Source of the DNA: a virus
DNA: 62,383 nt
IMG/VR virus record: IMGVR_UViG_3300030102_004440
Coordinates: 1-62,383 of that record
Reading direction: 5' to 3' (one strand)
Shown in pieces: positions 1 through 62,383 of this stretch. The notes under the pieces are model-generated. The model saw only the letters and a list, made by a program, of their open reading frames with translations, searched no databases and was not told the DNA's origin. Position numbers and translations under genes: made by a program. The first letter of the stretch is position 1; every line of letters starts with the position of its first letter.

Positions 1-1
1 A

Positions 2-286
2 GAGGCATACTTGCAGAGCGACGAGTACAAGGAGAAAGTAGCAAGGGAGAAGCAATTGCAGGAAGAGGAAGAGGAGCGGAAAGCCGAAGAAGAGCGAGAA
101 AAAAGACGGGCATGGAGAGAAAGCCCTGAGGGTCAACGAGCGATAGCGGCGAGAGAGGAGAGACAGAGGGCACTCAGAGAGGCTGAAGAGGAAAAGCAAC
201 GCAAGAGAGCAGAGGAAAGAGGCACAGTCGGGGTCAGGAAACCCAGCAGGAGAAAGTTTCGCACGGTAAGAGGCGGGCGACGATGA
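2..286 (+). CDS. Partial highly charged coiled-coil protein (3' end)
   Basis: The reading frame is open to the left edge, so the start lies outside the window; 94 codons are visible. Nearly all residues are Glu, Arg, Lys, Ala and Gln (runs such as EEEEERKAEEE), predicting one long charged helix or coiled coil, followed by a basic tail rich in Arg, Lys and Gly. The basic end could bind nucleic acid or acidic protein surfaces. No family is recognised. It ends just before the only sizeable intergenic region, so it may close the preceding operon. An internal TTG at 11 is a possible start, but the frame continues upstream of it. Confidence 0.6.
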   Translation, partial: EAYLQSDEYKEKVAREKQLQEEEEERKAEEEREKRRAWRESPEGQRAIAAREERQRALREAEEEKQRKRAEERGTVGVRKPSRRKFRTVRGGRR

Positions 287-458
287 ACCCCTTCGACTTG
301 ATTCCGATTATTCTTAATAAACATCTATACATATAAATAAATATAACTATATGTATAGACAATACATTAGAATCTTTAGACATTACAGGTCGGCTTTCTG
401 GTCACAACCCTTATGATGGCACCCTATGTGCCAGATACGAGGTCAGAGGTGATTGATA
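287..458 (+). promoter_or_regulatory. AT-rich intergenic region, likely promoter/operator of the structural operon
   Basis: This is the only gene-free stretch of more than about 60 bases outside very short leaders. The part from 301 to 360 is strikingly AT-rich against a roughly 53% GC background, with TATA-like stretches around 311-345. It holds a perfect 12-bp inverted repeat (324-335 against 348-359). A ribosome site GAGGTGA at 446-452 sits 6 nt before the ATG at 459. No comparable region follows for the next 58 kb, so this is the best candidate for the main promoter. That role is inferred. Confidence 0.55.
324..359. repeat. 12-bp perfect inverted repeat with 12-nt loop
   Basis: TCTATACATATA at 324-335 is the exact reverse complement of TATATGTATAGA at 348-359. 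The arms are AT-rich and no T-run follows, so an intrinsic terminator is less likely than an operator or a promoter-overlapping binding site. A dimeric regulator would suit it; the AbrB-like protein at 2093 is one possible local candidate, without direct evidence. Confidence 0.6.
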
Positions 459-1055
459 ATGAACGAAGGCTCACAAGATATGAAGATGACAGGGCTAATA
501 CTAGCCCAATCTGCGCTAGTCGGAGTGGCTGTTGGTGTCTACGACGCTGGCATTTGGCTACCGAACGGCTCCTCTGGAGACTCTTGGGTAAATGGAATGA
601 CATACTCCATGGGGGCATTGGCTGTACAGACAATAGCGTATTACTTCTTCAAGATGTTCTTCGAGCAGCAGATGCAAGAGAGAGTGCGAATGGCTGAGAT
701 GCAGAACCAAAGAACGAGAACGATAAGGGAGCAGCAACTTGGATTCGACCAGAGGAGAATGGATTTGGAGATGAGGTTGCAAGAGGCCCAGTTGGAGAAC
801 GAACTCCGATGGATGGCTGAGAATCCAGACAAGGTGTCCCCTTCATTCAATGGTGGTAGTTTCTCAGGTCTAGCGACTGACTACCATAGCAACTTCAACC
901 CCGGCATACCATCTCATCAGGCAACAGAGGCTCAACCCTTGGAACTTGGATTGAACAAGATGGCTGACAACCTGCTGAAAGAAGAAGATGACATCCCTAG
1001 GAAGAAGGATGGGTCGCCAGACTTAAGGTACAAGGCCAAGCGTGGCGGTAATTGA
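459..1055 (+). CDS. Membrane protein with C-terminal coiled coil
   Basis: 198 residues, family not recognised. Two hydrophobic segments are visible, about residues 10-28 and 43-63 (the latter YSMGALAVQTIAYYFFKMFF). A strongly charged helical stretch follows (about 66-130, rich in Gln, Arg and Glu) and then a polar tail. The likely topology is a hairpin in the membrane with the coiled coil on one side. The ATG at 459 is chosen over an in-frame TTG at 453 because GAGGTGA at 446-452 is spaced correctly only for 459. It is the first gene after the promoter-like region and is followed by another membrane protein and a GTPase, suggesting a membrane-associated complex. Confidence 0.7.
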   Translation: MNEGSQDMKMTGLILAQSALVGVAVGVYDAGIWLPNGSSGDSWVNGMTYSMGALAVQTIAYYFFKMFFEQQMQERVRMAEMQNQRTRTIREQQLGFDQRRMDLEMRLQEAQLENELRWMAENPDKVSPSFNGGSFSGLATDYHSNFNPGIPSHQATEAQPLELGLNKMADNLLKEEDDIPRKKDGSPDLRYKAKRGGN

Positions 1056-1354
1056 TGCCACTACCCGGACTGTTCGGAATACCCGGAGTGAAGGGACCTC
1101 GGATATTCAGAAGCGTCGGTGATGACTCCGTAGAGGAGACTCTCAGAGCCATGCATATGGCGAATACTGTCGATAATACCTATGAATGGGGTATTGGATG
1201 GGTTAGAACTCTAATTTTCACAGCGGTAGGAATGCTCGGAGTCTCAGCCGCGGAGTTCTACTGGAGCGATATCAGCCTCTGGGAGTTAACTGTGAACTGG
1301 GGGCTCGAGCAAGTCCAGAGTTTTGCGAATTGGTTAGTCGGTCTAGTGTCTTGA
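1055..1354 (+). CDS. Small membrane protein
   Basis: 99 residues, no recognised family. A Gly/Pro-rich N terminus (PLPGLFGIPGVKGP) leads to a hydrophobic segment around residues 50-70 (TLIFTAVGMLGVSAAEFYW). An amphipathic Trp-rich C-terminal helix follows (about 75-98). The ATG at 1055 overlaps the upstream stop by one base (TGATG), implying translational coupling. The downstream GTPase gene has a strong GAGGTGA at 1352-1358 that overlaps this gene's stop. Membrane location is predicted from hydrophobicity only. Confidence 0.65.
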   Translation: MPLPGLFGIPGVKGPRIFRSVGDDSVEETLRAMHMANTVDNTYEWGIGWVRTLIFTAVGMLGVSAAEFYWSDISLWELTVNWGLEQVQSFANWLVGLVS

Positions 1355-1365
1355 GGTGATAGCCC

Positions 1366-2082
1366 ATGGCGGCGATGGCAGGAAGTGCATTAGTCGGCGC
1401 GGCGCTCTGGGGCCAGCAGATATACAACAACTGGAAATCCAGACGTGTCGGTATCTACGGGGCATCGATGGTCGGCAAGACCACTCTCGACAGGTACATG
1501 ACCACTCCCGGTGAGATGGAAGAGATACCCGTCGAGGAGAGAACCAATCACTTCAAACTACTAACTAGGTATGTCCTACCGAAACCGACTCGCAAGAGAC
1601 TTCGCTGGCAGGGCGAGAGGAGAGTCGTGCACTCCTCTGACATAGGTGGCGAGGATAGGTTCTGGAATCTCTGGGTGGACGACATGGTGGCAAGACAGTG
1701 TGAGTTCATCGTCTTCATGTTCGATGACCGGGCCTTCAAGGGTGGTGATGATGCTCTCCAGCAGGTTGCTGGATTCAAGTATCTAGTTGATGCGATACTC
1801 TATCGCAACTACAGGTACAGGACCCTCAAGAGCAGGTTGAAGGGGAAGAAGTATGCACCGAAGCAACTACTCCTAGTCGCTAACAAGGCTGACAGGTTCT
1901 TCGATGACAAGGCAGCGGTGCTCTGGCAACAGGGTAGAATAGGTGAGCACAAAATTTTCGACCCGTTCAGGGATGACCTGATTCGTTTGCAGAAGGCAGG
2001 AGTACCTACCAGACGTGCTTTCATGGCTACTAGAATAGGCTGGAACGTAGAACAGACGTTATTTGAGATGATGACATACTGA
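1366..2082 (+). CDS. Arf/SR-beta-like small GTPase with N-terminal membrane segment
   Basis: 238 residues. The signature G motifs are present: P-loop G32-ASMVG-K38-T39 (GxxxxGKT), G3 D92-I-G-G95 within DIGGEDRFWNLW, G4 N173-K-A-D176 (NKxD), and a G5-like ATR at about 221-223. The DxGGx...LW form of G3 resembles Arf, Sar and SRP-receptor-beta GTPases. A hydrophobic N terminus (MAAMAGSALVGAALWG) could anchor it, as in SR-beta. It likely binds and hydrolyses GTP at a membrane. The gene follows two membrane-protein genes and starts 7 nt after a strong GAGGTGA, suggesting one functional unit. Small GTPases are not standard tailed-virus components, so the role is unknown. It could regulate assembly at the membrane or mimic host targeting. 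The GTPase call is confident; the role is not. Confidence 0.82.
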   Translation: MAAMAGSALVGAALWGQQIYNNWKSRRVGIYGASMVGKTTLDRYMTTPGEMEEIPVEERTNHFKLLTRYVLPKPTRKRLRWQGERRVVHSSDIGGEDRFWNLWVDDMVARQCEFIVFMFDDRAFKGGDDALQQVAGFKYLVDAILYRNYRYRTLKSRLKGKKYAPKQLLLVANKADRFFDDKAAVLWQQGRIGEHKIFDPFRDDLIRLQKAGVPTRRAFMATRIGWNVEQTLFEMMTY

Positions 2083-2092
2083 AAGTGACCTC

Positions 2093-2314
2093 ATGAGTGA
2101 CCTTTTTGGTGTGTGCCCTACTCGGAGTAGCATGGGCAGGAGTGTCACAAGGACTTCCCTTACGTCTACAGGAACCGGTTCCCTACGTACAACTGTTCCT
2201 TCTTGGATAGTAAAACAGTTCGATTTATCCACTGGTGACAAAATAGAGTGGGAATTGAGAGTTGAAGGAGAAACCATGATAATTCGAGTATGTCCGGAGG
2301 GCAAGGGGGAGTAA
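2093..2314 (+). CDS. AbrB/SpoVT-type swapped-hairpin DNA-binding protein
   Basis: 73 residues. The core from about residue 18 matches the AbrB fold pattern: a turn with SLRTTVPSWIVKQFDL, then STGDKIEWEL and a final beta strand EGETMIIRVCP. This mirrors the family's T-x-P...L-x-x-GDK-x-x-W pattern. Such proteins dimerise and bind AT-rich DNA as regulators or antitoxins. It could bind the AT-rich inverted repeat 1.8 kb upstream, which is inference. No toxin gene is adjacent. The first 17 residues are polar and Ser/Thr-rich; an internal ATG at about 2132 could be the real start. Confidence 0.75.
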   Translation: MSDLFGVCPTRSSMGRSVTRTSLTSTGTGSLRTTVPSWIVKQFDLSTGDKIEWELRVEGETMIIRVCPEGKGE

Positions 2315-2320
2315 GCGGTG

Positions 2321-3325
2321 ATGAACAACTTAAATCCATTTTACGTAAACAATCAACAGAGTATCGGACAGATGAACGAGGCTGCTTTGATGGCCATGGC
2401 CCAGCAAGGTAATCCACAGTTCACCCATGCTGCGCTACTGGAACAACAGGCTGCACAGCAGCAAATGCAGAGAGTAGCCATGGAGAAGAACATCGAAGTA
2501 CCGAAAGTCAACTTCTACCCCTCTAGGCATGCTGACCCGAGAAAAGCCAGAAGGCAGGACATCAAGCAGGCTTACAAACTACTGAGACCGACAAAGAGGT
2601 CCATTCTCGACCCGAGAAGATTGTTTTTCTGGAGCAACTATCGATACAACAAGGATACGGGAACATGTTGCATAGACGGTTGCAACGTGAAAGAACTGAT
2701 ACAGTACGACAATCTGTATGCGAGAATCTGTGACGAGGAAACAGGCAAGTCTCTCTGGGAATTGTACTGGCAGAATCCAATCACAGGAGAACCAGAGGCA
2801 TTCGTAGCAAGAGAAGGCGTGACAAGTGGTAGAAAAATGAGAGCAACATACTGTCCTGAGCACTTACATCTCTTCCATCTTCTCAGAAAGTGGGAGGAGC
2901 AAGAAGAAGCAGAGGCCGAGATGAAACCCAGTCGCTTCAGAGACAAGATGCGAAAGGGAGTCAGCCTAGTCTCAGTACCAGTAGCGACACTGGCAGGCAC
3001 AGAAACTGGACCACAGCACCCATTAGTGGATAAGTATGAGCCCTTCTTCGCTGAGATTATGGCAGATTCCAGAAAGAGCAAGGGCATAACAGTCCAGTTC
3101 TATGCCAATCCTGAAACTGAGGAGAATGACCTCACAGTCATCACTTTCGACAACAGGATGTTCCAGAAGGAACTACTCGATATGAAGACTCCAACACAGG
3201 CTTTCCAAGAGGTTCTGATGCAACAGGCAGCCCAAATGCAACAACAACCCCCACCAACCCTAGTTAACCAACAGACTCAAGTGGCTACCCCCACTCCCAA
3301 CCAAACAGCGGAGGGTGCGCAGTAG
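2321..3325 (+). CDS. Unknown protein with Cys/His zinc-site candidate and Gln-rich ends
   Basis: 334 residues, unrecognised. Gln/Asn/Met-rich tails flank a folded middle (about 60-280). The middle contains CCIDGC near residue 107 and YCPEHLHLFH near 184, a plausible split zinc site. A helical charged stretch (KWEEQEEAEAEMK) and a beta-rich segment (GITVQFYANPETEENDLTVITFDN) follow. The C terminus is Gln/Pro/Thr-rich low complexity. The ATG at 2321 is preferred over the GTG at 2318 because GGGGGA at about 2304-2310 lies 10 nt upstream. It directly abuts the next gene, which has a similar Gln/Met/Gly-rich composition, suggesting partners. Confidence 0.6.
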   Translation: MNNLNPFYVNNQQSIGQMNEAALMAMAQQGNPQFTHAALLEQQAAQQQMQRVAMEKNIEVPKVNFYPSRHADPRKARRQDIKQAYKLLRPTKRSILDPRRLFFWSNYRYNKDTGTCCIDGCNVKELIQYDNLYARICDEETGKSLWELYWQNPITGEPEAFVAREGVTSGRKMRATYCPEHLHLFHLLRKWEEQEEAEAEMKPSRFRDKMRKGVSLVSVPVATLAGTETGPQHPLVDKYEPFFAEIMADSRKSKGITVQFYANPETEENDLTVITFDNRMFQKELLDMKTPTQAFQEVLMQQAAQMQQQPPPTLVNQQTQVATPTPNQTAEGAQ

Positions 3326-4000
3326 ATGATGGGCTATGGTGGACAGCAACCAGCAACTGGTGGTAATTCCCTCAATTTATCAATGACTGGTGCACCGATG
3401 GGCATGGGTGCTGGTATGGGTAATTCTATGATGAACTCTGGATACTCAGCACCAGCAAACAACTGGTATGCCCAACAACAGCAACCCAGTCTAATGTCAT
3501 CGTTCCTAGGCAGCGCTGCTGGTATGGACCCGCAGTACGCACAGAATGGCATGATGCCACCCAGCGAGACTGAGATTCTGGTCACCATGCTCAACACACA
3601 GTTGCCAGTGGAGAGATTCGTTCAGAGCAACACCTTCAATCTGGTCCTAGACATTCTCGGGCAGATGATGACCTTCTCGCTCCTGAATGTCTTGAAAGAG
3701 GCATCCTTCAACTTCGATGACGAACTAGGTGTCTTCAAACTAGACCCGACATCACTACCAGCCCAACTCCAGACCATGAGTCCTGAGAACATAATGGCTC
3801 AGATGAGCGGTCTACAGAATGACGTCAACGCTTCAGTCAGCAACGCTGACACACTAAGAATGCAAACCATGCAGAGAGCCGAGTCGAGCATGTTGCAAGG
3901 GGCACTTCAAACCGCTATGGCTGACCCCGGCATAATGACCGGTGCAGCAGAAGCAGGTGGCTCCTTCATGAGAAACCTAATGTTCGGAGGTAGGGCATAA
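3326..4000 (+). CDS. Unknown Gly/Met/Gln-rich protein
   Basis: 224 residues, no family recognised. The first about 85 residues are low complexity (Gly, Met, Asn, Gln, Ser; for example APMGMGAGMGNSMMNSG). A predicted helical core follows, about 88-190 (ETEILVTMLNTQLPVERF, then DILGQMMTFSLLNVLKEA). The C terminus is again Gly-rich. It abuts the previous stop with no gap and overlaps the next start by one base. The composition suits an assembly or scaffold-like protein, but this is only suggestive. Confidence 0.55.
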   Translation: MMGYGGQQPATGGNSLNLSMTGAPMGMGAGMGNSMMNSGYSAPANNWYAQQQQPSLMSSFLGSAAGMDPQYAQNGMMPPSETEILVTMLNTQLPVERFVQSNTFNLVLDILGQMMTFSLLNVLKEASFNFDDELGVFKLDPTSLPAQLQTMSPENIMAQMSGLQNDVNASVSNADTLRMQTMQRAESSMLQGALQTAMADPGIMTGAAEAGGSFMRNLMFGGRA

Positions 4001-4251
4001 TGATGAATGGCGGTGCACTACCAATACCAAAGCAATTCGCAGACATGTCAATGCAGATGCTCGCTCCCAAGAGGAGCGTCATCGTCGATATGGTGATGGT
4101 CCAACTCATCAGCGCCATAGTAATATTCGTTGGTATACTCCTGTTCAAGGCAAACGAAATCAACCAATCTGAGATGACCATGATGGTAGTGGGAGTGTTT
4201 CTCTCTCTTTTTCTCTTGACGTCAGTATACCATAGGATTACGCGGTTCTAA
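4000..4251 (+). CDS. Small two-span membrane protein
   Basis: 83 residues. Two hydrophobic helices are clear: about 28-48 (VDMVMVQLISAIVIFVGILLF) and about 57-76 (MTMMVVGVFLSLFLLTSVY). A short polar loop with Asn, Glu and Gln separates them. This hairpin would sit in a membrane. It could be a holin-like or membrane-docking protein: size and two spans are compatible with a holin, but no endolysin is nearby and many phage membrane proteins look alike. GGAGG lies about 10 nt before the ATG, inside the upstream gene. Confidence 0.65.
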   Translation: MMNGGALPIPKQFADMSMQMLAPKRSVIVDMVMVQLISAIVIFVGILLFKANEINQSEMTMMVVGVFLSLFLLTSVYHRITRF

Positions 4252-4254
4252 TTA

Positions 4255-4270
4255 GGCAATGTTAATTGCC
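4255..4270. repeat. 6-bp hairpin spanning a start codon
   Basis: GGCAAT (4255-4260) pairs perfectly with ATTGCC (4265-4270) across a 4-nt loop. The ATG at 4259 lies within the left arm and loop. It could restrain translation of the zinc-HTH gene, or imply that a later start is used. Short hairpins of this size also occur by chance. Confidence 0.35.
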
Positions 4271-4978
4271 GCCTCCCTATACGGCACCATCGTGGTTGAG
4301 CGCAAGCCAGTCGTAAAACGGTCGTGTCCTTTCTGTACAAGCGAGCAGAGAGATGAGTTAGAGGAATCTCTAAAGAACGGCGAAACGACGTGTATGAGGG
4401 TCGATAAGGAGATGGGTTGGAGAGCCAACACAGCAGACCGGCACTTCAGGAATCACATGGGTCAGTACCATATGGCGGCTAACCCATCGTGTGTCCTGTG
4501 CACCCACACCAATCGTGCATCGTTCGAGCACAGATTCTTCTCAAATGGAGCAGAGTCGGAGTTAATCGCAGAGGAACTAGGCATCAAAGAGGAATCGGTC
4601 CATCATCACATGAAGTTTCACTTTCAGCCCCTAGTGCAGAAATCAGCAGCGACTGAAGTGGCAATCACAGTTGGGCAGGAAGCGAACGTCATGAGAAGCA
4701 ATCTCGAGAGGTTGAACTCGAAGTTCGATGAACTCATGAGCGAGTCCTCTGTACATGAAGAGGGCTTCATCAGAAACGCAGTCTCACTACACAAGGAAGT
4801 GAGGGAATCACTGAAGGACCTAGTCAGATTACAAACCACATGGGGTACCACCAGTGAGGGTGCTCAGGTCAATAACACAATTAACATCCTTAAAGTGGAA
4901 CTAGCAAAGGAGAGTCCGGAGAGTTGGAAGAGAATCAAAGCACAGTTGCAGGAGCAAGTGGAGGGTATGGAGCAATGA
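4259..4978 (+). CDS. Tandem zinc-finger/HTH protein, candidate DNA-recognition (small terminase-like) subunit
   Basis: 239 residues with an internal duplication. Unit 1 has C23-x2-C26 and H62-x3-H66; unit 2 has C78-x2-C81 and H117-x3-H121. The 36-residue spacing between the second Cys and the first His is identical in both units. Both share CxxCT...R...NG...E(M/L)G with a helix-turn-helix-like pattern between metal ligands (for example IAEELGIKEESVHHHM). A helical C terminus (about 140-239) could oligomerise. This suits a sequence-specific DNA binder. No classical small terminase is evident elsewhere, so it is one candidate for that role, by inference. The start is uncertain: the ATG at 4259 has no clear ribosome site and sits in a hairpin. 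Confidence 0.65.
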   Translation: MLIAASLYGTIVVERKPVVKRSCPFCTSEQRDELEESLKNGETTCMRVDKEMGWRANTADRHFRNHMGQYHMAANPSCVLCTHTNRASFEHRFFSNGAESELIAEELGIKEESVHHHMKFHFQPLVQKSAATEVAITVGQEANVMRSNLERLNSKFDELMSESSVHEEGFIRNAVSLHKEVRESLKDLVRLQTTWGTTSEGAQVNNTINILKVELAKESPESWKRIKAQLQEQVEGMEQ

Positions 4979-5376
4979 TGGTCAGAACTGTAGACCTCAT
5001 GCAGGTCTCCCATCCGGGTTTCCGTTTACTTCAAACCGATAACATCGACGTGCATGATGAACTTCCCCTTTTCATGGAATACTGCGTCATAGTGTGCAAG
5101 AGATTCAAGTTCTATGCCAATAGAAACCACAAGCATGTCACTATGATGTGCCTCACTGATGTTCTTGCTGCACTTGACAAGATGTCTGAGACGGACGAGC
5201 CGAGTGAGATACTCCCTCTCAGGCAAGAAATCAAGGAGTCAGCGACTAAGTTCAGAGACCTGTGCGAGGACATGGCTAGTTGCATAGTGAACGAGTCAGT
5301 CGCTGCTGACTTCTACATAAGATTAGGACACAAGACCTTCGATTACTGCTTGGAATACGCTGGAGTTGATGATTGA
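4975..5376 (+). CDS. Unknown small helical protein
   Basis: 133 residues, family unknown. The ATG at 4975 overlaps the upstream stop (ATGA) and GGAGGG lies about 10 nt before it; an upstream in-frame GTG at 4924 lies wholly inside the previous gene and is less likely. The sequence is acidic and mostly helical (for example LTDVLAALDKMSETDE, ILPLRQEIKESATKFRDLC), with four Cys but no tidy zinc pattern. It overlaps the next gene by one base. Confidence 0.6.
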   Translation: MMVRTVDLMQVSHPGFRLLQTDNIDVHDELPLFMEYCVIVCKRFKFYANRNHKHVTMMCLTDVLAALDKMSETDEPSEILPLRQEIKESATKFRDLCEDMASCIVNESVAADFYIRLGHKTFDYCLEYAGVDD

Positions 5377-7220
5377 TGCCATCGGGAACAGGCGGCATGG
5401 GCACTGGTAGCGATACCAGAATCTACAATCCACGAAGCGAATCCTCGCACATGTACGTCAATAACAACGAAGAGGACCGCCACGGTGCTCAGGATGGCAA
5501 GGACAAAGACGACAAGATGGACAAGAAGAGGGAGAAGGACAGAGCCCGAAAGCGCCTCATGAGCAAAATCAAGCACATCAAGGTCAGAGCAAGCGACCTA
5601 GAAGGCTTTAGGGATGAAGAGGAGGAAGGCGAGGATGATGCTGACAAGAGAGACCAAGAGCGAGAGATATCCGCACAGACTGGGCCACCCGGCAATCTAG
5701 GTTTCCTAACTAGTCTAGCAAACCAAGCCAAGGGTCCCGGTGCCGCTGGTGGAGAGATGTTCGCCATGGGAGAGCCGATGGAAGAGGCTTGGTCTGATAT
5801 TCTCAAAGTAGCCCCAAGAAGAAGCGGTGGAGGAAAAAGCAGCAGAGCGCCTCCTAGAACAATGAGATTCGGCAAGGTCAGGCAGCAGAGACCAGCACCA
5901 AAGCCACGGAACATCAGTGCTCCTACGGAGCAACAGCAAGCAAAACCAGTACCATTCAACCCCAATGACCTACCGGTAGCCCCGGAAGAGCCAGTCATCG
6001 GTGACCCGACCATGCCGTATGGAAAGCCGATGATACCCGGAGACGCTAGGATGGACATGAATCCAAACATGCCACCTCAACAACCCAACAGGAAAGAAGT
6101 ATCTGATGAGCAACGTGAGAGGCTCATGCGTCAGATACGCGAGATGGAGCAGAACATACATCCCACGATGGACAGGCCCGGCTCAATCGACATACCGCCG
6201 GAAGAGCGAGACAAGTATCTGACTATGCAGGGCTACTATCCCGAAGTCAGAACCGGAGAACCCATGCTCGACGCTTGGTCTGAGATACTCAAATCGAAGA
6301 AGTCCAAGAAGAACGAAAGGAAGGCGAAGAAGGAGCAGAGGAAGAAGTGGAGGCCATCCACTGGAATGTTCAAGAAGCCACCCGGAGGATTCGACATATC
6401 AGGCGCTACCAACAGGAGAGCCAAGGCGAGAATGAGGGGAATCAAGGGTGGCAAGAGGACTGGACTCGGAAGAGCGCACCTGTCAGTGGAGATGGGACAC
6501 CGCACAGTAGGCAGGAACAAGCAGCCCACCTCCAAGGACGTAGGGAGATACAGGCAGTACCTAGGTCAGCAGGAGGCTCAGAGGAGGCTCGGCAACATCA
6601 GGTCGCCGACATCGATACCTCAGAGGTTCGGAGCACGGTCATTCAGGGCAGGTGCAACTGGAGGAGGCGCTCTCAGGCAACTGCCCGGACAAGCGGCACT
6701 CGCTAGGAGACCAGCGATAAGGAGACCCACTCGCCCTAGGATGATACCAGCGAGGGGAGTCAGGAGACCCGTCATGCCTAGAGCACCCTCAATGCCAGTG
6801 ACCCCATCACCCCAATACAGGTCGGGGTACTCCAATCAGAGCATGGTGAGCGGGGCACAGTACGCTCCCAGCAGAATGCCATCCGCATCCATGCAAGGTG
6901 GCCCATCCATGGTCATGACCAGCGAACTGGGCGAGGGCAGCGACTTGCAGAAGAGAGGCATGTCGTACTACGACACGTCCGAACTGAGACAACTAATCAA
7001 CGAAGCGCGCCAAGCGCTCAAGAGGAAGGAAAGCAAGAAGAAGGGAATGGGCAGCAAGGACACTGGCGGCGCAGGTAGCAACCTACCGAGACACAACAAC
7101 GCCCCAACCAAGGAGACCACCAATCCGACGGGGGCAACAGAGGATGCCAATAACGACCCTAGGACTTTCGGCGTGAATCCCCTTGACCACTTGACAGGCA
7201 AGGGAGGCAGGACACCTTGA
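5376..7220 (+). CDS. Large disordered basic protein with duplicated GEPMxxAWSxILK motif
   Basis: 614 residues, unrecognised. The N terminus is highly charged (Asp/Lys/Glu/Arg). The body is rich in Pro, Arg, Gly and Gln with little predicted fold. The short motif GEPMEEAWSDILK (132-144) recurs as GEPMLDAWSEILK (294-306), each followed by a basic patch, suggesting two copies of a docking peptide. From about 305 the protein becomes very basic (KSKKSKKNERKAKKEQRKK, then many Arg/Gly/Pro), which suits DNA or RNA binding. It may be an internal head or scaffold-type protein. The ATG at 5376 overlaps the upstream stop; TTG at 5373 is less likely. Confidence 0.55.
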   Translation: MPSGTGGMGTGSDTRIYNPRSESSHMYVNNNEEDRHGAQDGKDKDDKMDKKREKDRARKRLMSKIKHIKVRASDLEGFRDEEEEGEDDADKRDQEREISAQTGPPGNLGFLTSLANQAKGPGAAGGEMFAMGEPMEEAWSDILKVAPRRSGGGKSSRAPPRTMRFGKVRQQRPAPKPRNISAPTEQQQAKPVPFNPNDLPVAPEEPVIGDPTMPYGKPMIPGDARMDMNPNMPPQQPNRKEVSDEQRERLMRQIREMEQNIHPTMDRPGSIDIPPEERDKYLTMQGYYPEVRTGEPMLDAWSEILKSKKSKKNERKAKKEQRKKWRPSTGMFKKPPGGFDISGATNRRAKARMRGIKGGKRTGLGRAHLSVEMGHRTVGRNKQPTSKDVGRYRQYLGQQEAQRRLGNIRSPTSIPQRFGARSFRAGATGGGALRQLPGQAALARRPAIRRPTRPRMIPARGVRRPVMPRAPSMPVTPSPQYRSGYSNQSMVSGAQYAPSRMPSASMQGGPSMVMTSELGEGSDLQKRGMSYYDTSELRQLINEARQALKRKESKKKGMGSKDTGGAGSNLPRHNNAPTKETTNPTGATEDANNDPRTFGVNPLDHLTGKGGRTP

Positions 7221-9622
7221 ACACCCAATCCATCCTCAAGGCGGTTCTACTACGGAAAGGCGACGGCAACTACGTTCTGCACGGCGGTGCTATGCACAAA
7301 ATCAGGCATCCCCCGCCTGAGTCGATAAGAGGCCCTGATGAGATGGACGTTCCTGCCTTCGCACACACGGGTGCGCATGGGGAGAACGAGACCGGCATGC
7401 CCGGAGTGGGACACGTCATGCCCGGACAGTTCGTGGAAGGCTCGCAAGGAGAGAGGGTGTACGTCGACGAGGCCGGTGGCCATCACATGCATGGCATAGA
7501 CGGCGTGATTCGCGCAGTGGGCCAGTCGATGCTGCAAGCAGGAATCAACATCCCCGGCAAGGAGATAGTAGAGCGTGCGATAGAACTCCACAACAGCAGA
7601 CACGGTGAGAACAACCACCTTCCGAACACGGATGCGCTAGACTGGAGGAAGATAAACCTAGGAAGACTCACGGAGCAGGATGGGGAGGCAAGGAGCAACC
7701 GCAACAGGCACGGTCTCGTGACTACCTACACCAACAGCCACGGACAGGGACACAGGTACGGCACTTTCCTAGAGTCATACGCAATACCATTCAACGAGGA
7801 ACTCGGTCAGATAATGGCGGAGGCAGGACACCCGAATCCCCAACAGCACAGTTGGGTGAGGAAGCCATACATCAAACCGCACAGGCTGAACCTAGTCCCC
7901 GATGGAAGAGGCGGAATGGAGTTCGGAGCGAACAGCGTCCCCAAGGGCCAACTGGGAGACGAGGGCATGCTGGACAAGGACTCGATAAGGAGACTGGGAG
8001 GCAGAGCCAACGACACTAGGGCATTCCAAGGCATCACGTCTTGGGGAACAGGCCATCAGAAGTCACTGATATACAACCTACCTCAGATAGACCACTCGCC
8101 TGACTACAAGGGTAGTGCCCAACCTAGGAAGGCCACCGTGGACTCGTTCGTCACTCAGATGCTCAGAGTCCTCGGACAGGACAGAGACGCGGTTGCCAAC
8201 AACCTCGTCGTCGATAGCGCGGGGGCACAGAGAATGATAGCGCAGATGGAGGGCGAGGTCGATGGCAAACCGCTCAAATCATACTTCACCAGCGTTGATG
8301 GTATAAGGAAACTAGGGGAGTACCTATCGAGATACCCGTCGTTCCAGCACGTCTACGGGGAGAACAGGATGCCGAGGTTCGACGAGGAGGGGAAGATGAA
8401 GGGAAGGCCGAGCACAGTCGGCAAACTACACCACTTCTTCGGGCAGAGGTACGGTGACGATGCCGAGGAAGGCAGGGGACTCGACCTCTTCATGAGCCAC
8501 TCAGGTAGGGTAGGCAACTTCAGGCAGCACCAAGCCAACAAGAACGTGGCTCACCACGTCAGGGCCAAGGACTCATTCAGCAACGCCATACTCGCACAGT
8601 CCCTCGGCATAAACCACGTCGATGACATGCCTGAGCCGGAGGAACTCAGAGCAGCGGGAATCAGGCTGCACGACACCCCTGAGACTAGGGCAGACGCACC
8701 TAGAGTCGCCAACATCCTCAATCAGATATACGCAGCAAACTCACTGGCATTCGGGCACGAGGTGAAGGAACTGCCGACACAGGAGGAACTAGCGGCGATA
8801 CAACCACTGCTCGACCACGTTATACAAGGAGGCACGGCAGATGACGCAATGGCACTGGGCGTACCCTCGCACATACCATTCTCAGACGAGATGCAGCCGA
8901 TAACGCCAGTGGGCGAGCAGAGCGCGGCGACCACGTTGACGGGAGAGCCTAGGGGAGATGCGGGCGCGCCCATGCGCGAGACTGCGACTCAGACACCACC
9001 GCCGCAACCAGCATCCCCTCGATACCCCGGCATGATGGAGGACAGGCAGAGGGTCGGAGTCAGGAGACCAGTAGACCCAGCCACACCCGGACTCAGCGCC
9101 GAGCAGCAAGCGAGAGCGAGATTCGCACAAGCCCCGCTTGAGGACGTCAGGGACTTCTACACAAGAAACGTGGGTGTCCTGCCCACTGCGGGCAGACCGA
9201 TAGAAGAGCCACAACGCGGAATGACGCCGGCGGAGTTGCAGACCTACGCGAGCACAGGCATGACCACGCCTGAGTACGAGCAGGAGAGAAGGCTCAGGCA
9301 GTTCCAAGAACTGGCGGGTGACCCGTATCAGACTAGGCTATTCGACTTCGGCAAGTCCGAGAACGTGGCCAAGGTCGTGGAACTCCTGCAACTGCAAGAG
9401 GCTAGGCTCGATGGCGCTGTCATGAAGCACGTACCCAACAGCACATTCAACTCACACTCAATCAACGACATAAACCACATATCCGAGATGATGGGAATCA
9501 CCCCGCTCGACGTCAGGACGATACTGCACAGCCAAGGAGACTGGCAGAGAATATCCAAAACCTACGGCTATGACGATGTGGTCGTCAAGGTCGTCAAGGT
9601 GGCATTCGGAGGGGTAGAATGA
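7217..9622 (+). CDS. Large unknown protein, candidate internal structural protein
   Basis: 801 residues, no family recognised. The start is TTG at 7217, overlapping the previous stop (TTGA), with GGGAGG about 9 nt upstream. The N-terminal half is His/Gly-rich (for example EAGGHHMHGIDG). The middle (about 250-560) looks globular and helical. A Pro/Thr/Ala-rich linker (about 580-680) precedes a helical C-terminal domain (about 700-801; ISEMMGITPLDVRTIL has an HTH-like rhythm). Its His-rich style resembles the 1823-residue protein at 16062. Being just upstream of terminase, it may be a head-internal or ejected protein; that is inference. Confidence 0.55.
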   Translation: MNTQSILKAVLLRKGDGNYVLHGGAMHKIRHPPPESIRGPDEMDVPAFAHTGAHGENETGMPGVGHVMPGQFVEGSQGERVYVDEAGGHHMHGIDGVIRAVGQSMLQAGINIPGKEIVERAIELHNSRHGENNHLPNTDALDWRKINLGRLTEQDGEARSNRNRHGLVTTYTNSHGQGHRYGTFLESYAIPFNEELGQIMAEAGHPNPQQHSWVRKPYIKPHRLNLVPDGRGGMEFGANSVPKGQLGDEGMLDKDSIRRLGGRANDTRAFQGITSWGTGHQKSLIYNLPQIDHSPDYKGSAQPRKATVDSFVTQMLRVLGQDRDAVANNLVVDSAGAQRMIAQMEGEVDGKPLKSYFTSVDGIRKLGEYLSRYPSFQHVYGENRMPRFDEEGKMKGRPSTVGKLHHFFGQRYGDDAEEGRGLDLFMSHSGRVGNFRQHQANKNVAHHVRAKDSFSNAILAQSLGINHVDDMPEPEELRAAGIRLHDTPETRADAPRVANILNQIYAANSLAFGHEVKELPTQEELAAIQPLLDHVIQGGTADDAMALGVPSHIPFSDEMQPITPVGEQSAATTLTGEPRGDAGAPMRETATQTPPPQPASPRYPGMMEDRQRVGVRRPVDPATPGLSAEQQARARFAQAPLEDVRDFYTRNVGVLPTAGRPIEEPQRGMTPAELQTYASTGMTTPEYEQERRLRQFQELAGDPYQTRLFDFGKSENVAKVVELLQLQEARLDGAVMKHVPNSTFNSHSINDINHISEMMGITPLDVRTILHSQGDWQRISKTYGYDDVVVKVVKVAFGGVE

Positions 9623-10263
9623 GCAGGATACTCGTCAAGCAATCCACTCCGCAAATGGCTGCTACCATGGGTTCGGGAGGGCCGGGAATATCCTTCCTGC
9701 TAGGAGGTGGTAGCATGATGACGCCACAACAATTGGAAGACGCCGGATTCGGAGAGATAGGCAGTCCCAGTCATGACTTCGCGATGGACAACCAGCGTAG
9801 AGGTCATATGCTGAGATACGGGTTAGCCGGACTGGGCGCTTTCAATTCAGCGTACAATCAGACATCCAGCGGTCAGCCGGGTGTCATCGGTGCTGCCGGT
9901 CAAGGCGCGGTATCAGGATACTACGGCTCACAGGGATTGGAAGACTTTGCAGCGAGAGCAGGAAGAATGTTCGGTGGTAGAAATCTGTCTACCGGCGTGC
10001 CAGTCAACACAACAGCGCTAGTCCCCACGAAGGTAGCATCCCCAACTCAAAAAGAACCGATAGACGTTGAGTTCACCGAGGAGGAGCATGATGACGAACA
10101 GAGGCTACTTGCACCACCGACCGCTAATATGACCAGCAGCCCGATAGACGCGGCGATGGGTAATATCAGAGGTAGGAGAATGTATGACAGAATGGGCGAG
10201 GAGTTCGGCAATACCAGTGGTCGTAGAATGTACGATACCATGGGAAGGGAGTACGGACAATGA
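9619..10263 (+). CDS. Unknown Gly-rich protein with C-terminal GRRMYD repeats
   Basis: 214 residues, unrecognised. A Gly/Ala/Gln-rich N-terminal region (SGGPGISFLLGGGSMM, then LGAFNSAYNQTSSGQPG) is followed by an acidic segment (DVEFTEEEHDDEQ). Two C-terminal copies of a short repeat occur: GRRMYDRMGEEFG (10171-10209) and GRRMYDTMGREYG (10219-10257). The arrangement resembles an assembly protein with peptide hooks at its tail. It overlaps both neighbours by 4 bp (ATGA), so it is translationally coupled to terminase. Confidence 0.5.
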   Translation: MSRILVKQSTPQMAATMGSGGPGISFLLGGGSMMTPQQLEDAGFGEIGSPSHDFAMDNQRRGHMLRYGLAGLGAFNSAYNQTSSGQPGVIGAAGQGAVSGYYGSQGLEDFAARAGRMFGGRNLSTGVPVNTTALVPTKVASPTQKEPIDVEFTEEEHDDEQRLLAPPTANMTSSPIDAAMGNIRGRRMYDRMGEEFGNTSGRRMYDTMGREYGQ

Positions 10264-11735
10264 AGACGAACGAGGAGATGCAGGAGTTCATCCTGAACAC
10301 GGACAAGGAGATGTGCAGGAAGTCATTCAAGTATTTCTTCGTCGACATCCTCGGTTTCATGTACAACCACCACCACGAGTCTTGGAAGGAGGGGCTTGAG
10401 GAATCGCAGTACTACTGCGTCAAAGCGTCCCGTGACCACGGCAAGTCCGTCTTCTTCATGACATACGCACTGTGGCTCGCCGCATTCACGCCGAACAAGC
10501 ACGTCATGATTTTCTCCCACTCCCTTGAGCAGACGCTTGAGCACATGAGATTCATACGCAACCTGATTCAGGAGAACGACGTCCTCAGAGACCTCAAGCC
10601 GCAGGGCAAACCTTGGGCGAAGTCCTACTTCGAGTTCTCCAACGGCAGTCGTATGATGGCCAAGTCGGTAGGCGGTGCTACTCGTGGTTTCCACCCCGAC
10701 GTGGTTGTGTGCGATGACATCCTATGGGGGACTACTGCAACCGAACTGGCGAAGACGGCAGACTGGTTCTACGGTGTCCTGCTCCCAGTACTCCACCACA
10801 GCAGCAAACTGATGATGGTCGGCACGCCATTCTCGTACAACGACCTGTACGCTGAACTTGAGCAGAAGGAGACGTTCAGGGTCGAGACCTACCCGGCAAT
10901 CAACGCAGACGGAATCGCCCTTTGGCCTGAGAGGTGGAACAAGGAGGCACTGGACGAGAGGAGAATGTCCATGCCAGCGATACAATTCACACGCGAGTAC
11001 CTATGCGAGCCTATCCACGACGTAGCGAGCATGTTCCCGATGAACATACTTGAGGCTGCGAGGGACACCAACCTCGTACTGCTCGACAGGGCCGAGACCA
11101 ACTACAACGAGGAGGGAGAGGCGGATGGCGTGTTCGGACAGCACTTCATCGGCCATGACCCAGCCATAGCATCGGACAAGAACGCCGACTTCACGGCCAT
11201 GACGGTGATGAGAATCAAACCCGACGAGGACAGGAAGGAGATAGTGCACGTCGTTCACGAGAGGGGGATGTCGTCCATGGCGCAGAAGCGCATGATGGTC
11301 ATGCTCAACAACAAGTTCGTCCCCGAACTCATAGAACTTGAGGGGAACAACTTCCAAAGAATGCTAGAGCAGGAGATGCGGGAGATGTCCGCCGACATGC
11401 CAATCCGCGTGTTCATGACGACTAGAACGAGGAAGGAATCCCTGTTTATGTCGCTTCTACTGGCTTTCGAGCAGGGCAATATAAAAACCCCGTACGGGGA
11501 CGAACGCAGCAAGAAGTACACGCATCTGCTTGAGCAGGAACTCAACAGGTTCGGTATGCAGAAGAATGGAAAACTGGAGAGTGTTGGTGTGCATGACGAC
11601 TTGGCGATGAGTCTAGCGTTGGCGAACTGGGCCTCCAAGGAGTTCAAGGGAAGCGTGGTACTGCTCGATGACTACATGCCCGGATTCGACTCTTGGGTCA
11701 GCGGCGGAAGCAAGGGGAACTGGATGATACCATGA
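10260..11735 (+). CDS. terL: Terminase large subunit (packaging ATPase/nuclease)
   Basis: 491 residues, normal for the family. It drives DNA into the prohead and cuts it. The ATPase half shows a P-loop-like SRDHGKS (57-63, Lys62), Walker B VVVCDD (148-153) and a coupling motif MMVGTP. The RNase H-like nuclease half has the expected acidic residues: Asp300 in FIGHDPA, Glu359/Glu361 in ELEGNN and Asp446/Asp447 in VHDD. All key residues look intact. It overlaps the upstream gene by 4 bp, and a LAGLIDADG-domain protein and the portal follow. The P-loop is a variant without the usual first Gly, which is common in terminases. Confidence 0.93.
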   Translation: MKTNEEMQEFILNTDKEMCRKSFKYFFVDILGFMYNHHHESWKEGLEESQYYCVKASRDHGKSVFFMTYALWLAAFTPNKHVMIFSHSLEQTLEHMRFIRNLIQENDVLRDLKPQGKPWAKSYFEFSNGSRMMAKSVGGATRGFHPDVVVCDDILWGTTATELAKTADWFYGVLLPVLHHSSKLMMVGTPFSYNDLYAELEQKETFRVETYPAINADGIALWPERWNKEALDERRMSMPAIQFTREYLCEPIHDVASMFPMNILEAARDTNLVLLDRAETNYNEEGEADGVFGQHFIGHDPAIASDKNADFTAMTVMRIKPDEDRKEIVHVVHERGMSSMAQKRMMVMLNNKFVPELIELEGNNFQRMLEQEMREMSADMPIRVFMTTRTRKESLFMSLLLAFEQGNIKTPYGDERSKKYTHLLEQELNRFGMQKNGKLESVGVHDDLAMSLALANWASKEFKGSVVLLDDYMPGFDSWVSGGSKGNWMIP

Positions 11736-11792
11736 ATAGCACTTACATAGAATCGTACAATGAGAACACGACACTTTGGAGAGGCAGATAGC

Positions 11793-12935
11793 ATGAGCGC
11801 CTTCCCTGCGAACGGAGAGGGTTGGTTCGAGACCAACCTAGGGTACTCAGCCACTGATTTGGTCAAGAGGCTGAAGAACGTCAGGAGGCACAACAAGGAG
11901 GAGAAGGACTTCATAGACAAGGCAATCTCAGACATAAGGTCGTTGAAGGCCATGGAGATGGAGGCCACCCTGAAGATGCACGACTGGTGCATCAAGCACT
12001 CGGACACAATCAGGGACATCGGCGTCAGCGACAAGGACATGACTGCCTTGAGGAAGTTCGGCGACAGCAGGAAGATAAGTCTGCAAAGGGCATGCCACCA
12101 ATGGGAGAAGGCGGAAGAGACGCTGAAGATGCTCAGTGAGTACGAGGACGTTTGGGGAGACGAGCAGAAGAAGTCTTGGGTAGAGGCGATGCAATCGAAG
12201 AGGGACGCTAGGAAGATATGGAAGAGCACCCTGAAGCAGATGGACAGACTCACCGACAAGGAGCAGGACTCGATAAACAAGTGCTCCGAACTACTCCAAG
12301 AGAAAGGGGAGATGGCTGGTAGAACCATTCACGAGGAACTCATGCAGAGGGGTGTGCTACACAAGAGCATGACCTCCAACAAACTATCCAAACTACTGTC
12401 GATGTACGGGGAGGAGGTGGATATCGTCAGCGGCAACAGCCGTGGCACATTCGTCAAGATGGACAAGACGGGACTCATCATCAAAGACCCTTGGGCCTAC
12501 GCAGCCGGATTCCTAGATGCGGATGGGTACGTCACCATCACGAAGAGGGGAGAGCCGAGAGCGGGCTTCATCGCAACCGGAAGCAGAGGCAGGATTCACT
12601 GCGAGCAGTTGCAGAAGACCCTAGGATGCGGCGTCCTGCAACTCGACCAAAAGATATACAGCGACACGCAGAGGAGTCAGCACCGCTTGCAGTTCTACTC
12701 GAAGGCCGACATCTCGAAACTCCTGAAGGGGGTTCTACCGTTCTTGGAGATGAAGAAGACACAGGCCAAGGCAGTATTGGCATTCATATCGGAAGATGAT
12801 TCCTTGCGTAAGAACGAGTTGCAGAAAGTAGTGAGATACTTTAATTGGAGCGATGATACCAAGAAGGCCACCGCCCTCCTAGATGAGTGGGGCGTACAGG
12901 CTGACGACGTGGCAAAGTGGGCAGAGGCGATATAA
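11793..12935 (+). CDS. Helical/winged-helix protein with C-terminal LAGLIDADG domain
   Basis: 380 residues from the ATG at 11793, which has GGAGAGG 8 nt upstream; an earlier ATG at 11760 has no ribosome site. Residues 1-180 are long charged helices. Residues about 185-228 look winged-helix-like (RGVLHKSMTSNKLSKLLSMYG). Then a single LAGLIDADG motif, AAGFLDADGY (about 237-246) with its acidic residue kept, starts a beta-rich domain to about 340. One motif implies a homodimer. Family knowledge points to homing endonucleases, but the N-terminal fusion and position between terminase and portal suggest a domesticated DNA-recognition or packaging role, possibly small terminase. Intein splicing motifs are not seen. 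The domain call is strong; the role is open. Confidence 0.8.
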   Translation: MSAFPANGEGWFETNLGYSATDLVKRLKNVRRHNKEEKDFIDKAISDIRSLKAMEMEATLKMHDWCIKHSDTIRDIGVSDKDMTALRKFGDSRKISLQRACHQWEKAEETLKMLSEYEDVWGDEQKKSWVEAMQSKRDARKIWKSTLKQMDRLTDKEQDSINKCSELLQEKGEMAGRTIHEELMQRGVLHKSMTSNKLSKLLSMYGEEVDIVSGNSRGTFVKMDKTGLIIKDPWAYAAGFLDADGYVTITKRGEPRAGFIATGSRGRIHCEQLQKTLGCGVLQLDQKIYSDTQRSQHRLQFYSKADISKLLKGVLPFLEMKKTQAKAVLAFISEDDSLRKNELQKVVRYFNWSDDTKKATALLDEWGVQADDVAKWAEAI

Positions 12936-14659
12936 TGGCAGAGGATGACAGAGGCCCAATAGGACGATTCCTGTCTGCCTTGAGCAGCCCATTTCGCAGC
13001 AGAACCACGCCTGAGCCACAGATGCCGCTCTACACAACCGGCATACAAGAACCAGTGCTAGCACAGGGAATCACCCTACCAGCACTCTATGCAGTCTCCC
13101 AAGAGAACCTCATACTGAGGACGGTGCTATCCAAACTGAGCCAAGAGATATTCAGAAGGGGGTACTACTGGGAGAAGAAGTTCCAGCACAAGTGCACCTC
13201 CTGCGGTGAGGAGTACAACCACGAGGTGACCGAGTGCCAGTTGTGCGGCTCACCCACTAGGACGCCCGACGTCAACCAACTCATCTACCCCAAGCACCTC
13301 TTGGAGCAGACGAACTCCATGGAGCAGAACTTCATGCACGTCCTGTTCGAGATTGAGAGGGACTTGAACGTGGTCGACGATGCGTTCCTCATACTGGTCA
13401 AGGAGTACTTCGTAGAGCCTGAAACATCCGAAATCAAGTTCTTCAGAGTCAAGGAGATAATCAGGGCAGACCCAATCTTCATGAGGATAATATCCGACAA
13501 GAGGGGAGTCCGTGGTGGTAGGTACAAGGTCTGCCCACTGCACCGCGACCAAGTTTCCTACCCCGGTCAGGACGACAAGTGCGAGGTCTGTGGCAACAAC
13601 ATGCAGGACGCTCACTACGCTAACATGGCCGGCAGCGGGAAAACCCAGTACTACCTAGAGGGGGAAGTGCTGCACATCAGCAAGTACAACCCGTCCAAAC
13701 TCTACGGAAGAAGCCCAGTCAACACGATGTGGAGACAGGCCATGACGCTCACAGCCATGGACAACTACATGTACACGGCATATCAGAAGAGAAGGAGTCC
13801 AAAGGGAATCATCTCGGTCACGACGGACAACCTAGAGTCGATGAAGTCGTTTTGGAAGTCCGTCGACGAGAAGATGGAGAGAGACCCGCACTACATACCC
13901 AAGGTGGGCATAGAGTCGTCAACCGGTCGCGGCGGAGTCAACTGGGTCAAGTTCATGGACACGTTGGAGGAGATGCAGTACATCGCAGTCCGCGACGAGA
14001 TGAGAAACAGAATAGCGGCATTCTACGGCGTGAGCAGCATATTCATGGTAGACAGCGGCAAGAGCGGCGGTCTGAACAACGAGGGCATGCAGATTCTAGT
14101 CACCAACAGAGCAGTCGAGTTCGGTCAGAAGGTCTACACAGACGTCCTGTTCCCGCGTATGCTCAAGCAGATGGACGTGACTGATTGGAAGATAACACTG
14201 TACCCGAACGAGGAGGAGGACGAAATCACACGTCTGCGAAGAGACGAGATGGAGGTCAACCTAGCACAGAGAATGGCCATGCTAGGGTACAAGCCCGAAC
14301 TCATGGAGCAGGGAGACAGGGACATACGATTCACTTACAGGGAGATAGACCCATCACAGGACGGTGCTCCACCAATGCCACCCGGAATGTCACCACCACC
14401 CGGACTACCGGGTGCAGCGACAGCAGGTGCGATGGGCGCTCAGATGGGTGCTATACCTCCCGGACTGCTACCTGCATCGCAACCCGGAGGAGAGGGTCAA
14501 GGCATACGAACACCGAGAGGGCCAGCCTCCCCGCAGAGCAGAACCTCGTTCGGCTCAGGCGCTCCAATCTCCTCAGTGCAGCAGAGAGGCCCACAAAACT
14601 CACTAGCACAGGACAATAGCCGCGCATTGATGAACGCAAGGAGGTTAAGAGGCGCATGA
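12935..14659 (+). CDS. Portal protein with two zinc-ribbon insertions
   Basis: 574 residues. The core matches phage portals: SQENLILRTVLSKLSQEIFRRG near the N terminus, the MDNYMYTAYQKRRSPKGII region, and YGVSSIFMVDSG...NNEGMQILVTNRAVEFGQ, typical of the clip/stem region. A Pro/Gly/Met-rich tail (from about 475) is likely disordered. Two CxxC...CxxC/H sites are inserted: C87, C90, C101, C104 and C200, H203, C216, C219. These suggest zinc ribbons. The portal forms the dodecameric vertex ring for DNA passage and tail joining. The ATG at 12935 overlaps the previous stop; an upstream in-frame GTG at 12917 is less likely. Confidence 0.88.
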   Translation: MAEDDRGPIGRFLSALSSPFRSRTTPEPQMPLYTTGIQEPVLAQGITLPALYAVSQENLILRTVLSKLSQEIFRRGYYWEKKFQHKCTSCGEEYNHEVTECQLCGSPTRTPDVNQLIYPKHLLEQTNSMEQNFMHVLFEIERDLNVVDDAFLILVKEYFVEPETSEIKFFRVKEIIRADPIFMRIISDKRGVRGGRYKVCPLHRDQVSYPGQDDKCEVCGNNMQDAHYANMAGSGKTQYYLEGEVLHISKYNPSKLYGRSPVNTMWRQAMTLTAMDNYMYTAYQKRRSPKGIISVTTDNLESMKSFWKSVDEKMERDPHYIPKVGIESSTGRGGVNWVKFMDTLEEMQYIAVRDEMRNRIAAFYGVSSIFMVDSGKSGGLNNEGMQILVTNRAVEFGQKVYTDVLFPRMLKQMDVTDWKITLYPNEEEDEITRLRRDEMEVNLAQRMAMLGYKPELMEQGDRDIRFTYREIDPSQDGAPPMPPGMSPPPGLPGAATAGAMGAQMGAIPPGLLPASQPGGEGQGIRTPRGPASPQSRTSFGSGAPISSVQQRGPQNSLAQDNSRALMNARRLRGA

Positions 14660-15057
14660 TTAAAGAGCATAGGCTTACTCGCGATAGCCAAGTGACGACC
14701 ATGGACTTAATCAAAATGCATCCGATGGCGAGGAAAATGAACGCCCACAACGAGGGTTTGAACAAAGCCATAGAAGATGGAAACGCAGATGAGGCAAGAG
14801 CGCATCTGACTGAGATTCTGAAGTACGCATCCACCCTTGAGGACGACCTGCTCATAGCAATAAAGAAAGCAGACTTCTCTAACACAGTGACTCCTGACAA
14901 CGGCTGGCAACAACAAAGCCCAGTCATCAAGTACAACGAGACGGGAGCAAACTTCGACCCAAGCATGAGGGACAGGCAACTGCCCGGAACAATCATGTCA
15001 GCAAGAACCAACCCCTCAATGAGAAAGGCACGCAGCACTTTCGGTAGAAGAGTCTGA
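14656..15057 (+). CDS. Unknown small head-region protein
   Basis: 133 residues, unrecognised. The start overlaps the portal stop (ATGA). The sequence is mostly helical to about residue 80 (NKAIEDGNADEARAHLTEIL, an alpha-hairpin pattern), then polar with a basic end. It lies in the conserved interval between portal and prohead protease, where head accessory proteins are usual. No catalytic motif is visible. Confidence 0.6.
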   Translation: MIKEHRLTRDSQVTTMDLIKMHPMARKMNAHNEGLNKAIEDGNADEARAHLTEILKYASTLEDDLLIAIKKADFSNTVTPDNGWQQQSPVIKYNETGANFDPSMRDRQLPGTIMSARTNPSMRKARSTFGRRV

Positions 15058-15066
15058 GGGAAAGAA

Positions 15067-15411
15067 ATGGCAGATGAAGGTGACGCAGGAAAACTGATGA
15101 GCACTCTCATCTCCAAGATGGAGTCCATGGATTCCGACATGCAACTGCTCAAAGCAGAGAATGCATCGCTCAGAAGACTCATCGAGAATCCCAACCAACT
15201 ACTCAGGAAGGCTGGCTTCGTGCCATTCGGCACTCCATTGTCCGAGGACGTCGACGTCGATGCCTTCCGCAGTGACATGGACACCGCGATAATAAAAGGC
15301 GGGGACAAAGATAACCTAGACAAGTTCAGCAACGAGCAGATTCATGAGATGAGTTGGGAGGAGATACACGAGATGGCCTCCCAGCACAAGGAAGTAAAGG
15401 AGATGTACTGA
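15067..15411 (+). CDS. Small coiled-coil protein with C-terminal WEEIH motif, scaffold-like
   Basis: 114 residues. The N-terminal third is a heptad-like coiled coil (LISKMESMDSDMQLLKAENA). Near the C terminus, MSWEEIHEMAS (codons 15349-15381) closely matches MTWEEVHNLAS at the end of the prohead protease/scaffold protein (22927-22959). C-terminal helices of scaffolding proteins often bind the capsid protein. A shared tail suggests both bind the same partner, by inference. The start follows GAGGGAAAG. Confidence 0.6.
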   Translation: MADEGDAGKLMSTLISKMESMDSDMQLLKAENASLRRLIENPNQLLRKAGFVPFGTPLSEDVDVDAFRSDMDTAIIKGGDKDNLDKFSNEQIHEMSWEEIHEMASQHKEVKEMY

Positions 15412-15412
15412 A

Positions 15413-15919
15413 ATGGTTAGACCAAGATACGAAAAAGCATCAAGTGAAGCATACGAGATGCTAGCAAAAGCGCAAGAACTACTAGAGAAAGCAGACAAAC
15501 TACACATGGTGGAGCATGATGGCAAGAAAGTGCCTCACTTCGCTGCTGACGGAAAGGGCGAGAAGGACGCCAAGAAGAAGGCTGACATGGGTGAGAAGGA
15601 CAAGTACTGCATGAAGCGCTTCGGCAAGAAGTACTCAGAGTGCTCCGCAGAGCAGAAGGCACAATGCGACAAGAACGTCGATAAGGTCGAGAAGGGAGAG
15701 CACCACAAAGCAACATCGTTCGACACACGACCCGGCAACGTGCAATTCATGTCCGAGTCAGGCGGTCAGACGTTCAACGCCCAGTACCAAACCAACCAAT
15801 CCCTGCTAGACGCGGATGACGTTGCCAACAAAGGCGCATCATCATCGTCGGTGGACATGGACATGGAATCCTCAAGGAGAAACCCACACGACAACATAGA
15901 CAGGCTCGTGGAGGGGTAG
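15413..15919 (+). CDS. Unknown charged small protein, Lys-rich
   Basis: 168 residues, not recognised. An N-terminal amphipathic helix (SEAYEMLAKAQELLEKADKL) leads into a very Lys-rich middle (KGEKDAKKKADMGEKDKYC) with three Cys in CMKRFGKKYSECSAEQKAQC. This could form a small disulfide or metal-stabilised helical unit. A polar Ser/Asp-rich tail follows. It starts one base after the previous stop and ends 2 nt before a TTG-started zinc protein. Confidence 0.55.
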   Translation: MVRPRYEKASSEAYEMLAKAQELLEKADKLHMVEHDGKKVPHFAADGKGEKDAKKKADMGEKDKYCMKRFGKKYSECSAEQKAQCDKNVDKVEKGEHHKATSFDTRPGNVQFMSESGGQTFNAQYQTNQSLLDADDVANKGASSSSVDMDMESSRRNPHDNIDRLVEG

Positions 15920-15921
15920 AC

Positions 15922-16065
15922 TTGGGCATAGTCAGAGTCATGAAAGGCGTAGCGGACATGTCGCCCTGCATGACCTGCGGTGCAACTGTGCATGAGATGT
16001 GTAGAATCCATGCGGGTATGCCGGTAGCGAACTGCCCTAGTCATGTGTCGGCGATGAGGGGATGA
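15922..16065 (+). CDS. 47-residue zinc-knuckle protein with TTG start
   Basis: A short frame fills the apparent gap before the 1823-residue gene. It begins TTG at 15922, 5 nt after GAGGGG (15911-15916), and its stop overlaps the next ATG (ATGA at 16062). The product holds C16-x2-C19, C27, H30, C38-x2-H41 (MSPCMTCGATVHEMC...NCPSH), a compact zinc-binding pattern. Such tiny zinc proteins often mediate protein or DNA contacts. The correct ribosome-site spacing, stop-start overlap and Cys spacing support it as real. An ATG at 15940 is an alternative start. Confidence 0.65.
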   Translation: MGIVRVMKGVADMSPCMTCGATVHEMCRIHAGMPVANCPSHVSAMRG

Positions 16066-19000
16066 GCGGTGATGATATGCGAGAGGATTCAGTCGATGTC
16101 TATCTAAGACACCGAGATGAACTCCTCAAAGCCATATACAGCGGCTCTGACCCATCTCAAGAAGTGGGGGACTTCCTGCTATCCACAATCAACCTCAAGA
16201 ACCACGGCATAGAGTACGCCCTCAAGGACGAGGATATCGTCTGCCTCTCTTACAGCAATTTCATACTGAAGCAAGAAGGCGGGGGCGAGGGCGGAAGCCA
16301 AGGCAACCCGATGGCCGACTACCGTCCTGCCATGCTGATGCCCATACCAGCGATGCACGCATACGAGGGCAGAGTCAAGAGACATTGGACGAAGGCGGAC
16401 AACAAGAAGCACGGATACAAGTTCTACTCGGAGCAGAAACCCGGACAGTCAGCCACAGACCACCTCAAGGAGAACGAGATACCTAGGGAGATGAGGCACG
16501 GGCTGTGGCCTGAGATACTACCGTTCACCTACAAGTTGGACAGGGACAGCCCTGAGACCCTCATCACAGAACCCACGGAATCGGACACCGAGCAGATTCA
16601 ACAGGGTCACTACCTCAACATAGACCCATTCAGCGAGAAGTCACACCCAATCAGGAGGAGAAGAGCGGATACCGGAATGCCTGAGTGGGAGAACGTGCTC
16701 AGGAACTTCTACTTCGACAAGGAGGGAGGGACGTCCCTAGCAGAGCAATCGATGGGCATCGAAGACGCCCACAAGGAGTACCACGACGAGGAGGAGAAGG
16801 AGCACAAGCACGGCTTCTACAAGGGCATGCACTTCGGTAGGCCCGGACACAGGCACTCATTCGCGGGAGGGGAGGAGACCACCCACCAACACACACTCAG
16901 AATGAGGGACATGGAGAGATGGAGAAGCGGCTCTCACATCAGGGACGATGAGCAGAGAGAGGCATTCGTCAGGGACTTGGACAAACTGGAGAGAGCCGGC
17001 ACGGACATGGAGAAGGCCCACTTCGACTGGAGGATGAAACTGCTCGACAGCCACAACGTGACTGAGGAGAGCATAGTCGGCGAAGAGCCGAGCCGAGAGA
17101 AAATCTTGGGGAGGTTGATGGACACCACCCTACCACCACTAGCGAACGAGGAGGAGGCCAAGAGGGAACTGATGGGCAACCCAATCAGCAAGACTCATGC
17201 GCATGGCATGGGATGGGAGACCTACAACTACGGCCTTGAGTTCCTATCGCCGAAGGAGAGGAGCATGGTTCTCGACCACATAGACAAGTACGGCACTGAT
17301 GACCCCAAGCATCAGAGCGTGGAGTTGGAGGACGGCCACAAGATAAGCATGACCCGATTGAAGAAGAACTTCATGCACAGGAACGGAGCGGAAGACGACT
17401 ATTTCTCCCGAAGACAGGGATACACAGGGGCAAACGCACACTCCAACATCGAAAGCGCGGAAGACACGGAGATAGGCGGAGATGAGGGAATGGTATCGGC
17501 AGCGCTCAAGAGCACGTACATCAAAGATGGAAGAGTGATGGACGGAGAGCCTTACGAGTACGACAGCAACGACAACAAGACTCAGATGTTCGACAATACC
17601 GCATTCGACGAACTCATGGAGAACCTAGAGGCGATGTACGAGGGGGACGACCTGCTGCATCATGGTGTGGAGGACGAAGACCCTGAGAAGAAGAGGGATA
17701 ATCGAAACCTCTTCCCGTTCCAGCAATCGGACAGGGATAAGATACTGGAGAGAATGAACAGGGGAATGGACTTGAAGCAAGCGCTCAAGGGAATGATTCG
17801 CAGGGACAGCGACGCTCTTCTCAGCAAAGAGGGGCTGTTGGCGCTAGTAGGAAGCCAAGACAGCCTCCATCCGATATTCGGCGGTCAGAGCGGGCCTCTG
17901 CTACCCGATGAGATAATGAGCACGGTGATGGAGGAACTGGAGAGCAGAGTCGGCGCTGCAAAGAGGGCAAAGGCAATCAGGCATGCGATGATGGCACATA
18001 GGACTGGAATCAACGCACCCCACAAGGAAGACCTACCCGAAGAGCAACACGGTCACTTCTACGAATCCGATGGAAAACTGAGGGGACTGGCATGGCCGTT
18101 CTCAGCCCCATTCATACACAGGAGCGGTGCTAACATGCAGAAGACCACGCATGCCGAACTGCTCCACGACCACCTAGCGGACGCATCCAAGTTCGAGTTC
18201 AGGCCGAGGGAGATACTAGGCGAGAACGGGGAGGTCATAGGAATGAGGAGATTCGCAAACCTAGTCGGCGGGGAGTCCTCTTGGATAGGGGACAAGACGA
18301 ACGACGGGTCTATCTCTCCGTCCATGGATACGATAGGACTCACCTCTCAATTGCTACCTCACTTCCTACCTGCCGGAGTGAAGTCGCATCACACCGCACA
18401 CGGCATAGCGGCGAAGACCGACACCTTCTCAGCGAGGAGGGGAACTAGGGGCAGGAACATCAAGAACTCAGGGGACGGGCACGTATCCAGCAGACACCCC
18501 GAACTATTCAGACTCACGAAGGACGGGATGCCCAAGGACATGAAGATAGACAGGGAAATCCACCCTAGAATGCAGAAACTCGTATTGGAGAAGGACACAT
18601 TCGCTCATCACAACCCATATGTCGAGACCAACGTGGTGAGGACGAAAGGTGGCGAAAGCGGACGGAGAGAGGCTGGGGGCGACGTATCCATCAGCAGGAA
18701 CGCCGCTCAGACCCATCTGCTGTCCCTGCTACACGGTAGGGTCAATCGAGGATTGAAGGACGCCATATCCTACCCAGTCCCATTCAGGCAGTTCATCAGA
18801 AACGCAGACAAGATGATGCCTGAAGGGGTAGACTTAGCAGACGTCATGGGCAACCTACCGCTGTTCTCGAAACCCGTGGACACGATGGAAGTCGGCTTCG
18901 AGGACGAACTCCTAGCAGCAGAGGAGGCGTTGAACGACCCAAGCACCCCTAGGGAGCAACTGGAAGAGATACGCGAGAGAATCATAGGAATGCTAGGCGA

Positions 19001-21533
19001 GAGAAGCGCAGCCGAAAGAGAAACCATGTCCACCAAAGGCACAGGAGGTCAATTCGGTGCTGACAGGAACATGGAGAGCATGCTGATGGGAGACCACATG
19101 GCCGTCATTCGCGAGGCGAAGAGACTCAGAGCGATAGTTGAGAAGGAGTTCCCTGACGCATTCCATCCTGACAACCCGAAAGCACTCGTCAACGCACACG
19201 CTCTGATATCAGGAGCACAGCGCTCCCTACATCACACAGGTGGGGAGAACGCCACTACCCATGGCTACGAGGCTAGACAGGAGGAACTGGAGACCACGAG
19301 CGACAAGTTCGCCACCCTATCCACGCTCCTGCAACAGGACGCAGTGAGGGACAACCACACAATCAGCCCAATCAGGAACGCCAGCACCAAGGAAGCCGAC
19401 ATGACCCTAGACAAACTAGGACTGCCCAAGGACGAGGCGCACAGGGAGTACGTCAAGAAATGGCTCTCCACCCTGAGCGCAGACGTCGTAGCGATGTCCG
19501 TGGGCAAACTCGCTGGACTGGGAATACCTTGGAACGCCGATGACCCGGACATGTTCAGTTCAGCATTGGGACTAGACAGCACGCACGACGCATTGGACAT
19601 GGCGTTGATGAACGACAAGAGGAACTGGCCTACGGGAAGCAATGACCCCGGTAGGAAGAACGCATTGAAGACATTCGCACAGAGAATACCACTGCACAAC
19701 GCGATATCTTGGCTAGGCAACCACTTCAAGACAGCAGAGAGAAACAGGCCAGTCAGCGAGAAGCAACTCAGCACGTACGGCTTGGTCATACACGAACCCC
19801 CCAAGCAGAAGCGAGGCAAGGCAGAATCGAGAAGCGGTGACCCCCTACTACATCCGGTCTACGAGGGTACTAAGGGATGGAGGGAGGCACAGAGGCAGAA
19901 TCGCGTGAAGGACATAGCGAGCCACATCGTCATGTTCGACACTGGAATAGCGCCTGAGCAGATATCCTCCGAGATGCCGTCTGTGATGGAGAACAGAGTC
20001 GGAATGAGGGGGGATGCGAGAATAGGCTCGATAGAGAGTCAAACCGGGGTCGTACCCATGGACGTCATCAACGACGGAGCGATGCACACTGGGGAAGAGG
20101 GGCTTGCGGAGTTCGGCCTAGAGTTCGATGGAGGCATGCCAGTGGTGGGAACTAACCCACAACCCACCAATTACAACCCCGTTCCGAGGATGTCAGTGGC
20201 AAGCGTGCTGGACGAGACCCACAATCCTGAGCACATTCAGATGATGTACGACAGTCACGAGCCTCTGCCTGACAGCAGCGCCCCGTTGAACACTCCGGGT
20301 CTTGAGGGAACACTACCGTCGGAATACGACTGGCAATTAGTCGGCAAGGCCGACGTCCCGAAGGAAGTACCGCTGATAGAGCCGATGCACAGGATATTCG
20401 AACTGGAGGACATGTCCCAACTGAGGGGATTCACCGGAGAGTGGGTGGTATCAGTCCACAGGGACGGAGTGAGGTGCAAGGTCACCAAGAAGGGCAACAA
20501 CGTCAGATTGCAGAACGAGAAGGGAGAGGAGCAGTCGACGAGCGACGAGATGAGAGCATCACTCCGTTCGACATGCAAGAGCAACTACATCGTCGATGCC
20601 ACGCTCGTAGACGGAGACCTGTTCATCAATGACATCCTGATGTACGACAACGACCAAGTTATGGAACTCACCACTCGCGAGAGGGTCAAGTTGCTAAGGG
20701 GTCAGTTCGACAGTTATGAGCCGGTGCACATCCCAAGCCCATCAGACATACGTGTCACTGACGAGGTGGGACTGGAGAACGCAGTCGAGTCCCTAGGCAA
20801 GGAAAACGACATGCTGCTCATACGAGACGCGAAGTCCACCTACATGAAGGGAGAGGAGAAGCATCCCAAGTGGATAATGCTGGCTAAGGAGGACATCCTC
20901 TACCACGTTCCGTTCACCATGGACATCGACGATTCCCATTTCATCCTCAGACTGCCCGAAGACCTAGTGAAGTACGAGATAAGCGAGGAAGGCCCAATCA
21001 ACCCAGTGGCAGCGATAGGCTCGGTATCGGACTCCGACTACTCAGTGAGACTCGCGAAGAGCCTACAACCATACTGGGAGAATGGGTTCGCATACCTCAA
21101 GGGCGAGAAGAACAAGACGCCCGATGGCGCAGACTGGAATGAGGAGGAGGCTGACGAGGGCATGACGGACGAGCGCGCCCGCAGGATAGAGCATCAGAGC
21201 GCTGGGATACTGAAGCCCAAGAAGGACAGCAGCATCGTACTGAAGCCCAAGGACACCTTGAAGGCGCTGCTACTGATAGAGAAGACACTCGACAAACTCG
21301 ACAAGGGATTCGCGGGACACTACCCCATGAGCGGCGGAAGGGGACTGGGCATAGACGTCGGCGATGGGACTGAGAGTCCTAGAGGGCCTACAACGCTCAT
21401 AGCCGAGCAGAGCCTACCTGATTGGGACATGAAGAAGCGTCCGGGTACAGACCCGGAGAAACCTGACGACTATCCCGGAAGAAGGAAAAAGATGGCACGA
21501 AATGCCAAGCAGTACAACGAAAACGCCTCGTAG
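16062..21533 (+). CDS. 1823-residue head-region protein with C-terminal degenerate DNA-ligase-like domain
   Basis: Most of the protein is unrecognised. It is acidic, His-rich (notably about 245-290) and mainly helical. Residues about 1435-1625 match the nucleotidyltransferase core of ATP-dependent DNA ligases in motif order. These are motif I region VSVHRDGVR (His1466 where ligases have the catalytic Lys), motif III region IVDATLVDGDLFINDILMYD (Thr replaces the expected Glu), motif IV region NDMLLIRDAKSTY (EG replaced) and motif V region KWIMLAK (Lys lost). The fold is therefore likely kept and ligation lost. It may bind nucleotide or DNA ends as a structural element. The gene lies between portal and prohead protease, suggesting an internal head protein. 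The ligase relation is inferred from motifs. Confidence 0.65.
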   Translation: MSGDDMREDSVDVYLRHRDELLKAIYSGSDPSQEVGDFLLSTINLKNHGIEYALKDEDIVCLSYSNFILKQEGGGEGGSQGNPMADYRPAMLMPIPAMHAYEGRVKRHWTKADNKKHGYKFYSEQKPGQSATDHLKENEIPREMRHGLWPEILPFTYKLDRDSPETLITEPTESDTEQIQQGHYLNIDPFSEKSHPIRRRRADTGMPEWENVLRNFYFDKEGGTSLAEQSMGIEDAHKEYHDEEEKEHKHGFYKGMHFGRPGHRHSFAGGEETTHQHTLRMRDMERWRSGSHIRDDEQREAFVRDLDKLERAGTDMEKAHFDWRMKLLDSHNVTEESIVGEEPSREKILGRLMDTTLPPLANEEEAKRELMGNPISKTHAHGMGWETYNYGLEFLSPKERSMVLDHIDKYGTDDPKHQSVELEDGHKISMTRLKKNFMHRNGAEDDYFSRRQGYTGANAHSNIESAEDTEIGGDEGMVSAALKSTYIKDGRVMDGEPYEYDSNDNKTQMFDNTAFDELMENLEAMYEGDDLLHHGVEDEDPEKKRDNRNLFPFQQSDRDKILERMNRGMDLKQALKGMIRRDSDALLSKEGLLALVGSQDSLHPIFGGQSGPLLPDEIMSTVMEELESRVGAAKRAKAIRHAMMAHRTGINAPHKEDLPEEQHGHFYESDGKLRGLAWPFSAPFIHRSGANMQKTTHAELLHDHLADASKFEFRPREILGENGEVIGMRRFANLVGGESSWIGDKTNDGSISPSMDTIGLTSQLLPHFLPAGVKSHHTAHGIAAKTDTFSARRGTRGRNIKNSGDGHVSSRHPELFRLTKDGMPKDMKIDREIHPRMQKLVLEKDTFAHHNPYVETNVVRTKGGESGRREAGGDVSISRNAAQTHLLSLLHGRVNRGLKDAISYPVPFRQFIRNADKMMPEGVDLADVMGNLPLFSKPVDTMEVGFEDELLAAEEALNDPSTPREQLEEIRERIIGMLGERSAAERETMSTKGTGGQFGADRNMESMLMGDHMAVIREAKRLRAIVEKEFPDAFHPDNPKALVNAHALISGAQRSLHHTGGENATTHGYEARQEELETTSDKFATLSTLLQQDAVRDNHTISPIRNASTKEADMTLDKLGLPKDEAHREYVKKWLSTLSADVVAMSVGKLAGLGIPWNADDPDMFSSALGLDSTHDALDMALMNDKRNWPTGSNDPGRKNALKTFAQRIPLHNAISWLGNHFKTAERNRPVSEKQLSTYGLVIHEPPKQKRGKAESRSGDPLLHPVYEGTKGWREAQRQNRVKDIASHIVMFDTGIAPEQISSEMPSVMENRVGMRGDARIGSIESQTGVVPMDVINDGAMHTGEEGLAEFGLEFDGGMPVVGTNPQPTNYNPVPRMSVASVLDETHNPEHIQMMYDSHEPLPDSSAPLNTPGLEGTLPSEYDWQLVGKADVPKEVPLIEPMHRIFELEDMSQLRGFTGEWVVSVHRDGVRCKVTKKGNNVRLQNEKGEEQSTSDEMRASLRSTCKSNYIVDATLVDGDLFINDILMYDNDQVMELTTRERVKLLRGQFDSYEPVHIPSPSDIRVTDEVGLENAVESLGKENDMLLIRDAKSTYMKGEEKHPKWIMLAKEDILYHVPFTMDIDDSHFILRLPEDLVKYEISEEGPINPVAAIGSVSDSDYSVRLAKSLQPYWENGFAYLKGEKNKTPDGADWNEEEADEGMTDERARRIEHQSAGILKPKKDSSIVLKPKDTLKALLLIEKTLDKLDKGFAGHYPMSGGRGLGIDVGDGTESPRGPTTLIAEQSLPDWDMKKRPGTDPEKPDDYPGRRKKMARNAKQYNENAS

Positions 21534-21594
21534 AAACCTTGATTGGTAGTCCCGGAGCATTGAAGTAGTAAAGCAATACGTCCCTACCGATAGT

Positions 21595-22974
21595 GTGCTC
21601 GGAAGTAGACAACTGTTCAGACATGATGACGACCCACTGGTCGTGCTCAAGGGAGGAAACGACCTCATCGTGGCTGGCTACGCCAGCGTGGAAGTTGTAG
21701 ACAAGCAAGGTGACGTAATAACGAAGGAGGCATTGAAAGACGCATTCAGCAAGTTCATGCAGAATCCGTCGTACAGAAACGTTCAACTTGCGCACTCAAA
21801 TATACAAGTAGGAGATGTAGTACCGAATTACACTGATAGCGAAGGGAGGTTGTGGAAAAGCGAAGTCGATGATGTCGGAATGTTTGTTGTAGTAAAACTG
21901 CGTGACGACATCGAGAAAGCAAAAGAGGTTTCAGCAGAAATCAGAAAAGGCGTTCTCAGAGGATTCAGTATCGGCGGTCAGGCTTTCAAGAGGGTTAGAA
22001 AATCAGACCCGAAGAGAGGCGACTACCAAGAGATAAGCAAACTGGAACTACATGAGATAACGATTTGCGAGAAAGGCATCAATCCCGAAGCAACATTCAG
22101 CATACTGAAAGAAGACACGGACGTGACAGAAATGACAGAAACAGAGAACGACAATGAAATGATGAAGCAGTTGGGCGATGTCCTATCGCGCCTTGAGGGA
22201 AGACTGGATGACATGGAGAAAGCCATGCCAAAAGGTCTCGCAGAGCACATGGACAAGAAAAAGGACGCCGCCGACAAGAAAGACGAGGGTAAGAAATCCG
22301 AGGATGTACCCGAAGAAGTAGCAGAGGAAGCATCTGTTGAGAAATCAGCAGAGTACTCCGACGTTATCACTTCCGAGTACCTCAACTGGATGGAAGACAC
22401 CCTGAAGAGTGGCGGAGTTGACACAGAAGCAGCACGCGCACACTTCGATGACCTAGAGAAAGCCAACCTAGGTTCTACTCCTGAAGAGTGGGACGCAGGA
22501 TACGAGCAGCACACTGGTCAGGTCAAAGGCCGAGCACAGGAAGGCGGAAACCCGTCCACCAACGCTATCGGCAAGACAACCGGAAGCGGTGGCAAAGTCG
22601 AGAAATCCGACTTCGTGACATCAGCATCCGACGCAGACGTAGAGTCCGCATACGAAGTCTACAAAGCAGCAGCCCTAGAGCAGGAGTTCAAGGCTAACCT
22701 AGAGAAGCAATTCGCTACTCGATTCGCTGCTGAGAGAGCAGAAGAGGTAGCAAAGTCCGAGGCACTAGCCTTCGACGCACGCGGCCCTCTTGGTGAAATA
22801 CAGAAATCCATCGAAGCACTAGGTGCAAGAATCGATGAAATAGCAACTCCTTCAGAAGGAGGCGAAATCCGCAAGTCCGAGAGCGCACCATCCGTGGTCG
22901 TTCCTTCGACTGAAGACCTAGCACAAATGACATGGGAGGAAGTACACAACTTGGCGTCAAAGACGTTCGAGTGA
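21595..22974 (+). CDS. Prohead protease fused to a scaffold-like C terminus (XkdF/HK97 type)
   Basis: 459 residues. The N-terminal about 165 residues fit the phage prohead protease fold: LIVAGYASVEVVDKQGDVI, then QLAHSNIQVGD with a candidate catalytic His, and GVLRGFSIGGQAF with a candidate catalytic Ser. KLELHEITICEKGINPEA completes the signature. The remaining 290 residues are acidic, helical and polar, as expected of an internal scaffold cleaved during maturation. It ends with MTWEEVHNLAS, a motif shared with the gene at 15067. The start is uncertain: the GTG at 21595 lacks a ribosome site and the frame is open back to 21550 (ATT at 21559). The major capsid gene follows. Confidence 0.85.
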   Translation: MLGSRQLFRHDDDPLVVLKGGNDLIVAGYASVEVVDKQGDVITKEALKDAFSKFMQNPSYRNVQLAHSNIQVGDVVPNYTDSEGRLWKSEVDDVGMFVVVKLRDDIEKAKEVSAEIRKGVLRGFSIGGQAFKRVRKSDPKRGDYQEISKLELHEITICEKGINPEATFSILKEDTDVTEMTETENDNEMMKQLGDVLSRLEGRLDDMEKAMPKGLAEHMDKKKDAADKKDEGKKSEDVPEEVAEEASVEKSAEYSDVITSEYLNWMEDTLKSGGVDTEAARAHFDDLEKANLGSTPEEWDAGYEQHTGQVKGRAQEGGNPSTNAIGKTTGSGGKVEKSDFVTSASDADVESAYEVYKAAALEQEFKANLEKQFATRFAAERAEEVAKSEALAFDARGPLGEIQKSIEALGARIDEIATPSEGGEIRKSESAPSVVVPSTEDLAQMTWEEVHNLASKTFE

Positions 22975-22985
22975 ATACTACTTTA

Positions 22986-23006
22986 GGAGATAAGAGGTGA
23001 AGAAAA
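22986..23006 (+). promoter_or_regulatory. Strong ribosome-binding leader of the major capsid gene
   Basis: GGAGATAA is followed by AGAGGTGAAGAAAA directly before the ATG at 23007. A near-copy, GGAGATAA...AAGGTGAAAAAGAT, precedes the next gene (24193-24220). These A-rich leaders with strong GGTGA sites are unusual here, where most starts overlap stops, and fit very high expression. Confidence 0.6.
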
Positions 23007-24179
23007 ATGGCAAGAAATTACGTACGAACAATAACTGACATGGAAAGGTACTACTACGGTGCTGGAAACGCAATGGGCTACTCATACAGTGGCAGCGAAC
23101 TGTTGAAGGCTGACAGCCCAATGCTGTCTACCACTGGTGGTACATACCAAGCAATCTACGGACGCAAAGTATGGTCACAGTTGAACCAAGAGTTCAACGC
23201 CTTCTCTATACTACCAAAGAGACCATGGGACAGAAGCGGATGGAGAGTAATCACCGCTCGCCCAAACAACGACGGTGTACTACACGGTGGAGTTGCTGAG
23301 AACGCAACACTGCCTGAGACTGTGAGGCCAACCTTCCAGCACGTAGCAGCCAAGCCAAAGACAATCGCACACACGTTCGATATGTCCGAGACGGCTATCT
23401 TCCTTGCTGACAAGGACGACGGATTGGGAGACATCCGCTCAGTCATGAAGGAAGAGATGGGCAAGCACCACGCTGAGATGGTCAACAAGATGCTCCTAAC
23501 GGACGTCGACACCCCAGCAGGAAACAACTTCGAGTCCCTCGACAGAGTGACTGCACAAGACGGTACAACCAACGGTTTGACTGGACTAAGAACAAGCGGC
23601 GGTACAACACACGTCGACGCAGCAGGAGACCTAGACATCTACTCGATTGCTAGGGCTTCCAACTCTTGGTCAAGAGCAGAGGTATCCTGTGGAGCAGACG
23701 CTTCAGCAGGAAATCAAAGAGTCCTCACACTGGACATCATGGACGAGATGTTCCAAAAGTTGTGGATTCGTGGTGGAAACCCGAAAGTCATCCTAACTGG
23801 ATACGACACACTGATGAGGATTCAGCAACTGCTACAATCCCAACAGAGGTTCATGGAAGAGAAGAGGGTCACCCCAACCTACAACGGTGTGAAGGGTGTT
23901 CCCGGTATCGAAGCCGGATTCATCGTGGCAACCTACAACGGTGTACCAATCATCCCAACCAAGGACATGCTCTCTGATGGAATCAGCAGAATGTACTACC
24001 TAGACACCGACTACCTATACTTCAGCACTGCAATACCAACGCAGTACTTCGAGTCAGGTATCGAGACTGGCGACCCGTTCGCCATCAACAGACTGGGCCA
24101 AGAGGGTCTATACCGAACCATGGGTGAGATATGGACTACCTTCTTCGGAGCACAGGGGAGCGTACGTGACCTCAAGTGA
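23007..24179 (+). CDS. Major capsid protein, HK97 fold
   Basis: 390 residues, typical for the family. It follows the prohead protease and has the strongest ribosome site in the window. An N-terminal arm (about 1-60) is followed by beta/alpha segments. HK97-type features include FNAFSILPKRPW...GWRVITARPNN, MDEMFQKLWIRGGNPKVILTGYDTL, and a terminal GVPIIPTKDM...YYLDTDYLYF, the last resembling the spine and beta-hinge strands of encapsulin/HK97 capsids. It forms the icosahedral shell. No N-terminal delta domain is fused, consistent with the scaffold residing in the protease gene. The identity is inferred from context plus these patterns. Confidence 0.87.
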   Translation: MARNYVRTITDMERYYYGAGNAMGYSYSGSELLKADSPMLSTTGGTYQAIYGRKVWSQLNQEFNAFSILPKRPWDRSGWRVITARPNNDGVLHGGVAENATLPETVRPTFQHVAAKPKTIAHTFDMSETAIFLADKDDGLGDIRSVMKEEMGKHHAEMVNKMLLTDVDTPAGNNFESLDRVTAQDGTTNGLTGLRTSGGTTHVDAAGDLDIYSIARASNSWSRAEVSCGADASAGNQRVLTLDIMDEMFQKLWIRGGNPKVILTGYDTLMRIQQLLQSQQRFMEEKRVTPTYNGVKGVPGIEAGFIVATYNGVPIIPTKDMLSDGISRMYYLDTDYLYFSTAIPTQYFESGIETGDPFAINRLGQEGLYRTMGEIWTTFFGAQGSVRDLK

Positions 24180-24220
24180 GGCTGAACGATAGGGAGATAA
24201 CAAGGTAAGGTGAAAAAGAT

Positions 24221-24625
24221 ATGGCAGAAGAATTAACAGCAACAGCAGCGGGCGGCTCGCTAACAGCCGCAGTGACAGGCGCTTGGGAACTCAGAGCGGG
24301 TTCACAAGACACGACCGAATACCTAGATGGAGCAGGAGATGTATCCTACCCCGGCGGCGGGCCGGGTACTTTCGCAGCAGTGAACAGCGATGGAGCAAAC
24401 GGATACGACCCAGCACCAAAGATGGCTATCCTAACCCTAGGAGCAATCGCAGACGGCAACACAGTGACACTAGCAGGTGGCATCACCGCAATCACTGGGG
24501 CATTCTTGACTACATTTACCGCTAACCACGGACAAGACGCAGGTCTTTCCTTTAGCGGAAAAGTAATCACTTTGGAAGCCACAGGCTCTGTGACTAGCGG
24601 ACAAATATTAGTCTTCTATTCGTGA
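24221..24625 (+). CDS. Candidate capsid decoration protein
   Basis: 134 residues, Gly/Ala/Thr-rich and beta-strand-rich, with no charged helix. It directly follows the capsid gene and has a similar strong A-rich leader, suggesting a high-copy virion protein. Segments such as KMAILTLGAIADGNTVTLAGG and SFSGKVITLEATGSVTSGQILVFYS suit a small jelly-roll or beta-tulip decoration or cement protein. No specific family can be named. Confidence 0.55.
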   Translation: MAEELTATAAGGSLTAAVTGAWELRAGSQDTTEYLDGAGDVSYPGGGPGTFAAVNSDGANGYDPAPKMAILTLGAIADGNTVTLAGGITAITGAFLTTFTANHGQDAGLSFSGKVITLEATGSVTSGQILVFYS

Positions 24626-24634
24626 GGTGTGTAA

Positions 24635-25030
24635 GTGCCCACGGTGACCTACATAGGAAAGCAGGACAGGCGTCGGAACAACGATGCCTCCATGCCTGAC
24701 TGGGTTAGGGGCATTCCGCAGGAAGTATCTGACGACTGGGTTGCTAGAAATAGCAAAAGACTCAGTGCAGACTTCGTAATAGCAGGAGCGCATGAAGACC
24801 TAGGCAGCGATGGGATACCTGACTCCGCATGGACGAAAGCCAAAATCACAGAGTGGTTGACAGGGCAGGGAGTCCACGTTGGTGGAGGCTTCAAAACCAA
24901 GATGACATTGCTCGATATGGTGGAAGGTGTTTTGAACCCGACCCCCGTGGTAGAGCCAGTAGTCGAGGAAGCACCAGTTGAAGAACCGGCAGAAGTACTA
25001 GAAACAGAAACAATAGGAGATGATGAATAA
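24635..25030 (+). CDS. Small protein with HeH/SAP-like motif
   Basis: 131 residues from GTG at 24635, preceded by GAGGTG. Residues about 67-100 (WTKAKITEWLTGQGV...TKMTLLDMVEGVL) resemble the helix-extended-helix motif seen in SAP, LEM and HeH domains, which bind DNA or proteins. Similar motifs occur in phage head-tail connector proteins. The C terminus is acidic, with Glu/Val/Pro repeats. It overlaps the next ATG by one base. Confidence 0.55.
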   Translation: MPTVTYIGKQDRRRNNDASMPDWVRGIPQEVSDDWVARNSKRLSADFVIAGAHEDLGSDGIPDSAWTKAKITEWLTGQGVHVGGGFKTKMTLLDMVEGVLNPTPVVEPVVEEAPVEEPAEVLETETIGDDE

Positions 25031-25308
25031 TGGCATTTAGCAGCACAACAGACACAAGAACACACGCAATGGGCGACCTTTTGATGGTCACCGGAGATTG
25101 GGACGCAGACAGCGTGACCACAGGCTCGATAGTCACAGGTCTTTCAGAGATATTGGCTTGCGGAGTCACAGGTGATACGTACGCCGATGTCACTGGTGGA
25201 GGCGTAGACGGAGCATTCGCAATCGTCGCAGACGCAGCACCGGGTACAATGGTAGTAGACTGTAAAACCAGCAATACTGGTTCTTGGTGGGCACTAGGGA
25301 AGCGCTGA
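25030..25308 (+). CDS. Small beta-rich virion protein candidate
   Basis: 92 residues, Gly/Thr/Asp-rich with alternating beta strands (SVTTGSIVTGLSEILACG, then TMVVDCKTSNTGSWWALGKR). The pattern VTTGSIVTGLSEIL is of a kind often seen in small phage capsid accessory proteins. It has two Cys but no zinc motif. The ATG at 25030 overlaps the previous stop TAA. Confidence 0.5.
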   Translation: MAFSSTTDTRTHAMGDLLMVTGDWDADSVTTGSIVTGLSEILACGVTGDTYADVTGGGVDGAFAIVADAAPGTMVVDCKTSNTGSWWALGKR

Positions 25309-25325
25309 TTGAGGCGGTGACCTAG

Positions 25326-25529
25326 ATGGGTAGTGCAAGTCTAACGCTAAAGTTCGCGGTAGTAGGGCCAGTAGCACCTGCTGACTTCTCTTCGGAGAGC
25401 GCAGCAGAGACAGCACTGAACGATGCCTACACGACAGTCACGGATGCAGATACTACTACCTCTCTAGTCTCGTCAGAGCCAATTGTCATACTAGGCAACG
25501 TATATCTAATTCTGACATACTACGCATGA
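25326..25529 (+). CDS. Small beta-rich protein of unknown function
   Basis: 67 residues with a GGCGGTGA ribosome site (25312-25319) 6 nt before the ATG. It has hydrophobic beta strands at both ends (SLTLKFAVVGPV and EPIVILGNVYLILTYYA) and an acidic Thr/Ser-rich centre. No family is recognised. Its position between head and neck genes suggests a virion accessory protein. Confidence 0.5.
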   Translation: MGSASLTLKFAVVGPVAPADFSSESAAETALNDAYTTVTDADTTTSLVSSEPIVILGNVYLILTYYA

Positions 25530-25544
25530 TGGTGAGGGATATGT

Positions 25545-25838
25545 ATGAGTTTGGAATCCGTGGAGATTGATTTCGACGACATAAGCAGATTCCAAAAGCA
25601 AGACGTTCGAGCAGACATCAAGTACGAAGTTCCAGCCGACACCGAGAAACCCCTCAAGGGAGTCACTCGCAAGCAGCGTGCTAGGACAGAGGAAGTCGCT
25701 GACATCATGAACATCGGCGCTGGTACGCGCTGCAAGCATTGTGGCTTCCTACACTTTATGTGGAGAGCCACATGTGGGGCATGCGAGAAGCCCATGGAGT
25801 ACAACCTAGAGACTCGCGATGAGGAGAATAGAATATGA
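25545..25838 (+). CDS. Zinc-ribbon protein 1 of a tandem pair
   Basis: 97 residues. An acidic N terminus is followed by a Lys/Arg-rich segment and a zinc-ribbon CKHCGFLHFMWRATCGACEK (about 65-84). This is CxxC-x11-CxxC, a classic rubredoxin-knuckle arrangement. It overlaps the next gene by 4 bp; that gene also encodes a zinc ribbon. Both may bind each other, the connector or nucleic acid. Confidence 0.65.
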   Translation: MSLESVEIDFDDISRFQKQDVRADIKYEVPADTEKPLKGVTRKQRARTEEVADIMNIGAGTRCKHCGFLHFMWRATCGACEKPMEYNLETRDEENRI

Positions 25839-26044
25839 GCGCGTTCGATAAGGCTTGGATGGTTCTGAAGAACCTAGCACCCACTTCTCCCGACGACCCC
25901 ATGGGTATGAAACTGATAGACAGCATGTTCTGCCAGCAATGCAAGCAGGGAATCGGGCCTAAAGACCCGAAGTGCGAGAGATGCGGTGCACCTAACCCAA
26001 TATTCGGAGTCAAACTGCCGCCGTATATGGGGGAGGGGCAGTAG
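25835..26044 (+). CDS. Zinc-ribbon protein 2 of a tandem pair
   Basis: 69 residues. The zinc ribbon is CQQCKQGIGPKDPKCERC (about 30-47), with CxxC-x10-CxxC spacing. The N-terminal helix contains SAFDKAWMVLKN and the tail is Pro/Gly-rich. KAWMVLK recalls the AWSxILK peptide of the 5376 gene, though weakly. It directly abuts the connector-like gene at 26045. Confidence 0.6.
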   Translation: MSAFDKAWMVLKNLAPTSPDDPMGMKLIDSMFCQQCKQGIGPKDPKCERCGAPNPIFGVKLPPYMGEGQ

Positions 26045-27628
26045 ATGCCACAGGTCTTCAGTCCGGGGGAAGGAGAGACAAGACCTCTCGACCCCACTGA
26101 AGTCGTCTACACCACAGCACAGAAAGTCGCAGACCTGCTCGACATAGGGCCTCAAGAGGCAGTCCTGATGAGCAAGGACGCAGACTCGGATGCCGTCTAC
26201 ATCACTGGGACGGACTACCGAAACATAGGATTCTCAGTGGGTGACAAGATAAGGGTGTACAGCGATGCCGACCCACTCGGAGAGGAAGACCTCACCATAA
26301 CAGCAATCGGCAAAGGAACATCCACCAAGGCAGGTAGCGTCAAGATAACATTCAGCGGGGCTACCCTGACTGCCAGTGACTTCGAAGTAGCGGACAATGG
26401 CTACGTTCAGAACCAAGCGTCATTCACCAACGGCAGAACCCGTGGCATCACCAAGAAGAAGGTCGATGACGTCATACTGCGTATGCAAGACCACATAGAC
26501 AATCTCACTCACAACGCTTGGAGACCCTATCTCGTCAGCGCCGAGTACATCAACTTCGACACGTACAAACCGTACAGACGCCGGTACTACACCGATTACG
26601 TCGGCACTACGCCGCTCCTGTTCAGGAACGTTCAGCAGATTCTCAGACTCGAACTATGGCAGGGTGACGACTACCGGGAGATTGGTGCTTCCGAGGTACG
26701 AATCAAGATACCCGATGACGTTCGCTCTCTGAGCGGCTCTATCGTCGTCTCACCCGGCAATGGCAGTGCAAGCGCACTCACAATCGGCAGTGGTACTACG
26801 AATTGGCGAGCGGACTTCGACAAGATAACCACGGCACAGAACCTTGCCGACCTCATCAACAAGGAGGATAGGGTTGGCAAGACGTCATTGGAGTTCAGCC
26901 CAGCATTCACATTGGAGGGGAACACCAGCAATGTAGCAGTCCACAACGAGTTCTTCGCGACAGCAAACTCCGACTTGGGTAGCGGCATAGTCAAACTCAC
27001 TAGCATGAGAGGTACGAAAGCCGGAGAGACATGCAGCATTGTGGTGACTGACAGCAACATAGAGTTGAGTCAAGTGGAGACTAGCACTGCTACTGTCAGT
27101 AATGCCACTACGACCGTTCTGACTGTTGACTCCACATCAAACTTCGCAGATGCTGGAGTACTATCGGTTGGAGACACTGCAATCAGATACACAGGCAAGA
27201 CTGCTACGACGTTCACTGGATGCGCCTCAGTCGTAGGCTCTTCGGTCGACGACTTGAACGGACTCACTGTGACACAAAGCAGATTGCTAGTAGACTTGCA
27301 GGGAGGCAGTTCCAGTGGAGACAGGGGGAGACTGCGAGACTGGTGGCTAGACCCTGAGATGGGCATCATCTACTTCAACAACTCATACCCGTTCTTCGAG
27401 TGGAACGCAGTCAAGGTCACTTACATCTACGGTGAGAGGTACGTCGACAAGGGAATCGAGGACATCACCACCAAGATGGTGGCGATAGACCTCCTGATGA
27501 ACGACGACAGAAGCGTCCTCATACCGGAGGGAACGCAGAACGTAGACCTAGGCGCTAAGATACAACTGTACCGAGCGGACATAGACAAGGTGTTCGGCAG
27601 GTACGTGGAGGTGGTGACCTTTGAGTGA
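26045..27628 (+). CDS. Head-tail connector/neck protein candidate with beta-domain insertion
   Basis: 527 residues. The N-terminal helix TEVVYTTAQKVADLLDI and the region VDDVILRMQDHIDNLTHNAW...YINF resemble gp6-type connector helices. YFNNSYPFFEWNAVKVTYIYG...DKGIEDITTKMVAIDLLMND near the C terminus is typical of phage connector proteins (DUF-type adaptors). A beta-rich insertion of about 250 residues lies between, including TVLTVDSTSNFADAGVLSVG, a common phage beta module. It likely forms a ring under the portal. It is much longer than usual connectors (100-200 residues) because of that insertion. Confidence 0.65.
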   Translation: MPQVFSPGEGETRPLDPTEVVYTTAQKVADLLDIGPQEAVLMSKDADSDAVYITGTDYRNIGFSVGDKIRVYSDADPLGEEDLTITAIGKGTSTKAGSVKITFSGATLTASDFEVADNGYVQNQASFTNGRTRGITKKKVDDVILRMQDHIDNLTHNAWRPYLVSAEYINFDTYKPYRRRYYTDYVGTTPLLFRNVQQILRLELWQGDDYREIGASEVRIKIPDDVRSLSGSIVVSPGNGSASALTIGSGTTNWRADFDKITTAQNLADLINKEDRVGKTSLEFSPAFTLEGNTSNVAVHNEFFATANSDLGSGIVKLTSMRGTKAGETCSIVVTDSNIELSQVETSTATVSNATTTVLTVDSTSNFADAGVLSVGDTAIRYTGKTATTFTGCASVVGSSVDDLNGLTVTQSRLLVDLQGGSSSGDRGRLRDWWLDPEMGIIYFNNSYPFFEWNAVKVTYIYGERYVDKGIEDITTKMVAIDLLMNDDRSVLIPEGTQNVDLGAKIQLYRADIDKVFGRYVEVVTFE

Positions 27629-27911
27629 TGATTTGAAGAGAATGGTCTACGAGGAGTACAAGCAGATAATCTCCGACGAGTTCGCCACTCCCGACATGCA
27701 GAGGGAAGTCCGGGAGGCAGTGGCCAAAGGCCCAAGCGAGCAGTATGAGCGAGTTCTCGCTCAGGAGGACGGCAACGAGGAGAACGCGATGAAGAGGATG
27801 CTCACCGAGTCATCGCTACTCAAGCAGGAGAAACTCACATTCGACGGGTCTAACGTAGTGCCCGACTTCAAAGCCCATGAGAGGGAGAAGAGGAAGAAGG
27901 TGTTCGAGTAA
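27621..27911 (+). CDS. Small helical protein, TTG start
   Basis: 96 residues. The TTG at 27621 is the likely start, since GAGGTGGTGA (27607-27616) lies 4 nt before it; it overlaps the previous gene by 8 bp. The protein is highly charged and helical (MVYEEYKQIISDEF, EREKRKKVFE). It could be a neck or tail-completion accessory. No motif is recognised. Confidence 0.55.
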   Translation: MSDDLKRMVYEEYKQIISDEFATPDMQREVREAVAKGPSEQYERVLAQEDGNEENAMKRMLTESSLLKQEKLTFDGSNVVPDFKAHEREKRKKVFE

Positions 27912-28360
27912 TGGTAGCGACGTTCAAGGAAGGAATCGACGTCGTGATAGACGTGCTCAAGGACAACTGGAACAGGGGCAACACGGACAACTACAAGCCC
28001 GTCATCATCGACATAGCGGAGACCGGGGCTGAGAGAGGGAAGCGCCTCGACCTAGACAGAACCGACTACATCATGGTATTCGAGACGGCTCACAACGAAG
28101 AGACGCCTGAGTTGCTCTACGACTTCGTGACCACGAGAATCAACATCACCGTTGACATGCGAACCACGCGAAGCAGGAAGCACTTCCAAGCCATGGAAAA
28201 CGAGTTGAGAAGGTGCATCCACCTCAAGAGAAAAGGGGATGGGGCTAACTTCGACAGACTCGTTTATAAAACAAGAACAGATTTATCAGATAGAAGCAAA
28301 AAACTCTTCAGAATGAACTATCAGATAGAAGTAGTTATCTTTGCAGAACTTATCCCGTGA
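27911..28360 (+). CDS. Tail terminator/completion protein candidate
   Basis: 149 residues with an alpha/beta pattern like lambda gpU or HK97 gp10-type terminators. An N-terminal helix (GIDVVIDVLKDNWN) is followed by strands (PVIIDIAETG, YIMVFETA), a helix (HFQAMENELRRCIH) and a final strand (YQIEVVIFAEL). The position just before the tail tube gene is where terminators sit. The last about 90 bases are unusually AT-rich and contain TTTATAAA. Confidence 0.6.
   Translation: MVATFKEGIDVVIDVLKDNWNRGNTDNYKPVIIDIAETGAERGKRLDLDRTDYIMVFETAHNEETPELLYDFVTTRINITVDMRTTRSRKHFQAMENELRRCIHLKRKGDGANFDRLVYKTRTDLSDRSKKLFRMNYQIEVVIFAELIP
28262..28271 (+). promoter_or_regulatory. Possible archaeal-type TATA box before the tail genes
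   Basis: GTTTATAAAA occurs in a locally AT-rich stretch (28261-28350) inside the 3' end of the terminator gene, about 105 bp before the tail-tube ATG at 28374. This could start a tail-gene transcript. It lies within coding sequence and is only a short match, so it remains tentative. Confidence 0.3.
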
Positions 28361-28373
28361 GGTGTAGAGGAGC

Positions 28374-30422
28374 ATGCCGTCGTCAGTTTATCGTGGAGAT
28401 TTGTCCGAAATCACGTTCGGGCACGAGTCAGGACTGGTGCTTGAGCATGCCTTCGGAGGCACTGATTTCAAGTTCACGGCAAAGAGCGGTGGGCGCAATC
28501 TCACAGCAGACACAAGCGTGATTGCCCTCAGTTCAGCAACCAATGCTGCTGGCAACCCAAGCACCTCACCAATGAAGGACGGGCTACTGCTATACCCCAA
28601 GGGCATGCTAGTGGGGTCTAAGGTGATGTTCTCAGGACTCGCTGGAAGCACGAACAAGTTCGATACAGATGACAACTACAACGTCAGGGGACGCACGTAC
28701 ACGATAGTGAAGCACGATGTGACGAACAGCAACACCACTGAACTGACGCTCACACCAGCACTCAAGACCGACCACAGCAGTGGGGATAAGGACTCCGAGG
28801 CTGGAGGCAAGATGCACATCCTACCGTTCGGCACACCAGCGTACGACAAGACCATGGGTTCTGTCGGAAACAGCGCTGTCGCTTCCACAGAGGCAGTCCT
28901 GACAGACCAATTCGTGGGACTCGTCAGCACCGTCGCACTACCTGAGACCAAGGTCGACCTCAAGAGGTATCACGTCGTTGGCCTAGGCCGTGACGTCGCA
29001 GTGCAAGTACCCGGACGATACACCAACACAGGAGGCGCGTTCGAGTGCAACATACACAATGGACGATGGTTCTACTACTGCCTAGGGCAGAAGGTCTCGA
29101 AGGTCAGCAGCGGTGGGAAATCCAACGGAGGCGCTACCTTCACGATAGTATCAGGAGCGGATGTGGGTTCTAATTACGTGAAGATAACAGGTTCATCTAG
29201 TCCACCATTGATTGACGTCGATGGGGTCAGCACGAACATATCCGACAACAACTCCTATCTTGTCTTGACTGACTCAAGCAATGCCACCGTCGACATACAG
29301 ACGTACAGGGAGACCAACGTGGGTGACACCAAGAACCACTTGGATGCTTGGCCCAACGTAGGCGCTTCGAACGTCTTCGACAAGGCCGTGAAGCAAGAGG
29401 TACGCAGGATTATCGGCTATGCTCGAAGTCTCGACGTACACACCCTTTGGTTGGATGAGCCATTGCAGTACGACTACACTAACCCCACTGTGGAGTTCGC
29501 CAAGTACGAAGCAGCCAATGCAGCGACAAGCCCCGGCAGAGCATCGACCGGTGTGTTGACCAATCCCGTCGAGCATCTCTACTTCTCCCGTGAGAAAGTA
29601 CCATCCTTCTCCATGGAGGTCAGCGTGAGGAGACTAGACCAAGGGCACAACCAAGGCACGACCGACGGTGGTACTTCGGACTCAAAGCAACTGACCCGTG
29701 TCTTCCGTGGATGCAAGGTCAAGGACTTCAGCCTGACTGCTGACACAGATGCTGCATTGAGGATGTCAGTCAACTTCGACTCAGCGTTCTGCTACACCGA
29801 CACTGGTAGGTTAGAGACCAGCAACAAGGGAGACAGGTACAACGCACACAGGCTATTCGAGGACACCGCAGCCAACCTGCTCGACAGGAAGGCATCAGGG
29901 ATAGAGAAGGGCACGCAGAAGCCATTCATGTTCTACAACGGAATCATGACCGTACTGGGTCAGACAGTCGGGCAAGTCGTCTCCTTCACGCTCAACGGCA
30001 GCACTGGGGTCGAGCAGTACTACACAATCAGCGGCGCTAACATCGTCGACAGCGAGACAGACCAAGTGCCACACGCGGGTACGAGAAACCCTGCACTGGC
30101 AGTGGAGGGCAAGACCGAGTACGACTTGGAGATGGAGATTATCGTAGACGACCCAGTGTTCTACCACAGGATGAGGAGAGCAGTGCGCAACTTCGACGAG
30201 AGCACGAGCGACAGCGTAGACCCCGACCTCATCAGATTGTCATTCACCAAGAACACCACAGCGGCTGGGGATGCAGAGTCAATCGACATACTCATCGATG
30301 ACTTCTTCATCACCGAAGCACCACTACCGATACCGGAGGACAAAGGCCCTCTACGCTCCGTACTCAAGATACTACCCAAGACCATCAAGGTCATAGCGAA
30401 GGATACGGTGCTTGCCCCATGA
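28374..30422 (+). CDS. Major tail tube protein (large, with insertions)
   Basis: 682 residues. The C-terminal half has the phage tail-tube signature: VPSFSMEVSVRRLDQG...LTRVFRGCKVKDFSLTADTDAALRMSVNFDSAF, then KPFMFYNGIMTVLGQTVGQVVSFTLNGS and DPVFYHRMRRAV. It would stack as hexamers to form the tail tube. It is far larger than typical tube proteins (150-350 residues); an N-terminal beta-rich addition of about 350 residues may decorate the tube outside. GAGGTG lies upstream. No tail sheath gene is seen, suggesting a siphovirus-like tail. Confidence 0.7.
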   Translation: MPSSVYRGDLSEITFGHESGLVLEHAFGGTDFKFTAKSGGRNLTADTSVIALSSATNAAGNPSTSPMKDGLLLYPKGMLVGSKVMFSGLAGSTNKFDTDDNYNVRGRTYTIVKHDVTNSNTTELTLTPALKTDHSSGDKDSEAGGKMHILPFGTPAYDKTMGSVGNSAVASTEAVLTDQFVGLVSTVALPETKVDLKRYHVVGLGRDVAVQVPGRYTNTGGAFECNIHNGRWFYYCLGQKVSKVSSGGKSNGGATFTIVSGADVGSNYVKITGSSSPPLIDVDGVSTNISDNNSYLVLTDSSNATVDIQTYRETNVGDTKNHLDAWPNVGASNVFDKAVKQEVRRIIGYARSLDVHTLWLDEPLQYDYTNPTVEFAKYEAANAATSPGRASTGVLTNPVEHLYFSREKVPSFSMEVSVRRLDQGHNQGTTDGGTSDSKQLTRVFRGCKVKDFSLTADTDAALRMSVNFDSAFCYTDTGRLETSNKGDRYNAHRLFEDTAANLLDRKASGIEKGTQKPFMFYNGIMTVLGQTVGQVVSFTLNGSTGVEQYYTISGANIVDSETDQVPHAGTRNPALAVEGKTEYDLEMEIIVDDPVFYHRMRRAVRNFDESTSDSVDPDLIRLSFTKNTTAAGDAESIDILIDDFFITEAPLPIPEDKGPLRSVLKILPKTIKVIAKDTVLAP

Positions 30423-31054
30423 TGCCGTCAGAGGTAGACAGAGCATACTGGGCGAGGAGACTCAGCACTCGCGGATACGTCGATTGGCTTGCAGGACAGA
30501 TGGACTTACCAATCGATGAAAACATGTATGGTAAATCCAAGAACGTAATAGATTACACGTATCAGACCATGCTGTCTGAGAAGCCAGCGTGGGTCGAGGT
30601 AGCAGAGGAAGTCCTGACCCACACTGACTATGCCGACTCAGGACACGACACAGGAATCGAAGTTGGAGACCTTCAACCCGATGCACCTGATGAGCCTGAA
30701 GTCATTCCCGACCAACCGGCAGACAACAACTACGAGGTTGCTGAAGAGAGCAACCCATTCACAGATTTCGACTACGATGCCATGACCGTGGCTGAACTCA
30801 GAGACATATGCAGGGAACGAGGACTGACCGTCCGAGGGACAAAAGCAGAAATCATACTCAGGCTCAGGCGCGATGACGATGGGATAGTAGAAGAAGAGAC
30901 AGTCGAAACCGACAATGACGAGACCGAAGCCCCCGCTGAAGAAGCGGCTGCCGAGGAATCGTCGGATGCCCCCTCTGACGAAGAGGCTGCAACCGAGGAA
31001 GTGACAACAGATGCCGATAGTGGAGAAACAAGCAATACTGACGAAGAAGAATGA
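30419..31054 (+). CDS. SAP-domain protein with acidic C-terminal tail
   Basis: 211 residues. An N-terminal helical part is followed by a SAP motif at about 120-147 (MTVAELRDICRERGLTVRG, then TKAEIILRL), which binds DNA in other proteins. The last about 60 residues are almost all Glu, Ala, Thr, Asp and Ser. It lies between tail tube and tail chaperone, where a DNA binder is unexpected. A protein-binding use of the fold is possible. Its 3' end overlaps the next gene by 44 bp in another frame. Confidence 0.65.
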   Translation: MMPSEVDRAYWARRLSTRGYVDWLAGQMDLPIDENMYGKSKNVIDYTYQTMLSEKPAWVEVAEEVLTHTDYADSGHDTGIEVGDLQPDAPDEPEVIPDQPADNNYEVAEESNPFTDFDYDAMTVAELRDICRERGLTVRGTKAEIILRLRRDDDGIVEEETVETDNDETEAPAEEAAAEESSDAPSDEEAATEEVTTDADSGETSNTDEEE

Positions 31055-31373
31055 ACACAAGCACGAGATAAGAACCGACCCCGATGACCCTGAGCAGGTC
31101 ATGGAGATATGGATTCGTGAAATCTCGTTCTTGGATATTCAGAGAGCCGCTCAATCCATGTTCCAAATGAACGGACAGGAGATAGAATTAGACCTAGAAG
31201 GGTACTGGTCGTACGCTCTCAGCAATTGGGTCGTGAGAACGAATCCCGAACTAACAACTCAAGAGTTGCAGCAAGTCAACTCATACGTAGGACAGAACAT
31301 CGCAGCCGTTCTACCCAAACCCGATGAACTGGCGGAGGCGATGCAAGGGGGTTTTACGAAAGCGAACAGTTGA
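31011..31373 (+). CDS. Tail assembly chaperone, short (G-like) form
   Basis: 120 residues. It sits between tail tube and tape measure, the conserved place of lambda G/GT-type chaperones. The protein is helical (SFLDIQRAAQSMFQM, then TTQELQQVNSYVGQNI). The ATG at 31011 follows GAGGAAGTGA and lies inside the upstream gene. Near its end the codons GGG-GGT-TTT (31347-31355) form the -1 slippery heptamer G GGT TTT. It stops at 31371-31373, soon after the slip site. Confidence 0.7.
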   Translation: MPIVEKQAILTKKNEHKHEIRTDPDDPEQVMEIWIREISFLDIQRAAQSMFQMNGQEIELDLEGYWSYALSNWVVRTNPELTTQELQQVNSYVGQNIAAVLPKPDELAEAMQGGFTKANS

Positions 31374-31651
31374 AGGTAAATGATTTCCTAAAGAAGCAGC
31401 ACATAGAAACGGCAGACGATTTAGGATATCAACTTCAACTGTTCGCCTACACCGTGGCAAAACACTACGGTATATCCCTACGAGAGGTGTATATGATGGA
31501 AGAGTCCATGTTCAAGCAGTCTCTCGCGTGGGCCATGGCGATAGAGCACGAGCGAGAGGAAGCCGAGAAGAAAGAGCGTCTGAGGTCTAGTTCAGGCAGT
31601 GACGAAGTTGTGGATTTCGACTACACCTTCCTTGAGATGGAGGAGTTGTGA
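31011..31651 (+). CDS. Tail assembly chaperone, frameshifted (GT-like) long form
   Basis: Slipping back one base at 31349-31355 joins the 115 codons read before the slip to 98 codons of the -1 frame, which ends at 31651. This gives about 213 residues. The -1 frame is open through the slip region (reads ARGFYESEQLKVNDFLKK). The extension is helical and acidic (QLFAYTVAKHYGISLREVYMMEE, then EREEAEKKERLRSS). A TTG at 31370 could start it alone but has no ribosome site. The long form would wrap the tape measure while the tube assembles. The frameshift is predicted from sequence only. Confidence 0.65.
31349..31355 (+). promoter_or_regulatory. Programmed -1 frameshift slippery site GGGTTTT
   Basis: The heptamer fits X XXY YYZ in the zero frame (G GGT TTT). 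Both tRNAs can re-pair after a one-base slip (GGT to GGG, TTT to TTT). It lies 16 nt before the zero-frame stop and the -1 frame continues for 98 codons. Confidence 0.65.
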
Positions 31652-32553
31652 TGGCACTAGGCGCACTATTGAACAGCATGGCATCGCTGACCTCATCACT
31701 CGGTACAGTCGGAGGACTGATGACCGGATTGGGAGGCATAGCAGCCACAGTAGGAAGCGCTCTCTCATCAGCGATAGGCACAGCAGTCCAGTTCGCAGTA
31801 GAGAAGTTCAACGATTTGAAGACGTTCATCGATGAGACCCTGCTACCCGCACTTGGGCCTTTAGAGCCAGTAGTCAGAGGCATAGGCAGCGTGGTCAAAA
31901 CCATACTGGGAGGAGCACTCGAAGGCATCAAGATACTCGTGGAGAGTGGTATCATCCCGATATTGAAAATCGTATTCGATACCTTCAAGGCAATAGGCAA
32001 GTTCCTGACCGGAGACTTCTCAGGTGCATTCGACACGATAGAGGGCACAGTCAAGAACAACCTCCTGCCTCTGTTGAAATCCATCATGAGACTGCCCGGT
32101 AAGATACTCGCTGCTGGAATAGGTCTAGCAGCACAAGGAGCGAGAGCAATGGTCAACAAGGTGAAGGACGTAGGTAAGGACATTGTTGGTGGGGTGAAAT
32201 CCTCATTCGTTAAAATCAAGGATGCCATCACCAAACCCTTCTTGGACGCATTCCGCAAGATAAGGAAGAAGTTTGAACCAGTAAGCAAAATACTGGGTAA
32301 GGTAAAGAAGTTCGGAGGTGGACTCAAAGACAAAATCAAAGGCGCTGCTGGTGCGATAAACGATGCTAGGAAGGGAGACTTCACATCAATAGGAGCAGCA
32401 GTGCAGGGAGGCATGAACACCTCGGTGAACATGACACTGAGCCTAGCAGGTATGACCGACAAGAGCGACAAGAGAATGTACGCCAATGAGATAGGCTCTA
32501 TGATAGAAGACCAAGTGAAGGCGAGGTTAGGCACTGCTAGGAGCGTGCTGTGA
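31651..32553 (+). CDS. Tape measure protein candidate, unusually short
   Basis: 300 residues from the ATG at 31651, just after the chaperone stop (TGATG). It is Gly/Ala-rich and hydrophobic in repeated helices (LTSSLGTVGGLMTGLGGIAA, ILGGALEGIKILVESGII). A Lys-rich amphipathic region follows (KIKDAITKPFLDAFRKIRKK). This is typical of tape measure proteins. At about 0.15 nm per residue it would predict a tail near 45 nm, far shorter than most siphoviruses. A split tape measure, or use of part of a neighbour, is possible. Confidence 0.6.
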   Translation: MALGALLNSMASLTSSLGTVGGLMTGLGGIAATVGSALSSAIGTAVQFAVEKFNDLKTFIDETLLPALGPLEPVVRGIGSVVKTILGGALEGIKILVESGIIPILKIVFDTFKAIGKFLTGDFSGAFDTIEGTVKNNLLPLLKSIMRLPGKILAAGIGLAAQGARAMVNKVKDVGKDIVGGVKSSFVKIKDAITKPFLDAFRKIRKKFEPVSKILGKVKKFGGGLKDKIKGAAGAINDARKGDFTSIGAAVQGGMNTSVNMTLSLAGMTDKSDKRMYANEIGSMIEDQVKARLGTARSVL

Positions 32554-33809
32554 TGCCTGTCGGTACTCCCATAAGACTGGTGCAGGAGAGCAAAGACGTC
32601 ATAGAACTGAACGCCACCAACATGGTACTCACCACCAGCAGGAAGGTCGGAGGCTCTGCATTACCCTTCTCAGGCAGCAGGAGAGTTGGCTTCGACCTCA
32701 ACGTCAACTCGGCCATGGTCAACATCCAAGGCGTCATCGTCGATGACCAAGTGGCCAAAGGCTCGGCAGCAGCAAACGGCCTAGTCACCTTCGGAAAGAA
32801 GGCGTCGGGGTTCACCAAGTGGGCCACTCCCACGAACCTACGCGAGATATTCGAAGGCACTACCAATCCTAGGATGGTAATCAGGGACTTCAACGGGAAC
32901 AAGAGAAACATCACCTTCACCAAGACCACCAACGCAGGAGGGACTGCATACTCCTCGAACGGGGGCAGCGGCAGTTCGGCAACCGTGCTCATCAATCCCG
33001 AAGACGCGACGGCATTGCAGGTAGCATCGGCAGTCAACTCGTTCATCAACGCGCAACTATCCACCTACTTCTCCTCTTCACTGGCCACTACCATCAACGT
33101 CGAAGCAGGAGTCAATGGCGCTGATACGGTCAATAGCGCAGGAGTGAGGATAGTCCATCTCGTCAAAGGCGTCGCCCCCAATGGCAATACCATAGATTTC
33201 GTTGACACAGGCAGACTCAACCAACCCCATGTGGTGACTTTCGCCGGTGGCGCTAACGAGACCAAGAAGTCAGCGGGCGACAAGGTGCAAGACCTGTACG
33301 GCATCGTGAACAACAGCAAGACGCAAGCAGGAAGAGCCGTGCAAGCAGGTGCAGCAGCCGCTCTAGGAATCGCTGGACTCATAGTCGCTGCACCCATTGC
33401 GATTGGTGCTGTTGGTTCTGCTGCTGTTGGTGCTGCTGGTAGCGGTGTAGCGCTTGGTACTACTGCTGGTCTTGGCGGTGTTGCCACCGGCATCGGTGCT
33501 GGAATCTTTGGTAGGAACAAGAAGGACTACATCATCGGTCTTCAGATACCCTTCAACTCGATGCTACATGCGGAGGACGGCACTCAGTACACCGCTAGGA
33601 ACTTCTTCATGCCCACTGGGTTGGGCTTCGGCGATGTATCTCTAAAAGGCTCTGATGGCGCTTTAGCCGCAGGAACGGAGTTCTCAGAGGCCAGTGATAG
33701 CAGAACCGGAATCCAAGGCGCTATTCAGAAACTCGACATCAACTATGACGCAGGGGAGACTGTCTACAACTTCAACATCATATTCGCACCAATAGACAAC
33801 ATCCTGTGA
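32553..33809 (+). CDS. Distal tail/baseplate protein candidate with hydrophobic Ala/Gly segment
   Basis: 418 residues. A beta-rich N terminus (IRLVQESKDVIELNATNMVL, then RRVGFDLNVNSAMVNIQGVI) and a C-terminal strand pair (QKLDINYDAGETVYNFNIIF) resemble distal tail proteins. Between them lies a strongly hydrophobic Ala/Gly segment (about 265-325; AAALGIAGLIVAAPIAIGAV) that could span a membrane or pack in the tail tip. Membrane insertion during DNA delivery is a possible use. The ATG at 32553 overlaps the upstream stop; GTG at 32550 is less likely. Confidence 0.55.
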   Translation: MPVGTPIRLVQESKDVIELNATNMVLTTSRKVGGSALPFSGSRRVGFDLNVNSAMVNIQGVIVDDQVAKGSAAANGLVTFGKKASGFTKWATPTNLREIFEGTTNPRMVIRDFNGNKRNITFTKTTNAGGTAYSSNGGSGSSATVLINPEDATALQVASAVNSFINAQLSTYFSSSLATTINVEAGVNGADTVNSAGVRIVHLVKGVAPNGNTIDFVDTGRLNQPHVVTFAGGANETKKSAGDKVQDLYGIVNNSKTQAGRAVQAGAAAALGIAGLIVAAPIAIGAVGSAAVGAAGSGVALGTTAGLGGVATGIGAGIFGRNKKDYIIGLQIPFNSMLHAEDGTQYTARNFFMPTGLGFGDVSLKGSDGALAAGTEFSEASDSRTGIQGAIQKLDINYDAGETVYNFNIIFAPIDNIL

Positions 33810-33813
33810 TACA

Positions 33814-36800
33814 ATGACGGCAATAGGCAAGACGAACCACGCATTCTTCTTCGATGGGGTGAGCGACAGCATCCTCATCCCCGAAGGCGCTTTCAGCGCT
33901 ATCGGCAAGAAGACGTCAGAGGGTGGTAGCGACGTCAGCCGCATGCTGAGTGACAAGAACTCAGACCCGTCTCGCAGCGTCATAGGCGCGAACTACCCTT
34001 TCATGACGTTCGAGGCTTGGGTCATGCCCGACTGCGGCGGCACAATCATGGAGAAGGAGGGGCAGTTCAAACTCTCAATCGGCAACGTGGATACCCCCGG
34101 CCCTGCCAAGTTCAGGGTCACCCTCCACAACAACGGCATCAGGGAGAGCCATGAGATATCGACTGCGAACGAGGTCTCCGCCGGCAACAGGTACGATGGC
34201 ACTGTGTTCCCCCGCTCCACGTTCGGAGGCATACACGACTCCTACAACAGATTCGACACAGGCAACTACGGCCTCGTCACCGACTTGAACAGGAATCACA
34301 GGGAACTTCTGCACGTCGTTGCCACAGTGAGACCCAAGTCGATAGACCTCTACATCAATGGCGCTCTGATGGCGCAGAAGAGATTCGATGCCACACTGGG
34401 GCTGGTGCAGTCGAACTCCAACACCTACGTCGGGGGCAAGGGAGGGGACTTCCGTGGGGTCATGGAGGCCATCCACATCTCTGCTGGGTTCAGGAACACG
34501 ATGGCCAACAACAACTGCCCACTGGTGGGCGATGACACAATCCTCCTATACAGGTTCGAAGAGCCAATAGCACCGATAGAGAAGGAGTACACCTTCACCA
34601 CGCTGACTGGTGGGTACGACACCAATACACTCAGCACCATGACGGTGACGACTGCGGACGCCAAGGAGTTGGCGAAGACGCTCACAGGCAACACGGTCAC
34701 GACAGGAACAGTCGACCTCACTGCATCGCCTTACAGTTCAGGCTCTTACGAGATATACGACGGAACGACAGGTGCTAACATCAGCAGGACTGTGGCTCAC
34801 GTACCGTACAACCTGCTCATAAACCCCGGAAGCATAGACAGGAAGACTCGCAAGCCGAACGCAACACCCCCTGAGAGGGTCAGGTTGCACTCCATTGACG
34901 TGGATACCGGCGTCCTCACGATATCGAGCATACACCTAGACCACAACGTCGATACGAATGGCGGACTAGTCGGTGTGATAAACAAGACGAGAACCACCGA
35001 TGTCGATGACTACTTCGTCGTGATAGGAGCAGACCTCCTCATTGACAACAAGTCGGGGAAGGTGTACCAACCGCCTCACTACAACACCCAAATCATAGAC
35101 AGGACGGGGCAGATGGTCATAGACGAGAGCGGATACGACAACCACGGATTCGTCTTCTCCTCTAGGATGGCGACGACCGCTACGGACAGCAATAACCCAT
35201 ATGCCGTAGTATGGCCGCTTGAGGACAGCGACGGTTGGAAGATAGGACACAGCGGCAGACACATAGGAAATCACGTAGACGGTCATTCCTTCCTGACCAT
35301 ATTGCCTAGGGCATCCGACGAGATAGTCAATCAGAGGGGCAACGGAAGAGCGGAAATCATCGACTTGGTGTACGACGAGATGCAGGATGGCGTAGACCAG
35401 CAGATAGCAATCAACAGCCAAATAGACATCTATCGAGACTTCGACCAACTGGAAATCAGCAGAATCACCAATACGGGCACGGTGACATCCGCCATCAACT
35501 CGTATCAGAACACCAACAGCCCACCCGCTGGGAAGAGGGAACTGATAGCAATAGGCGGAGACAGGTTCGACTTCACGCCCTTCCTGCTCAAAGGCCCTGC
35601 CCCTACATTACAGACCAAGTACGAAAACGACCTCAGAACCCATCACCTCAGACCATCCAGCAAGAGCAGGGTCGCGCTGCTGCATGTCCCTGAGTTGAAG
35701 ACGACAACCGTCAAGTTCGCACCGTACGTCGAGATTCACTACAATGCGATAGACCTAACTGGCGAGAGCATGCACACGACCACCAATGCCGGTTCTTTCG
35801 TGTCGGGACAGCAGTACGTCATAGTCAGCGCTGGCAACACCGACTTCACATCGATAGGAGCAGCGGACAACAACGTAGGTACTGTCTTTACCTCCACCGG
35901 AGTCGGTAGCGGCACTGGCACAGCAAGGAGATACCAGCCCCTGCTGATGGTCGAGAAGACAGTACCAGCAGGAAACGTCCCGACGGGAGGAGGGTCATAC
36001 GTATATGACGCTATCGTAGCATCACTAGCATCGGGCAAGACCCTGTACTCAGCAGGAGGAGTCATCGATGCTGTGACTGGGGATGCGATACTAGCGACCC
36101 CGCACTCTATGATAGGGGACAACAGCGAGGGGTACGAGGCCGACTTCGCGCTAGATGACAGCCTGACCCCATCGAAGTACACGCCTAGAGCCATATCGAC
36201 CTCGGTCAATAGCACTCCCTCAGTCATAAGGGAGTCATCCAGCACGACTGGCACGCACGAGTCCGTCTTCAACAGAATGACCATGGACAAGATACTAGGC
36301 GGTACGACGTTGACAGACAAGGGAATCTTCAACAGAGTAGAACCTGAGACAGTGGTATCGTCCCCATCAGCAGGTGAGTTCGACACTGGGATACCCCATG
36401 TGTCATCCCACATACACGAGGTCTTCGACATCATAGACAACATAGAGGTCGTAGACAACGTATCCAATGTGAGACTCATAGTCCAACCATCGGACAGAAG
36501 GAGGACGAACCAACTCTCCTCCCTGAAGTCACTGGTGGAAGACACTGCTCCAGTCAACCTGATGACGCCGATGTACCTACTCAGCAGAGCGCGAGTCAGA
36601 GCAGTGAAGGAGAGCGAGGGGGAGAATGCCAGCCTGACCACCATCGAGTGCATCGGACTGGCGGAATCAGCAATCACACGTTCCGTCAGCCTCACTGGTA
36701 GCGGAAGCCCCGACTCCCACGTAGTCAAGGAGATAGAGCCTAACGCTCCCGTCGTCACAGTCACGCTCGGTGGGCCGGGCCAAGGCGCTATGGACACAGC

Positions 36801-39800
36801 ACCTGTGAATCAGAGAAGCGTGCTAGCGCACGAGTCATACTCCACCCGCAGGGCATACGCAGTGACAGCGACTAGGCTGGACATCGATTTTGTCGCTGGC
36901 AGCGGCACTCTGCACATAGAGCCTCTCAACAACAAATCCACGTCACTGAGCAGTTGGGGTACGTACGGATTCCCCAAGGTCGGCAGGATATACCTACCTG
37001 ATGGCACGAGCGCCAAGTACTCCAGCAAGACAGGCAGCACATTCGTCTTCTCGTCAGCAGCAGTGGGCAGTGGCGATTTCGTCAGCGGCAGGGGTAGGGA
37101 GTTCACTACCATAACCGAACTCCTCAACTCAGCCGGATACATGGAGGGCAGCGTCAGCGGTACGACTGCGACTGTCTACGGGAACTTCACCATCATGAGC
37201 GAGCCTGACTTCGGCAGCAACAGTGACTTGGAGAACGGCACTACCGTGAACGACAGGATGCACCAATCCCTCAATGACGTGTCACATGACTACCAACTCG
37301 GCACTCAGTTCGCCAGCACGAGGGCACTGGCGGAGATACCCGTGTTCTCCAAGCAGTTCTTCCACAACAACGTCGGCCCTGACAACGCATTCAAGATACA
37401 CGTAGACGCCACCCACACGGCACACACCTACAACCCAAGCCCAGTGGGTCGTAGGATGAAGGATGTAGAGCCGGCAGACAGGGAGGCCCAGTCAGCATAC
37501 GCATACGCCATATCTCAGAACAAGCACGTCAAGTCAGCGACATTGCAGAAGTGGGATGACAGCACTCGTCAATTGACAGTGAGCGACCCCAAGGTCTTCC
37601 CAAGTGCGGCGACAACCAGCGGAAGAATAGCGGGTGTGAATCAGAACAGGTACAGGAGGGTCTTCACAGCGGAGGGGGAATGGGGATGGTACGCCAACGA
37701 CCCCGCTGGCGATGGCTACATAGAACTCGTCAACTTGGACTACAACGTATCTCAGAACTTCATCTCCAGCCTGAAAGAGGGCATATCCCTCTTCGTCGGT
37801 GGCCCAGTGGTCGAGAATGCCACACCCATGGCATCCGACGACCTCACCCCATCCAGCGACTTCGAGAGCAGAGGCGAGTTCTACCACGATGCTGCTAGCG
37901 TCAAGACGCAGGGAGGCAACGTCGACTACGGTCTCCGTCAGTACGTGAGCGCAGTCGAGTTCAAGGCAGGGCCTGAGAGCAACCCACATGCAGCACGAGT
38001 GGAGACGGGTAGGGCTAGGGGAACAGTACAGGCTCAGACGGAAGAGAACATAGCAGTAGACCTGAATGAGAAAGTGCTCATCGTCACCTTGAGCGAGGAG
38101 GACTTCAACAAGTTCCCCGACTTGGGCTATGACACTCTCGCAGCAGCACCAACCGAACAAGGACAGTTGCTCTATGTAGTAGAGCATGAAGATAATGGTA
38201 CGATATACAAGTATCACTACCACGGCCACCTCAAGAACATCAGGACTGACGTAGACATACCCAAGACCAGCATAGTGCTAGGGTTCTACGAGTTCGCAGT
38301 CACCTATCCCAATTCATTGGAGGGTAAGGAGATATACCTCGCTAGAAAGAGCAGGAAGGCCATACAGGACTTGAACGTCGGTACTACCGCAAATCCAATC
38401 TACAACCAAGGAAACTCCGCCCAATACAGCAGCGCTCTGTACGATGAGGTTCTAGGCTCTACACACAAGGTAGGTACGACGACGACTGTATCGGGCAGCA
38501 CCATCACAGTGACGACAGCAGCAGGTAAGAGCCTGAATGACTTGCATGGTGGCAACCTCAAGAAGGGCGACTACATCTACTTCCACACTACCGGCGGCTC
38601 TTTCAGTGGCACGATATTCCCAATAGGCACTGTCAGTGATGTGGCGACAGTCAACACGAGCGGGGAACAGGTAGTCACCGTCACAGGTAGAAGCAACCTG
38701 ACTCCCGGTGCTGGAACATACGACGTACGTGTCTCCATGGGAGACTACATCGACAGGGATGCGGTTCTCAACGCCACTTGGCTGAACCCATATGCGCCCG
38801 GCGGATTGCGGAACGGAGACACGATATGGGCGAACATGTCCTACAACAACCCGCATGCGGTAGAAGGGCTGTTCGCCAAGAGCAGGGGAGTCTATGACGA
38901 GTCTCAGGTTTGGCAGGAGTTCAACGGCGGAATGGCTCAAGTGGACGACAATCCTAGGGACAGCGTTCCCATGGAGAACTTCCTGATAGGCAACACATGC
39001 CTAGAGACCGCTAGGAACTACGTGCAGCACGTCAACAGGACGATAGAGGAGAACTACACAGCGTTGGGGATATCGACGAACAAAGCCCCCACTATCGCAT
39101 ACATAGACCCGTACCTATCGACGGAAGACCACGCGAGGGTTCTGCTATACGACGTCAGGAACGACAGGGAGTTCGTGGCGTTCCAAGACATACACATGCA
39201 GGTGCAGAGCAGTCCCCAAGCCACCCAACTAGGATGGCCGAAGGAAGTCGTCGAGGAGGGAGAGGACACATCGAACCCCCTACACTCAATCAACGCCAAG
39301 TACAACGGCGCTGGCCCAAGCCCTTGGACTACGCAGATAGACGTGGCAAACGGATTCCCATCGCAGAACCCGTACATCAGGAGCACTCAACAATCCAAGT
39401 TCATAGAGGGGGCATACGCGCATGACCTCGCGAACAGGCACACGAGCGACCTCATAGACAGCACGACGATAGCGAATCTGTCAGTGGCTCTACCAACCGA
39501 TGGTAGGGTTATTGCAGGTAGCCGGCTCTACGGCAAAGCCCATGGTCATCACGTCCATACCGGATACTCCTATGGAGGCATAGTCGACGGATACAAGTCC
39601 GGCAACAGCACCACGCCAAGGACGAAGGACGAGGTTGTGCTGTACGAGAAGGCCGAGAAACTGCATTCATTGAGCAGGATACAGACGACTGAGGCTGACT
39701 TCTTCATCGGGAAGTTGATTGATTGGAGAAACACCCCAACTGACGGATTGACGAGGACGATGAGAGACCCATCCACGTTCTTCGACACTCCCGATGGGAC

Positions 39801-42800
39801 GAGGGTCATTCCCGCCTTCCTCTGTCTGAGGGGAATACGAAGCGAGACGCTGGACTTGTCATCACACGAATTGACCTACTTAGACAAGAGACCACAATGG
39901 ACGAACATGGATTTCGTCAGGAGACTCACCATAGACATGGGTGAGGTGGCATTGAGAGACGGAGTGACCAACGTGCAGAACGCAGCCGAGGAGGTCGTCA
40001 GGCTCATCAACCAGCATGCTGCACTCAATGCTAGGACAGGAGGTGGCTCTGCCCACGACCCGCATCCGTTTTGGGACTACGAGGTTGGTAAGAACGACAA
40101 GGGCACTCACATGGGATACATCCGCGCTCACATAGGCAGGGAGGTGGAAGACCTCAATGGGGACAGGGGATTCACCATCGTCATACACAGCACAGTGCCG
40201 GGTGCGAGCGGGAGGAACTTCTGCGCATGGCTCGACAACAGCAAGGGGCAGACCGCCTACCAGCCGCAGTTCCTGATAGGGCACGGAGGTAGATGGCGCA
40301 ACTTTTGGGCATTGCCCGAAGAGAGCGAGGGTGAGAACATGCATCCTGCCCCTATGCCTCTCAACAAGCATGGTAGGCCATTCGCACCAGTCACAACGCT
40401 ACAACAGTACATCAGCACGCAGAACACCGGAGAGGACGTCACCAGCGTCGCTGACTTCGACGACTCCAACTTACTCAGAGCAGTATCCGAATCACTCAGT
40501 GGCAACAGCAACAACACCGCATCGCTTGAGTCACTAGACGTGAAGGGGTCGACCTCCTCACTGGTCAAGGGACTGAGGACAGGCACGAGAGCGATGAGCA
40601 GGATAAACTTCGGCGGCTTGGTCGCTGCTGGCATTCCGGGCTGGAGTCCGATAGCCGGCAGATACGGAATGGGCAAGAAGGGCAACTCATCCTCCAACAA
40701 CAGATACGGCACTCCCTCCCTATCCGACTACTCCTCCCACATACCTGCCAGTCAGGTGACATCCGACTCGATAGGCACACAGCCGATATACGGATTCAGA
40801 CTGAGGAACAACGTCGGCAACGAGTCAGGCGTACGCTTGATTTACAGGAGGATGGGAGACTCGATAGCGAATGAGAACACAGTCCTACCAAACACGATAG
40901 AGGACGAGGTGTGCATATTCTTCGATGACAGGTCGGTGGCAGATGGTGGGTTCACCATAGGCGCTCACATGCATGGGTCGGGAGACGCAACAGGCAGAAG
41001 CACCATGACTGCCGGCACTACGCACGGGTGGTTCGGCAACGAATGGCGAGGCGTGCCAGCACCGAGCATCGTCACGAGCATGACCACCACATACGACTCC
41101 ACCAACTCCGCACTCACAGTCACTGCTGTGGAAAGCCCGATGCCCCAGTTCAACAATGCCACTGATAAGAACAACCAACTCTCATACCTAGGCTTCCCGA
41201 AGGAGAACGGGGTATTCCAAGCAAGCGTGCACACGGGAGACGTGGGCAAGGTCTACTCGTACAGCAAGAGAGTCGGGAACGTATTCTACGGAGTCACACC
41301 TACAATCGCGAGTGGGACGTACCTGATGTCCCCGGTCATCAACTGGACTTGCGTGCTCACCGATGAGGTCATAGCGGCTGCGACAGCGGCAGCAATCAAC
41401 GCTACGAGCGATGAAATCAACTCAGAAGAGGGCCTTTCCTTCGACTGCACCAACATGTACGCCACTGATGGTAGAACCTTCTCGGAATGGGGCATCAAGC
41501 CCGATTCAATCAGGATAAGGGCATTCAACCCCAACAGCAACGTAAAGCCACTGAGCGATGACTACACCGCCACCTTGCAGAGGGACTTGGGAATCAAGGC
41601 CGCTCACTTGGAGTTCGGTGAGTTAGAGGGAGCGCACGAGCCTACTGGGGAGGGAACGAGGCCCGACTGGTTCTTCGGACTCAACTCCTTATCAATCACC
41701 GATGCGGACATAGACGCTGGCAAGTCGATAGACTGCGGGTACATACCCTACAACCTACTGGAGATAAGGACGATTGGAAGAGGGCCTAGAGCCAACACTG
41801 CCACACCCATCCTAGTCGACTCTCAGAACACACCAGTCGATACCCGAACTTGGATGGAGAACCTGAAGGGCATGAGATTCACCCGTTCCTACGGAGACCA
41901 CATCCTACCCAAGATAGACAATCCGATGGGACAGTTCGCAACCAGCGTCAACACTCAGACCAGTTGGAACAACAGGCTCTTGGTAGTCAGCACAGTGACT
42001 GAGGGTGGTGGATTACTCATTCCAAAGGGAACGAGTGCTCAATCGGTGGGTGAGAAGAAGAAGATATTCCTCAGAGAGGACATATCGGCCATGGCAACTT
42101 GGAGCAACTCCTCGACCTTAGTGTTGGATGAAAAATCGCAATCACAGAATTGGCCAACCACCATGCCCACTAACGATTTCATATTCTCACTGTTCGCAGA
42201 CCCGAAGAGGGCTAGGGAGTTCGCGGGTCTCAGGTCTCTCGGCAGCGTCATGTCAGAGCCGATAGTGTACTTCAGGGGAGGCAAGAGCGGAGACGACCAC
42301 AGCGTACCTCTGTTCTTCGGTGGGGGCTTTAGCGGTGTAGTGATGGACGTAAATGACGGTACGCAAAACGATTACTCCTCATTCTACACCCATCCGTACG
42401 CAAATGGGCCGATGGGTGTCGCTGGCTTGCAGAACGCCAACGAGATATCCACGAGCCACGCCATACTAGATGCGAATGCGATGTTCGCCTTCTTCCCCGG
42501 CGCAGCACTGTGCAACCAGCACAGGGGGAGCATCACGCCTCCAGCATTCAACAAGGACAACGTGCTGTCTCCCGACCTAGACAAGGGTGCGACGACGTAC
42601 AGCAATCCCGCTGGCAACAACGACCTAACCCACAACCTCATCAAGGCCAAGGCAGTGCCACTCGTTCTCAGGTTCGCACATCAGACCGCTCGATACGAAG
42701 ACCACGTTGACGGTGTGGACATAGACAGCAAGACGACGTACCTGATATTCGGGCCGGGACAGGCATTCCCATTCATGAAGGAGACCACGACTGCTGGAGC

Positions 42801-45800
42801 GGTGAACTACTCACACAGCAGCACAGGGAACGGTAGCAACACGATAGAACCCTATCCGGGCAGAGTGGTCAAGGTCGGCAATCACTGGGCATCCCCACCA
42901 CCACCGATGGACACAGCGCTCTACTTCACCCCGCCTAACAACACGCTATACAATGCTAGGGCTGGATTCCATTGGAGAGCGATGGTCAACTGGGAGAGTC
43001 CTGCTGGATACGCCAACAAGGGCAAATTAGCGCAGAGGCCAGCACACGGTAGGCACTACGGACAGCAGTTCAACGACGATACCCCGACAAGCGCATCCGA
43101 CCTATCGCTCATGTTCCCACGCTCCCACACCCCAACCATAGGCTTCGGCATAACGATGGCAGCAGACACCGTGTTCCACATGGATGGGGGCTTCCATCCC
43201 GGAGGGCACTGGATGGACAACCAAATCACATTCAACCCACCACATCCCAACAAGGCTACAAGAATCAAGGGTGCAGCAAACGCCGGAGGCAGCAACCAAG
43301 GAGTGCAACCTCACTGGGAAGCCGCAAACCAAGTGCACCCCACTGCATTCAGGGCTTCAGGAGTCATGACTGGCAGGATAATCGACTACCTCGCAGGTAT
43401 AGACCTCGGAGGGCAGGGAGGCAACCAAGCAGACACGGTTTCCGTCACAGATGCCAAGATGGAGTACATAGTGGTGGACGGCACGCGATGTCAGAACGGC
43501 GAGGAACTCGCTACCGTCGTGGGAGCGGCCATCAATGCCTTCCCCGGTGCTGGTGCGCTCAAGGCCATGGGAGGCACTCACATGCCATCCATGGGCAATG
43601 CGATGCGCCAAGACAGATACGCATGGGTGGACATCGGCGCTGTGGCCACATACGACGTCTCATCGACTGCCGGGTACAACATACTGTCAGGCACGGCAGA
43701 TGGGAACGGTACGACATTCACACAGGCATACCTAGAGCAGATACCCGCATCGGGATGGCTCAGGCTCTACAAGGACGATGGAGGCTCTGAGGACTACGCA
43801 TGGACGCCATACCACTCTAGGGAGGTTCTCAAGGACAGCAGCAACTGGAAGGTCAAGTTCTACATGTCTCCCAACAGACTCAAGGGAGTCAGCAAAGCGG
43901 AGAACTCCTCAACGTTCACGGCCAACTCGTTCCCTACGATAGACTCCTCGTACGACATCTACGTGTGGACGAAGGCCGGCACTATGAGGTTCAATAACGA
44001 GAATGCAACAAGCAGAGACCACATGTGCCAAGTGCACTTCTCAGGCATAGCAGATGCGATAGACAGGACACGTCCGATAGGCTCGGTAGGATGGCATGGA
44101 GAGAGGTACTCGTATCTGAACAGCCTCAAGATAACCACCAGCGTCACCAAGAACTCAGTCACGACCAACAGCACTGGATATGCAGCAGGGCTAGGTGCTT
44201 ACCACCCGATGCTGGCCTTCTCCCCGTACGGCACTGCTGGTACGGTAGTGGGACTGCACAGCCACGTACCAGTCGTCACATCGATGTTCGGTAGCCCTGA
44301 GAGCACACCTAGCATAGACGGCATAGGAAACAATCTAGGCACGCACATGAAGAAGACCAACTTCTACACGAAGTACAATCACATCACCGGTAGCGGTGGG
44401 GGATGGGACACATATACGTACAACTTCAACGACACGGACGAGACAGGCAATGCCAACCAGTGGGCAGACCCATCGAACTACGCCGGTACGCTCCCGGAGG
44501 AACTCACTCGACCACAAGGACTGTACTCACACGCATTCGTAGTGGTGTCCTACGACGCTGAGTCCACCCTGATATGCAAGAGGGACAACGATGGCATCGA
44601 GGGCACTGGTGATTGGCTGCACGTACACGGGCAGTCCAGCGACCCTATACAATACGCAGGTACGACTAGGTGGGACGAGAGGATACACGGCGAGGACAGG
44701 TTCGTCGCACCTGCGAACGCTGGCCCTAACGTAGAGGCACTCATAGTAGACGGGACTGCTCTACCCAGCGGTACGCTCACGAACGCTAACTGGGCATCCA
44801 CCACATTCAACGCGACGACAGGGACAGGCTCTTACTTCCACTCGGCAGTCACAGGCAGCAGTGGCAGCGAGAAGGACAGGAAACTGAAGAACGCAGTGCC
44901 CGGACTCAACAAGATAGGAGACCTGCTCTTTGACCTAGACCACTCAGTAGGCTCTGCTCTGCTTGAGAGCGATGATGCCGAGAGGAACACGGCAGCGCAC
45001 AAGTACAGCACAGCGCACACCACATCGTACCCCACACCGTACTGGTTGGGTGACGTCAATGGATTCCAAATGTACGAGGACTCGGCAGTACGCAACTTCT
45101 CCGTGGAGAACATAGTGTGGAAGAGAATGGACGGAGGTAATCTGTCACTACCCGCATCCAATGCGAGGGGACTTGGGGCTGTGCCTTGGACTACTAGGAT
45201 ATCTAGCAACATAGCGTACACCACGGGGGAGAAACTCCTAGGCAACGTCAGATTCACCTTCGAGACCACGAACGGCGCTATGCTACCTGTGCTGCAAGCG
45301 CAGGAACTATCGCACCCTGAGTTGGTGAAGAAGAACCCGTACACGGTCAACAACGTCCTGATGATACCGAACGAGGAGGTGCAGTTCAGGTCAATTAGGG
45401 TCATCGATGACGCTGGCGAGATTCACAAGATAGAGGGAGGTAGCCCACTGGGGACTGTCATACGCGGCTTCAGGCCAACGACCAACAGGAGCATCAAGGG
45501 CAGAGCACCGGCAGTAGCCAACAGCGGCAACACGCCCAACCTCAAGGTGATGCTCCCGAACCCCGACAGCATACCCGGCAACATCGTCGTACGCTCCGGC
45601 TTCGACCCACTGCAAGCGTATCAGAACGAGACCATAGGAAGCGGAGGCATGCACCACCCCGACCTAGGGTCATCGGACACAGGTCACCTGTTCAACAACA
45701 CAGTGGCCGGCCCTAGGATGTCGCCCACTTACGAAGACCACAACTGGGAGAGGATAGACCCAGTGACGTTCGACTCGCAAGTGGGCGCATGGAACAACAA

Positions 45801-48800
45801 CGCCCCTCTCGACACATCGTACGAGTTGCATGACAGGACTCTGTTCTTCCATGTGACCAAGATGGGGCACAGCCACACCCATCGATACCCAACCGTGTAC
45901 ACGCATGCGCTTGGTGTGAGGAACTACTCCGGGAACGTATCGTCATGGGATGCCACCAATGGCAACCTCAAGATGAACTCGTCTGTAAAGAACAACCCCG
46001 TGTTCGACAACAACATCACTGTCTCCGCCGGTGATGAAATACTGAACTACTCAGGCTTCGGCACGAAGGAGGTCAGTGACAACAGACGCTTCATCAGGAT
46101 GTACGACACCATCACCGAGGAAGGCGTGGTGATGTCATACACCAGCACAGGCACATCAGGTGCGGAGCAGAACTGGTTCAAGGGCGTGACCGGCGATATC
46201 GAACTAGCCGACTTCCTATCGAAGTACTTCACGTTGAACGACACTAGCGGCGAGTACGAGCCTAACGCCACGGTCAAGGTAGTACCATCGTACTACGTAC
46301 CTGCTGGCAGCACGCGATTCTTCGCTGCAAGGAGGATGCGCGACCACGCAGAGGTCAGCGGCAACTCACCCGACATGGCGGAGACTCTGTACTTCAATGG
46401 GGACACAGTTGCGTACAACGCATACAGCAGACCCAAACTGACACCAATGCCATTCCCAAGAATGGGGCATCACTTCGTCACACCGACCATGCCCATGCTA
46501 CCGGGACACTGGGCACATCCAGCATACCAGTCGCTATACGAGAGGCATCTCCTAGACTACGGGATGCAGACAGGATTCAGGGACACCGCATTCTTCGACG
46601 ACCTAAAGACTCAGACCAACAAGAAGGCGAACATAACCAACCTCGCAGACAACATCAACCCGCTAGAGCCTGAGATAAACTTCAGTGCGATAAACGCTGC
46701 ACCAAGTGGCCCAAGCGACATACACGGAGGCGCATTCTCACTGATGTTCGAGACTGGCATCAGATACGATGGGTATGGTGTGCTGGCTTCCAGTGGTACG
46801 AATGCGGGTGACATAAACAAACTAGGCGGACACAGTGTGGTGCTTGAGGCAGCAGGGAACTACACACTAGGCAGACACTTCCCTGACCCAGTTGAGGTAG
46901 GTGCATATCAGATAGTGATACAACCCAACGTGTTCGACAACCAACTAGTAGGGTATCACAACAGTGGCAAACTAACCAGTCAACAGATAAACACAGTCAT
47001 CGCGATAAAGGAGGATGCCACGAAGGGTGGCTTGACACTAGTACTGGCGAAGGAAGTGGGTGCTGATGTCAGGGGATGCGAGGTATTCGTCAATGAGGTA
47101 ATGCTAGACATAAATCCCGACCCCGGTAGCCAATTCACAAATATACCCACATTGATGTCGTACAACCCATTAGGAGTGCAATTGACGGAAAGCCCCTCAT
47201 TTACACGCAGGGGATTCCCATACTCGGTAATGATGAGTGACGCTACCCCCGGATATACCTTGAATATACCTTGGTGGAGCATACTGCATAAGGAAGACCC
47301 ATCAGGTAATTCGAATGCATTTTTGAAAATGTCTCAATATACACCTCACGATTATTATCATATATGTAGAAATACATTTGGAAGTATAGGAAAACAGTTG
47401 ACAATTAATGGATATACTTCTGCATATATAGATATATACTCAGGTAATATGCAAACTACCAGTATAATACCTAAAAGTACCGTAATTAGTTTCGATTCTA
47501 GCGCAGGTAGGATACAAGTGGACAACGCTAATCTATTCCCGCTGAAAAATTACTATTCCGAGGTAATTGAATATACTGCTAAAAACGGCAATAAGTACTC
47601 TAAACCGCTTCTAAGCCGCAGTGGAAGCACTTTTGACATAAACAAGGGCGATTACCTGACAGTCGCTGGAGGTAGTGATGCATTTTGGACGAACCTATTC
47701 GATGGAGCGGTTCTTAGAATGTCCAGCGCATTCAACAACATACCCACTGGTACTATAATTACAGATAAGAGAAAGAGCATATTCGCAAACATACTCGATG
47801 ATGTCATATCAGGCAACGATGACACCAACTCAGGATACGTACCTGATGCATTCCTATGCATGTGGCATCATAATCTAGGTAGACCTAACACATACTTCTC
47901 GGATAGTAGAACCACATTCGGAGGCAATGCGGTAGACAAGAAGCCATACAACAGCCTACCTGAGCACTTTGAGACCATACATTACCACGATTTCTCATAT
48001 GCGATAAGCAACGGCCCATTCGATTTCCTAATTAAGACGCCTAGCGTCCTTCTCAAAGACGGAACAGCAGTGGCTGGTGATAGCACTCACGACGCTGGTG
48101 GCACTAACGTCATGCTAGCAGGATACTGGCCATGCGGTAGCCGTGGCGGTGCACAGGCCAGCGATTTGGGGTACTACTCCATGGTTGGTGCTACATGGAA
48201 CACGCATCTCACATCACAGAGAGCCAACTTCGCCTCCAGTGCGCAATACGAGTTCGTAGACAATGACGATGACGGCATATACAGAGGTAGCAGTGCTCCC
48301 GGAGACAGCACAGACATCATAGGTTTGGTCATAGGTAGCACCGCAGCAACCAAGAGAAGAGCGTACGGTCACCGTTTTGGTGTACTGCAAGCCACTAACA
48401 GACCACGGTACGGTCTTTCTCCAGCCCGTATGGTCTACGAGAACACGGCTAACATAGAGGGTAAGAACACCACGGATGCGGATAGTGGGCCACTAGTGCA
48501 GATGGAGTCCACGGACTGGGAGTGGGGTGGCAACGGAACGAGCAGCAGCACGTTCCCCGTCACGTACGTCGGTGTGATGGAGAGGCAGACGAACTTCGCT
48601 GGCATGCTAGGGCACGACAAGCAGGAGATGCAAGTCAGGTACAGCGATGGTCGTAGGATGACTAGGCCGTTCGGTACGCCCGTACGGACGATACGCAACC
48701 CCAGTGCAGTCAGGAGGGACTGGTGGGGTGACGTCAACGGGCTAGGTATCACGAGCCTGTCCATAGCCTCGCAGCACTACTTGGTGGACTGGTGGGGCAA

Positions 48801-50367
48801 CGAGCGTGGGGAGGACGTGAGGCGTGCTCCAGTGCGTGGATTCGGCATACGCCCAGCATGGGACGCAGGTGATGCGTACGAGTATGACAGAAGGAACAAC
48901 AGAAGCCCATATCGCAGGATATGGAACGATGCCAAACCCATCTTCAACCTGAAGGGGCTAGTGAACTTCTCGAACGGCAACGTCAGCGTGACTGCTGGAT
49001 ACACCATACCACGCTTCGGTGGCACTGACAACGACGAGAACCTCAATGGCACTGACAATGACCTCGTGGACGTGTTCGCACCGACGCATGCCCTCAGAGT
49101 GGGGGACATGGGCAACGGCAGGGGAATCAGATACCCCACCATGATGAACGAGGACGTGCTCACAGCACTCTCAGAGCCAATACACAAGACGGGCATCGTA
49201 CTGAGCCACAACACGGCAGAGCCTCTCTTCGGTGATGGTCTGCTCAGGCCGAGGGACGACACGCTGCAAAAGGACGAGGTGAAACGAGGCATAAGCGCTA
49301 GGATGGGCATAGACGACAAGGGACTCCTCAAACTGGATGCAGTCGTGAGCGATAGAGTGGAGAAGGTAGTAGGCGACACGCCACACAAGTCAGCCATATC
49401 CCGCACCAGTCCTAGGATAGGTCTCGATGCGGAGATAAGCGAAGACAGGGAGCAGAGCCACATAGTCATCAACACCGAGGCACACAGCCTACACACTGAC
49501 AGGAACGTGGGTCAGAGGGTCACGCTGCTAGGAGCATCGAACCTGCTGTCGGGAGCATCCACACTGAGCGATGCTGGATACACGTCAATATCCTTCGCAA
49601 GGCAAGCCGGAGGCTCGCCAATCAACAGCGTGCACAAGTACTCGCACACCAACATTTTCAGGCCGTACGGAGGCTCTTACATGCTTGAGTCACTCAACTA
49701 CGCTGGTGTCTTCGATGACACCGGCTGGGGGCTTTCCAACCTGACTGGCAGTGCCAACACGAGCAACCCGTACCAAGATGCGACCTTCACGAGCAACACG
49801 GTGAAGAACAACGAGACCGATTCGCTGGTACGCTTCCTGCTCAGACCGATACGCCTACTGGATGCGAAGCACGTCGAGGTGTTCAGACCGCACGACTCAT
49901 TGCACTCATCATCACCGCAGTACGCTCAGAACTACCTGAGAGCGACATCGGGAGGCAAGTACGGGATGTTCACCTACGAGACTCCGGGAGGCAGAACCAC
50001 GATAGACAACCTGCCCACTGGAAGAAGCGTGCCTGACGGCAATGGCCCATACATACCGATATTCGCGAAGTGGGACTCTGCACTGCAAATCCCCGACAGC
50101 AAAGGCCCTACGCTACCCGGCACGGAGGTGACAGGCTACGACAGCAGCAGCCTCCTATCCACCATAACGACAGCGATAGTATCGGACAACACGCTCCAGC
50201 ACCACCGTTCGGATGCTCCAAGGAGGAGACAGGCGCAAGACACGGACGAGGAAGCGCTACGCATGGACTACACCGTCAAGGCTAGGTTCAGCCAAGCGCT
50301 ACATGGCAAGGGACACAAGGGGGACGTGCAGTTCAGCGTCTCAGACCACAGCGGAGATGGTGCGTGA
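33814..50367 (+). CDS. Giant 5517-residue tail-tip/virion protein with N-terminal LamG-like domain
   Basis: One frame of 16.5 kb, intact throughout. Residues about 60-228 form a LamG/concanavalin-like jelly roll (MTFEAWVMPDCGGTIMEKEG, LHVVATVRPKSIDLYING, SNTYVGGKGGDFRGVMEAIH). Beta-rich phage modules follow, including NTDFTSIGAADNNVGTVFTS (codons about 35836-35895), a widespread phage domain. Helix-strand units such as NAAEEVVRLINQHAALNA and NGEELATVVGAAINAFPG recur. No enzyme motif is recognised. It follows the distal tail gene and precedes a hub-like gene, so it likely builds a large tail tip or host-contact structure. The LamG domain suggests glycan binding. A patch near 47281-47520 is only 32% GC. 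It is among the longest viral proteins I would expect. Confidence 0.75.
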   Translation: MTAIGKTNHAFFFDGVSDSILIPEGAFSAIGKKTSEGGSDVSRMLSDKNSDPSRSVIGANYPFMTFEAWVMPDCGGTIMEKEGQFKLSIGNVDTPGPAKFRVTLHNNGIRESHEISTANEVSAGNRYDGTVFPRSTFGGIHDSYNRFDTGNYGLVTDLNRNHRELLHVVATVRPKSIDLYINGALMAQKRFDATLGLVQSNSNTYVGGKGGDFRGVMEAIHISAGFRNTMANNNCPLVGDDTILLYRFEEPIAPIEKEYTFTTLTGGYDTNTLSTMTVTTADAKELAKTLTGNTVTTGTVDLTASPYSSGSYEIYDGTTGANISRTVAHVPYNLLINPGSIDRKTRKPNATPPERVRLHSIDVDTGVLTISSIHLDHNVDTNGGLVGVINKTRTTDVDDYFVVIGADLLIDNKSGKVYQPPHYNTQIIDRTGQMVIDESGYDNHGFVFSSRMATTATDSNNPYAVVWPLEDSDGWKIGHSGRHIGNHVDGHSFLTILPRASDEIVNQRGNGRAEIIDLVYDEMQDGVDQQIAINSQIDIYRDFDQLEISRITNTGTVTSAINSYQNTNSPPAGKRELIAIGGDRFDFTPFLLKGPAPTLQTKYENDLRTHHLRPSSKSRVALLHVPELKTTTVKFAPYVEIHYNAIDLTGESMHTTTNAGSFVSGQQYVIVSAGNTDFTSIGAADNNVGTVFTSTGVGSGTGTARRYQPLLMVEKTVPAGNVPTGGGSYVYDAIVASLASGKTLYSAGGVIDAVTGDAILATPHSMIGDNSEGYEADFALDDSLTPSKYTPRAISTSVNSTPSVIRESSSTTGTHESVFNRMTMDKILGGTTLTDKGIFNRVEPETVVSSPSAGEFDTGIPHVSSHIHEVFDIIDNIEVVDNVSNVRLIVQPSDRRRTNQLSSLKSLVEDTAPVNLMTPMYLLSRARVRAVKESEGENASLTTIECIGLAESAITRSVSLTGSGSPDSHVVKEIEPNAPVVTVTLGGPGQGAMDTAPVNQRSVLAHESYSTRRAYAVTATRLDIDFVAGSGTLHIEPLNNKSTSLSSWGTYGFPKVGRIYLPDGTSAKYSSKTGSTFVFSSAAVGSGDFVSGRGREFTTITELLNSAGYMEGSVSGTTATVYGNFTIMSEPDFGSNSDLENGTTVNDRMHQSLNDVSHDYQLGTQFASTRALAEIPVFSKQFFHNNVGPDNAFKIHVDATHTAHTYNPSPVGRRMKDVEPADREAQSAYAYAISQNKHVKSATLQKWDDSTRQLTVSDPKVFPSAATTSGRIAGVNQNRYRRVFTAEGEWGWYANDPAGDGYIELVNLDYNVSQNFISSLKEGISLFVGGPVVENATPMASDDLTPSSDFESRGEFYHDAASVKTQGGNVDYGLRQYVSAVEFKAGPESNPHAARVETGRARGTVQAQTEENIAVDLNEKVLIVTLSEEDFNKFPDLGYDTLAAAPTEQGQLLYVVEHEDNGTIYKYHYHGHLKNIRTDVDIPKTSIVLGFYEFAVTYPNSLEGKEIYLARKSRKAIQDLNVGTTANPIYNQGNSAQYSSALYDEVLGSTHKVGTTTTVSGSTITVTTAAGKSLNDLHGGNLKKGDYIYFHTTGGSFSGTIFPIGTVSDVATVNTSGEQVVTVTGRSNLTPGAGTYDVRVSMGDYIDRDAVLNATWLNPYAPGGLRNGDTIWANMSYNNPHAVEGLFAKSRGVYDESQVWQEFNGGMAQVDDNPRDSVPMENFLIGNTCLETARNYVQHVNRTIEENYTALGISTNKAPTIAYIDPYLSTEDHARVLLYDVRNDREFVAFQDIHMQVQSSPQATQLGWPKEVVEEGEDTSNPLHSINAKYNGAGPSPWTTQIDVANGFPSQNPYIRSTQQSKFIEGAYAHDLANRHTSDLIDSTTIANLSVALPTDGRVIAGSRLYGKAHGHHVHTGYSYGGIVDGYKSGNSTTPRTKDEVVLYEKAEKLHSLSRIQTTEADFFIGKLIDWRNTPTDGLTRTMRDPSTFFDTPDGTRVIPAFLCLRGIRSETLDLSSHELTYLDKRPQWTNMDFVRRLTIDMGEVALRDGVTNVQNAAEEVVRLINQHAALNARTGGGSAHDPHPFWDYEVGKNDKGTHMGYIRAHIGREVEDLNGDRGFTIVIHSTVPGASGRNFCAWLDNSKGQTAYQPQFLIGHGGRWRNFWALPEESEGENMHPAPMPLNKHGRPFAPVTTLQQYISTQNTGEDVTSVADFDDSNLLRAVSESLSGNSNNTASLESLDVKGSTSSLVKGLRTGTRAMSRINFGGLVAAGIPGWSPIAGRYGMGKKGNSSSNNRYGTPSLSDYSSHIPASQVTSDSIGTQPIYGFRLRNNVGNESGVRLIYRRMGDSIANENTVLPNTIEDEVCIFFDDRSVADGGFTIGAHMHGSGDATGRSTMTAGTTHGWFGNEWRGVPAPSIVTSMTTTYDSTNSALTVTAVESPMPQFNNATDKNNQLSYLGFPKENGVFQASVHTGDVGKVYSYSKRVGNVFYGVTPTIASGTYLMSPVINWTCVLTDEVIAAATAAAINATSDEINSEEGLSFDCTNMYATDGRTFSEWGIKPDSIRIRAFNPNSNVKPLSDDYTATLQRDLGIKAAHLEFGELEGAHEPTGEGTRPDWFFGLNSLSITDADIDAGKSIDCGYIPYNLLEIRTIGRGPRANTATPILVDSQNTPVDTRTWMENLKGMRFTRSYGDHILPKIDNPMGQFATSVNTQTSWNNRLLVVSTVTEGGGLLIPKGTSAQSVGEKKKIFLREDISAMATWSNSSTLVLDEKSQSQNWPTTMPTNDFIFSLFADPKRAREFAGLRSLGSVMSEPIVYFRGGKSGDDHSVPLFFGGGFSGVVMDVNDGTQNDYSSFYTHPYANGPMGVAGLQNANEISTSHAILDANAMFAFFPGAALCNQHRGSITPPAFNKDNVLSPDLDKGATTYSNPAGNNDLTHNLIKAKAVPLVLRFAHQTARYEDHVDGVDIDSKTTYLIFGPGQAFPFMKETTTAGAVNYSHSSTGNGSNTIEPYPGRVVKVGNHWASPPPPMDTALYFTPPNNTLYNARAGFHWRAMVNWESPAGYANKGKLAQRPAHGRHYGQQFNDDTPTSASDLSLMFPRSHTPTIGFGITMAADTVFHMDGGFHPGGHWMDNQITFNPPHPNKATRIKGAANAGGSNQGVQPHWEAANQVHPTAFRASGVMTGRIIDYLAGIDLGGQGGNQADTVSVTDAKMEYIVVDGTRCQNGEELATVVGAAINAFPGAGALKAMGGTHMPSMGNAMRQDRYAWVDIGAVATYDVSSTAGYNILSGTADGNGTTFTQAYLEQIPASGWLRLYKDDGGSEDYAWTPYHSREVLKDSSNWKVKFYMSPNRLKGVSKAENSSTFTANSFPTIDSSYDIYVWTKAGTMRFNNENATSRDHMCQVHFSGIADAIDRTRPIGSVGWHGERYSYLNSLKITTSVTKNSVTTNSTGYAAGLGAYHPMLAFSPYGTAGTVVGLHSHVPVVTSMFGSPESTPSIDGIGNNLGTHMKKTNFYTKYNHITGSGGGWDTYTYNFNDTDETGNANQWADPSNYAGTLPEELTRPQGLYSHAFVVVSYDAESTLICKRDNDGIEGTGDWLHVHGQSSDPIQYAGTTRWDERIHGEDRFVAPANAGPNVEALIVDGTALPSGTLTNANWASTTFNATTGTGSYFHSAVTGSSGSEKDRKLKNAVPGLNKIGDLLFDLDHSVGSALLESDDAERNTAAHKYSTAHTTSYPTPYWLGDVNGFQMYEDSAVRNFSVENIVWKRMDGGNLSLPASNARGLGAVPWTTRISSNIAYTTGEKLLGNVRFTFETTNGAMLPVLQAQELSHPELVKKNPYTVNNVLMIPNEEVQFRSIRVIDDAGEIHKIEGGSPLGTVIRGFRPTTNRSIKGRAPAVANSGNTPNLKVMLPNPDSIPGNIVVRSGFDPLQAYQNETIGSGGMHHPDLGSSDTGHLFNNTVAGPRMSPTYEDHNWERIDPVTFDSQVGAWNNNAPLDTSYELHDRTLFFHVTKMGHSHTHRYPTVYTHALGVRNYSGNVSSWDATNGNLKMNSSVKNNPVFDNNITVSAGDEILNYSGFGTKEVSDNRRFIRMYDTITEEGVVMSYTSTGTSGAEQNWFKGVTGDIELADFLSKYFTLNDTSGEYEPNATVKVVPSYYVPAGSTRFFAARRMRDHAEVSGNSPDMAETLYFNGDTVAYNAYSRPKLTPMPFPRMGHHFVTPTMPMLPGHWAHPAYQSLYERHLLDYGMQTGFRDTAFFDDLKTQTNKKANITNLADNINPLEPEINFSAINAAPSGPSDIHGGAFSLMFETGIRYDGYGVLASSGTNAGDINKLGGHSVVLEAAGNYTLGRHFPDPVEVGAYQIVIQPNVFDNQLVGYHNSGKLTSQQINTVIAIKEDATKGGLTLVLAKEVGADVRGCEVFVNEVMLDINPDPGSQFTNIPTLMSYNPLGVQLTESPSFTRRGFPYSVMMSDATPGYTLNIPWWSILHKEDPSGNSNAFLKMSQYTPHDYYHICRNTFGSIGKQLTINGYTSAYIDIYSGNMQTTSIIPKSTVISFDSSAGRIQVDNANLFPLKNYYSEVIEYTAKNGNKYSKPLLSRSGSTFDINKGDYLTVAGGSDAFWTNLFDGAVLRMSSAFNNIPTGTIITDKRKSIFANILDDVISGNDDTNSGYVPDAFLCMWHHNLGRPNTYFSDSRTTFGGNAVDKKPYNSLPEHFETIHYHDFSYAISNGPFDFLIKTPSVLLKDGTAVAGDSTHDAGGTNVMLAGYWPCGSRGGAQASDLGYYSMVGATWNTHLTSQRANFASSAQYEFVDNDDDGIYRGSSAPGDSTDIIGLVIGSTAATKRRAYGHRFGVLQATNRPRYGLSPARMVYENTANIEGKNTTDADSGPLVQMESTDWEWGGNGTSSSTFPVTYVGVMERQTNFAGMLGHDKQEMQVRYSDGRRMTRPFGTPVRTIRNPSAVRRDWWGDVNGLGITSLSIASQHYLVDWWGNERGEDVRRAPVRGFGIRPAWDAGDAYEYDRRNNRSPYRRIWNDAKPIFNLKGLVNFSNGNVSVTAGYTIPRFGGTDNDENLNGTDNDLVDVFAPTHALRVGDMGNGRGIRYPTMMNEDVLTALSEPIHKTGIVLSHNTAEPLFGDGLLRPRDDTLQKDEVKRGISARMGIDDKGLLKLDAVVSDRVEKVVGDTPHKSAISRTSPRIGLDAEISEDREQSHIVINTEAHSLHTDRNVGQRVTLLGASNLLSGASTLSDAGYTSISFARQAGGSPINSVHKYSHTNIFRPYGGSYMLESLNYAGVFDDTGWGLSNLTGSANTSNPYQDATFTSNTVKNNETDSLVRFLLRPIRLLDAKHVEVFRPHDSLHSSSPQYAQNYLRATSGGKYGMFTYETPGGRTTIDNLPTGRSVPDGNGPYIPIFAKWDSALQIPDSKGPTLPGTEVTGYDSSSLLSTITTAIVSDNTLQHHRSDAPRRRQAQDTDEEALRMDYTVKARFSQALHGKGHKGDVQFSVSDHSGDGA
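47281..47520. other. AT-rich island inside the giant gene
   Basis: By hand count 76 of 240 bases are G or C (32%), against about 57% in a sampled line at 45001-45060. The codons change too: TAT, ATA, AAT and AAA dominate. The frame is intact and the product remains beta-rich. It may be a recombined segment. Confidence 0.6.
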
Positions 50368-51773
50368 TGGTGAGGATAACCCCGACGCAAGGTCACTTCG
50401 ACTCGTCACTAGACACCATGGCCACGAAGTTGAGAGCGCCCGTGTTCGTTGACAACGCACTGCACTATGCCAAGGTGGAGAGCAGCAGCGAGGGGAGCAA
50501 GGTCACGATAGAGAACTCGAATGCTGAGAACTACGACCTCGCTACCGAGAAGGCTTACTCCGTAGTGGAGAGCGAGTCGACGGTCTACCTCACGCATCGC
50601 GAGACGGACGGGCACAGCCTGAAGAGCGCCATATACGGTAGCAAGGGCAAGAATGCAACGACACCACTGCTGTATGGAGCAGCCGACGAGAGCAAGAGGC
50701 TCATCGGCAAGACCACCACAGCGACCCAAGAAGGCTTGCGTGTGGAACTCAGAAATATGAAGGGGAGACGATTGAGAACGATAGGCTTCGACGACAACGC
50801 AGTCAGACTGGGGCAGACGGTCGATGTCGGCTTCCGCACCACTGACTTGGCCATGAGACTGGGGGACAGCATAACAGGCTCTATCACATCGGTATCGATA
50901 GGCAACCCCCTGAACACGGTCAACAGTTCTCAGAGGAGGCAGCACAGCAACGTGTTCCTAGCAGCCAACTTCAATGGTGTGAACCTAATCACCTCGCTAA
51001 GGTATCTGTCAAAGCACGACAATGCCATTCCCGTCTTCAACAGGTTCGGCTCTCTGTTGCATGTGCCAATGTCGTACTTCTCGTCGTTGAGGGTACTTGA
51101 TGCCGACAACAGATTGGGCAACAAGGACACCATACCACTTGAGGACAGTCAGAACAGAGTGTCGGTCAGAGGCAGGGCAGTCGCCCTCAACGAGGAACTG
51201 ATAGTGACGATGGACGACAGGTCGAGGCAACAGGGCAGGTTCGACAATGACGTCATAGAGAACATAACCCCGGTCTTCGATGCGTCAATCACCTCCATGC
51301 AGCAAGCGAGGAGAGTCGCTAGGAAGATGCTCAAGGCCAACAGCGCCATGCTCGGCAGGGTAGTCACCCAAGGTCATCCCAACTCATTCGACCTGAGACC
51401 CGGAGACGTGGTGATGTACGATGGTGAGAAGAGAGTCATAGTGGAGGCCAACCACGTCATGTCGAAGGGCACTTCGGACTTCACCTTCGTCAGCATCAAG
51501 AGCGGCATAGACGGCATATTGCAGGGCATATTCGAAGCGGGCATCACGGAGTCAGCGGTGAAGAACCCGGACACGACCCAGCAGATAATCGAGGAGAACT
51601 TCTCCTTCTTCAACACATTCAACATCACGGTAGTACCCATCGTCACCCTGACTAGGGTGGCAAGCAACGGTTTCCTAATAGGGCGAAACGGAAATAGGGG
51701 CAGGGTAGGTGGGAACTACAAGGTACTAGGATTGAACAAGGGAACATCGATAACCATGAGAGGTGATTTGTAA
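50367..51773 (+). CDS. Baseplate hub-like protein
   Basis: 468 residues. Near residues 305-365, SITSMQQARRVARKMLKANS followed by FDLRPGDVVMYDGEKRVIVEANHV resembles the domain of gpD/gp27-type hub proteins. In these, a paired helix precedes a strand with L-x-PGD. Earlier parts are beta-rich. It would form a trimeric ring at the tail tip. The ATG at 50367 overlaps the giant gene's stop. The position between tail-tip and fibre genes fits. Confidence 0.55.
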   Translation: MVRITPTQGHFDSSLDTMATKLRAPVFVDNALHYAKVESSSEGSKVTIENSNAENYDLATEKAYSVVESESTVYLTHRETDGHSLKSAIYGSKGKNATTPLLYGAADESKRLIGKTTTATQEGLRVELRNMKGRRLRTIGFDDNAVRLGQTVDVGFRTTDLAMRLGDSITGSITSVSIGNPLNTVNSSQRRQHSNVFLAANFNGVNLITSLRYLSKHDNAIPVFNRFGSLLHVPMSYFSSLRVLDADNRLGNKDTIPLEDSQNRVSVRGRAVALNEELIVTMDDRSRQQGRFDNDVIENITPVFDASITSMQQARRVARKMLKANSAMLGRVVTQGHPNSFDLRPGDVVMYDGEKRVIVEANHVMSKGTSDFTFVSIKSGIDGILQGIFEAGITESAVKNPDTTQQIIEENFSFFNTFNITVVPIVTLTRVASNGFLIGRNGNRGRVGGNYKVLGLNKGTSITMRGDL

Positions 51774-52117
51774 TGCCAGCGAACGACCATTTGAAGAGAC
51801 TAATGATAGAGACGGTAGCCGACAACATCAACGAGATGGTGATAGGGTTCGACGGTACTCCTGCCACATCCTCGGATGGCTCTGCCGGTCGTCCTGCGGT
51901 CACCATATCCCCAACCGTCAAGATACTCGACAACGCCACACTATTGGTCGAAGGAACGCTCACAACAGCCGATTCCTACGATGAAACTTTGAAGGAAGTC
52001 TTTGTGCAACTACGTGGTACGAATGGGTTCACGCCGATTACTAGACACGTTTTCAGGCCGATACAGAAGAGTGCGAACAACGAAGTGAAGATACAATTGG
52101 TCATAGAGGTGCAATAG
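51773..52117 (+). CDS. Small baseplate/fibre-attachment protein candidate
   Basis: 114 residues with a GAGGTGA site before the ATG. A short N-terminal helix (HLKRLMIETVADNINEMVIG) is followed by beta strands (AVTISPTVKILDNATLLVEG, then VFVQLRGTNGFTPITRHVF, VKIQLVIEVQ). It sits between hub and fibre genes and ends 1 nt before the first fibre, suggesting an adaptor. Not recognised. Confidence 0.5.
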   Translation: MPANDHLKRLMIETVADNINEMVIGFDGTPATSSDGSAGRPAVTISPTVKILDNATLLVEGTLTTADSYDETLKEVFVQLRGTNGFTPITRHVFRPIQKSANNEVKIQLVIEVQ

Positions 52118-52118
52118 A

Positions 52119-54596
52119 ATGTCAGACAATCCGCTATACACGAACACCAAGGGCCTGACTGACGGTGACTTCCTCCTATCACCATCGTTGACCAATCTGT
52201 ACGAGGCGATTCACGGCAACGGAATCATGCTGTACGAGGACAGCGCAACTAGCCCGTCGGGAAGGAGAAACACTCCGGCAGACCTACCGGGCGCGATATC
52301 GCATAGCGTCAACGTACTCACAATCAAGGGCGGATACGCCACCATAGACGGTCTCCTAGTGGACTTCGGCGGAGGATACGACGCAGGTCACGATGACCCG
52401 CTAGACCACGTTCTGAAACTCAACTCGGACACCATAAACGGCGGCGGCACTGAACTAACGAACGCCTCGCACACAGCGCTACTAGTCGTGTACGTCTCCA
52501 CGGAGGGTGGAAACCACGCTAGCACCTCAAGCGGCTTCGATACAAGCGGCAGTGCCGTAAAGCACATCCAAGTGGAGATGGGAACTCCAGTCACGAGCGG
52601 ATTCCCAGTCACTCCCGAAGCGTTCCTAGAGGATTCGAAGGCTGCTTTGGCCAGCAAGCAGAGCACCGTGCTCGCAGTTCTGAAGGTCAATAGAGACGCA
52701 TCAGGTGGCACGGACAACGACCTGAACCTCAACGTCACAGACGTCTACGACATGAGGACGTTCATCCGCCCAAACGCCCCGATATACATGAGTCCGATGA
52801 CCAAGGACGACGTGGCGGTCTACACGAACAGAATCAACAACCACACTCTAATTGACGGGATGCATGGGAGCAGCAACGAGAACGGCTCGCTCACCGCATC
52901 GAAGTTCGGTGCTCTGTGGATGAGCAAGAACGAGTCGGATGAGAGCGTCCTGTACTTCAGCGGCGAGCAAGGCGCTGCTAGATACTCTTGGAGGCTCGGC
53001 CCTAACGCCACCATACTCAATGAGAACATGAATGGCAATCTGACCTTCAAGAAGGACGGTGGAACTCACTTCCTCCTACACGCCGCTGGAGGCACACGGC
53101 AGTTGAACCCGGTGGGGGACTTCCCACTCAGCCACACGATAAACGTCTACAATTACAGCAGCGACTCGTCATCAATCACATTCAACGGCACGAACGACGG
53201 GAATAGCGGTGCTAACTCGTACTCGATAGCGGCAGGTCAGAGCATCATATTTACTTGGTCAGGGAACGCAGGTGGTGCGGACGCTAACAACGGATGGCAG
53301 CAGTCCTTCGTATCGGGGAACGTGAACGCAGTTGTAGCCGGTAGCGCGAATGGCGAGATACAGTTCAAGAACGGCAGCAACTTCGCCGCATCCTCCAACC
53401 TCAGTTTCAACAACTCCACAAACGTGCTTACGATAAGCGGCAAGGTTTCTATGAACAACCTGCTGGAGAATCCGACTGGGGTAGATTTCACCAAGAGCAA
53501 CGCGAACCCCGGCACTACCGCAGCAGAGACGCTGTGGGTGCAGAATGGAGGCGCTAATGATGGTCGACTCTACCTAGGTGCGAACAAGATAGCGTTCGGG
53601 TCGGACTCGTTCGGCGCTACCACGCTGCTGGAACTGACTGATGTCGATGAGGCTGACTTCACTGGTCACGCTGGTCAGTTCCTCAAGGTCAACAGCACAC
53701 CCAACAAGGTAGTGTTCGGCACGATAGCAAGCGGTGACCTACCGACGAACCTGAACACCGTGACCAGCATAGGCCCTGCTGGTACGCTAACTGTCAACCA
53801 AGACCTGACTGTGACTGGCGACCTGATTGTCAGCGGTGACAGCACGACCCTGAACGTGGGCACGATAGAGGTCGAGGACTTGACGATAGAACTCGCCAAG
53901 GGCGCAGGTGGGGATGCTGCTGCCGATGGCGCTGGTATCATCGTAGACTCCTCCGATGGGGACAAGGACATACTCTATGACAACACAGCCAACGTCCTAG
54001 GATGGGCATTCAGCGAGAACATAGTGCCGAAGAACGGCGTCACCAAGACCGTCGGCACAAGCGCGAGGAAGTGGAACGACGGACACTTCACATCGCTGAA
54101 CAGCGGCGCGCTCACTGCCACCACAATCACAGGCAGCAGCACAGTGGCAATAGCCACAGACGTCCTGAAGGTAGACACTGGCAACAACAGGGTGGGTATC
54201 AAGCAGGGCACGCCGCTGGCGACCTTGCAGATGAAGAGCGTGGGCTTCGACTACACGACTTCCTCCATCAGCAGCGCCAACGCCAGCAGTGCTCACAACA
54301 TAGTGCTGTTCAATAAAACTCAGTTCAGGACTGCGAAGGTTCTCGTTGAGTTGGTGAACAACGGCACTGACGGCAATCCTGACAGATTCGAATCCCACGA
54401 AGTGATAGTCACCCACAATGGCACGACGGCGAAGGGAGTGGCGTACGGCAGCGTCCGAACCGACAATACCGTCAATTTCTGTACCTTCGATGCAAGTATA
54501 AGTGGGAACGATGTCCGCTTGGACGTGACTACCCCCTCCTCAGAGAATGGAGACCAGTACGCAATCAAGTTATCTTGGCAGGGGATGACCGCATGA
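52119..54596 (+). CDS. Tail fibre protein 1
   Basis: 825 residues, strand-rich with Gly/Asn/Thr/Ser repeats. The N-terminal about 330 residues are a distinct beta domain (LYTNTKGLTDGDFLLSPSLT), plausibly for tail attachment. A shared fibre module VTGDLIVSGDSTTLNVGTIE...VEDLTIELAKG (about 53800-54010) occurs in all three fibres. The C-terminal about 100 residues (FRTAKVLVELVNNG, then ESHEVIVTHNGTTAKGVAYG) match the end of fibre 2, probably a receptor-binding or trimerisation tip. Fibres of this kind bind the host surface. It follows a GAGGTG site. Confidence 0.7.
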   Translation: MSDNPLYTNTKGLTDGDFLLSPSLTNLYEAIHGNGIMLYEDSATSPSGRRNTPADLPGAISHSVNVLTIKGGYATIDGLLVDFGGGYDAGHDDPLDHVLKLNSDTINGGGTELTNASHTALLVVYVSTEGGNHASTSSGFDTSGSAVKHIQVEMGTPVTSGFPVTPEAFLEDSKAALASKQSTVLAVLKVNRDASGGTDNDLNLNVTDVYDMRTFIRPNAPIYMSPMTKDDVAVYTNRINNHTLIDGMHGSSNENGSLTASKFGALWMSKNESDESVLYFSGEQGAARYSWRLGPNATILNENMNGNLTFKKDGGTHFLLHAAGGTRQLNPVGDFPLSHTINVYNYSSDSSSITFNGTNDGNSGANSYSIAAGQSIIFTWSGNAGGADANNGWQQSFVSGNVNAVVAGSANGEIQFKNGSNFAASSNLSFNNSTNVLTISGKVSMNNLLENPTGVDFTKSNANPGTTAAETLWVQNGGANDGRLYLGANKIAFGSDSFGATTLLELTDVDEADFTGHAGQFLKVNSTPNKVVFGTIASGDLPTNLNTVTSIGPAGTLTVNQDLTVTGDLIVSGDSTTLNVGTIEVEDLTIELAKGAGGDAAADGAGIIVDSSDGDKDILYDNTANVLGWAFSENIVPKNGVTKTVGTSARKWNDGHFTSLNSGALTATTITGSSTVAIATDVLKVDTGNNRVGIKQGTPLATLQMKSVGFDYTTSSISSANASSAHNIVLFNKTQFRTAKVLVELVNNGTDGNPDRFESHEVIVTHNGTTAKGVAYGSVRTDNTVNFCTFDASISGNDVRLDVTTPSSENGDQYAIKLSWQGMTA

Positions 54597-54597
54597 T

Positions 54598-54605
54598 GGA
54601 GGTGA
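54598..54605 (+). promoter_or_regulatory. Strong ribosome site GGAGGTGA of fibre 2
   Basis: GGAGGTGATTAGATGG spans the site and the ATG at 54610. The same GAGGTGATTAGATGG leader recurs at 62367-62381 before the last, partial gene. Confidence 0.65.
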
Positions 54606-54609
54606 TTAG

Positions 54610-57600
54610 ATGGCAAAAGTAGACTTCCGCACGCAGGACGGGCTGATAGTCGGTGACGGCAATCTGCAAGTCCTCAACCCAAGTGGAAGCGGTGGCAGCG
54701 AGGCCATCGTCTTTGCGAAGGAGTTCAACACTCACGGTAGCAGCACACTGACTTCATCAGGGCTTGACATCAGAGGAAACACGATAGCAGCGACAGCGGA
54801 CAGCGGTACTGCCAACCTCGACATCAACATCACACCGAAGGGAACTGGCGCGGTCGTCATCTCGAAGGTAGACATAAACGGCGGTACTATTGATGGTGTG
54901 GCAATCAACGGGACATCTGCGACATTCACGAGCCTCAGTCTGAGTGATGGAAACCTCACCAATGCGGGTGACATAAACGCTGACAGCATAAGCGTGGATG
55001 CAGCCGGGACTGGTCTCAACATAGACTTCAGCGGTGCTAACACCACAAAGTCCCTGATAACCCTCGCAGACAATCTAGCAGACGCGCTCAACATCACCGA
55101 GGGTTCGAACTCGTACATGAAGTTCACAACCACTGACGGTAGTGACGAAGCCGATTCGGGTCTGATAACATTCAGCAAGGACACCACCTTCGCCAGCACC
55201 AACATACACAACCTAGGCACGGTCTCCGCTGCCACATCGATAACATCCACTGCATTCGTAGGGCCGATAGACGGCATAGTCGGTGGCAATACGCCCGCTG
55301 CGGGTTCGTTCACAACGCTCAGTGCATCCAGCACCAGTACCCTAGTCGGCACGGTCACGTTAGGGGACGGTAGCAATCCCGGAGTCATCGCTAGCGCTGC
55401 TGGAAAGAACCTCAGTCTATTGCCCGGTGACGCTAGTGGCACTGATGCGAATGGTGGTCGCGTCACCATACAAGGTGGGGCAGGTACAGGCACGGGCACT
55501 GGGGGTTTCATCAAGTTCGAACTAGCACCTCCTGCATCAAGCACGGGAACTTCCTCCAACGCCCATGTGGAGGCATTCACACTGCAAGCCACAACTGCTG
55601 GCGCTAACCCCACTGCCACTTTCACCGGCGAGACGACAGCGCCTACATTCGCCACATCAAATACGACCGCTGGTCTAACAATCAGCAATAATAAGATATC
55701 CGCAGATGGGAGTCAGAGCAACATACACATCACTCTTGAGCCGAAGGGTACTACCGGTGAGGTAGACGTTAAAGCAGCCTTGGACATGAACGACCTCAAC
55801 ATCAAGCATGTCGACACTATGTTCGTGCTCAACATAGATGCGAATCAGGTGGGTTCAGGCTCTACCGACAAGATAAACCTAGGTAGGACGGATAACGTCA
55901 CAATAGGCGGAACTGCATTAGCCGATGACAGCATCGCATTGCAGGTCAACGGTGGTGCGAATGCCACCTTGAACAACGTAGGTCAAACTGGAGGCGCTGA
56001 TGCGGATTACACTGAGGTTCGATTACACGTAGGCGTCACCGAGACCGAGTTAGCCAATGCGACTCACCCGAAGGACTTGGTGGCCCTCGTCTTGCAGAAC
56101 AGCGAGAGCACTGCCTCCCAAGGCTCGAAGGGCATCATATTCGATAGGGTGGCAACCAACCCCGGTACTACGAACGATGGTAGCACATGGGGAATAGGCA
56201 ATACACAAGACGACATAAAGAGGTTCGTGATAGGCTTCGCAGGTCGTAAATCGGGATACGACTACCAAACGAAGGGTACTACCGACTCTCCCCTGAACGA
56301 CACGAGAGTAGCAGACGCGCAACCTCTCTACGTCATGGACGAGGGCGGCAACCACTACATACAACTCGGTACGCATATCGGTGGTTCTGCTACTGCTGGT
56401 AATCTAAACATCATCAACGGAGCATCAAGCGCAACCGCTCCCAACACTATGATTCAGATAACCAACACGGGTGAATTGAGGTTCTACGAGACTGGCGACA
56501 GTCTAAACGCATACATAGCGATTAGAGCACCAACGGACTTAGATGGGGATACTACCAACTACACCCTCACTCTACCTGTAAATGATGGGGCAGCAAACGA
56601 AGTCCTCACGACGGATGGCAGCGGCAACCTGTCTTGGGCAGCAGCCTCCGGCGGAGGCATAGCGCTTACCGACCTGTCCGTGGGCAGCGAGGGCACGCCA
56701 TCAGGGGACGGTAGCCTAGCCTACAACAGCAGCACGGGCGTCTTCACATACACCCCTCCAGTGGACATCACTGGGAACGCTGCTACGGTCACGGTGGCAG
56801 ACGAGTCATCAGACACCACATGCTTCCCGCTATTCGCAACAGCAGCGACCGGAAGCCTAGCGCCGAAGACAGGCACTAACCTCGCATTCAACTCAAGCAC
56901 TGGCCAACTCACTCAGACTGGAGCATCAAGCGCTGATGTCGGTCTTGTGTTGAAGAACACAGCAGCACCCGGTGCTGGTTCGAATGTGAACGGTCAGATT
57001 CTTAGATTCGTGACGGAGAGGGATGGCTCTGAAGCGGGTACGAACAACGACGACCTCGGTTTCATACAATGGTACGGCAACGATGGTGTTGGGAACAACC
57101 AGTCCTTCGGCCAAATAAAAGTAAGGGCAAACGCCGTCGCCAGTGGCAGCGAATCAGGTTCGTTGCAGTTCGCAGTGGCCACCACTACGAGCGGGGGAAT
57201 CGAGAACGTAATGACAATCACGGGCGGTGCAGCAGCAGCGTCCTCCACAGTCACCATAGCCGGGAACTTGGTCGTGGATGGTGCTACCACATCGGTATCC
57301 ACCACTGAACTGGAGGTGGAGGACGCTCTTATCACCGTGGCCAAGGGCAATGCCGACCTAGCCGGTGCAGATGGAGCGGGGTTGGAGATTGAGTGCACTG
57401 GTGCGACGAATCCGTCATTCACCTATCAGAACACACCCGACGCTTTCGAGGCGAACACCCACCTGAACTTGAATACGGGCAAGACGTACAAGATAAACGA
57501 CGTCTCGATACTCAGTGCAACGACAATCGCCAGCAGCGTGACGAGCGCAGCAGGACTAGCGACTGTCGGCACGATAACCACTGGTGTTTGGAATGGGACT

Positions 57601-58137
57601 GCAATCACCGATACGTATGTCGCAAATGACCTGACGATAAGCGGCGGTACGGTAGACAACTCCGTCATAGGAGGCTCTACTGCTGCCGCTGGTACATTCA
57701 CAGACCTGACGGCCAGCAACCTGAGCGTAGACTCGGTTGCAGTGCTCGACACCTCGACGAACACCGCTCAGTCATTCGTCGACGGGACTGGTTTCACCAT
57801 AGCGCAGTTCGCATTCGGCACTTACAGGACTGTCAAGTTCGTAGGGCACGTCGTCAATGACACCACACACGACACTGATGCGTTCGAGGTGCTCGTATCC
57901 TACAAGGGAGATGCTGGCCCTCGTGTGGACAGCACCAGCAACTTCGATGCGGATACGATGATAACCACCTACGCATACATGAGCAGCGGCACTGCGCTAG
58001 GTGGATTGAGCCTAGTAAAGGCAGACCCCGGTACTACCGGGACAGATACGCATATAGCCTTGCAGTTCACGAACAGCACTGGGAGCGACTTCACTGGCTC
58101 GTTTGCCGTGACTGCGACACAACTAATCAAGACATGA
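54610..58137 (+). CDS. Tail fibre protein 2
   Basis: 1175 residues, beta-rich and low in charged helices. It starts MAKVDFRTQDGLIVGDGNLQ, like fibre 3's MAEKDFRVKKGLQVDG, indicating a shared attachment motif. Modules include repeated AGDINADSIS/GSFTTLSAS-type units and the VDGATTSVSTTELEVEDALI module (about 57250-57470) shared with the other fibres. The C terminus (FGTYRTVKFVGHVV, then FEVLVSYKGDAG) resembles that of fibre 1. It likely forms a trimeric shaft with a receptor-binding tip. A strong GGAGGTGA precedes it. Confidence 0.7.
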   Translation: MAKVDFRTQDGLIVGDGNLQVLNPSGSGGSEAIVFAKEFNTHGSSTLTSSGLDIRGNTIAATADSGTANLDINITPKGTGAVVISKVDINGGTIDGVAINGTSATFTSLSLSDGNLTNAGDINADSISVDAAGTGLNIDFSGANTTKSLITLADNLADALNITEGSNSYMKFTTTDGSDEADSGLITFSKDTTFASTNIHNLGTVSAATSITSTAFVGPIDGIVGGNTPAAGSFTTLSASSTSTLVGTVTLGDGSNPGVIASAAGKNLSLLPGDASGTDANGGRVTIQGGAGTGTGTGGFIKFELAPPASSTGTSSNAHVEAFTLQATTAGANPTATFTGETTAPTFATSNTTAGLTISNNKISADGSQSNIHITLEPKGTTGEVDVKAALDMNDLNIKHVDTMFVLNIDANQVGSGSTDKINLGRTDNVTIGGTALADDSIALQVNGGANATLNNVGQTGGADADYTEVRLHVGVTETELANATHPKDLVALVLQNSESTASQGSKGIIFDRVATNPGTTNDGSTWGIGNTQDDIKRFVIGFAGRKSGYDYQTKGTTDSPLNDTRVADAQPLYVMDEGGNHYIQLGTHIGGSATAGNLNIINGASSATAPNTMIQITNTGELRFYETGDSLNAYIAIRAPTDLDGDTTNYTLTLPVNDGAANEVLTTDGSGNLSWAAASGGGIALTDLSVGSEGTPSGDGSLAYNSSTGVFTYTPPVDITGNAATVTVADESSDTTCFPLFATAATGSLAPKTGTNLAFNSSTGQLTQTGASSADVGLVLKNTAAPGAGSNVNGQILRFVTERDGSEAGTNNDDLGFIQWYGNDGVGNNQSFGQIKVRANAVASGSESGSLQFAVATTTSGGIENVMTITGGAAAASSTVTIAGNLVVDGATTSVSTTELEVEDALITVAKGNADLAGADGAGLEIECTGATNPSFTYQNTPDAFEANTHLNLNTGKTYKINDVSILSATTIASSVTSAAGLATVGTITTGVWNGTAITDTYVANDLTISGGTVDNSVIGGSTAAAGTFTDLTASNLSVDSVAVLDTSTNTAQSFVDGTGFTIAQFAFGTYRTVKFVGHVVNDTTHDTDAFEVLVSYKGDAGPRVDSTSNFDADTMITTYAYMSSGTALGGLSLVKADPGTTGTDTHIALQFTNSTGSDFTGSFAVTATQLIKT

Positions 58138-58162
58138 TGGATAGTGAAATTATGGTGACGAG

Positions 58163-61100
58163 ATGGCGGAGAAGGATTTCAGGGTAAAGAAGGGGCTGCA
58201 AGTAGACGGAACTGGAACATCCAGTATAGCGGGCAGTCTAGGAATAGGCACTACGAGTCCAACTGACTCACTAGCCGTAAGAGGCGGAATCAAGATAGGC
58301 GAGTTCAACGACACGGATGGAGCGGGTTATAGTGGTAGTGCCGCACCTAGTTCTGCTAACACAGGGACGGGTGCGGCAGACCCACAGTTAAGAGTCTCCG
58401 GTAGAGCATCAGACCAACCCGGTATCATACAGATGGCCTACTTCGATGCCAACAACTTCTTCGGTGCGACTACTGACTCTACCGCTAACTACACTCTAGG
58501 TAAGATTCAGTTCGCCATGAACGAGAACAGCCAAGAAGTCACCAATGTCGCTGAGATTCGCTCTACCAGCAGACAGGTAGACGTTTCTGATAGTGGTGAT
58601 GGGAAGTTCAAGGGTGATTTGCAGTTCCTAACATCCGATGGTAGCACTTCCGCAGCGTCTCTCACTACGAAGATGACAATCACTGAAGGTGGCAACGTAG
58701 GAATAGGTACTACGACCCCTGTATCGAGATTAGACTTGAACACGGGTGCTTTGTCGTTTGCTAACACCAACACCCAACTCAAACTGTCCGGTGGGTCGAA
58801 TGTTGATTTACAACTTGGTCACTGGGGTAATACTCACATTCTCATAGACACCGATGGGAACGACACAAGCAGATACTTCTCAGTAAGGCATGGCAATGCT
58901 ACGGCAGGGTCTGCAACGGAGCTGTTTAAGGTCACAGAAGCCGGAGAGACTTCGGTGACAGGGAACCTGACAGTAAGCGGTGACTTGACGATAAATGGCA
59001 CGACCACTACCATCGATACGACCAATTTGGCTATCGAAGACAACATCGTTGTCCTGAACAAGAACGTCACAGGGACGCCTGCTGATGTCGATGCAGGTAT
59101 CGAGATCGAGAGGGGAGATGAGACAAACGCCACGTTCCTTTGGGATGAAGGGGGAGACTACTGGGAAGCAGACGGGCCGGGAACTGGCAACAGTTTCATA
59201 GCAAAGAATGCAAATGGATACATCGCACTTGGGCCTCAGAACGGCACTTATGCTCACATCACCACAGATATGAGCAGGTTCTACTTCAACCGTGATTTAG
59301 TCATTGGTGAGAATGCAATCTCATCCTACAACGGTGACTTCGCTATCAGAAGAAATCAGACCACGGACGAGCAGATAACGATTGCCGACAACTCGATGAC
59401 CTTCACATCTGCTGGCAACGATGTTCTGACAATTGACGGAACTAACACCAGACTCGGAATAGGCACTACAAGTCCTACTGCTCAATTAGAGGTTGATGGA
59501 ACTATAAAAGTAGACCCAACTGGAACATACTCGGCAGTAGTAGCTGGTGGCAGTGATACATCTACGACAGCAGGTATAGTGTTTGATGGTGATGCTGATC
59601 TCTTCAGGGAGTCAAATGGCTATCTCAGAAGAATAATCGGTGCCAGTAGCAGCACGATCACAATCGGTCAAACAGGAACTTCGGTATGGAACACCATTGA
59701 CTTGATACCCGGACATAGTGGAAAGGTCAGAATATACTCTGATGACCCCTCCACTAACTCAAGTAATCTACTTACGCTAACAGCAGATGATGGGGTTGTA
59801 AATACTCTTCAGCTACAGGTTGGAAGTGGTGCGACAGTAAGCACAATCAACACCTCTTTCTCCGACAATGACACTTCCCTGATGACCTCCCAAGCAATCA
59901 AGGAGAAGATAGAGAGCTACAACTACATTACTTCTCAGATGACATTCGTTCTGGAGGATGACGATGGGACTGAGGTCTCTATATCAAACGCTGAAGAGAT
60001 TAAGTTCCACAGTGGAAATACGAGCATAGACATCAACTACTCTGATATATCTCCGGGTTCAGATGCAGACCCATTCGACTTGGATTTCAGAACGATACAC
60101 GCTCCTTATCTAAAGACAGGCGATGACAGAGACTTTGCTCCCAATGACTTAGCAAATGACATTAGAGAAATATCAGGAAGATTCTCAACAAAGACAGGGT
60201 TGGAAGATGGCTCTACTACTAACGCTTCTGATTATGTTGATGCTTTGGTATTGGACACATTCACAGGGCATACAGGTGGAGATGCAAACCTATTGGCATT
60301 CGCTAAGAACAGCACAAAAAGAATCTATCACTACCGAGCAGATCAAGATGATACGGATTGGGGGACAGCTTCCACTCTTGCATACATCAGTGATATCCCA
60401 ACAAACACCAACCAGCTGACAAATGGTGCAGGGTTCATTACTGCAACATTGACGACTGAACAGGTTCAAGATATCGTAGGAGCCATGTTTAGTAGCAATA
60501 CGGAGACTCGAATCTCAGCTACATACCAAGACGGTGACGGCACGATTGACCTCGTAGTAGATGACATGACAGCAGACACCAACACGCAGCTCAGCAATGA
60601 GCAGGTGCAGGATATCGTTGGTGCCATGGTCAGCAGCAACACGGAGACAAACATATCCGTGACCTATGATGACAGCAATGGTAAGCTAAACTTCGCATCT
60701 ACCGACACCAACACCACATACTCAGCTGGCAACGGCCTTGTCCTTAGTGGCACCACATTCAAGCTCAACGATCCAGTCAATCTGTCTCAGCTGACAGAGT
60801 CCACTGATGCGACTACAGACAAGATTCTGCTTTGGGATGAGTCTGCGAGCTTGTGGAAATACATGACGCTCGATGACCTTCAAGACTCCATCGACACTAC
60901 AGGAGGAAGCGGGACAACAATCAACAACAACGCAGACAACAGGATAATTACTGGTTCAGGGACTGCAAATACGCTAAATGCGGAAAGCACACTTACTTGG
61001 GATGGTAGCACACTGATAGTGAATGGAGGAACGGGAGATGCGGTATTATCACTAAGGGCAGATTCAGATAACTCAAACGAAAAAGACCAACCATACATAG

Positions 61101-62368
61101 AATTTGTATTGGACGGTGGCACAACACACTCATCAATCGGGCATTCATCTGATGTATTCCATAATAACGATGTAGATAATAACACACTAATTATTGCTAA
61201 CTCAGTAGCAACTAACTCTTCAGGCTCAGGAATAGTGTTCAAGACAGGTGAAACATCAGGACATGAGAATGCAGTAGAAGCATTGAGAATCGGCCCTGAT
61301 AGGAAGATCAGATTCAACGATGAATACACATTCCCACTCAATGATGGTAGTGCTAACCAAGTATTGCAGACAAATGGAAGCGGTGCTCTTACTTTCGCAA
61401 CAATTAGCAGCGGAGGAGGGTCAAGCACCACTGGAGGGTCAAAGCCTGTCGTGTATGTGGACGCTGGCAATACTAACGTCACCACCACTGAAACCACCAT
61501 ACCATTCGACACAGAGGTCTTAGACCCTTCAGGGAATGCCACTCTATCAACTGCCCTTGGTGGAGATGGAACGATCCGACTCGCAGCAGCTGGATACTAC
61601 GAGATTTCATATTCCATACCCATAAACGATGACGCTCCAAGCGGAGACAGCGGTGCTGATAGAACGAGGATATTCGCCTTCATGCAAACGGATGACAATG
61701 AGAATTGGACATCTCCCACTACTGTGACCCAATCAAGGTCACAAGTCTATACGAGAGAAAACTCAGGCGGTTCGGGTCTTAGCACTTCATTCATCTATGA
61801 GCATACTGCTAACGATTACATTAGAATAAGAATAGACGCAGAGAGAACGACAAACATATCCACCGAGACTGGACAGTCACAGATCAGCATAAGGCTACTA
61901 TCAACAGCTCAAGACGATGCATTTGTAATCACTGGTGAAGAATCAGACGACTACATCACTTCTGAGCCCGGTGCTGGTAATGCAAACGGGTTCTTCCCTT
62001 CATATGGTAATGGAGCTCATAACACACTCAAGTCTTCCAGTGGAAGTGACTTTGGTATAGTGATTCCCTTTGATTGCACGTTGCACAGAATAGACTTATC
62101 ATTCGCAAATAAGGGCAGCGAGACTAACTCATCTAATCAGACAATCACGGTATTCAAGAACAGGTCTGCATCCACCACGACAATGACATACAACGCCAGT
62201 GGCACCAGTGGCAACGCATTCACGAAGTCATTCTCATCATTAAGTGGCGATGGCCTATCTTACTCAGCAGGTGATACATTCAACTTGAGGGCGACTGGAT
62301 TGTCAGGATACACAAACACACAAGTCGGCCCTGCGAGAATGACAGCTACATTTTTGAGGACGCAATGA
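58163..62368 (+). CDS. Tail fibre protein 3, mosaic
   Basis: 1401 residues. The N terminus MAEKDFRVKKGLQVDG matches fibre 2. The beta motif GIGTTSP recurs (LGIGTTSPTDSLAVRG, VGIGTTTPVSRLDL, LGIGTTSPTAQLEVDG). The shared module GDLTINGTTTTIDTTNLAIE spans about 58960-59175. Two tandem 47-residue units begin EQVQDIVGAMFSSNTET (60458) and EQVQDIVGAMVSSNTET (60599), a module common in marine phage fibres. A C-terminal beta domain ends ATFLRTQ. From about 58.9 kb the DNA differs from the rest of the window: GATC and AGCT sites appear and GC falls (28% in 61141-61200). The distal part was probably acquired by recombination. Confidence 0.72.
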   Translation: MAEKDFRVKKGLQVDGTGTSSIAGSLGIGTTSPTDSLAVRGGIKIGEFNDTDGAGYSGSAAPSSANTGTGAADPQLRVSGRASDQPGIIQMAYFDANNFFGATTDSTANYTLGKIQFAMNENSQEVTNVAEIRSTSRQVDVSDSGDGKFKGDLQFLTSDGSTSAASLTTKMTITEGGNVGIGTTTPVSRLDLNTGALSFANTNTQLKLSGGSNVDLQLGHWGNTHILIDTDGNDTSRYFSVRHGNATAGSATELFKVTEAGETSVTGNLTVSGDLTINGTTTTIDTTNLAIEDNIVVLNKNVTGTPADVDAGIEIERGDETNATFLWDEGGDYWEADGPGTGNSFIAKNANGYIALGPQNGTYAHITTDMSRFYFNRDLVIGENAISSYNGDFAIRRNQTTDEQITIADNSMTFTSAGNDVLTIDGTNTRLGIGTTSPTAQLEVDGTIKVDPTGTYSAVVAGGSDTSTTAGIVFDGDADLFRESNGYLRRIIGASSSTITIGQTGTSVWNTIDLIPGHSGKVRIYSDDPSTNSSNLLTLTADDGVVNTLQLQVGSGATVSTINTSFSDNDTSLMTSQAIKEKIESYNYITSQMTFVLEDDDGTEVSISNAEEIKFHSGNTSIDINYSDISPGSDADPFDLDFRTIHAPYLKTGDDRDFAPNDLANDIREISGRFSTKTGLEDGSTTNASDYVDALVLDTFTGHTGGDANLLAFAKNSTKRIYHYRADQDDTDWGTASTLAYISDIPTNTNQLTNGAGFITATLTTEQVQDIVGAMFSSNTETRISATYQDGDGTIDLVVDDMTADTNTQLSNEQVQDIVGAMVSSNTETNISVTYDDSNGKLNFASTDTNTTYSAGNGLVLSGTTFKLNDPVNLSQLTESTDATTDKILLWDESASLWKYMTLDDLQDSIDTTGGSGTTINNNADNRIITGSGTANTLNAESTLTWDGSTLIVNGGTGDAVLSLRADSDNSNEKDQPYIEFVLDGGTTHSSIGHSSDVFHNNDVDNNTLIIANSVATNSSGSGIVFKTGETSGHENAVEALRIGPDRKIRFNDEYTFPLNDGSANQVLQTNGSGALTFATISSGGGSSTTGGSKPVVYVDAGNTNVTTTETTIPFDTEVLDPSGNATLSTALGGDGTIRLAAAGYYEISYSIPINDDAPSGDSGADRTRIFAFMQTDDNENWTSPTTVTQSRSQVYTRENSGGSGLSTSFIYEHTANDYIRIRIDAERTTNISTETGQSQISIRLLSTAQDDAFVITGEESDDYITSEPGAGNANGFFPSYGNGAHNTLKSSSGSDFGIVIPFDCTLHRIDLSFANKGSETNSSNQTITVFKNRSASTTTMTYNASGTSGNAFTKSFSSLSGDGLSYSAGDTFNLRATGLSGYTNTQVGPARMTATFLRTQ
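60458..60724 (+). repeat. Tandem 141-bp fibre repeat
   Basis: Two consecutive units begin at 60458 and 60599. Each encodes EQVQDIVGAM(F/V)SSNTET(R/N)IS(A/V)TY. The second is truncated or diverged after about 25-30 residues. The DNA is diverged at synonymous sites, so the duplication is not recent. Confidence 0.7.
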
Positions 62369-62377
62369 GGTGATTAG

Positions 62378-62383
62378 ATGGTA
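62378..62383 (+). CDS. Start of a further gene, probably another fibre or fibre accessory
   Basis: Only ATGGTA is visible. GAGGTGA (62367-62373) overlaps the fibre 3 stop, and the leader is the same as that of fibre 2, which suggests another member of the fibre array. The product cannot be identified. Confidence 0.5.

What the first reader, a model, noticed from the sequence alone, without database searches (positions are those of the whole stretch)
1..58919. Complete absence of GATC and AGCT over about 58.9 kb
Reading every line by eye I found no GATC before 59104 and no AGCT before 58920. Chance would give about 230 of each. Other palindromic tetramers (CATG, GTAC, CTAG, TCGA, TGCA, GCGC, CCGG, GGCC and others) are common. 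Codon choice shows the pressure. Glu-Leu is written GAACTN and Lys-Leu AAACTN although GAG and AAG dominate elsewhere. Ile after a G-ending codon is ATA (endless GAGATA and AAGATA). Asp before C uses GAC. Known explanation: strong selection by restriction enzymes for these sites. It implies a host lineage with two such systems, or a virus-borne nuclease or methylase. This can serve as a host fingerprint.
Basis: partly seen in the sequence, partly recalled or inferred. Interest (0 to 1): 0.93.

Follow-up and report, generated by a model that had tools for sequence, protein, structure and literature searches.

The report
Marine archaeal viruses purge GATC and AGCT
A family of abundant ocean viruses of archaea has deleted every copy of two DNA words, GATC and AGCT, from its genomes, almost certainly to escape an archaeal DNA-cutting defence; relatives that carry their own matching DNA-methylating enzyme get the words back, and in one group GATC comes back only where sites stand well apart.

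Summary
Confirmed: window 1-58919 holds 0 GATC (234 expected) and 0 AGCT (205 expected); all other 4-base palindromes are present. Genes and relatives mark the window as the late module of a magrovirus (tailed virus of marine Poseidoniales archaea). The absence is a family trait: 71 of 80 relatives found by capsid protein and 80 of 87 found by DNA polymerase lack both words. Subclades also lack CTAG, GTAC, ACGT, CGCG or TCGA entirely.

The exceptions show the cause. AGCT returns (46-83% of expected), while GATC stays at zero, in viruses with a C5 DNA methyltransferase inserted at one locus (5 of 5, against 0 of 16 empty loci). One recombinant shows 23 new AGCT and no GATC arising in a module formerly free of both. 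GATC returns, while AGCT stays at zero, in a lineage whose sampled complete member carries two adenine methyltransferases. There the sites repel each other: pairs closer than about 400 bp are 2-5 times rarer than chance, and gaps are far more even than random. That spacing rule looks new and points to a nuclease needing two nearby sites.

After 58920 both words reappear; this is probably a scaffold chimera or swapped tail fibre. Host nuclease and methyltransferase specificities are inferred.

The parts
1..58919 (.). Region with no GATC and no AGCT on either strand
   Evidence: exact counts; codon-shuffle null
10260..11735 (+). terminase large subunit
   Evidence: phrog_38 2.6e-63, PF17289
12917..14659 (+). 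portal protein
   Evidence: phrog_18178 1.1e-64, PF04860
21595..22974 (+). prohead protease (peptidase S78)
   Evidence: PF04586 3.2e-9, phrog_23555 and phrog_80
23007..24179 (+). major capsid protein; used to find relatives
   Evidence: phrog_24667 2.6e-58, PF17236; 408 relatives in IMG/VR
33814..50367 (+). giant 5517-aa late protein, still without either word over 16.5 kb
   Evidence: ORF list; a 5515-aa counterpart is core in relatives
58163..62368 (+). tail-fibre-like ORF inside which GATC and AGCT reappear (from 58920); likely chimeric join or recent fibre swap
   Evidence: fibre homologues in L314 and L317 keep both words absent
58920..62383 (.). Segment with 8 GATC and 17 AGCT and G+C 0.46 against 0.54 before; an N-run begins one base past the window end

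Best explanation
The window is the late (virion) half of a magrovirus genome. Its hosts, marine Poseidoniales archaea by family-level inference, carry a defence that attacks DNA with unmodified GATC and AGCT sites. The viruses escape mainly by having no such site at all: every new site is removed by selection, mostly through synonymous codon changes. A second escape route is to carry a methyltransferase for one word; that word then drifts back at about the neutral rate while the other stays at zero. Subclades meet additional enzymes and also purge CTAG, GTAC, ACGT, CGCG or TCGA. Shown here: total absence, its family-wide extent, and the association of each returning word with a virus-borne methyltransferase. 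Inferred: the host nucleases and their location, the recognition specificity of each methyltransferase, and the host.
For: Zero counts in the window and in 71 of 80 capsid-defined loci and 80 of 87 polymerase-defined loci. A C5 methyltransferase (PF00145, 4e-45) sits between a zinc-ribbon gene and a 96-aa gene downstream of the thermosome in G032, G043, G044, G045 and G046, and that site is empty in G014, G015, G034, G035 and L314. All five carriers have AGCT at 0.46-0.80 of expected and zero GATC; 16 records covering the locus without it have zero AGCT (Fisher 4.9e-5). Its target-recognition segment is shared with two other viruses with normal AGCT (L170, L171) and differs in magroviruses G089 and G090, whose homologues coexist with zero AGCT. 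Recombinant G032: the methyltransferase part is AGCT-rich; the other 40 kb, 91% identical to AGCT-free G034, has gained 23 AGCT and 0 GATC, within the gain rates of control palindromes. GATC returns in G086, G096 and G097, which carry a beta-class N6 methyltransferase plus a phage Dam gene. Archaea known to methylate GATC (m6A) and AGCT (m4C) together, with GTAC or CGCG added in subclades, are described (PMC10609329; PMC6329791), the same motif hierarchy as seen here.
Against: No Poseidoniales genome could be reached, so no host enzyme was seen. In other archaea the GATC and AGCT methyltransferases are usually orphans without a nuclease, so the cutting partner is unidentified. The five carriers are not independent: G044 and G045 are 97% identical, and G032 and G043 share the early block. 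G003, the AGCT-bearing close relative of the window, is a fragment without the methyltransferase; only a contig from the same metagenome (G043) has it. The virus-borne nuclease alternative is weakened, not excluded.
Confidence: 0.8

Rival explanations
1. The virus itself encodes a nuclease that cuts GATC and AGCT to degrade host DNA, and protects itself by having no such sites.
For: Core genes include ERCC4-type and PD-(D/E)XK nucleases; ICTV mentions restriction-enzyme-like nucleases in magroviruses (PMC12999244). Methyltransferase gain would relieve this pressure as well.
Against: The avoided set differs between close lineages (CTAG, GTAC, ACGT, CGCG, TCGA) and no viral gene family tracked the CTAG/GTAC trait; the only family matching the CGCG set was a 108-119 aa protein in 3 genomes, a match that chance could also give. 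The known core nucleases are shared by genomes with different avoided sets.
Confidence: 0.1
2. The viruses avoid being methylated: host methyltransferases would mark GATC and AGCT in viral DNA, and the mark, not its absence, is harmful (methylation-dependent nuclease or disturbed gene control).
For: In characterised archaea GATC and AGCT methyltransferases are mostly orphans. Haloferax has an Mrr nuclease that attacks G(m6A)TC DNA (PMC7230728). The two-site spacing of GATC in methyltransferase carriers would fit a methyl-dependent two-site nuclease.
Against: Carrying a C5 methyltransferase goes with tolerance of AGCT in 5 of 5 cases, the opposite of the simple prediction, unless viral m5C blocks a harmful host m4C.
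Confidence: 0.1
3. Mutational or compositional bias, or an assembly artefact, removed the words.
For: None found; CGCG is also somewhat low (0.52).
Against: Zero survives codon shuffling, is specific to exact palindromes, spans G+C 0.35 to 0.58 and dozens of separate metagenomes, and reverses one word at a time.
Confidence: 0.01

Closest known systems
HF1-group haloviruses (Druskaviridae; HF1, HF2, Serpecor1, Hardycor2) lacking GATC and CTAG, PMC7230728
   Same: Tailed archaeal viruses, distantly related (magrovirus PolB finds them best among named viruses, 23% identity); two 4-base palindromes at exactly zero; some carry DNA methyltransferases
   Different: Word pair is GATC+CTAG (AGCT absent only in HRTV-7); their methyltransferases were not linked to return of a word; no spacing rule reported
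Recognition-site avoidance by non-temperate phages (Rusinov et al. 2018, PMC6286503)
   Same: Elimination of orthodox Type II sites, strongest in non-temperate dsDNA viruses; GATC a listed case
   Different: Here up to seven palindromes are at or near zero over about 100 kb, family-wide, with methyltransferase carriers as natural reversals
Persistent archaeal GATC (m6A) and AGCT (m4C) methyltransferases of Nitrososphaerota and Methanomicrobiales (PMC10609329)
   Same: Same pair of motifs throughout a group, with GTAC, CGCG and others added in subclades
   Different: Those are host orphan methyltransferases with no known nuclease; here the viruses behave as if the unmodified motifs are attacked. 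That survey lists no persistent system for Thermoplasmatota, the phylum of Poseidoniales
Two-site-dependent nucleases: Type IIE EcoRII and NaeI (PMC4081073), and McrBC requiring two spaced modified sites (PMC12707154)
   Same: Isolated sites are tolerated, nearby pairs are cut; this would create repulsion between sites
   Different: No such nuclease for GATC has been identified here; the spacing is read from viral genomes only

Membership tests
Magrovirales (magroviruses) | HK97-type capsid, terminase, portal and protease late module | tested here: met
Magrovirales (magroviruses) | Genome of about 90-115 kb with own PolB, RFC, ERCC4 nuclease and chaperonin | tested here: met
   In complete relatives, not in the window, whose record ends before that module; literature
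Magrovirales (magroviruses) | Direct similarity to ICTV reference genomes ON649702 and OR863078 | not testable with these tools
   records not held
Magrovirales (magroviruses) | Host is Poseidoniales | not testable with these tools
   inferred from the family; no host genome reached
Restriction-site avoidance (orthodox Type II) | Strong deficit of short palindromes not explained by composition or protein sequence | tested here: met
Restriction-site avoidance (orthodox Type II) | Matching nuclease in the host | not testable with these tools
   no host genome available
C5 DNA methyltransferase (in relatives G032, G043-G046) | PF00145 / dcm match with motifs I, IV (PCQ), VI (ENV), VIII (QxRxR) and X | tested here: met
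C5 DNA methyltransferase (in relatives G032, G043-G046) | Recognition of AGCT | tested here: inconclusive
   perfect association with AGCT return and shared recognition segment; no biochemistry
GATC adenine methyltransferase (in relatives G086, G096, G097) | N6_N4_Mtase plus phage Dam (PF05869, TIGR01712) domains | tested here: met
   TIGR01712 is just under its curated cut-off; GATC specificity itself not tested
Two-site (Type IIE or McrBC-like) restriction acting on GATC | Pairs of sites selected against, isolated sites tolerated | tested here: met
   pair correlation
Two-site (Type IIE or McrBC-like) restriction acting on GATC | Identified two-site nuclease | not testable with these tools
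   no host genome

The most novel reading that the evidence does not exclude
In the magrovirus lineage that has regained GATC, the sites obey a spacing rule: close pairs (under roughly 400-500 bp) are selected against while isolated sites are tolerated, giving an almost evenly spaced ladder of about one GATC per 0.6-1.1 kb over whole genomes. This is the genomic imprint of a defence that needs two nearby GATC sites, either a Type IIE/IIF-like cutter or a methyl-dependent two-site nuclease acting on virus-methylated GATC. Reading the range of site repulsion in viral genomes would be a new way to detect and measure two-site nucleases in uncultured hosts.
Probability: 0.5. Interest if true: 0.9.

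Novelty: new variant of a known kind. Interest (0 to 1): 0.8.

Why it matters
Poseidoniales are among the commonest uncultured surface-ocean archaea and I found no description of their restriction defences; their viruses report the target motifs directly. The methyltransferase insertions and the recombinant G032 form a natural experiment that separates cause from correlation, which is rare for restriction avoidance. The finding also bears on an open question: archaeal GATC and AGCT methyltransferases are called orphans of unknown function, yet viruses of marine archaea act as if those unmodified motifs are lethal. The spacing rule for GATC is, to my knowledge and within the papers searched, undescribed, and turns viral genomes into a ruler for two-site nucleases.

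Tried and rejected
Virus-borne N6_N4 methyltransferase as a general cause: absent in 43 records. D12 methyltransferase: absent in 26 records, then found only in G094, which keeps zero GATC, so its specificity must differ. Gene presence against the CTAG/GTAC, ACGT and CGCG traits: no convincing viral gene. m5C deamination signature at AGCT (AGCT to AACT or AGTT between G044 and G046): no excess over TGCA. Positive function of spaced GATC (such as mismatch-repair marks): site conservation is raised in two of the distant pairs (ranks 2 and 8 of about 254) but ordinary in others (ranks 35 and 53, and 147 of 250); mean gap minus SD gives an exclusion of about 310-680 bp with a remainder near the neutral supply, so exclusion suffices (my arithmetic). 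A crude simulation using the measured pair correlation as the interaction gave roughly the right density but less regular gaps (CV 0.6-0.8 against 0.46-0.53), so a stronger core or an additional long-gap penalty remains open. Host genomes: two scans of genome contigs gave no Poseidoniales. Whether other partly depleted words are evenly spaced: none clearly is.
Full report
OBSERVATION. In window 1-58919 GATC occurs 0 times (234 expected from trinucleotides) and AGCT 0 times (205 expected); every other 4-base palindrome is present. The chance is about 1e-102 and 1e-89. Permuting synonymous codons with the proteins fixed gives 171 and 232 on average, never below 134 and 206.

IDENTITY. The window is the first 62383 of 63303 bases of a virus record. 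It encodes terminase, portal, S78 protease and a SU10-like capsid protein and a 5517-aa protein. Capsid relatives number 408 in IMG/VR, most contigs being fragments and several 92-116 kb. Complete relatives encode PolB, ERCC4 nuclease, an RFC-like clamp loader and a group II chaperonin, in two opposed modules, as described for magroviruses of Poseidoniales. The best named PolB relatives are Druskaviridae-type haloviruses at 23% identity, which fits the ICTV account. The reference magrovirus genomes are not held, so membership rests on gene content.

FAMILY-WIDE TRAIT. Of 80 capsid-defined loci, 71 lack both words, 4 have GATC only and 5 have AGCT only. Of 87 polymerase- or chaperonin-defined loci, 80 lack both, 5 have GATC only and 2 have AGCT only (the one further row, L327, is a cellular locus). 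Long contigs also have zero or near-zero counts of CTAG and GTAC (G011, G013, G015, G031), ACGT (G011, G017, G022, G025, G031, G039), CGCG (G011, G017, G030, G031, G039) and TCGA (G011). These are textbook Type II targets.

REVERSAL OF AGCT. A C5 methyltransferase (261 aa; PF00145 and dcm family) was found first in G032, one of the few AGCT-bearing contigs. A scan for it returned four more magrovirus contigs at 92-96% identity, all with AGCT near normal and GATC zero: G044 378/497, G046 378/492, G045 212/290, G043 138/172. It is inserted between a zinc-ribbon gene and a 96-aa gene downstream of the chaperonin; in G014, G015, G034, G035 and L314 that site is empty. Over records covering the locus: 5 of 5 carriers have AGCT, 0 of 16 non-carriers do (Fisher 4.9e-5; lineages are not fully independent). 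The enzyme is 94% identical between G032 and G044 although the neighbouring chaperonins are 51% identical, so the cassette has moved between lineages. Its target-recognition segment (RPEW..YYQWRRTYFRENKSGVCPCLTANMGTGGHN) is shared with viruses L170 and L171, which have normal AGCT, whereas magroviruses G089 and G090 have homologues with a different segment and zero AGCT. G003, with 94% capsid identity to the window and normal AGCT (115/138), and G043 come from the same metagenome and cover complementary parts of the genome map, so G003 may belong to a carrier; this is inference.

A RECOMBINANT CAUGHT IN THE ACT. In G032 the first 14 kb, with the methyltransferase, resemble G043 (86-89%) and are AGCT-rich; the following 40 kb are 91% identical to AGCT-free G034. 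Over 38.5 kb aligned there, G032 has 23 AGCT where G034 has none, and neither has GATC. The gain ratio for AGCT (0.42 of a simple single-substitution expectation) lies inside the control-palindrome range (0.36-0.99); for GATC it is 0.00. So the pressure is specific to each word and is lifted for AGCT alone.

RETURN OF GATC AND A SPACING RULE. In another lineage GATC is present at about 0.22-0.38 of expected while AGCT is zero. G086, G096 and the 109-kb G097 of this lineage carry a beta-class N6 methyltransferase and a phage Dam gene; the Dam family was not found in the other long magroviruses searched. The remaining GATC-bearing contigs are fragments. In these genomes GATC sites are evenly spaced: gap CV 0.51 in G097 (119 sites), 0.46 in G096 and G086, 0.39 in G085 and G088, 0.53 in G009, where randomness gives about 1 (p below 1/5000 in each; G026 0.64, p 0.005). 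Control palindromes in the same genomes are random. Among 66,077 word-by-locus tests GATC alone recurs (12 hits, the next word 4). Pooled pair correlation: pairs under 50 bp at 0.20 of expectation, 200-300 bp 0.38, 300-400 bp 0.51, 400-500 bp 0.79, and about 1 from 600 bp on; CTAG in the same genomes is flat. AGCT in C5 carriers is random. A different marine virus with a 44% identical beta-class enzyme, G100, has no GATC pair under 150 bp, although its overall gap CV (0.88) is not significant. Random thinning cannot produce this; it needs an interaction between neighbouring sites. Flanks are biased too (TGATCA 0 against 27 expected, CGATCT and AGATCG enriched).

MECHANISM. Best reading: a cleavage defence in the host lineage attacks unmodified GATC and AGCT. 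Viruses remove all sites, or protect one word by methylation. With AGCT methylated, sites return freely. With GATC partly protected, isolated sites survive but close pairs do not, as expected of nucleases that need two sites (EcoRII and NaeI type, PMC4081073; McrBC for modified sites, PMC12707154). The lineage also has a small HARE-HTH protein not seen in GATC-free relatives (E 2.6e-5, just under the curated cut-off), a domain type found in restriction enzymes; its role is unknown. Shown: absence, extent, reversals, repulsion. Inferred: host, nuclease, methyltransferase specificity.

PRIOR KNOWLEDGE. Exact absence of GATC and CTAG is known in HF1-group haloviruses, and of AGCT, CTAG and TGCA in Hardycor1. 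A 2018 survey established site elimination as a general non-temperate strategy. Archaeal groups in which GATC and AGCT methyltransferases occur together throughout, with further motifs in subclades, are described, all as orphans, and a freshwater thaumarchaeon has both modifications measured at 96-98% of sites. No magrovirus paper read here mentions word avoidance; two relevant papers are not held. So the avoidance is a known kind, with a new and unusually clean variant; the spacing rule appears new.

THE END OF THE WINDOW. Beyond 58920 both words return at roughly neutral density, G+C falls, and an N-run starts at 62384. Fibre homologues in L314 and L317 lack both words. A scaffold chimera or a recent fibre exchange from a virus not under this pressure is likely; the data do not decide.

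Noticed in passing
G086, G096, G097, G084, G085, G088, G009, G007, G026 (relatives; loci L370, L372, L375, L377, L379, L404-L406, L427-L445): Evenly spaced GATC sites with repulsion below about 400-500 bp, and strong flank bias (no TGATCA).
   Followed up: yes
window 58920-62383 and record bases 62384-63303: GATC and AGCT reappear inside an ORF, G+C drops, and an N-run follows; possible chimeric scaffold or swapped tail fibre.
   Followed up: partly
L404:11682-11948 and homologues in L370, L372, L375, L379: Small HARE-HTH-like protein present in GATC-bearing magroviruses and not found in GATC-free ones.
   Followed up: partly
G012 (locus pieces L113-L117): Non-palindromic CCAG and CTGG strongly depleted (31/201 and 53/232); CCAG is also low in the window (0.55).
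   Followed up: no
G051 (locus L208; L207 is a similar contig): A 160-kb virus record lacking seven palindromes (ACGT, AGCT, CGCG, CTAG, GATC, GTAC, TCGA) in the 20.8 kb read, with three neighbouring C5 methyltransferase genes.
   Followed up: partly
window 5373-7220 (residues 139 and 298) and several ORFs of G009: Recurrent short peptide of the form AW..(I/L)LK, at protein N-termini in G009 (MSAFDLAWTLLK, MNAINFAWSILK); could be a capsid-targeting tag.
   Followed up: no
L402:1483-2262 (record G094): D12-class (Dam family) methyltransferase in a magrovirus that still has zero GATC; GGCC is nearly absent there (1/40).
   Followed up: no
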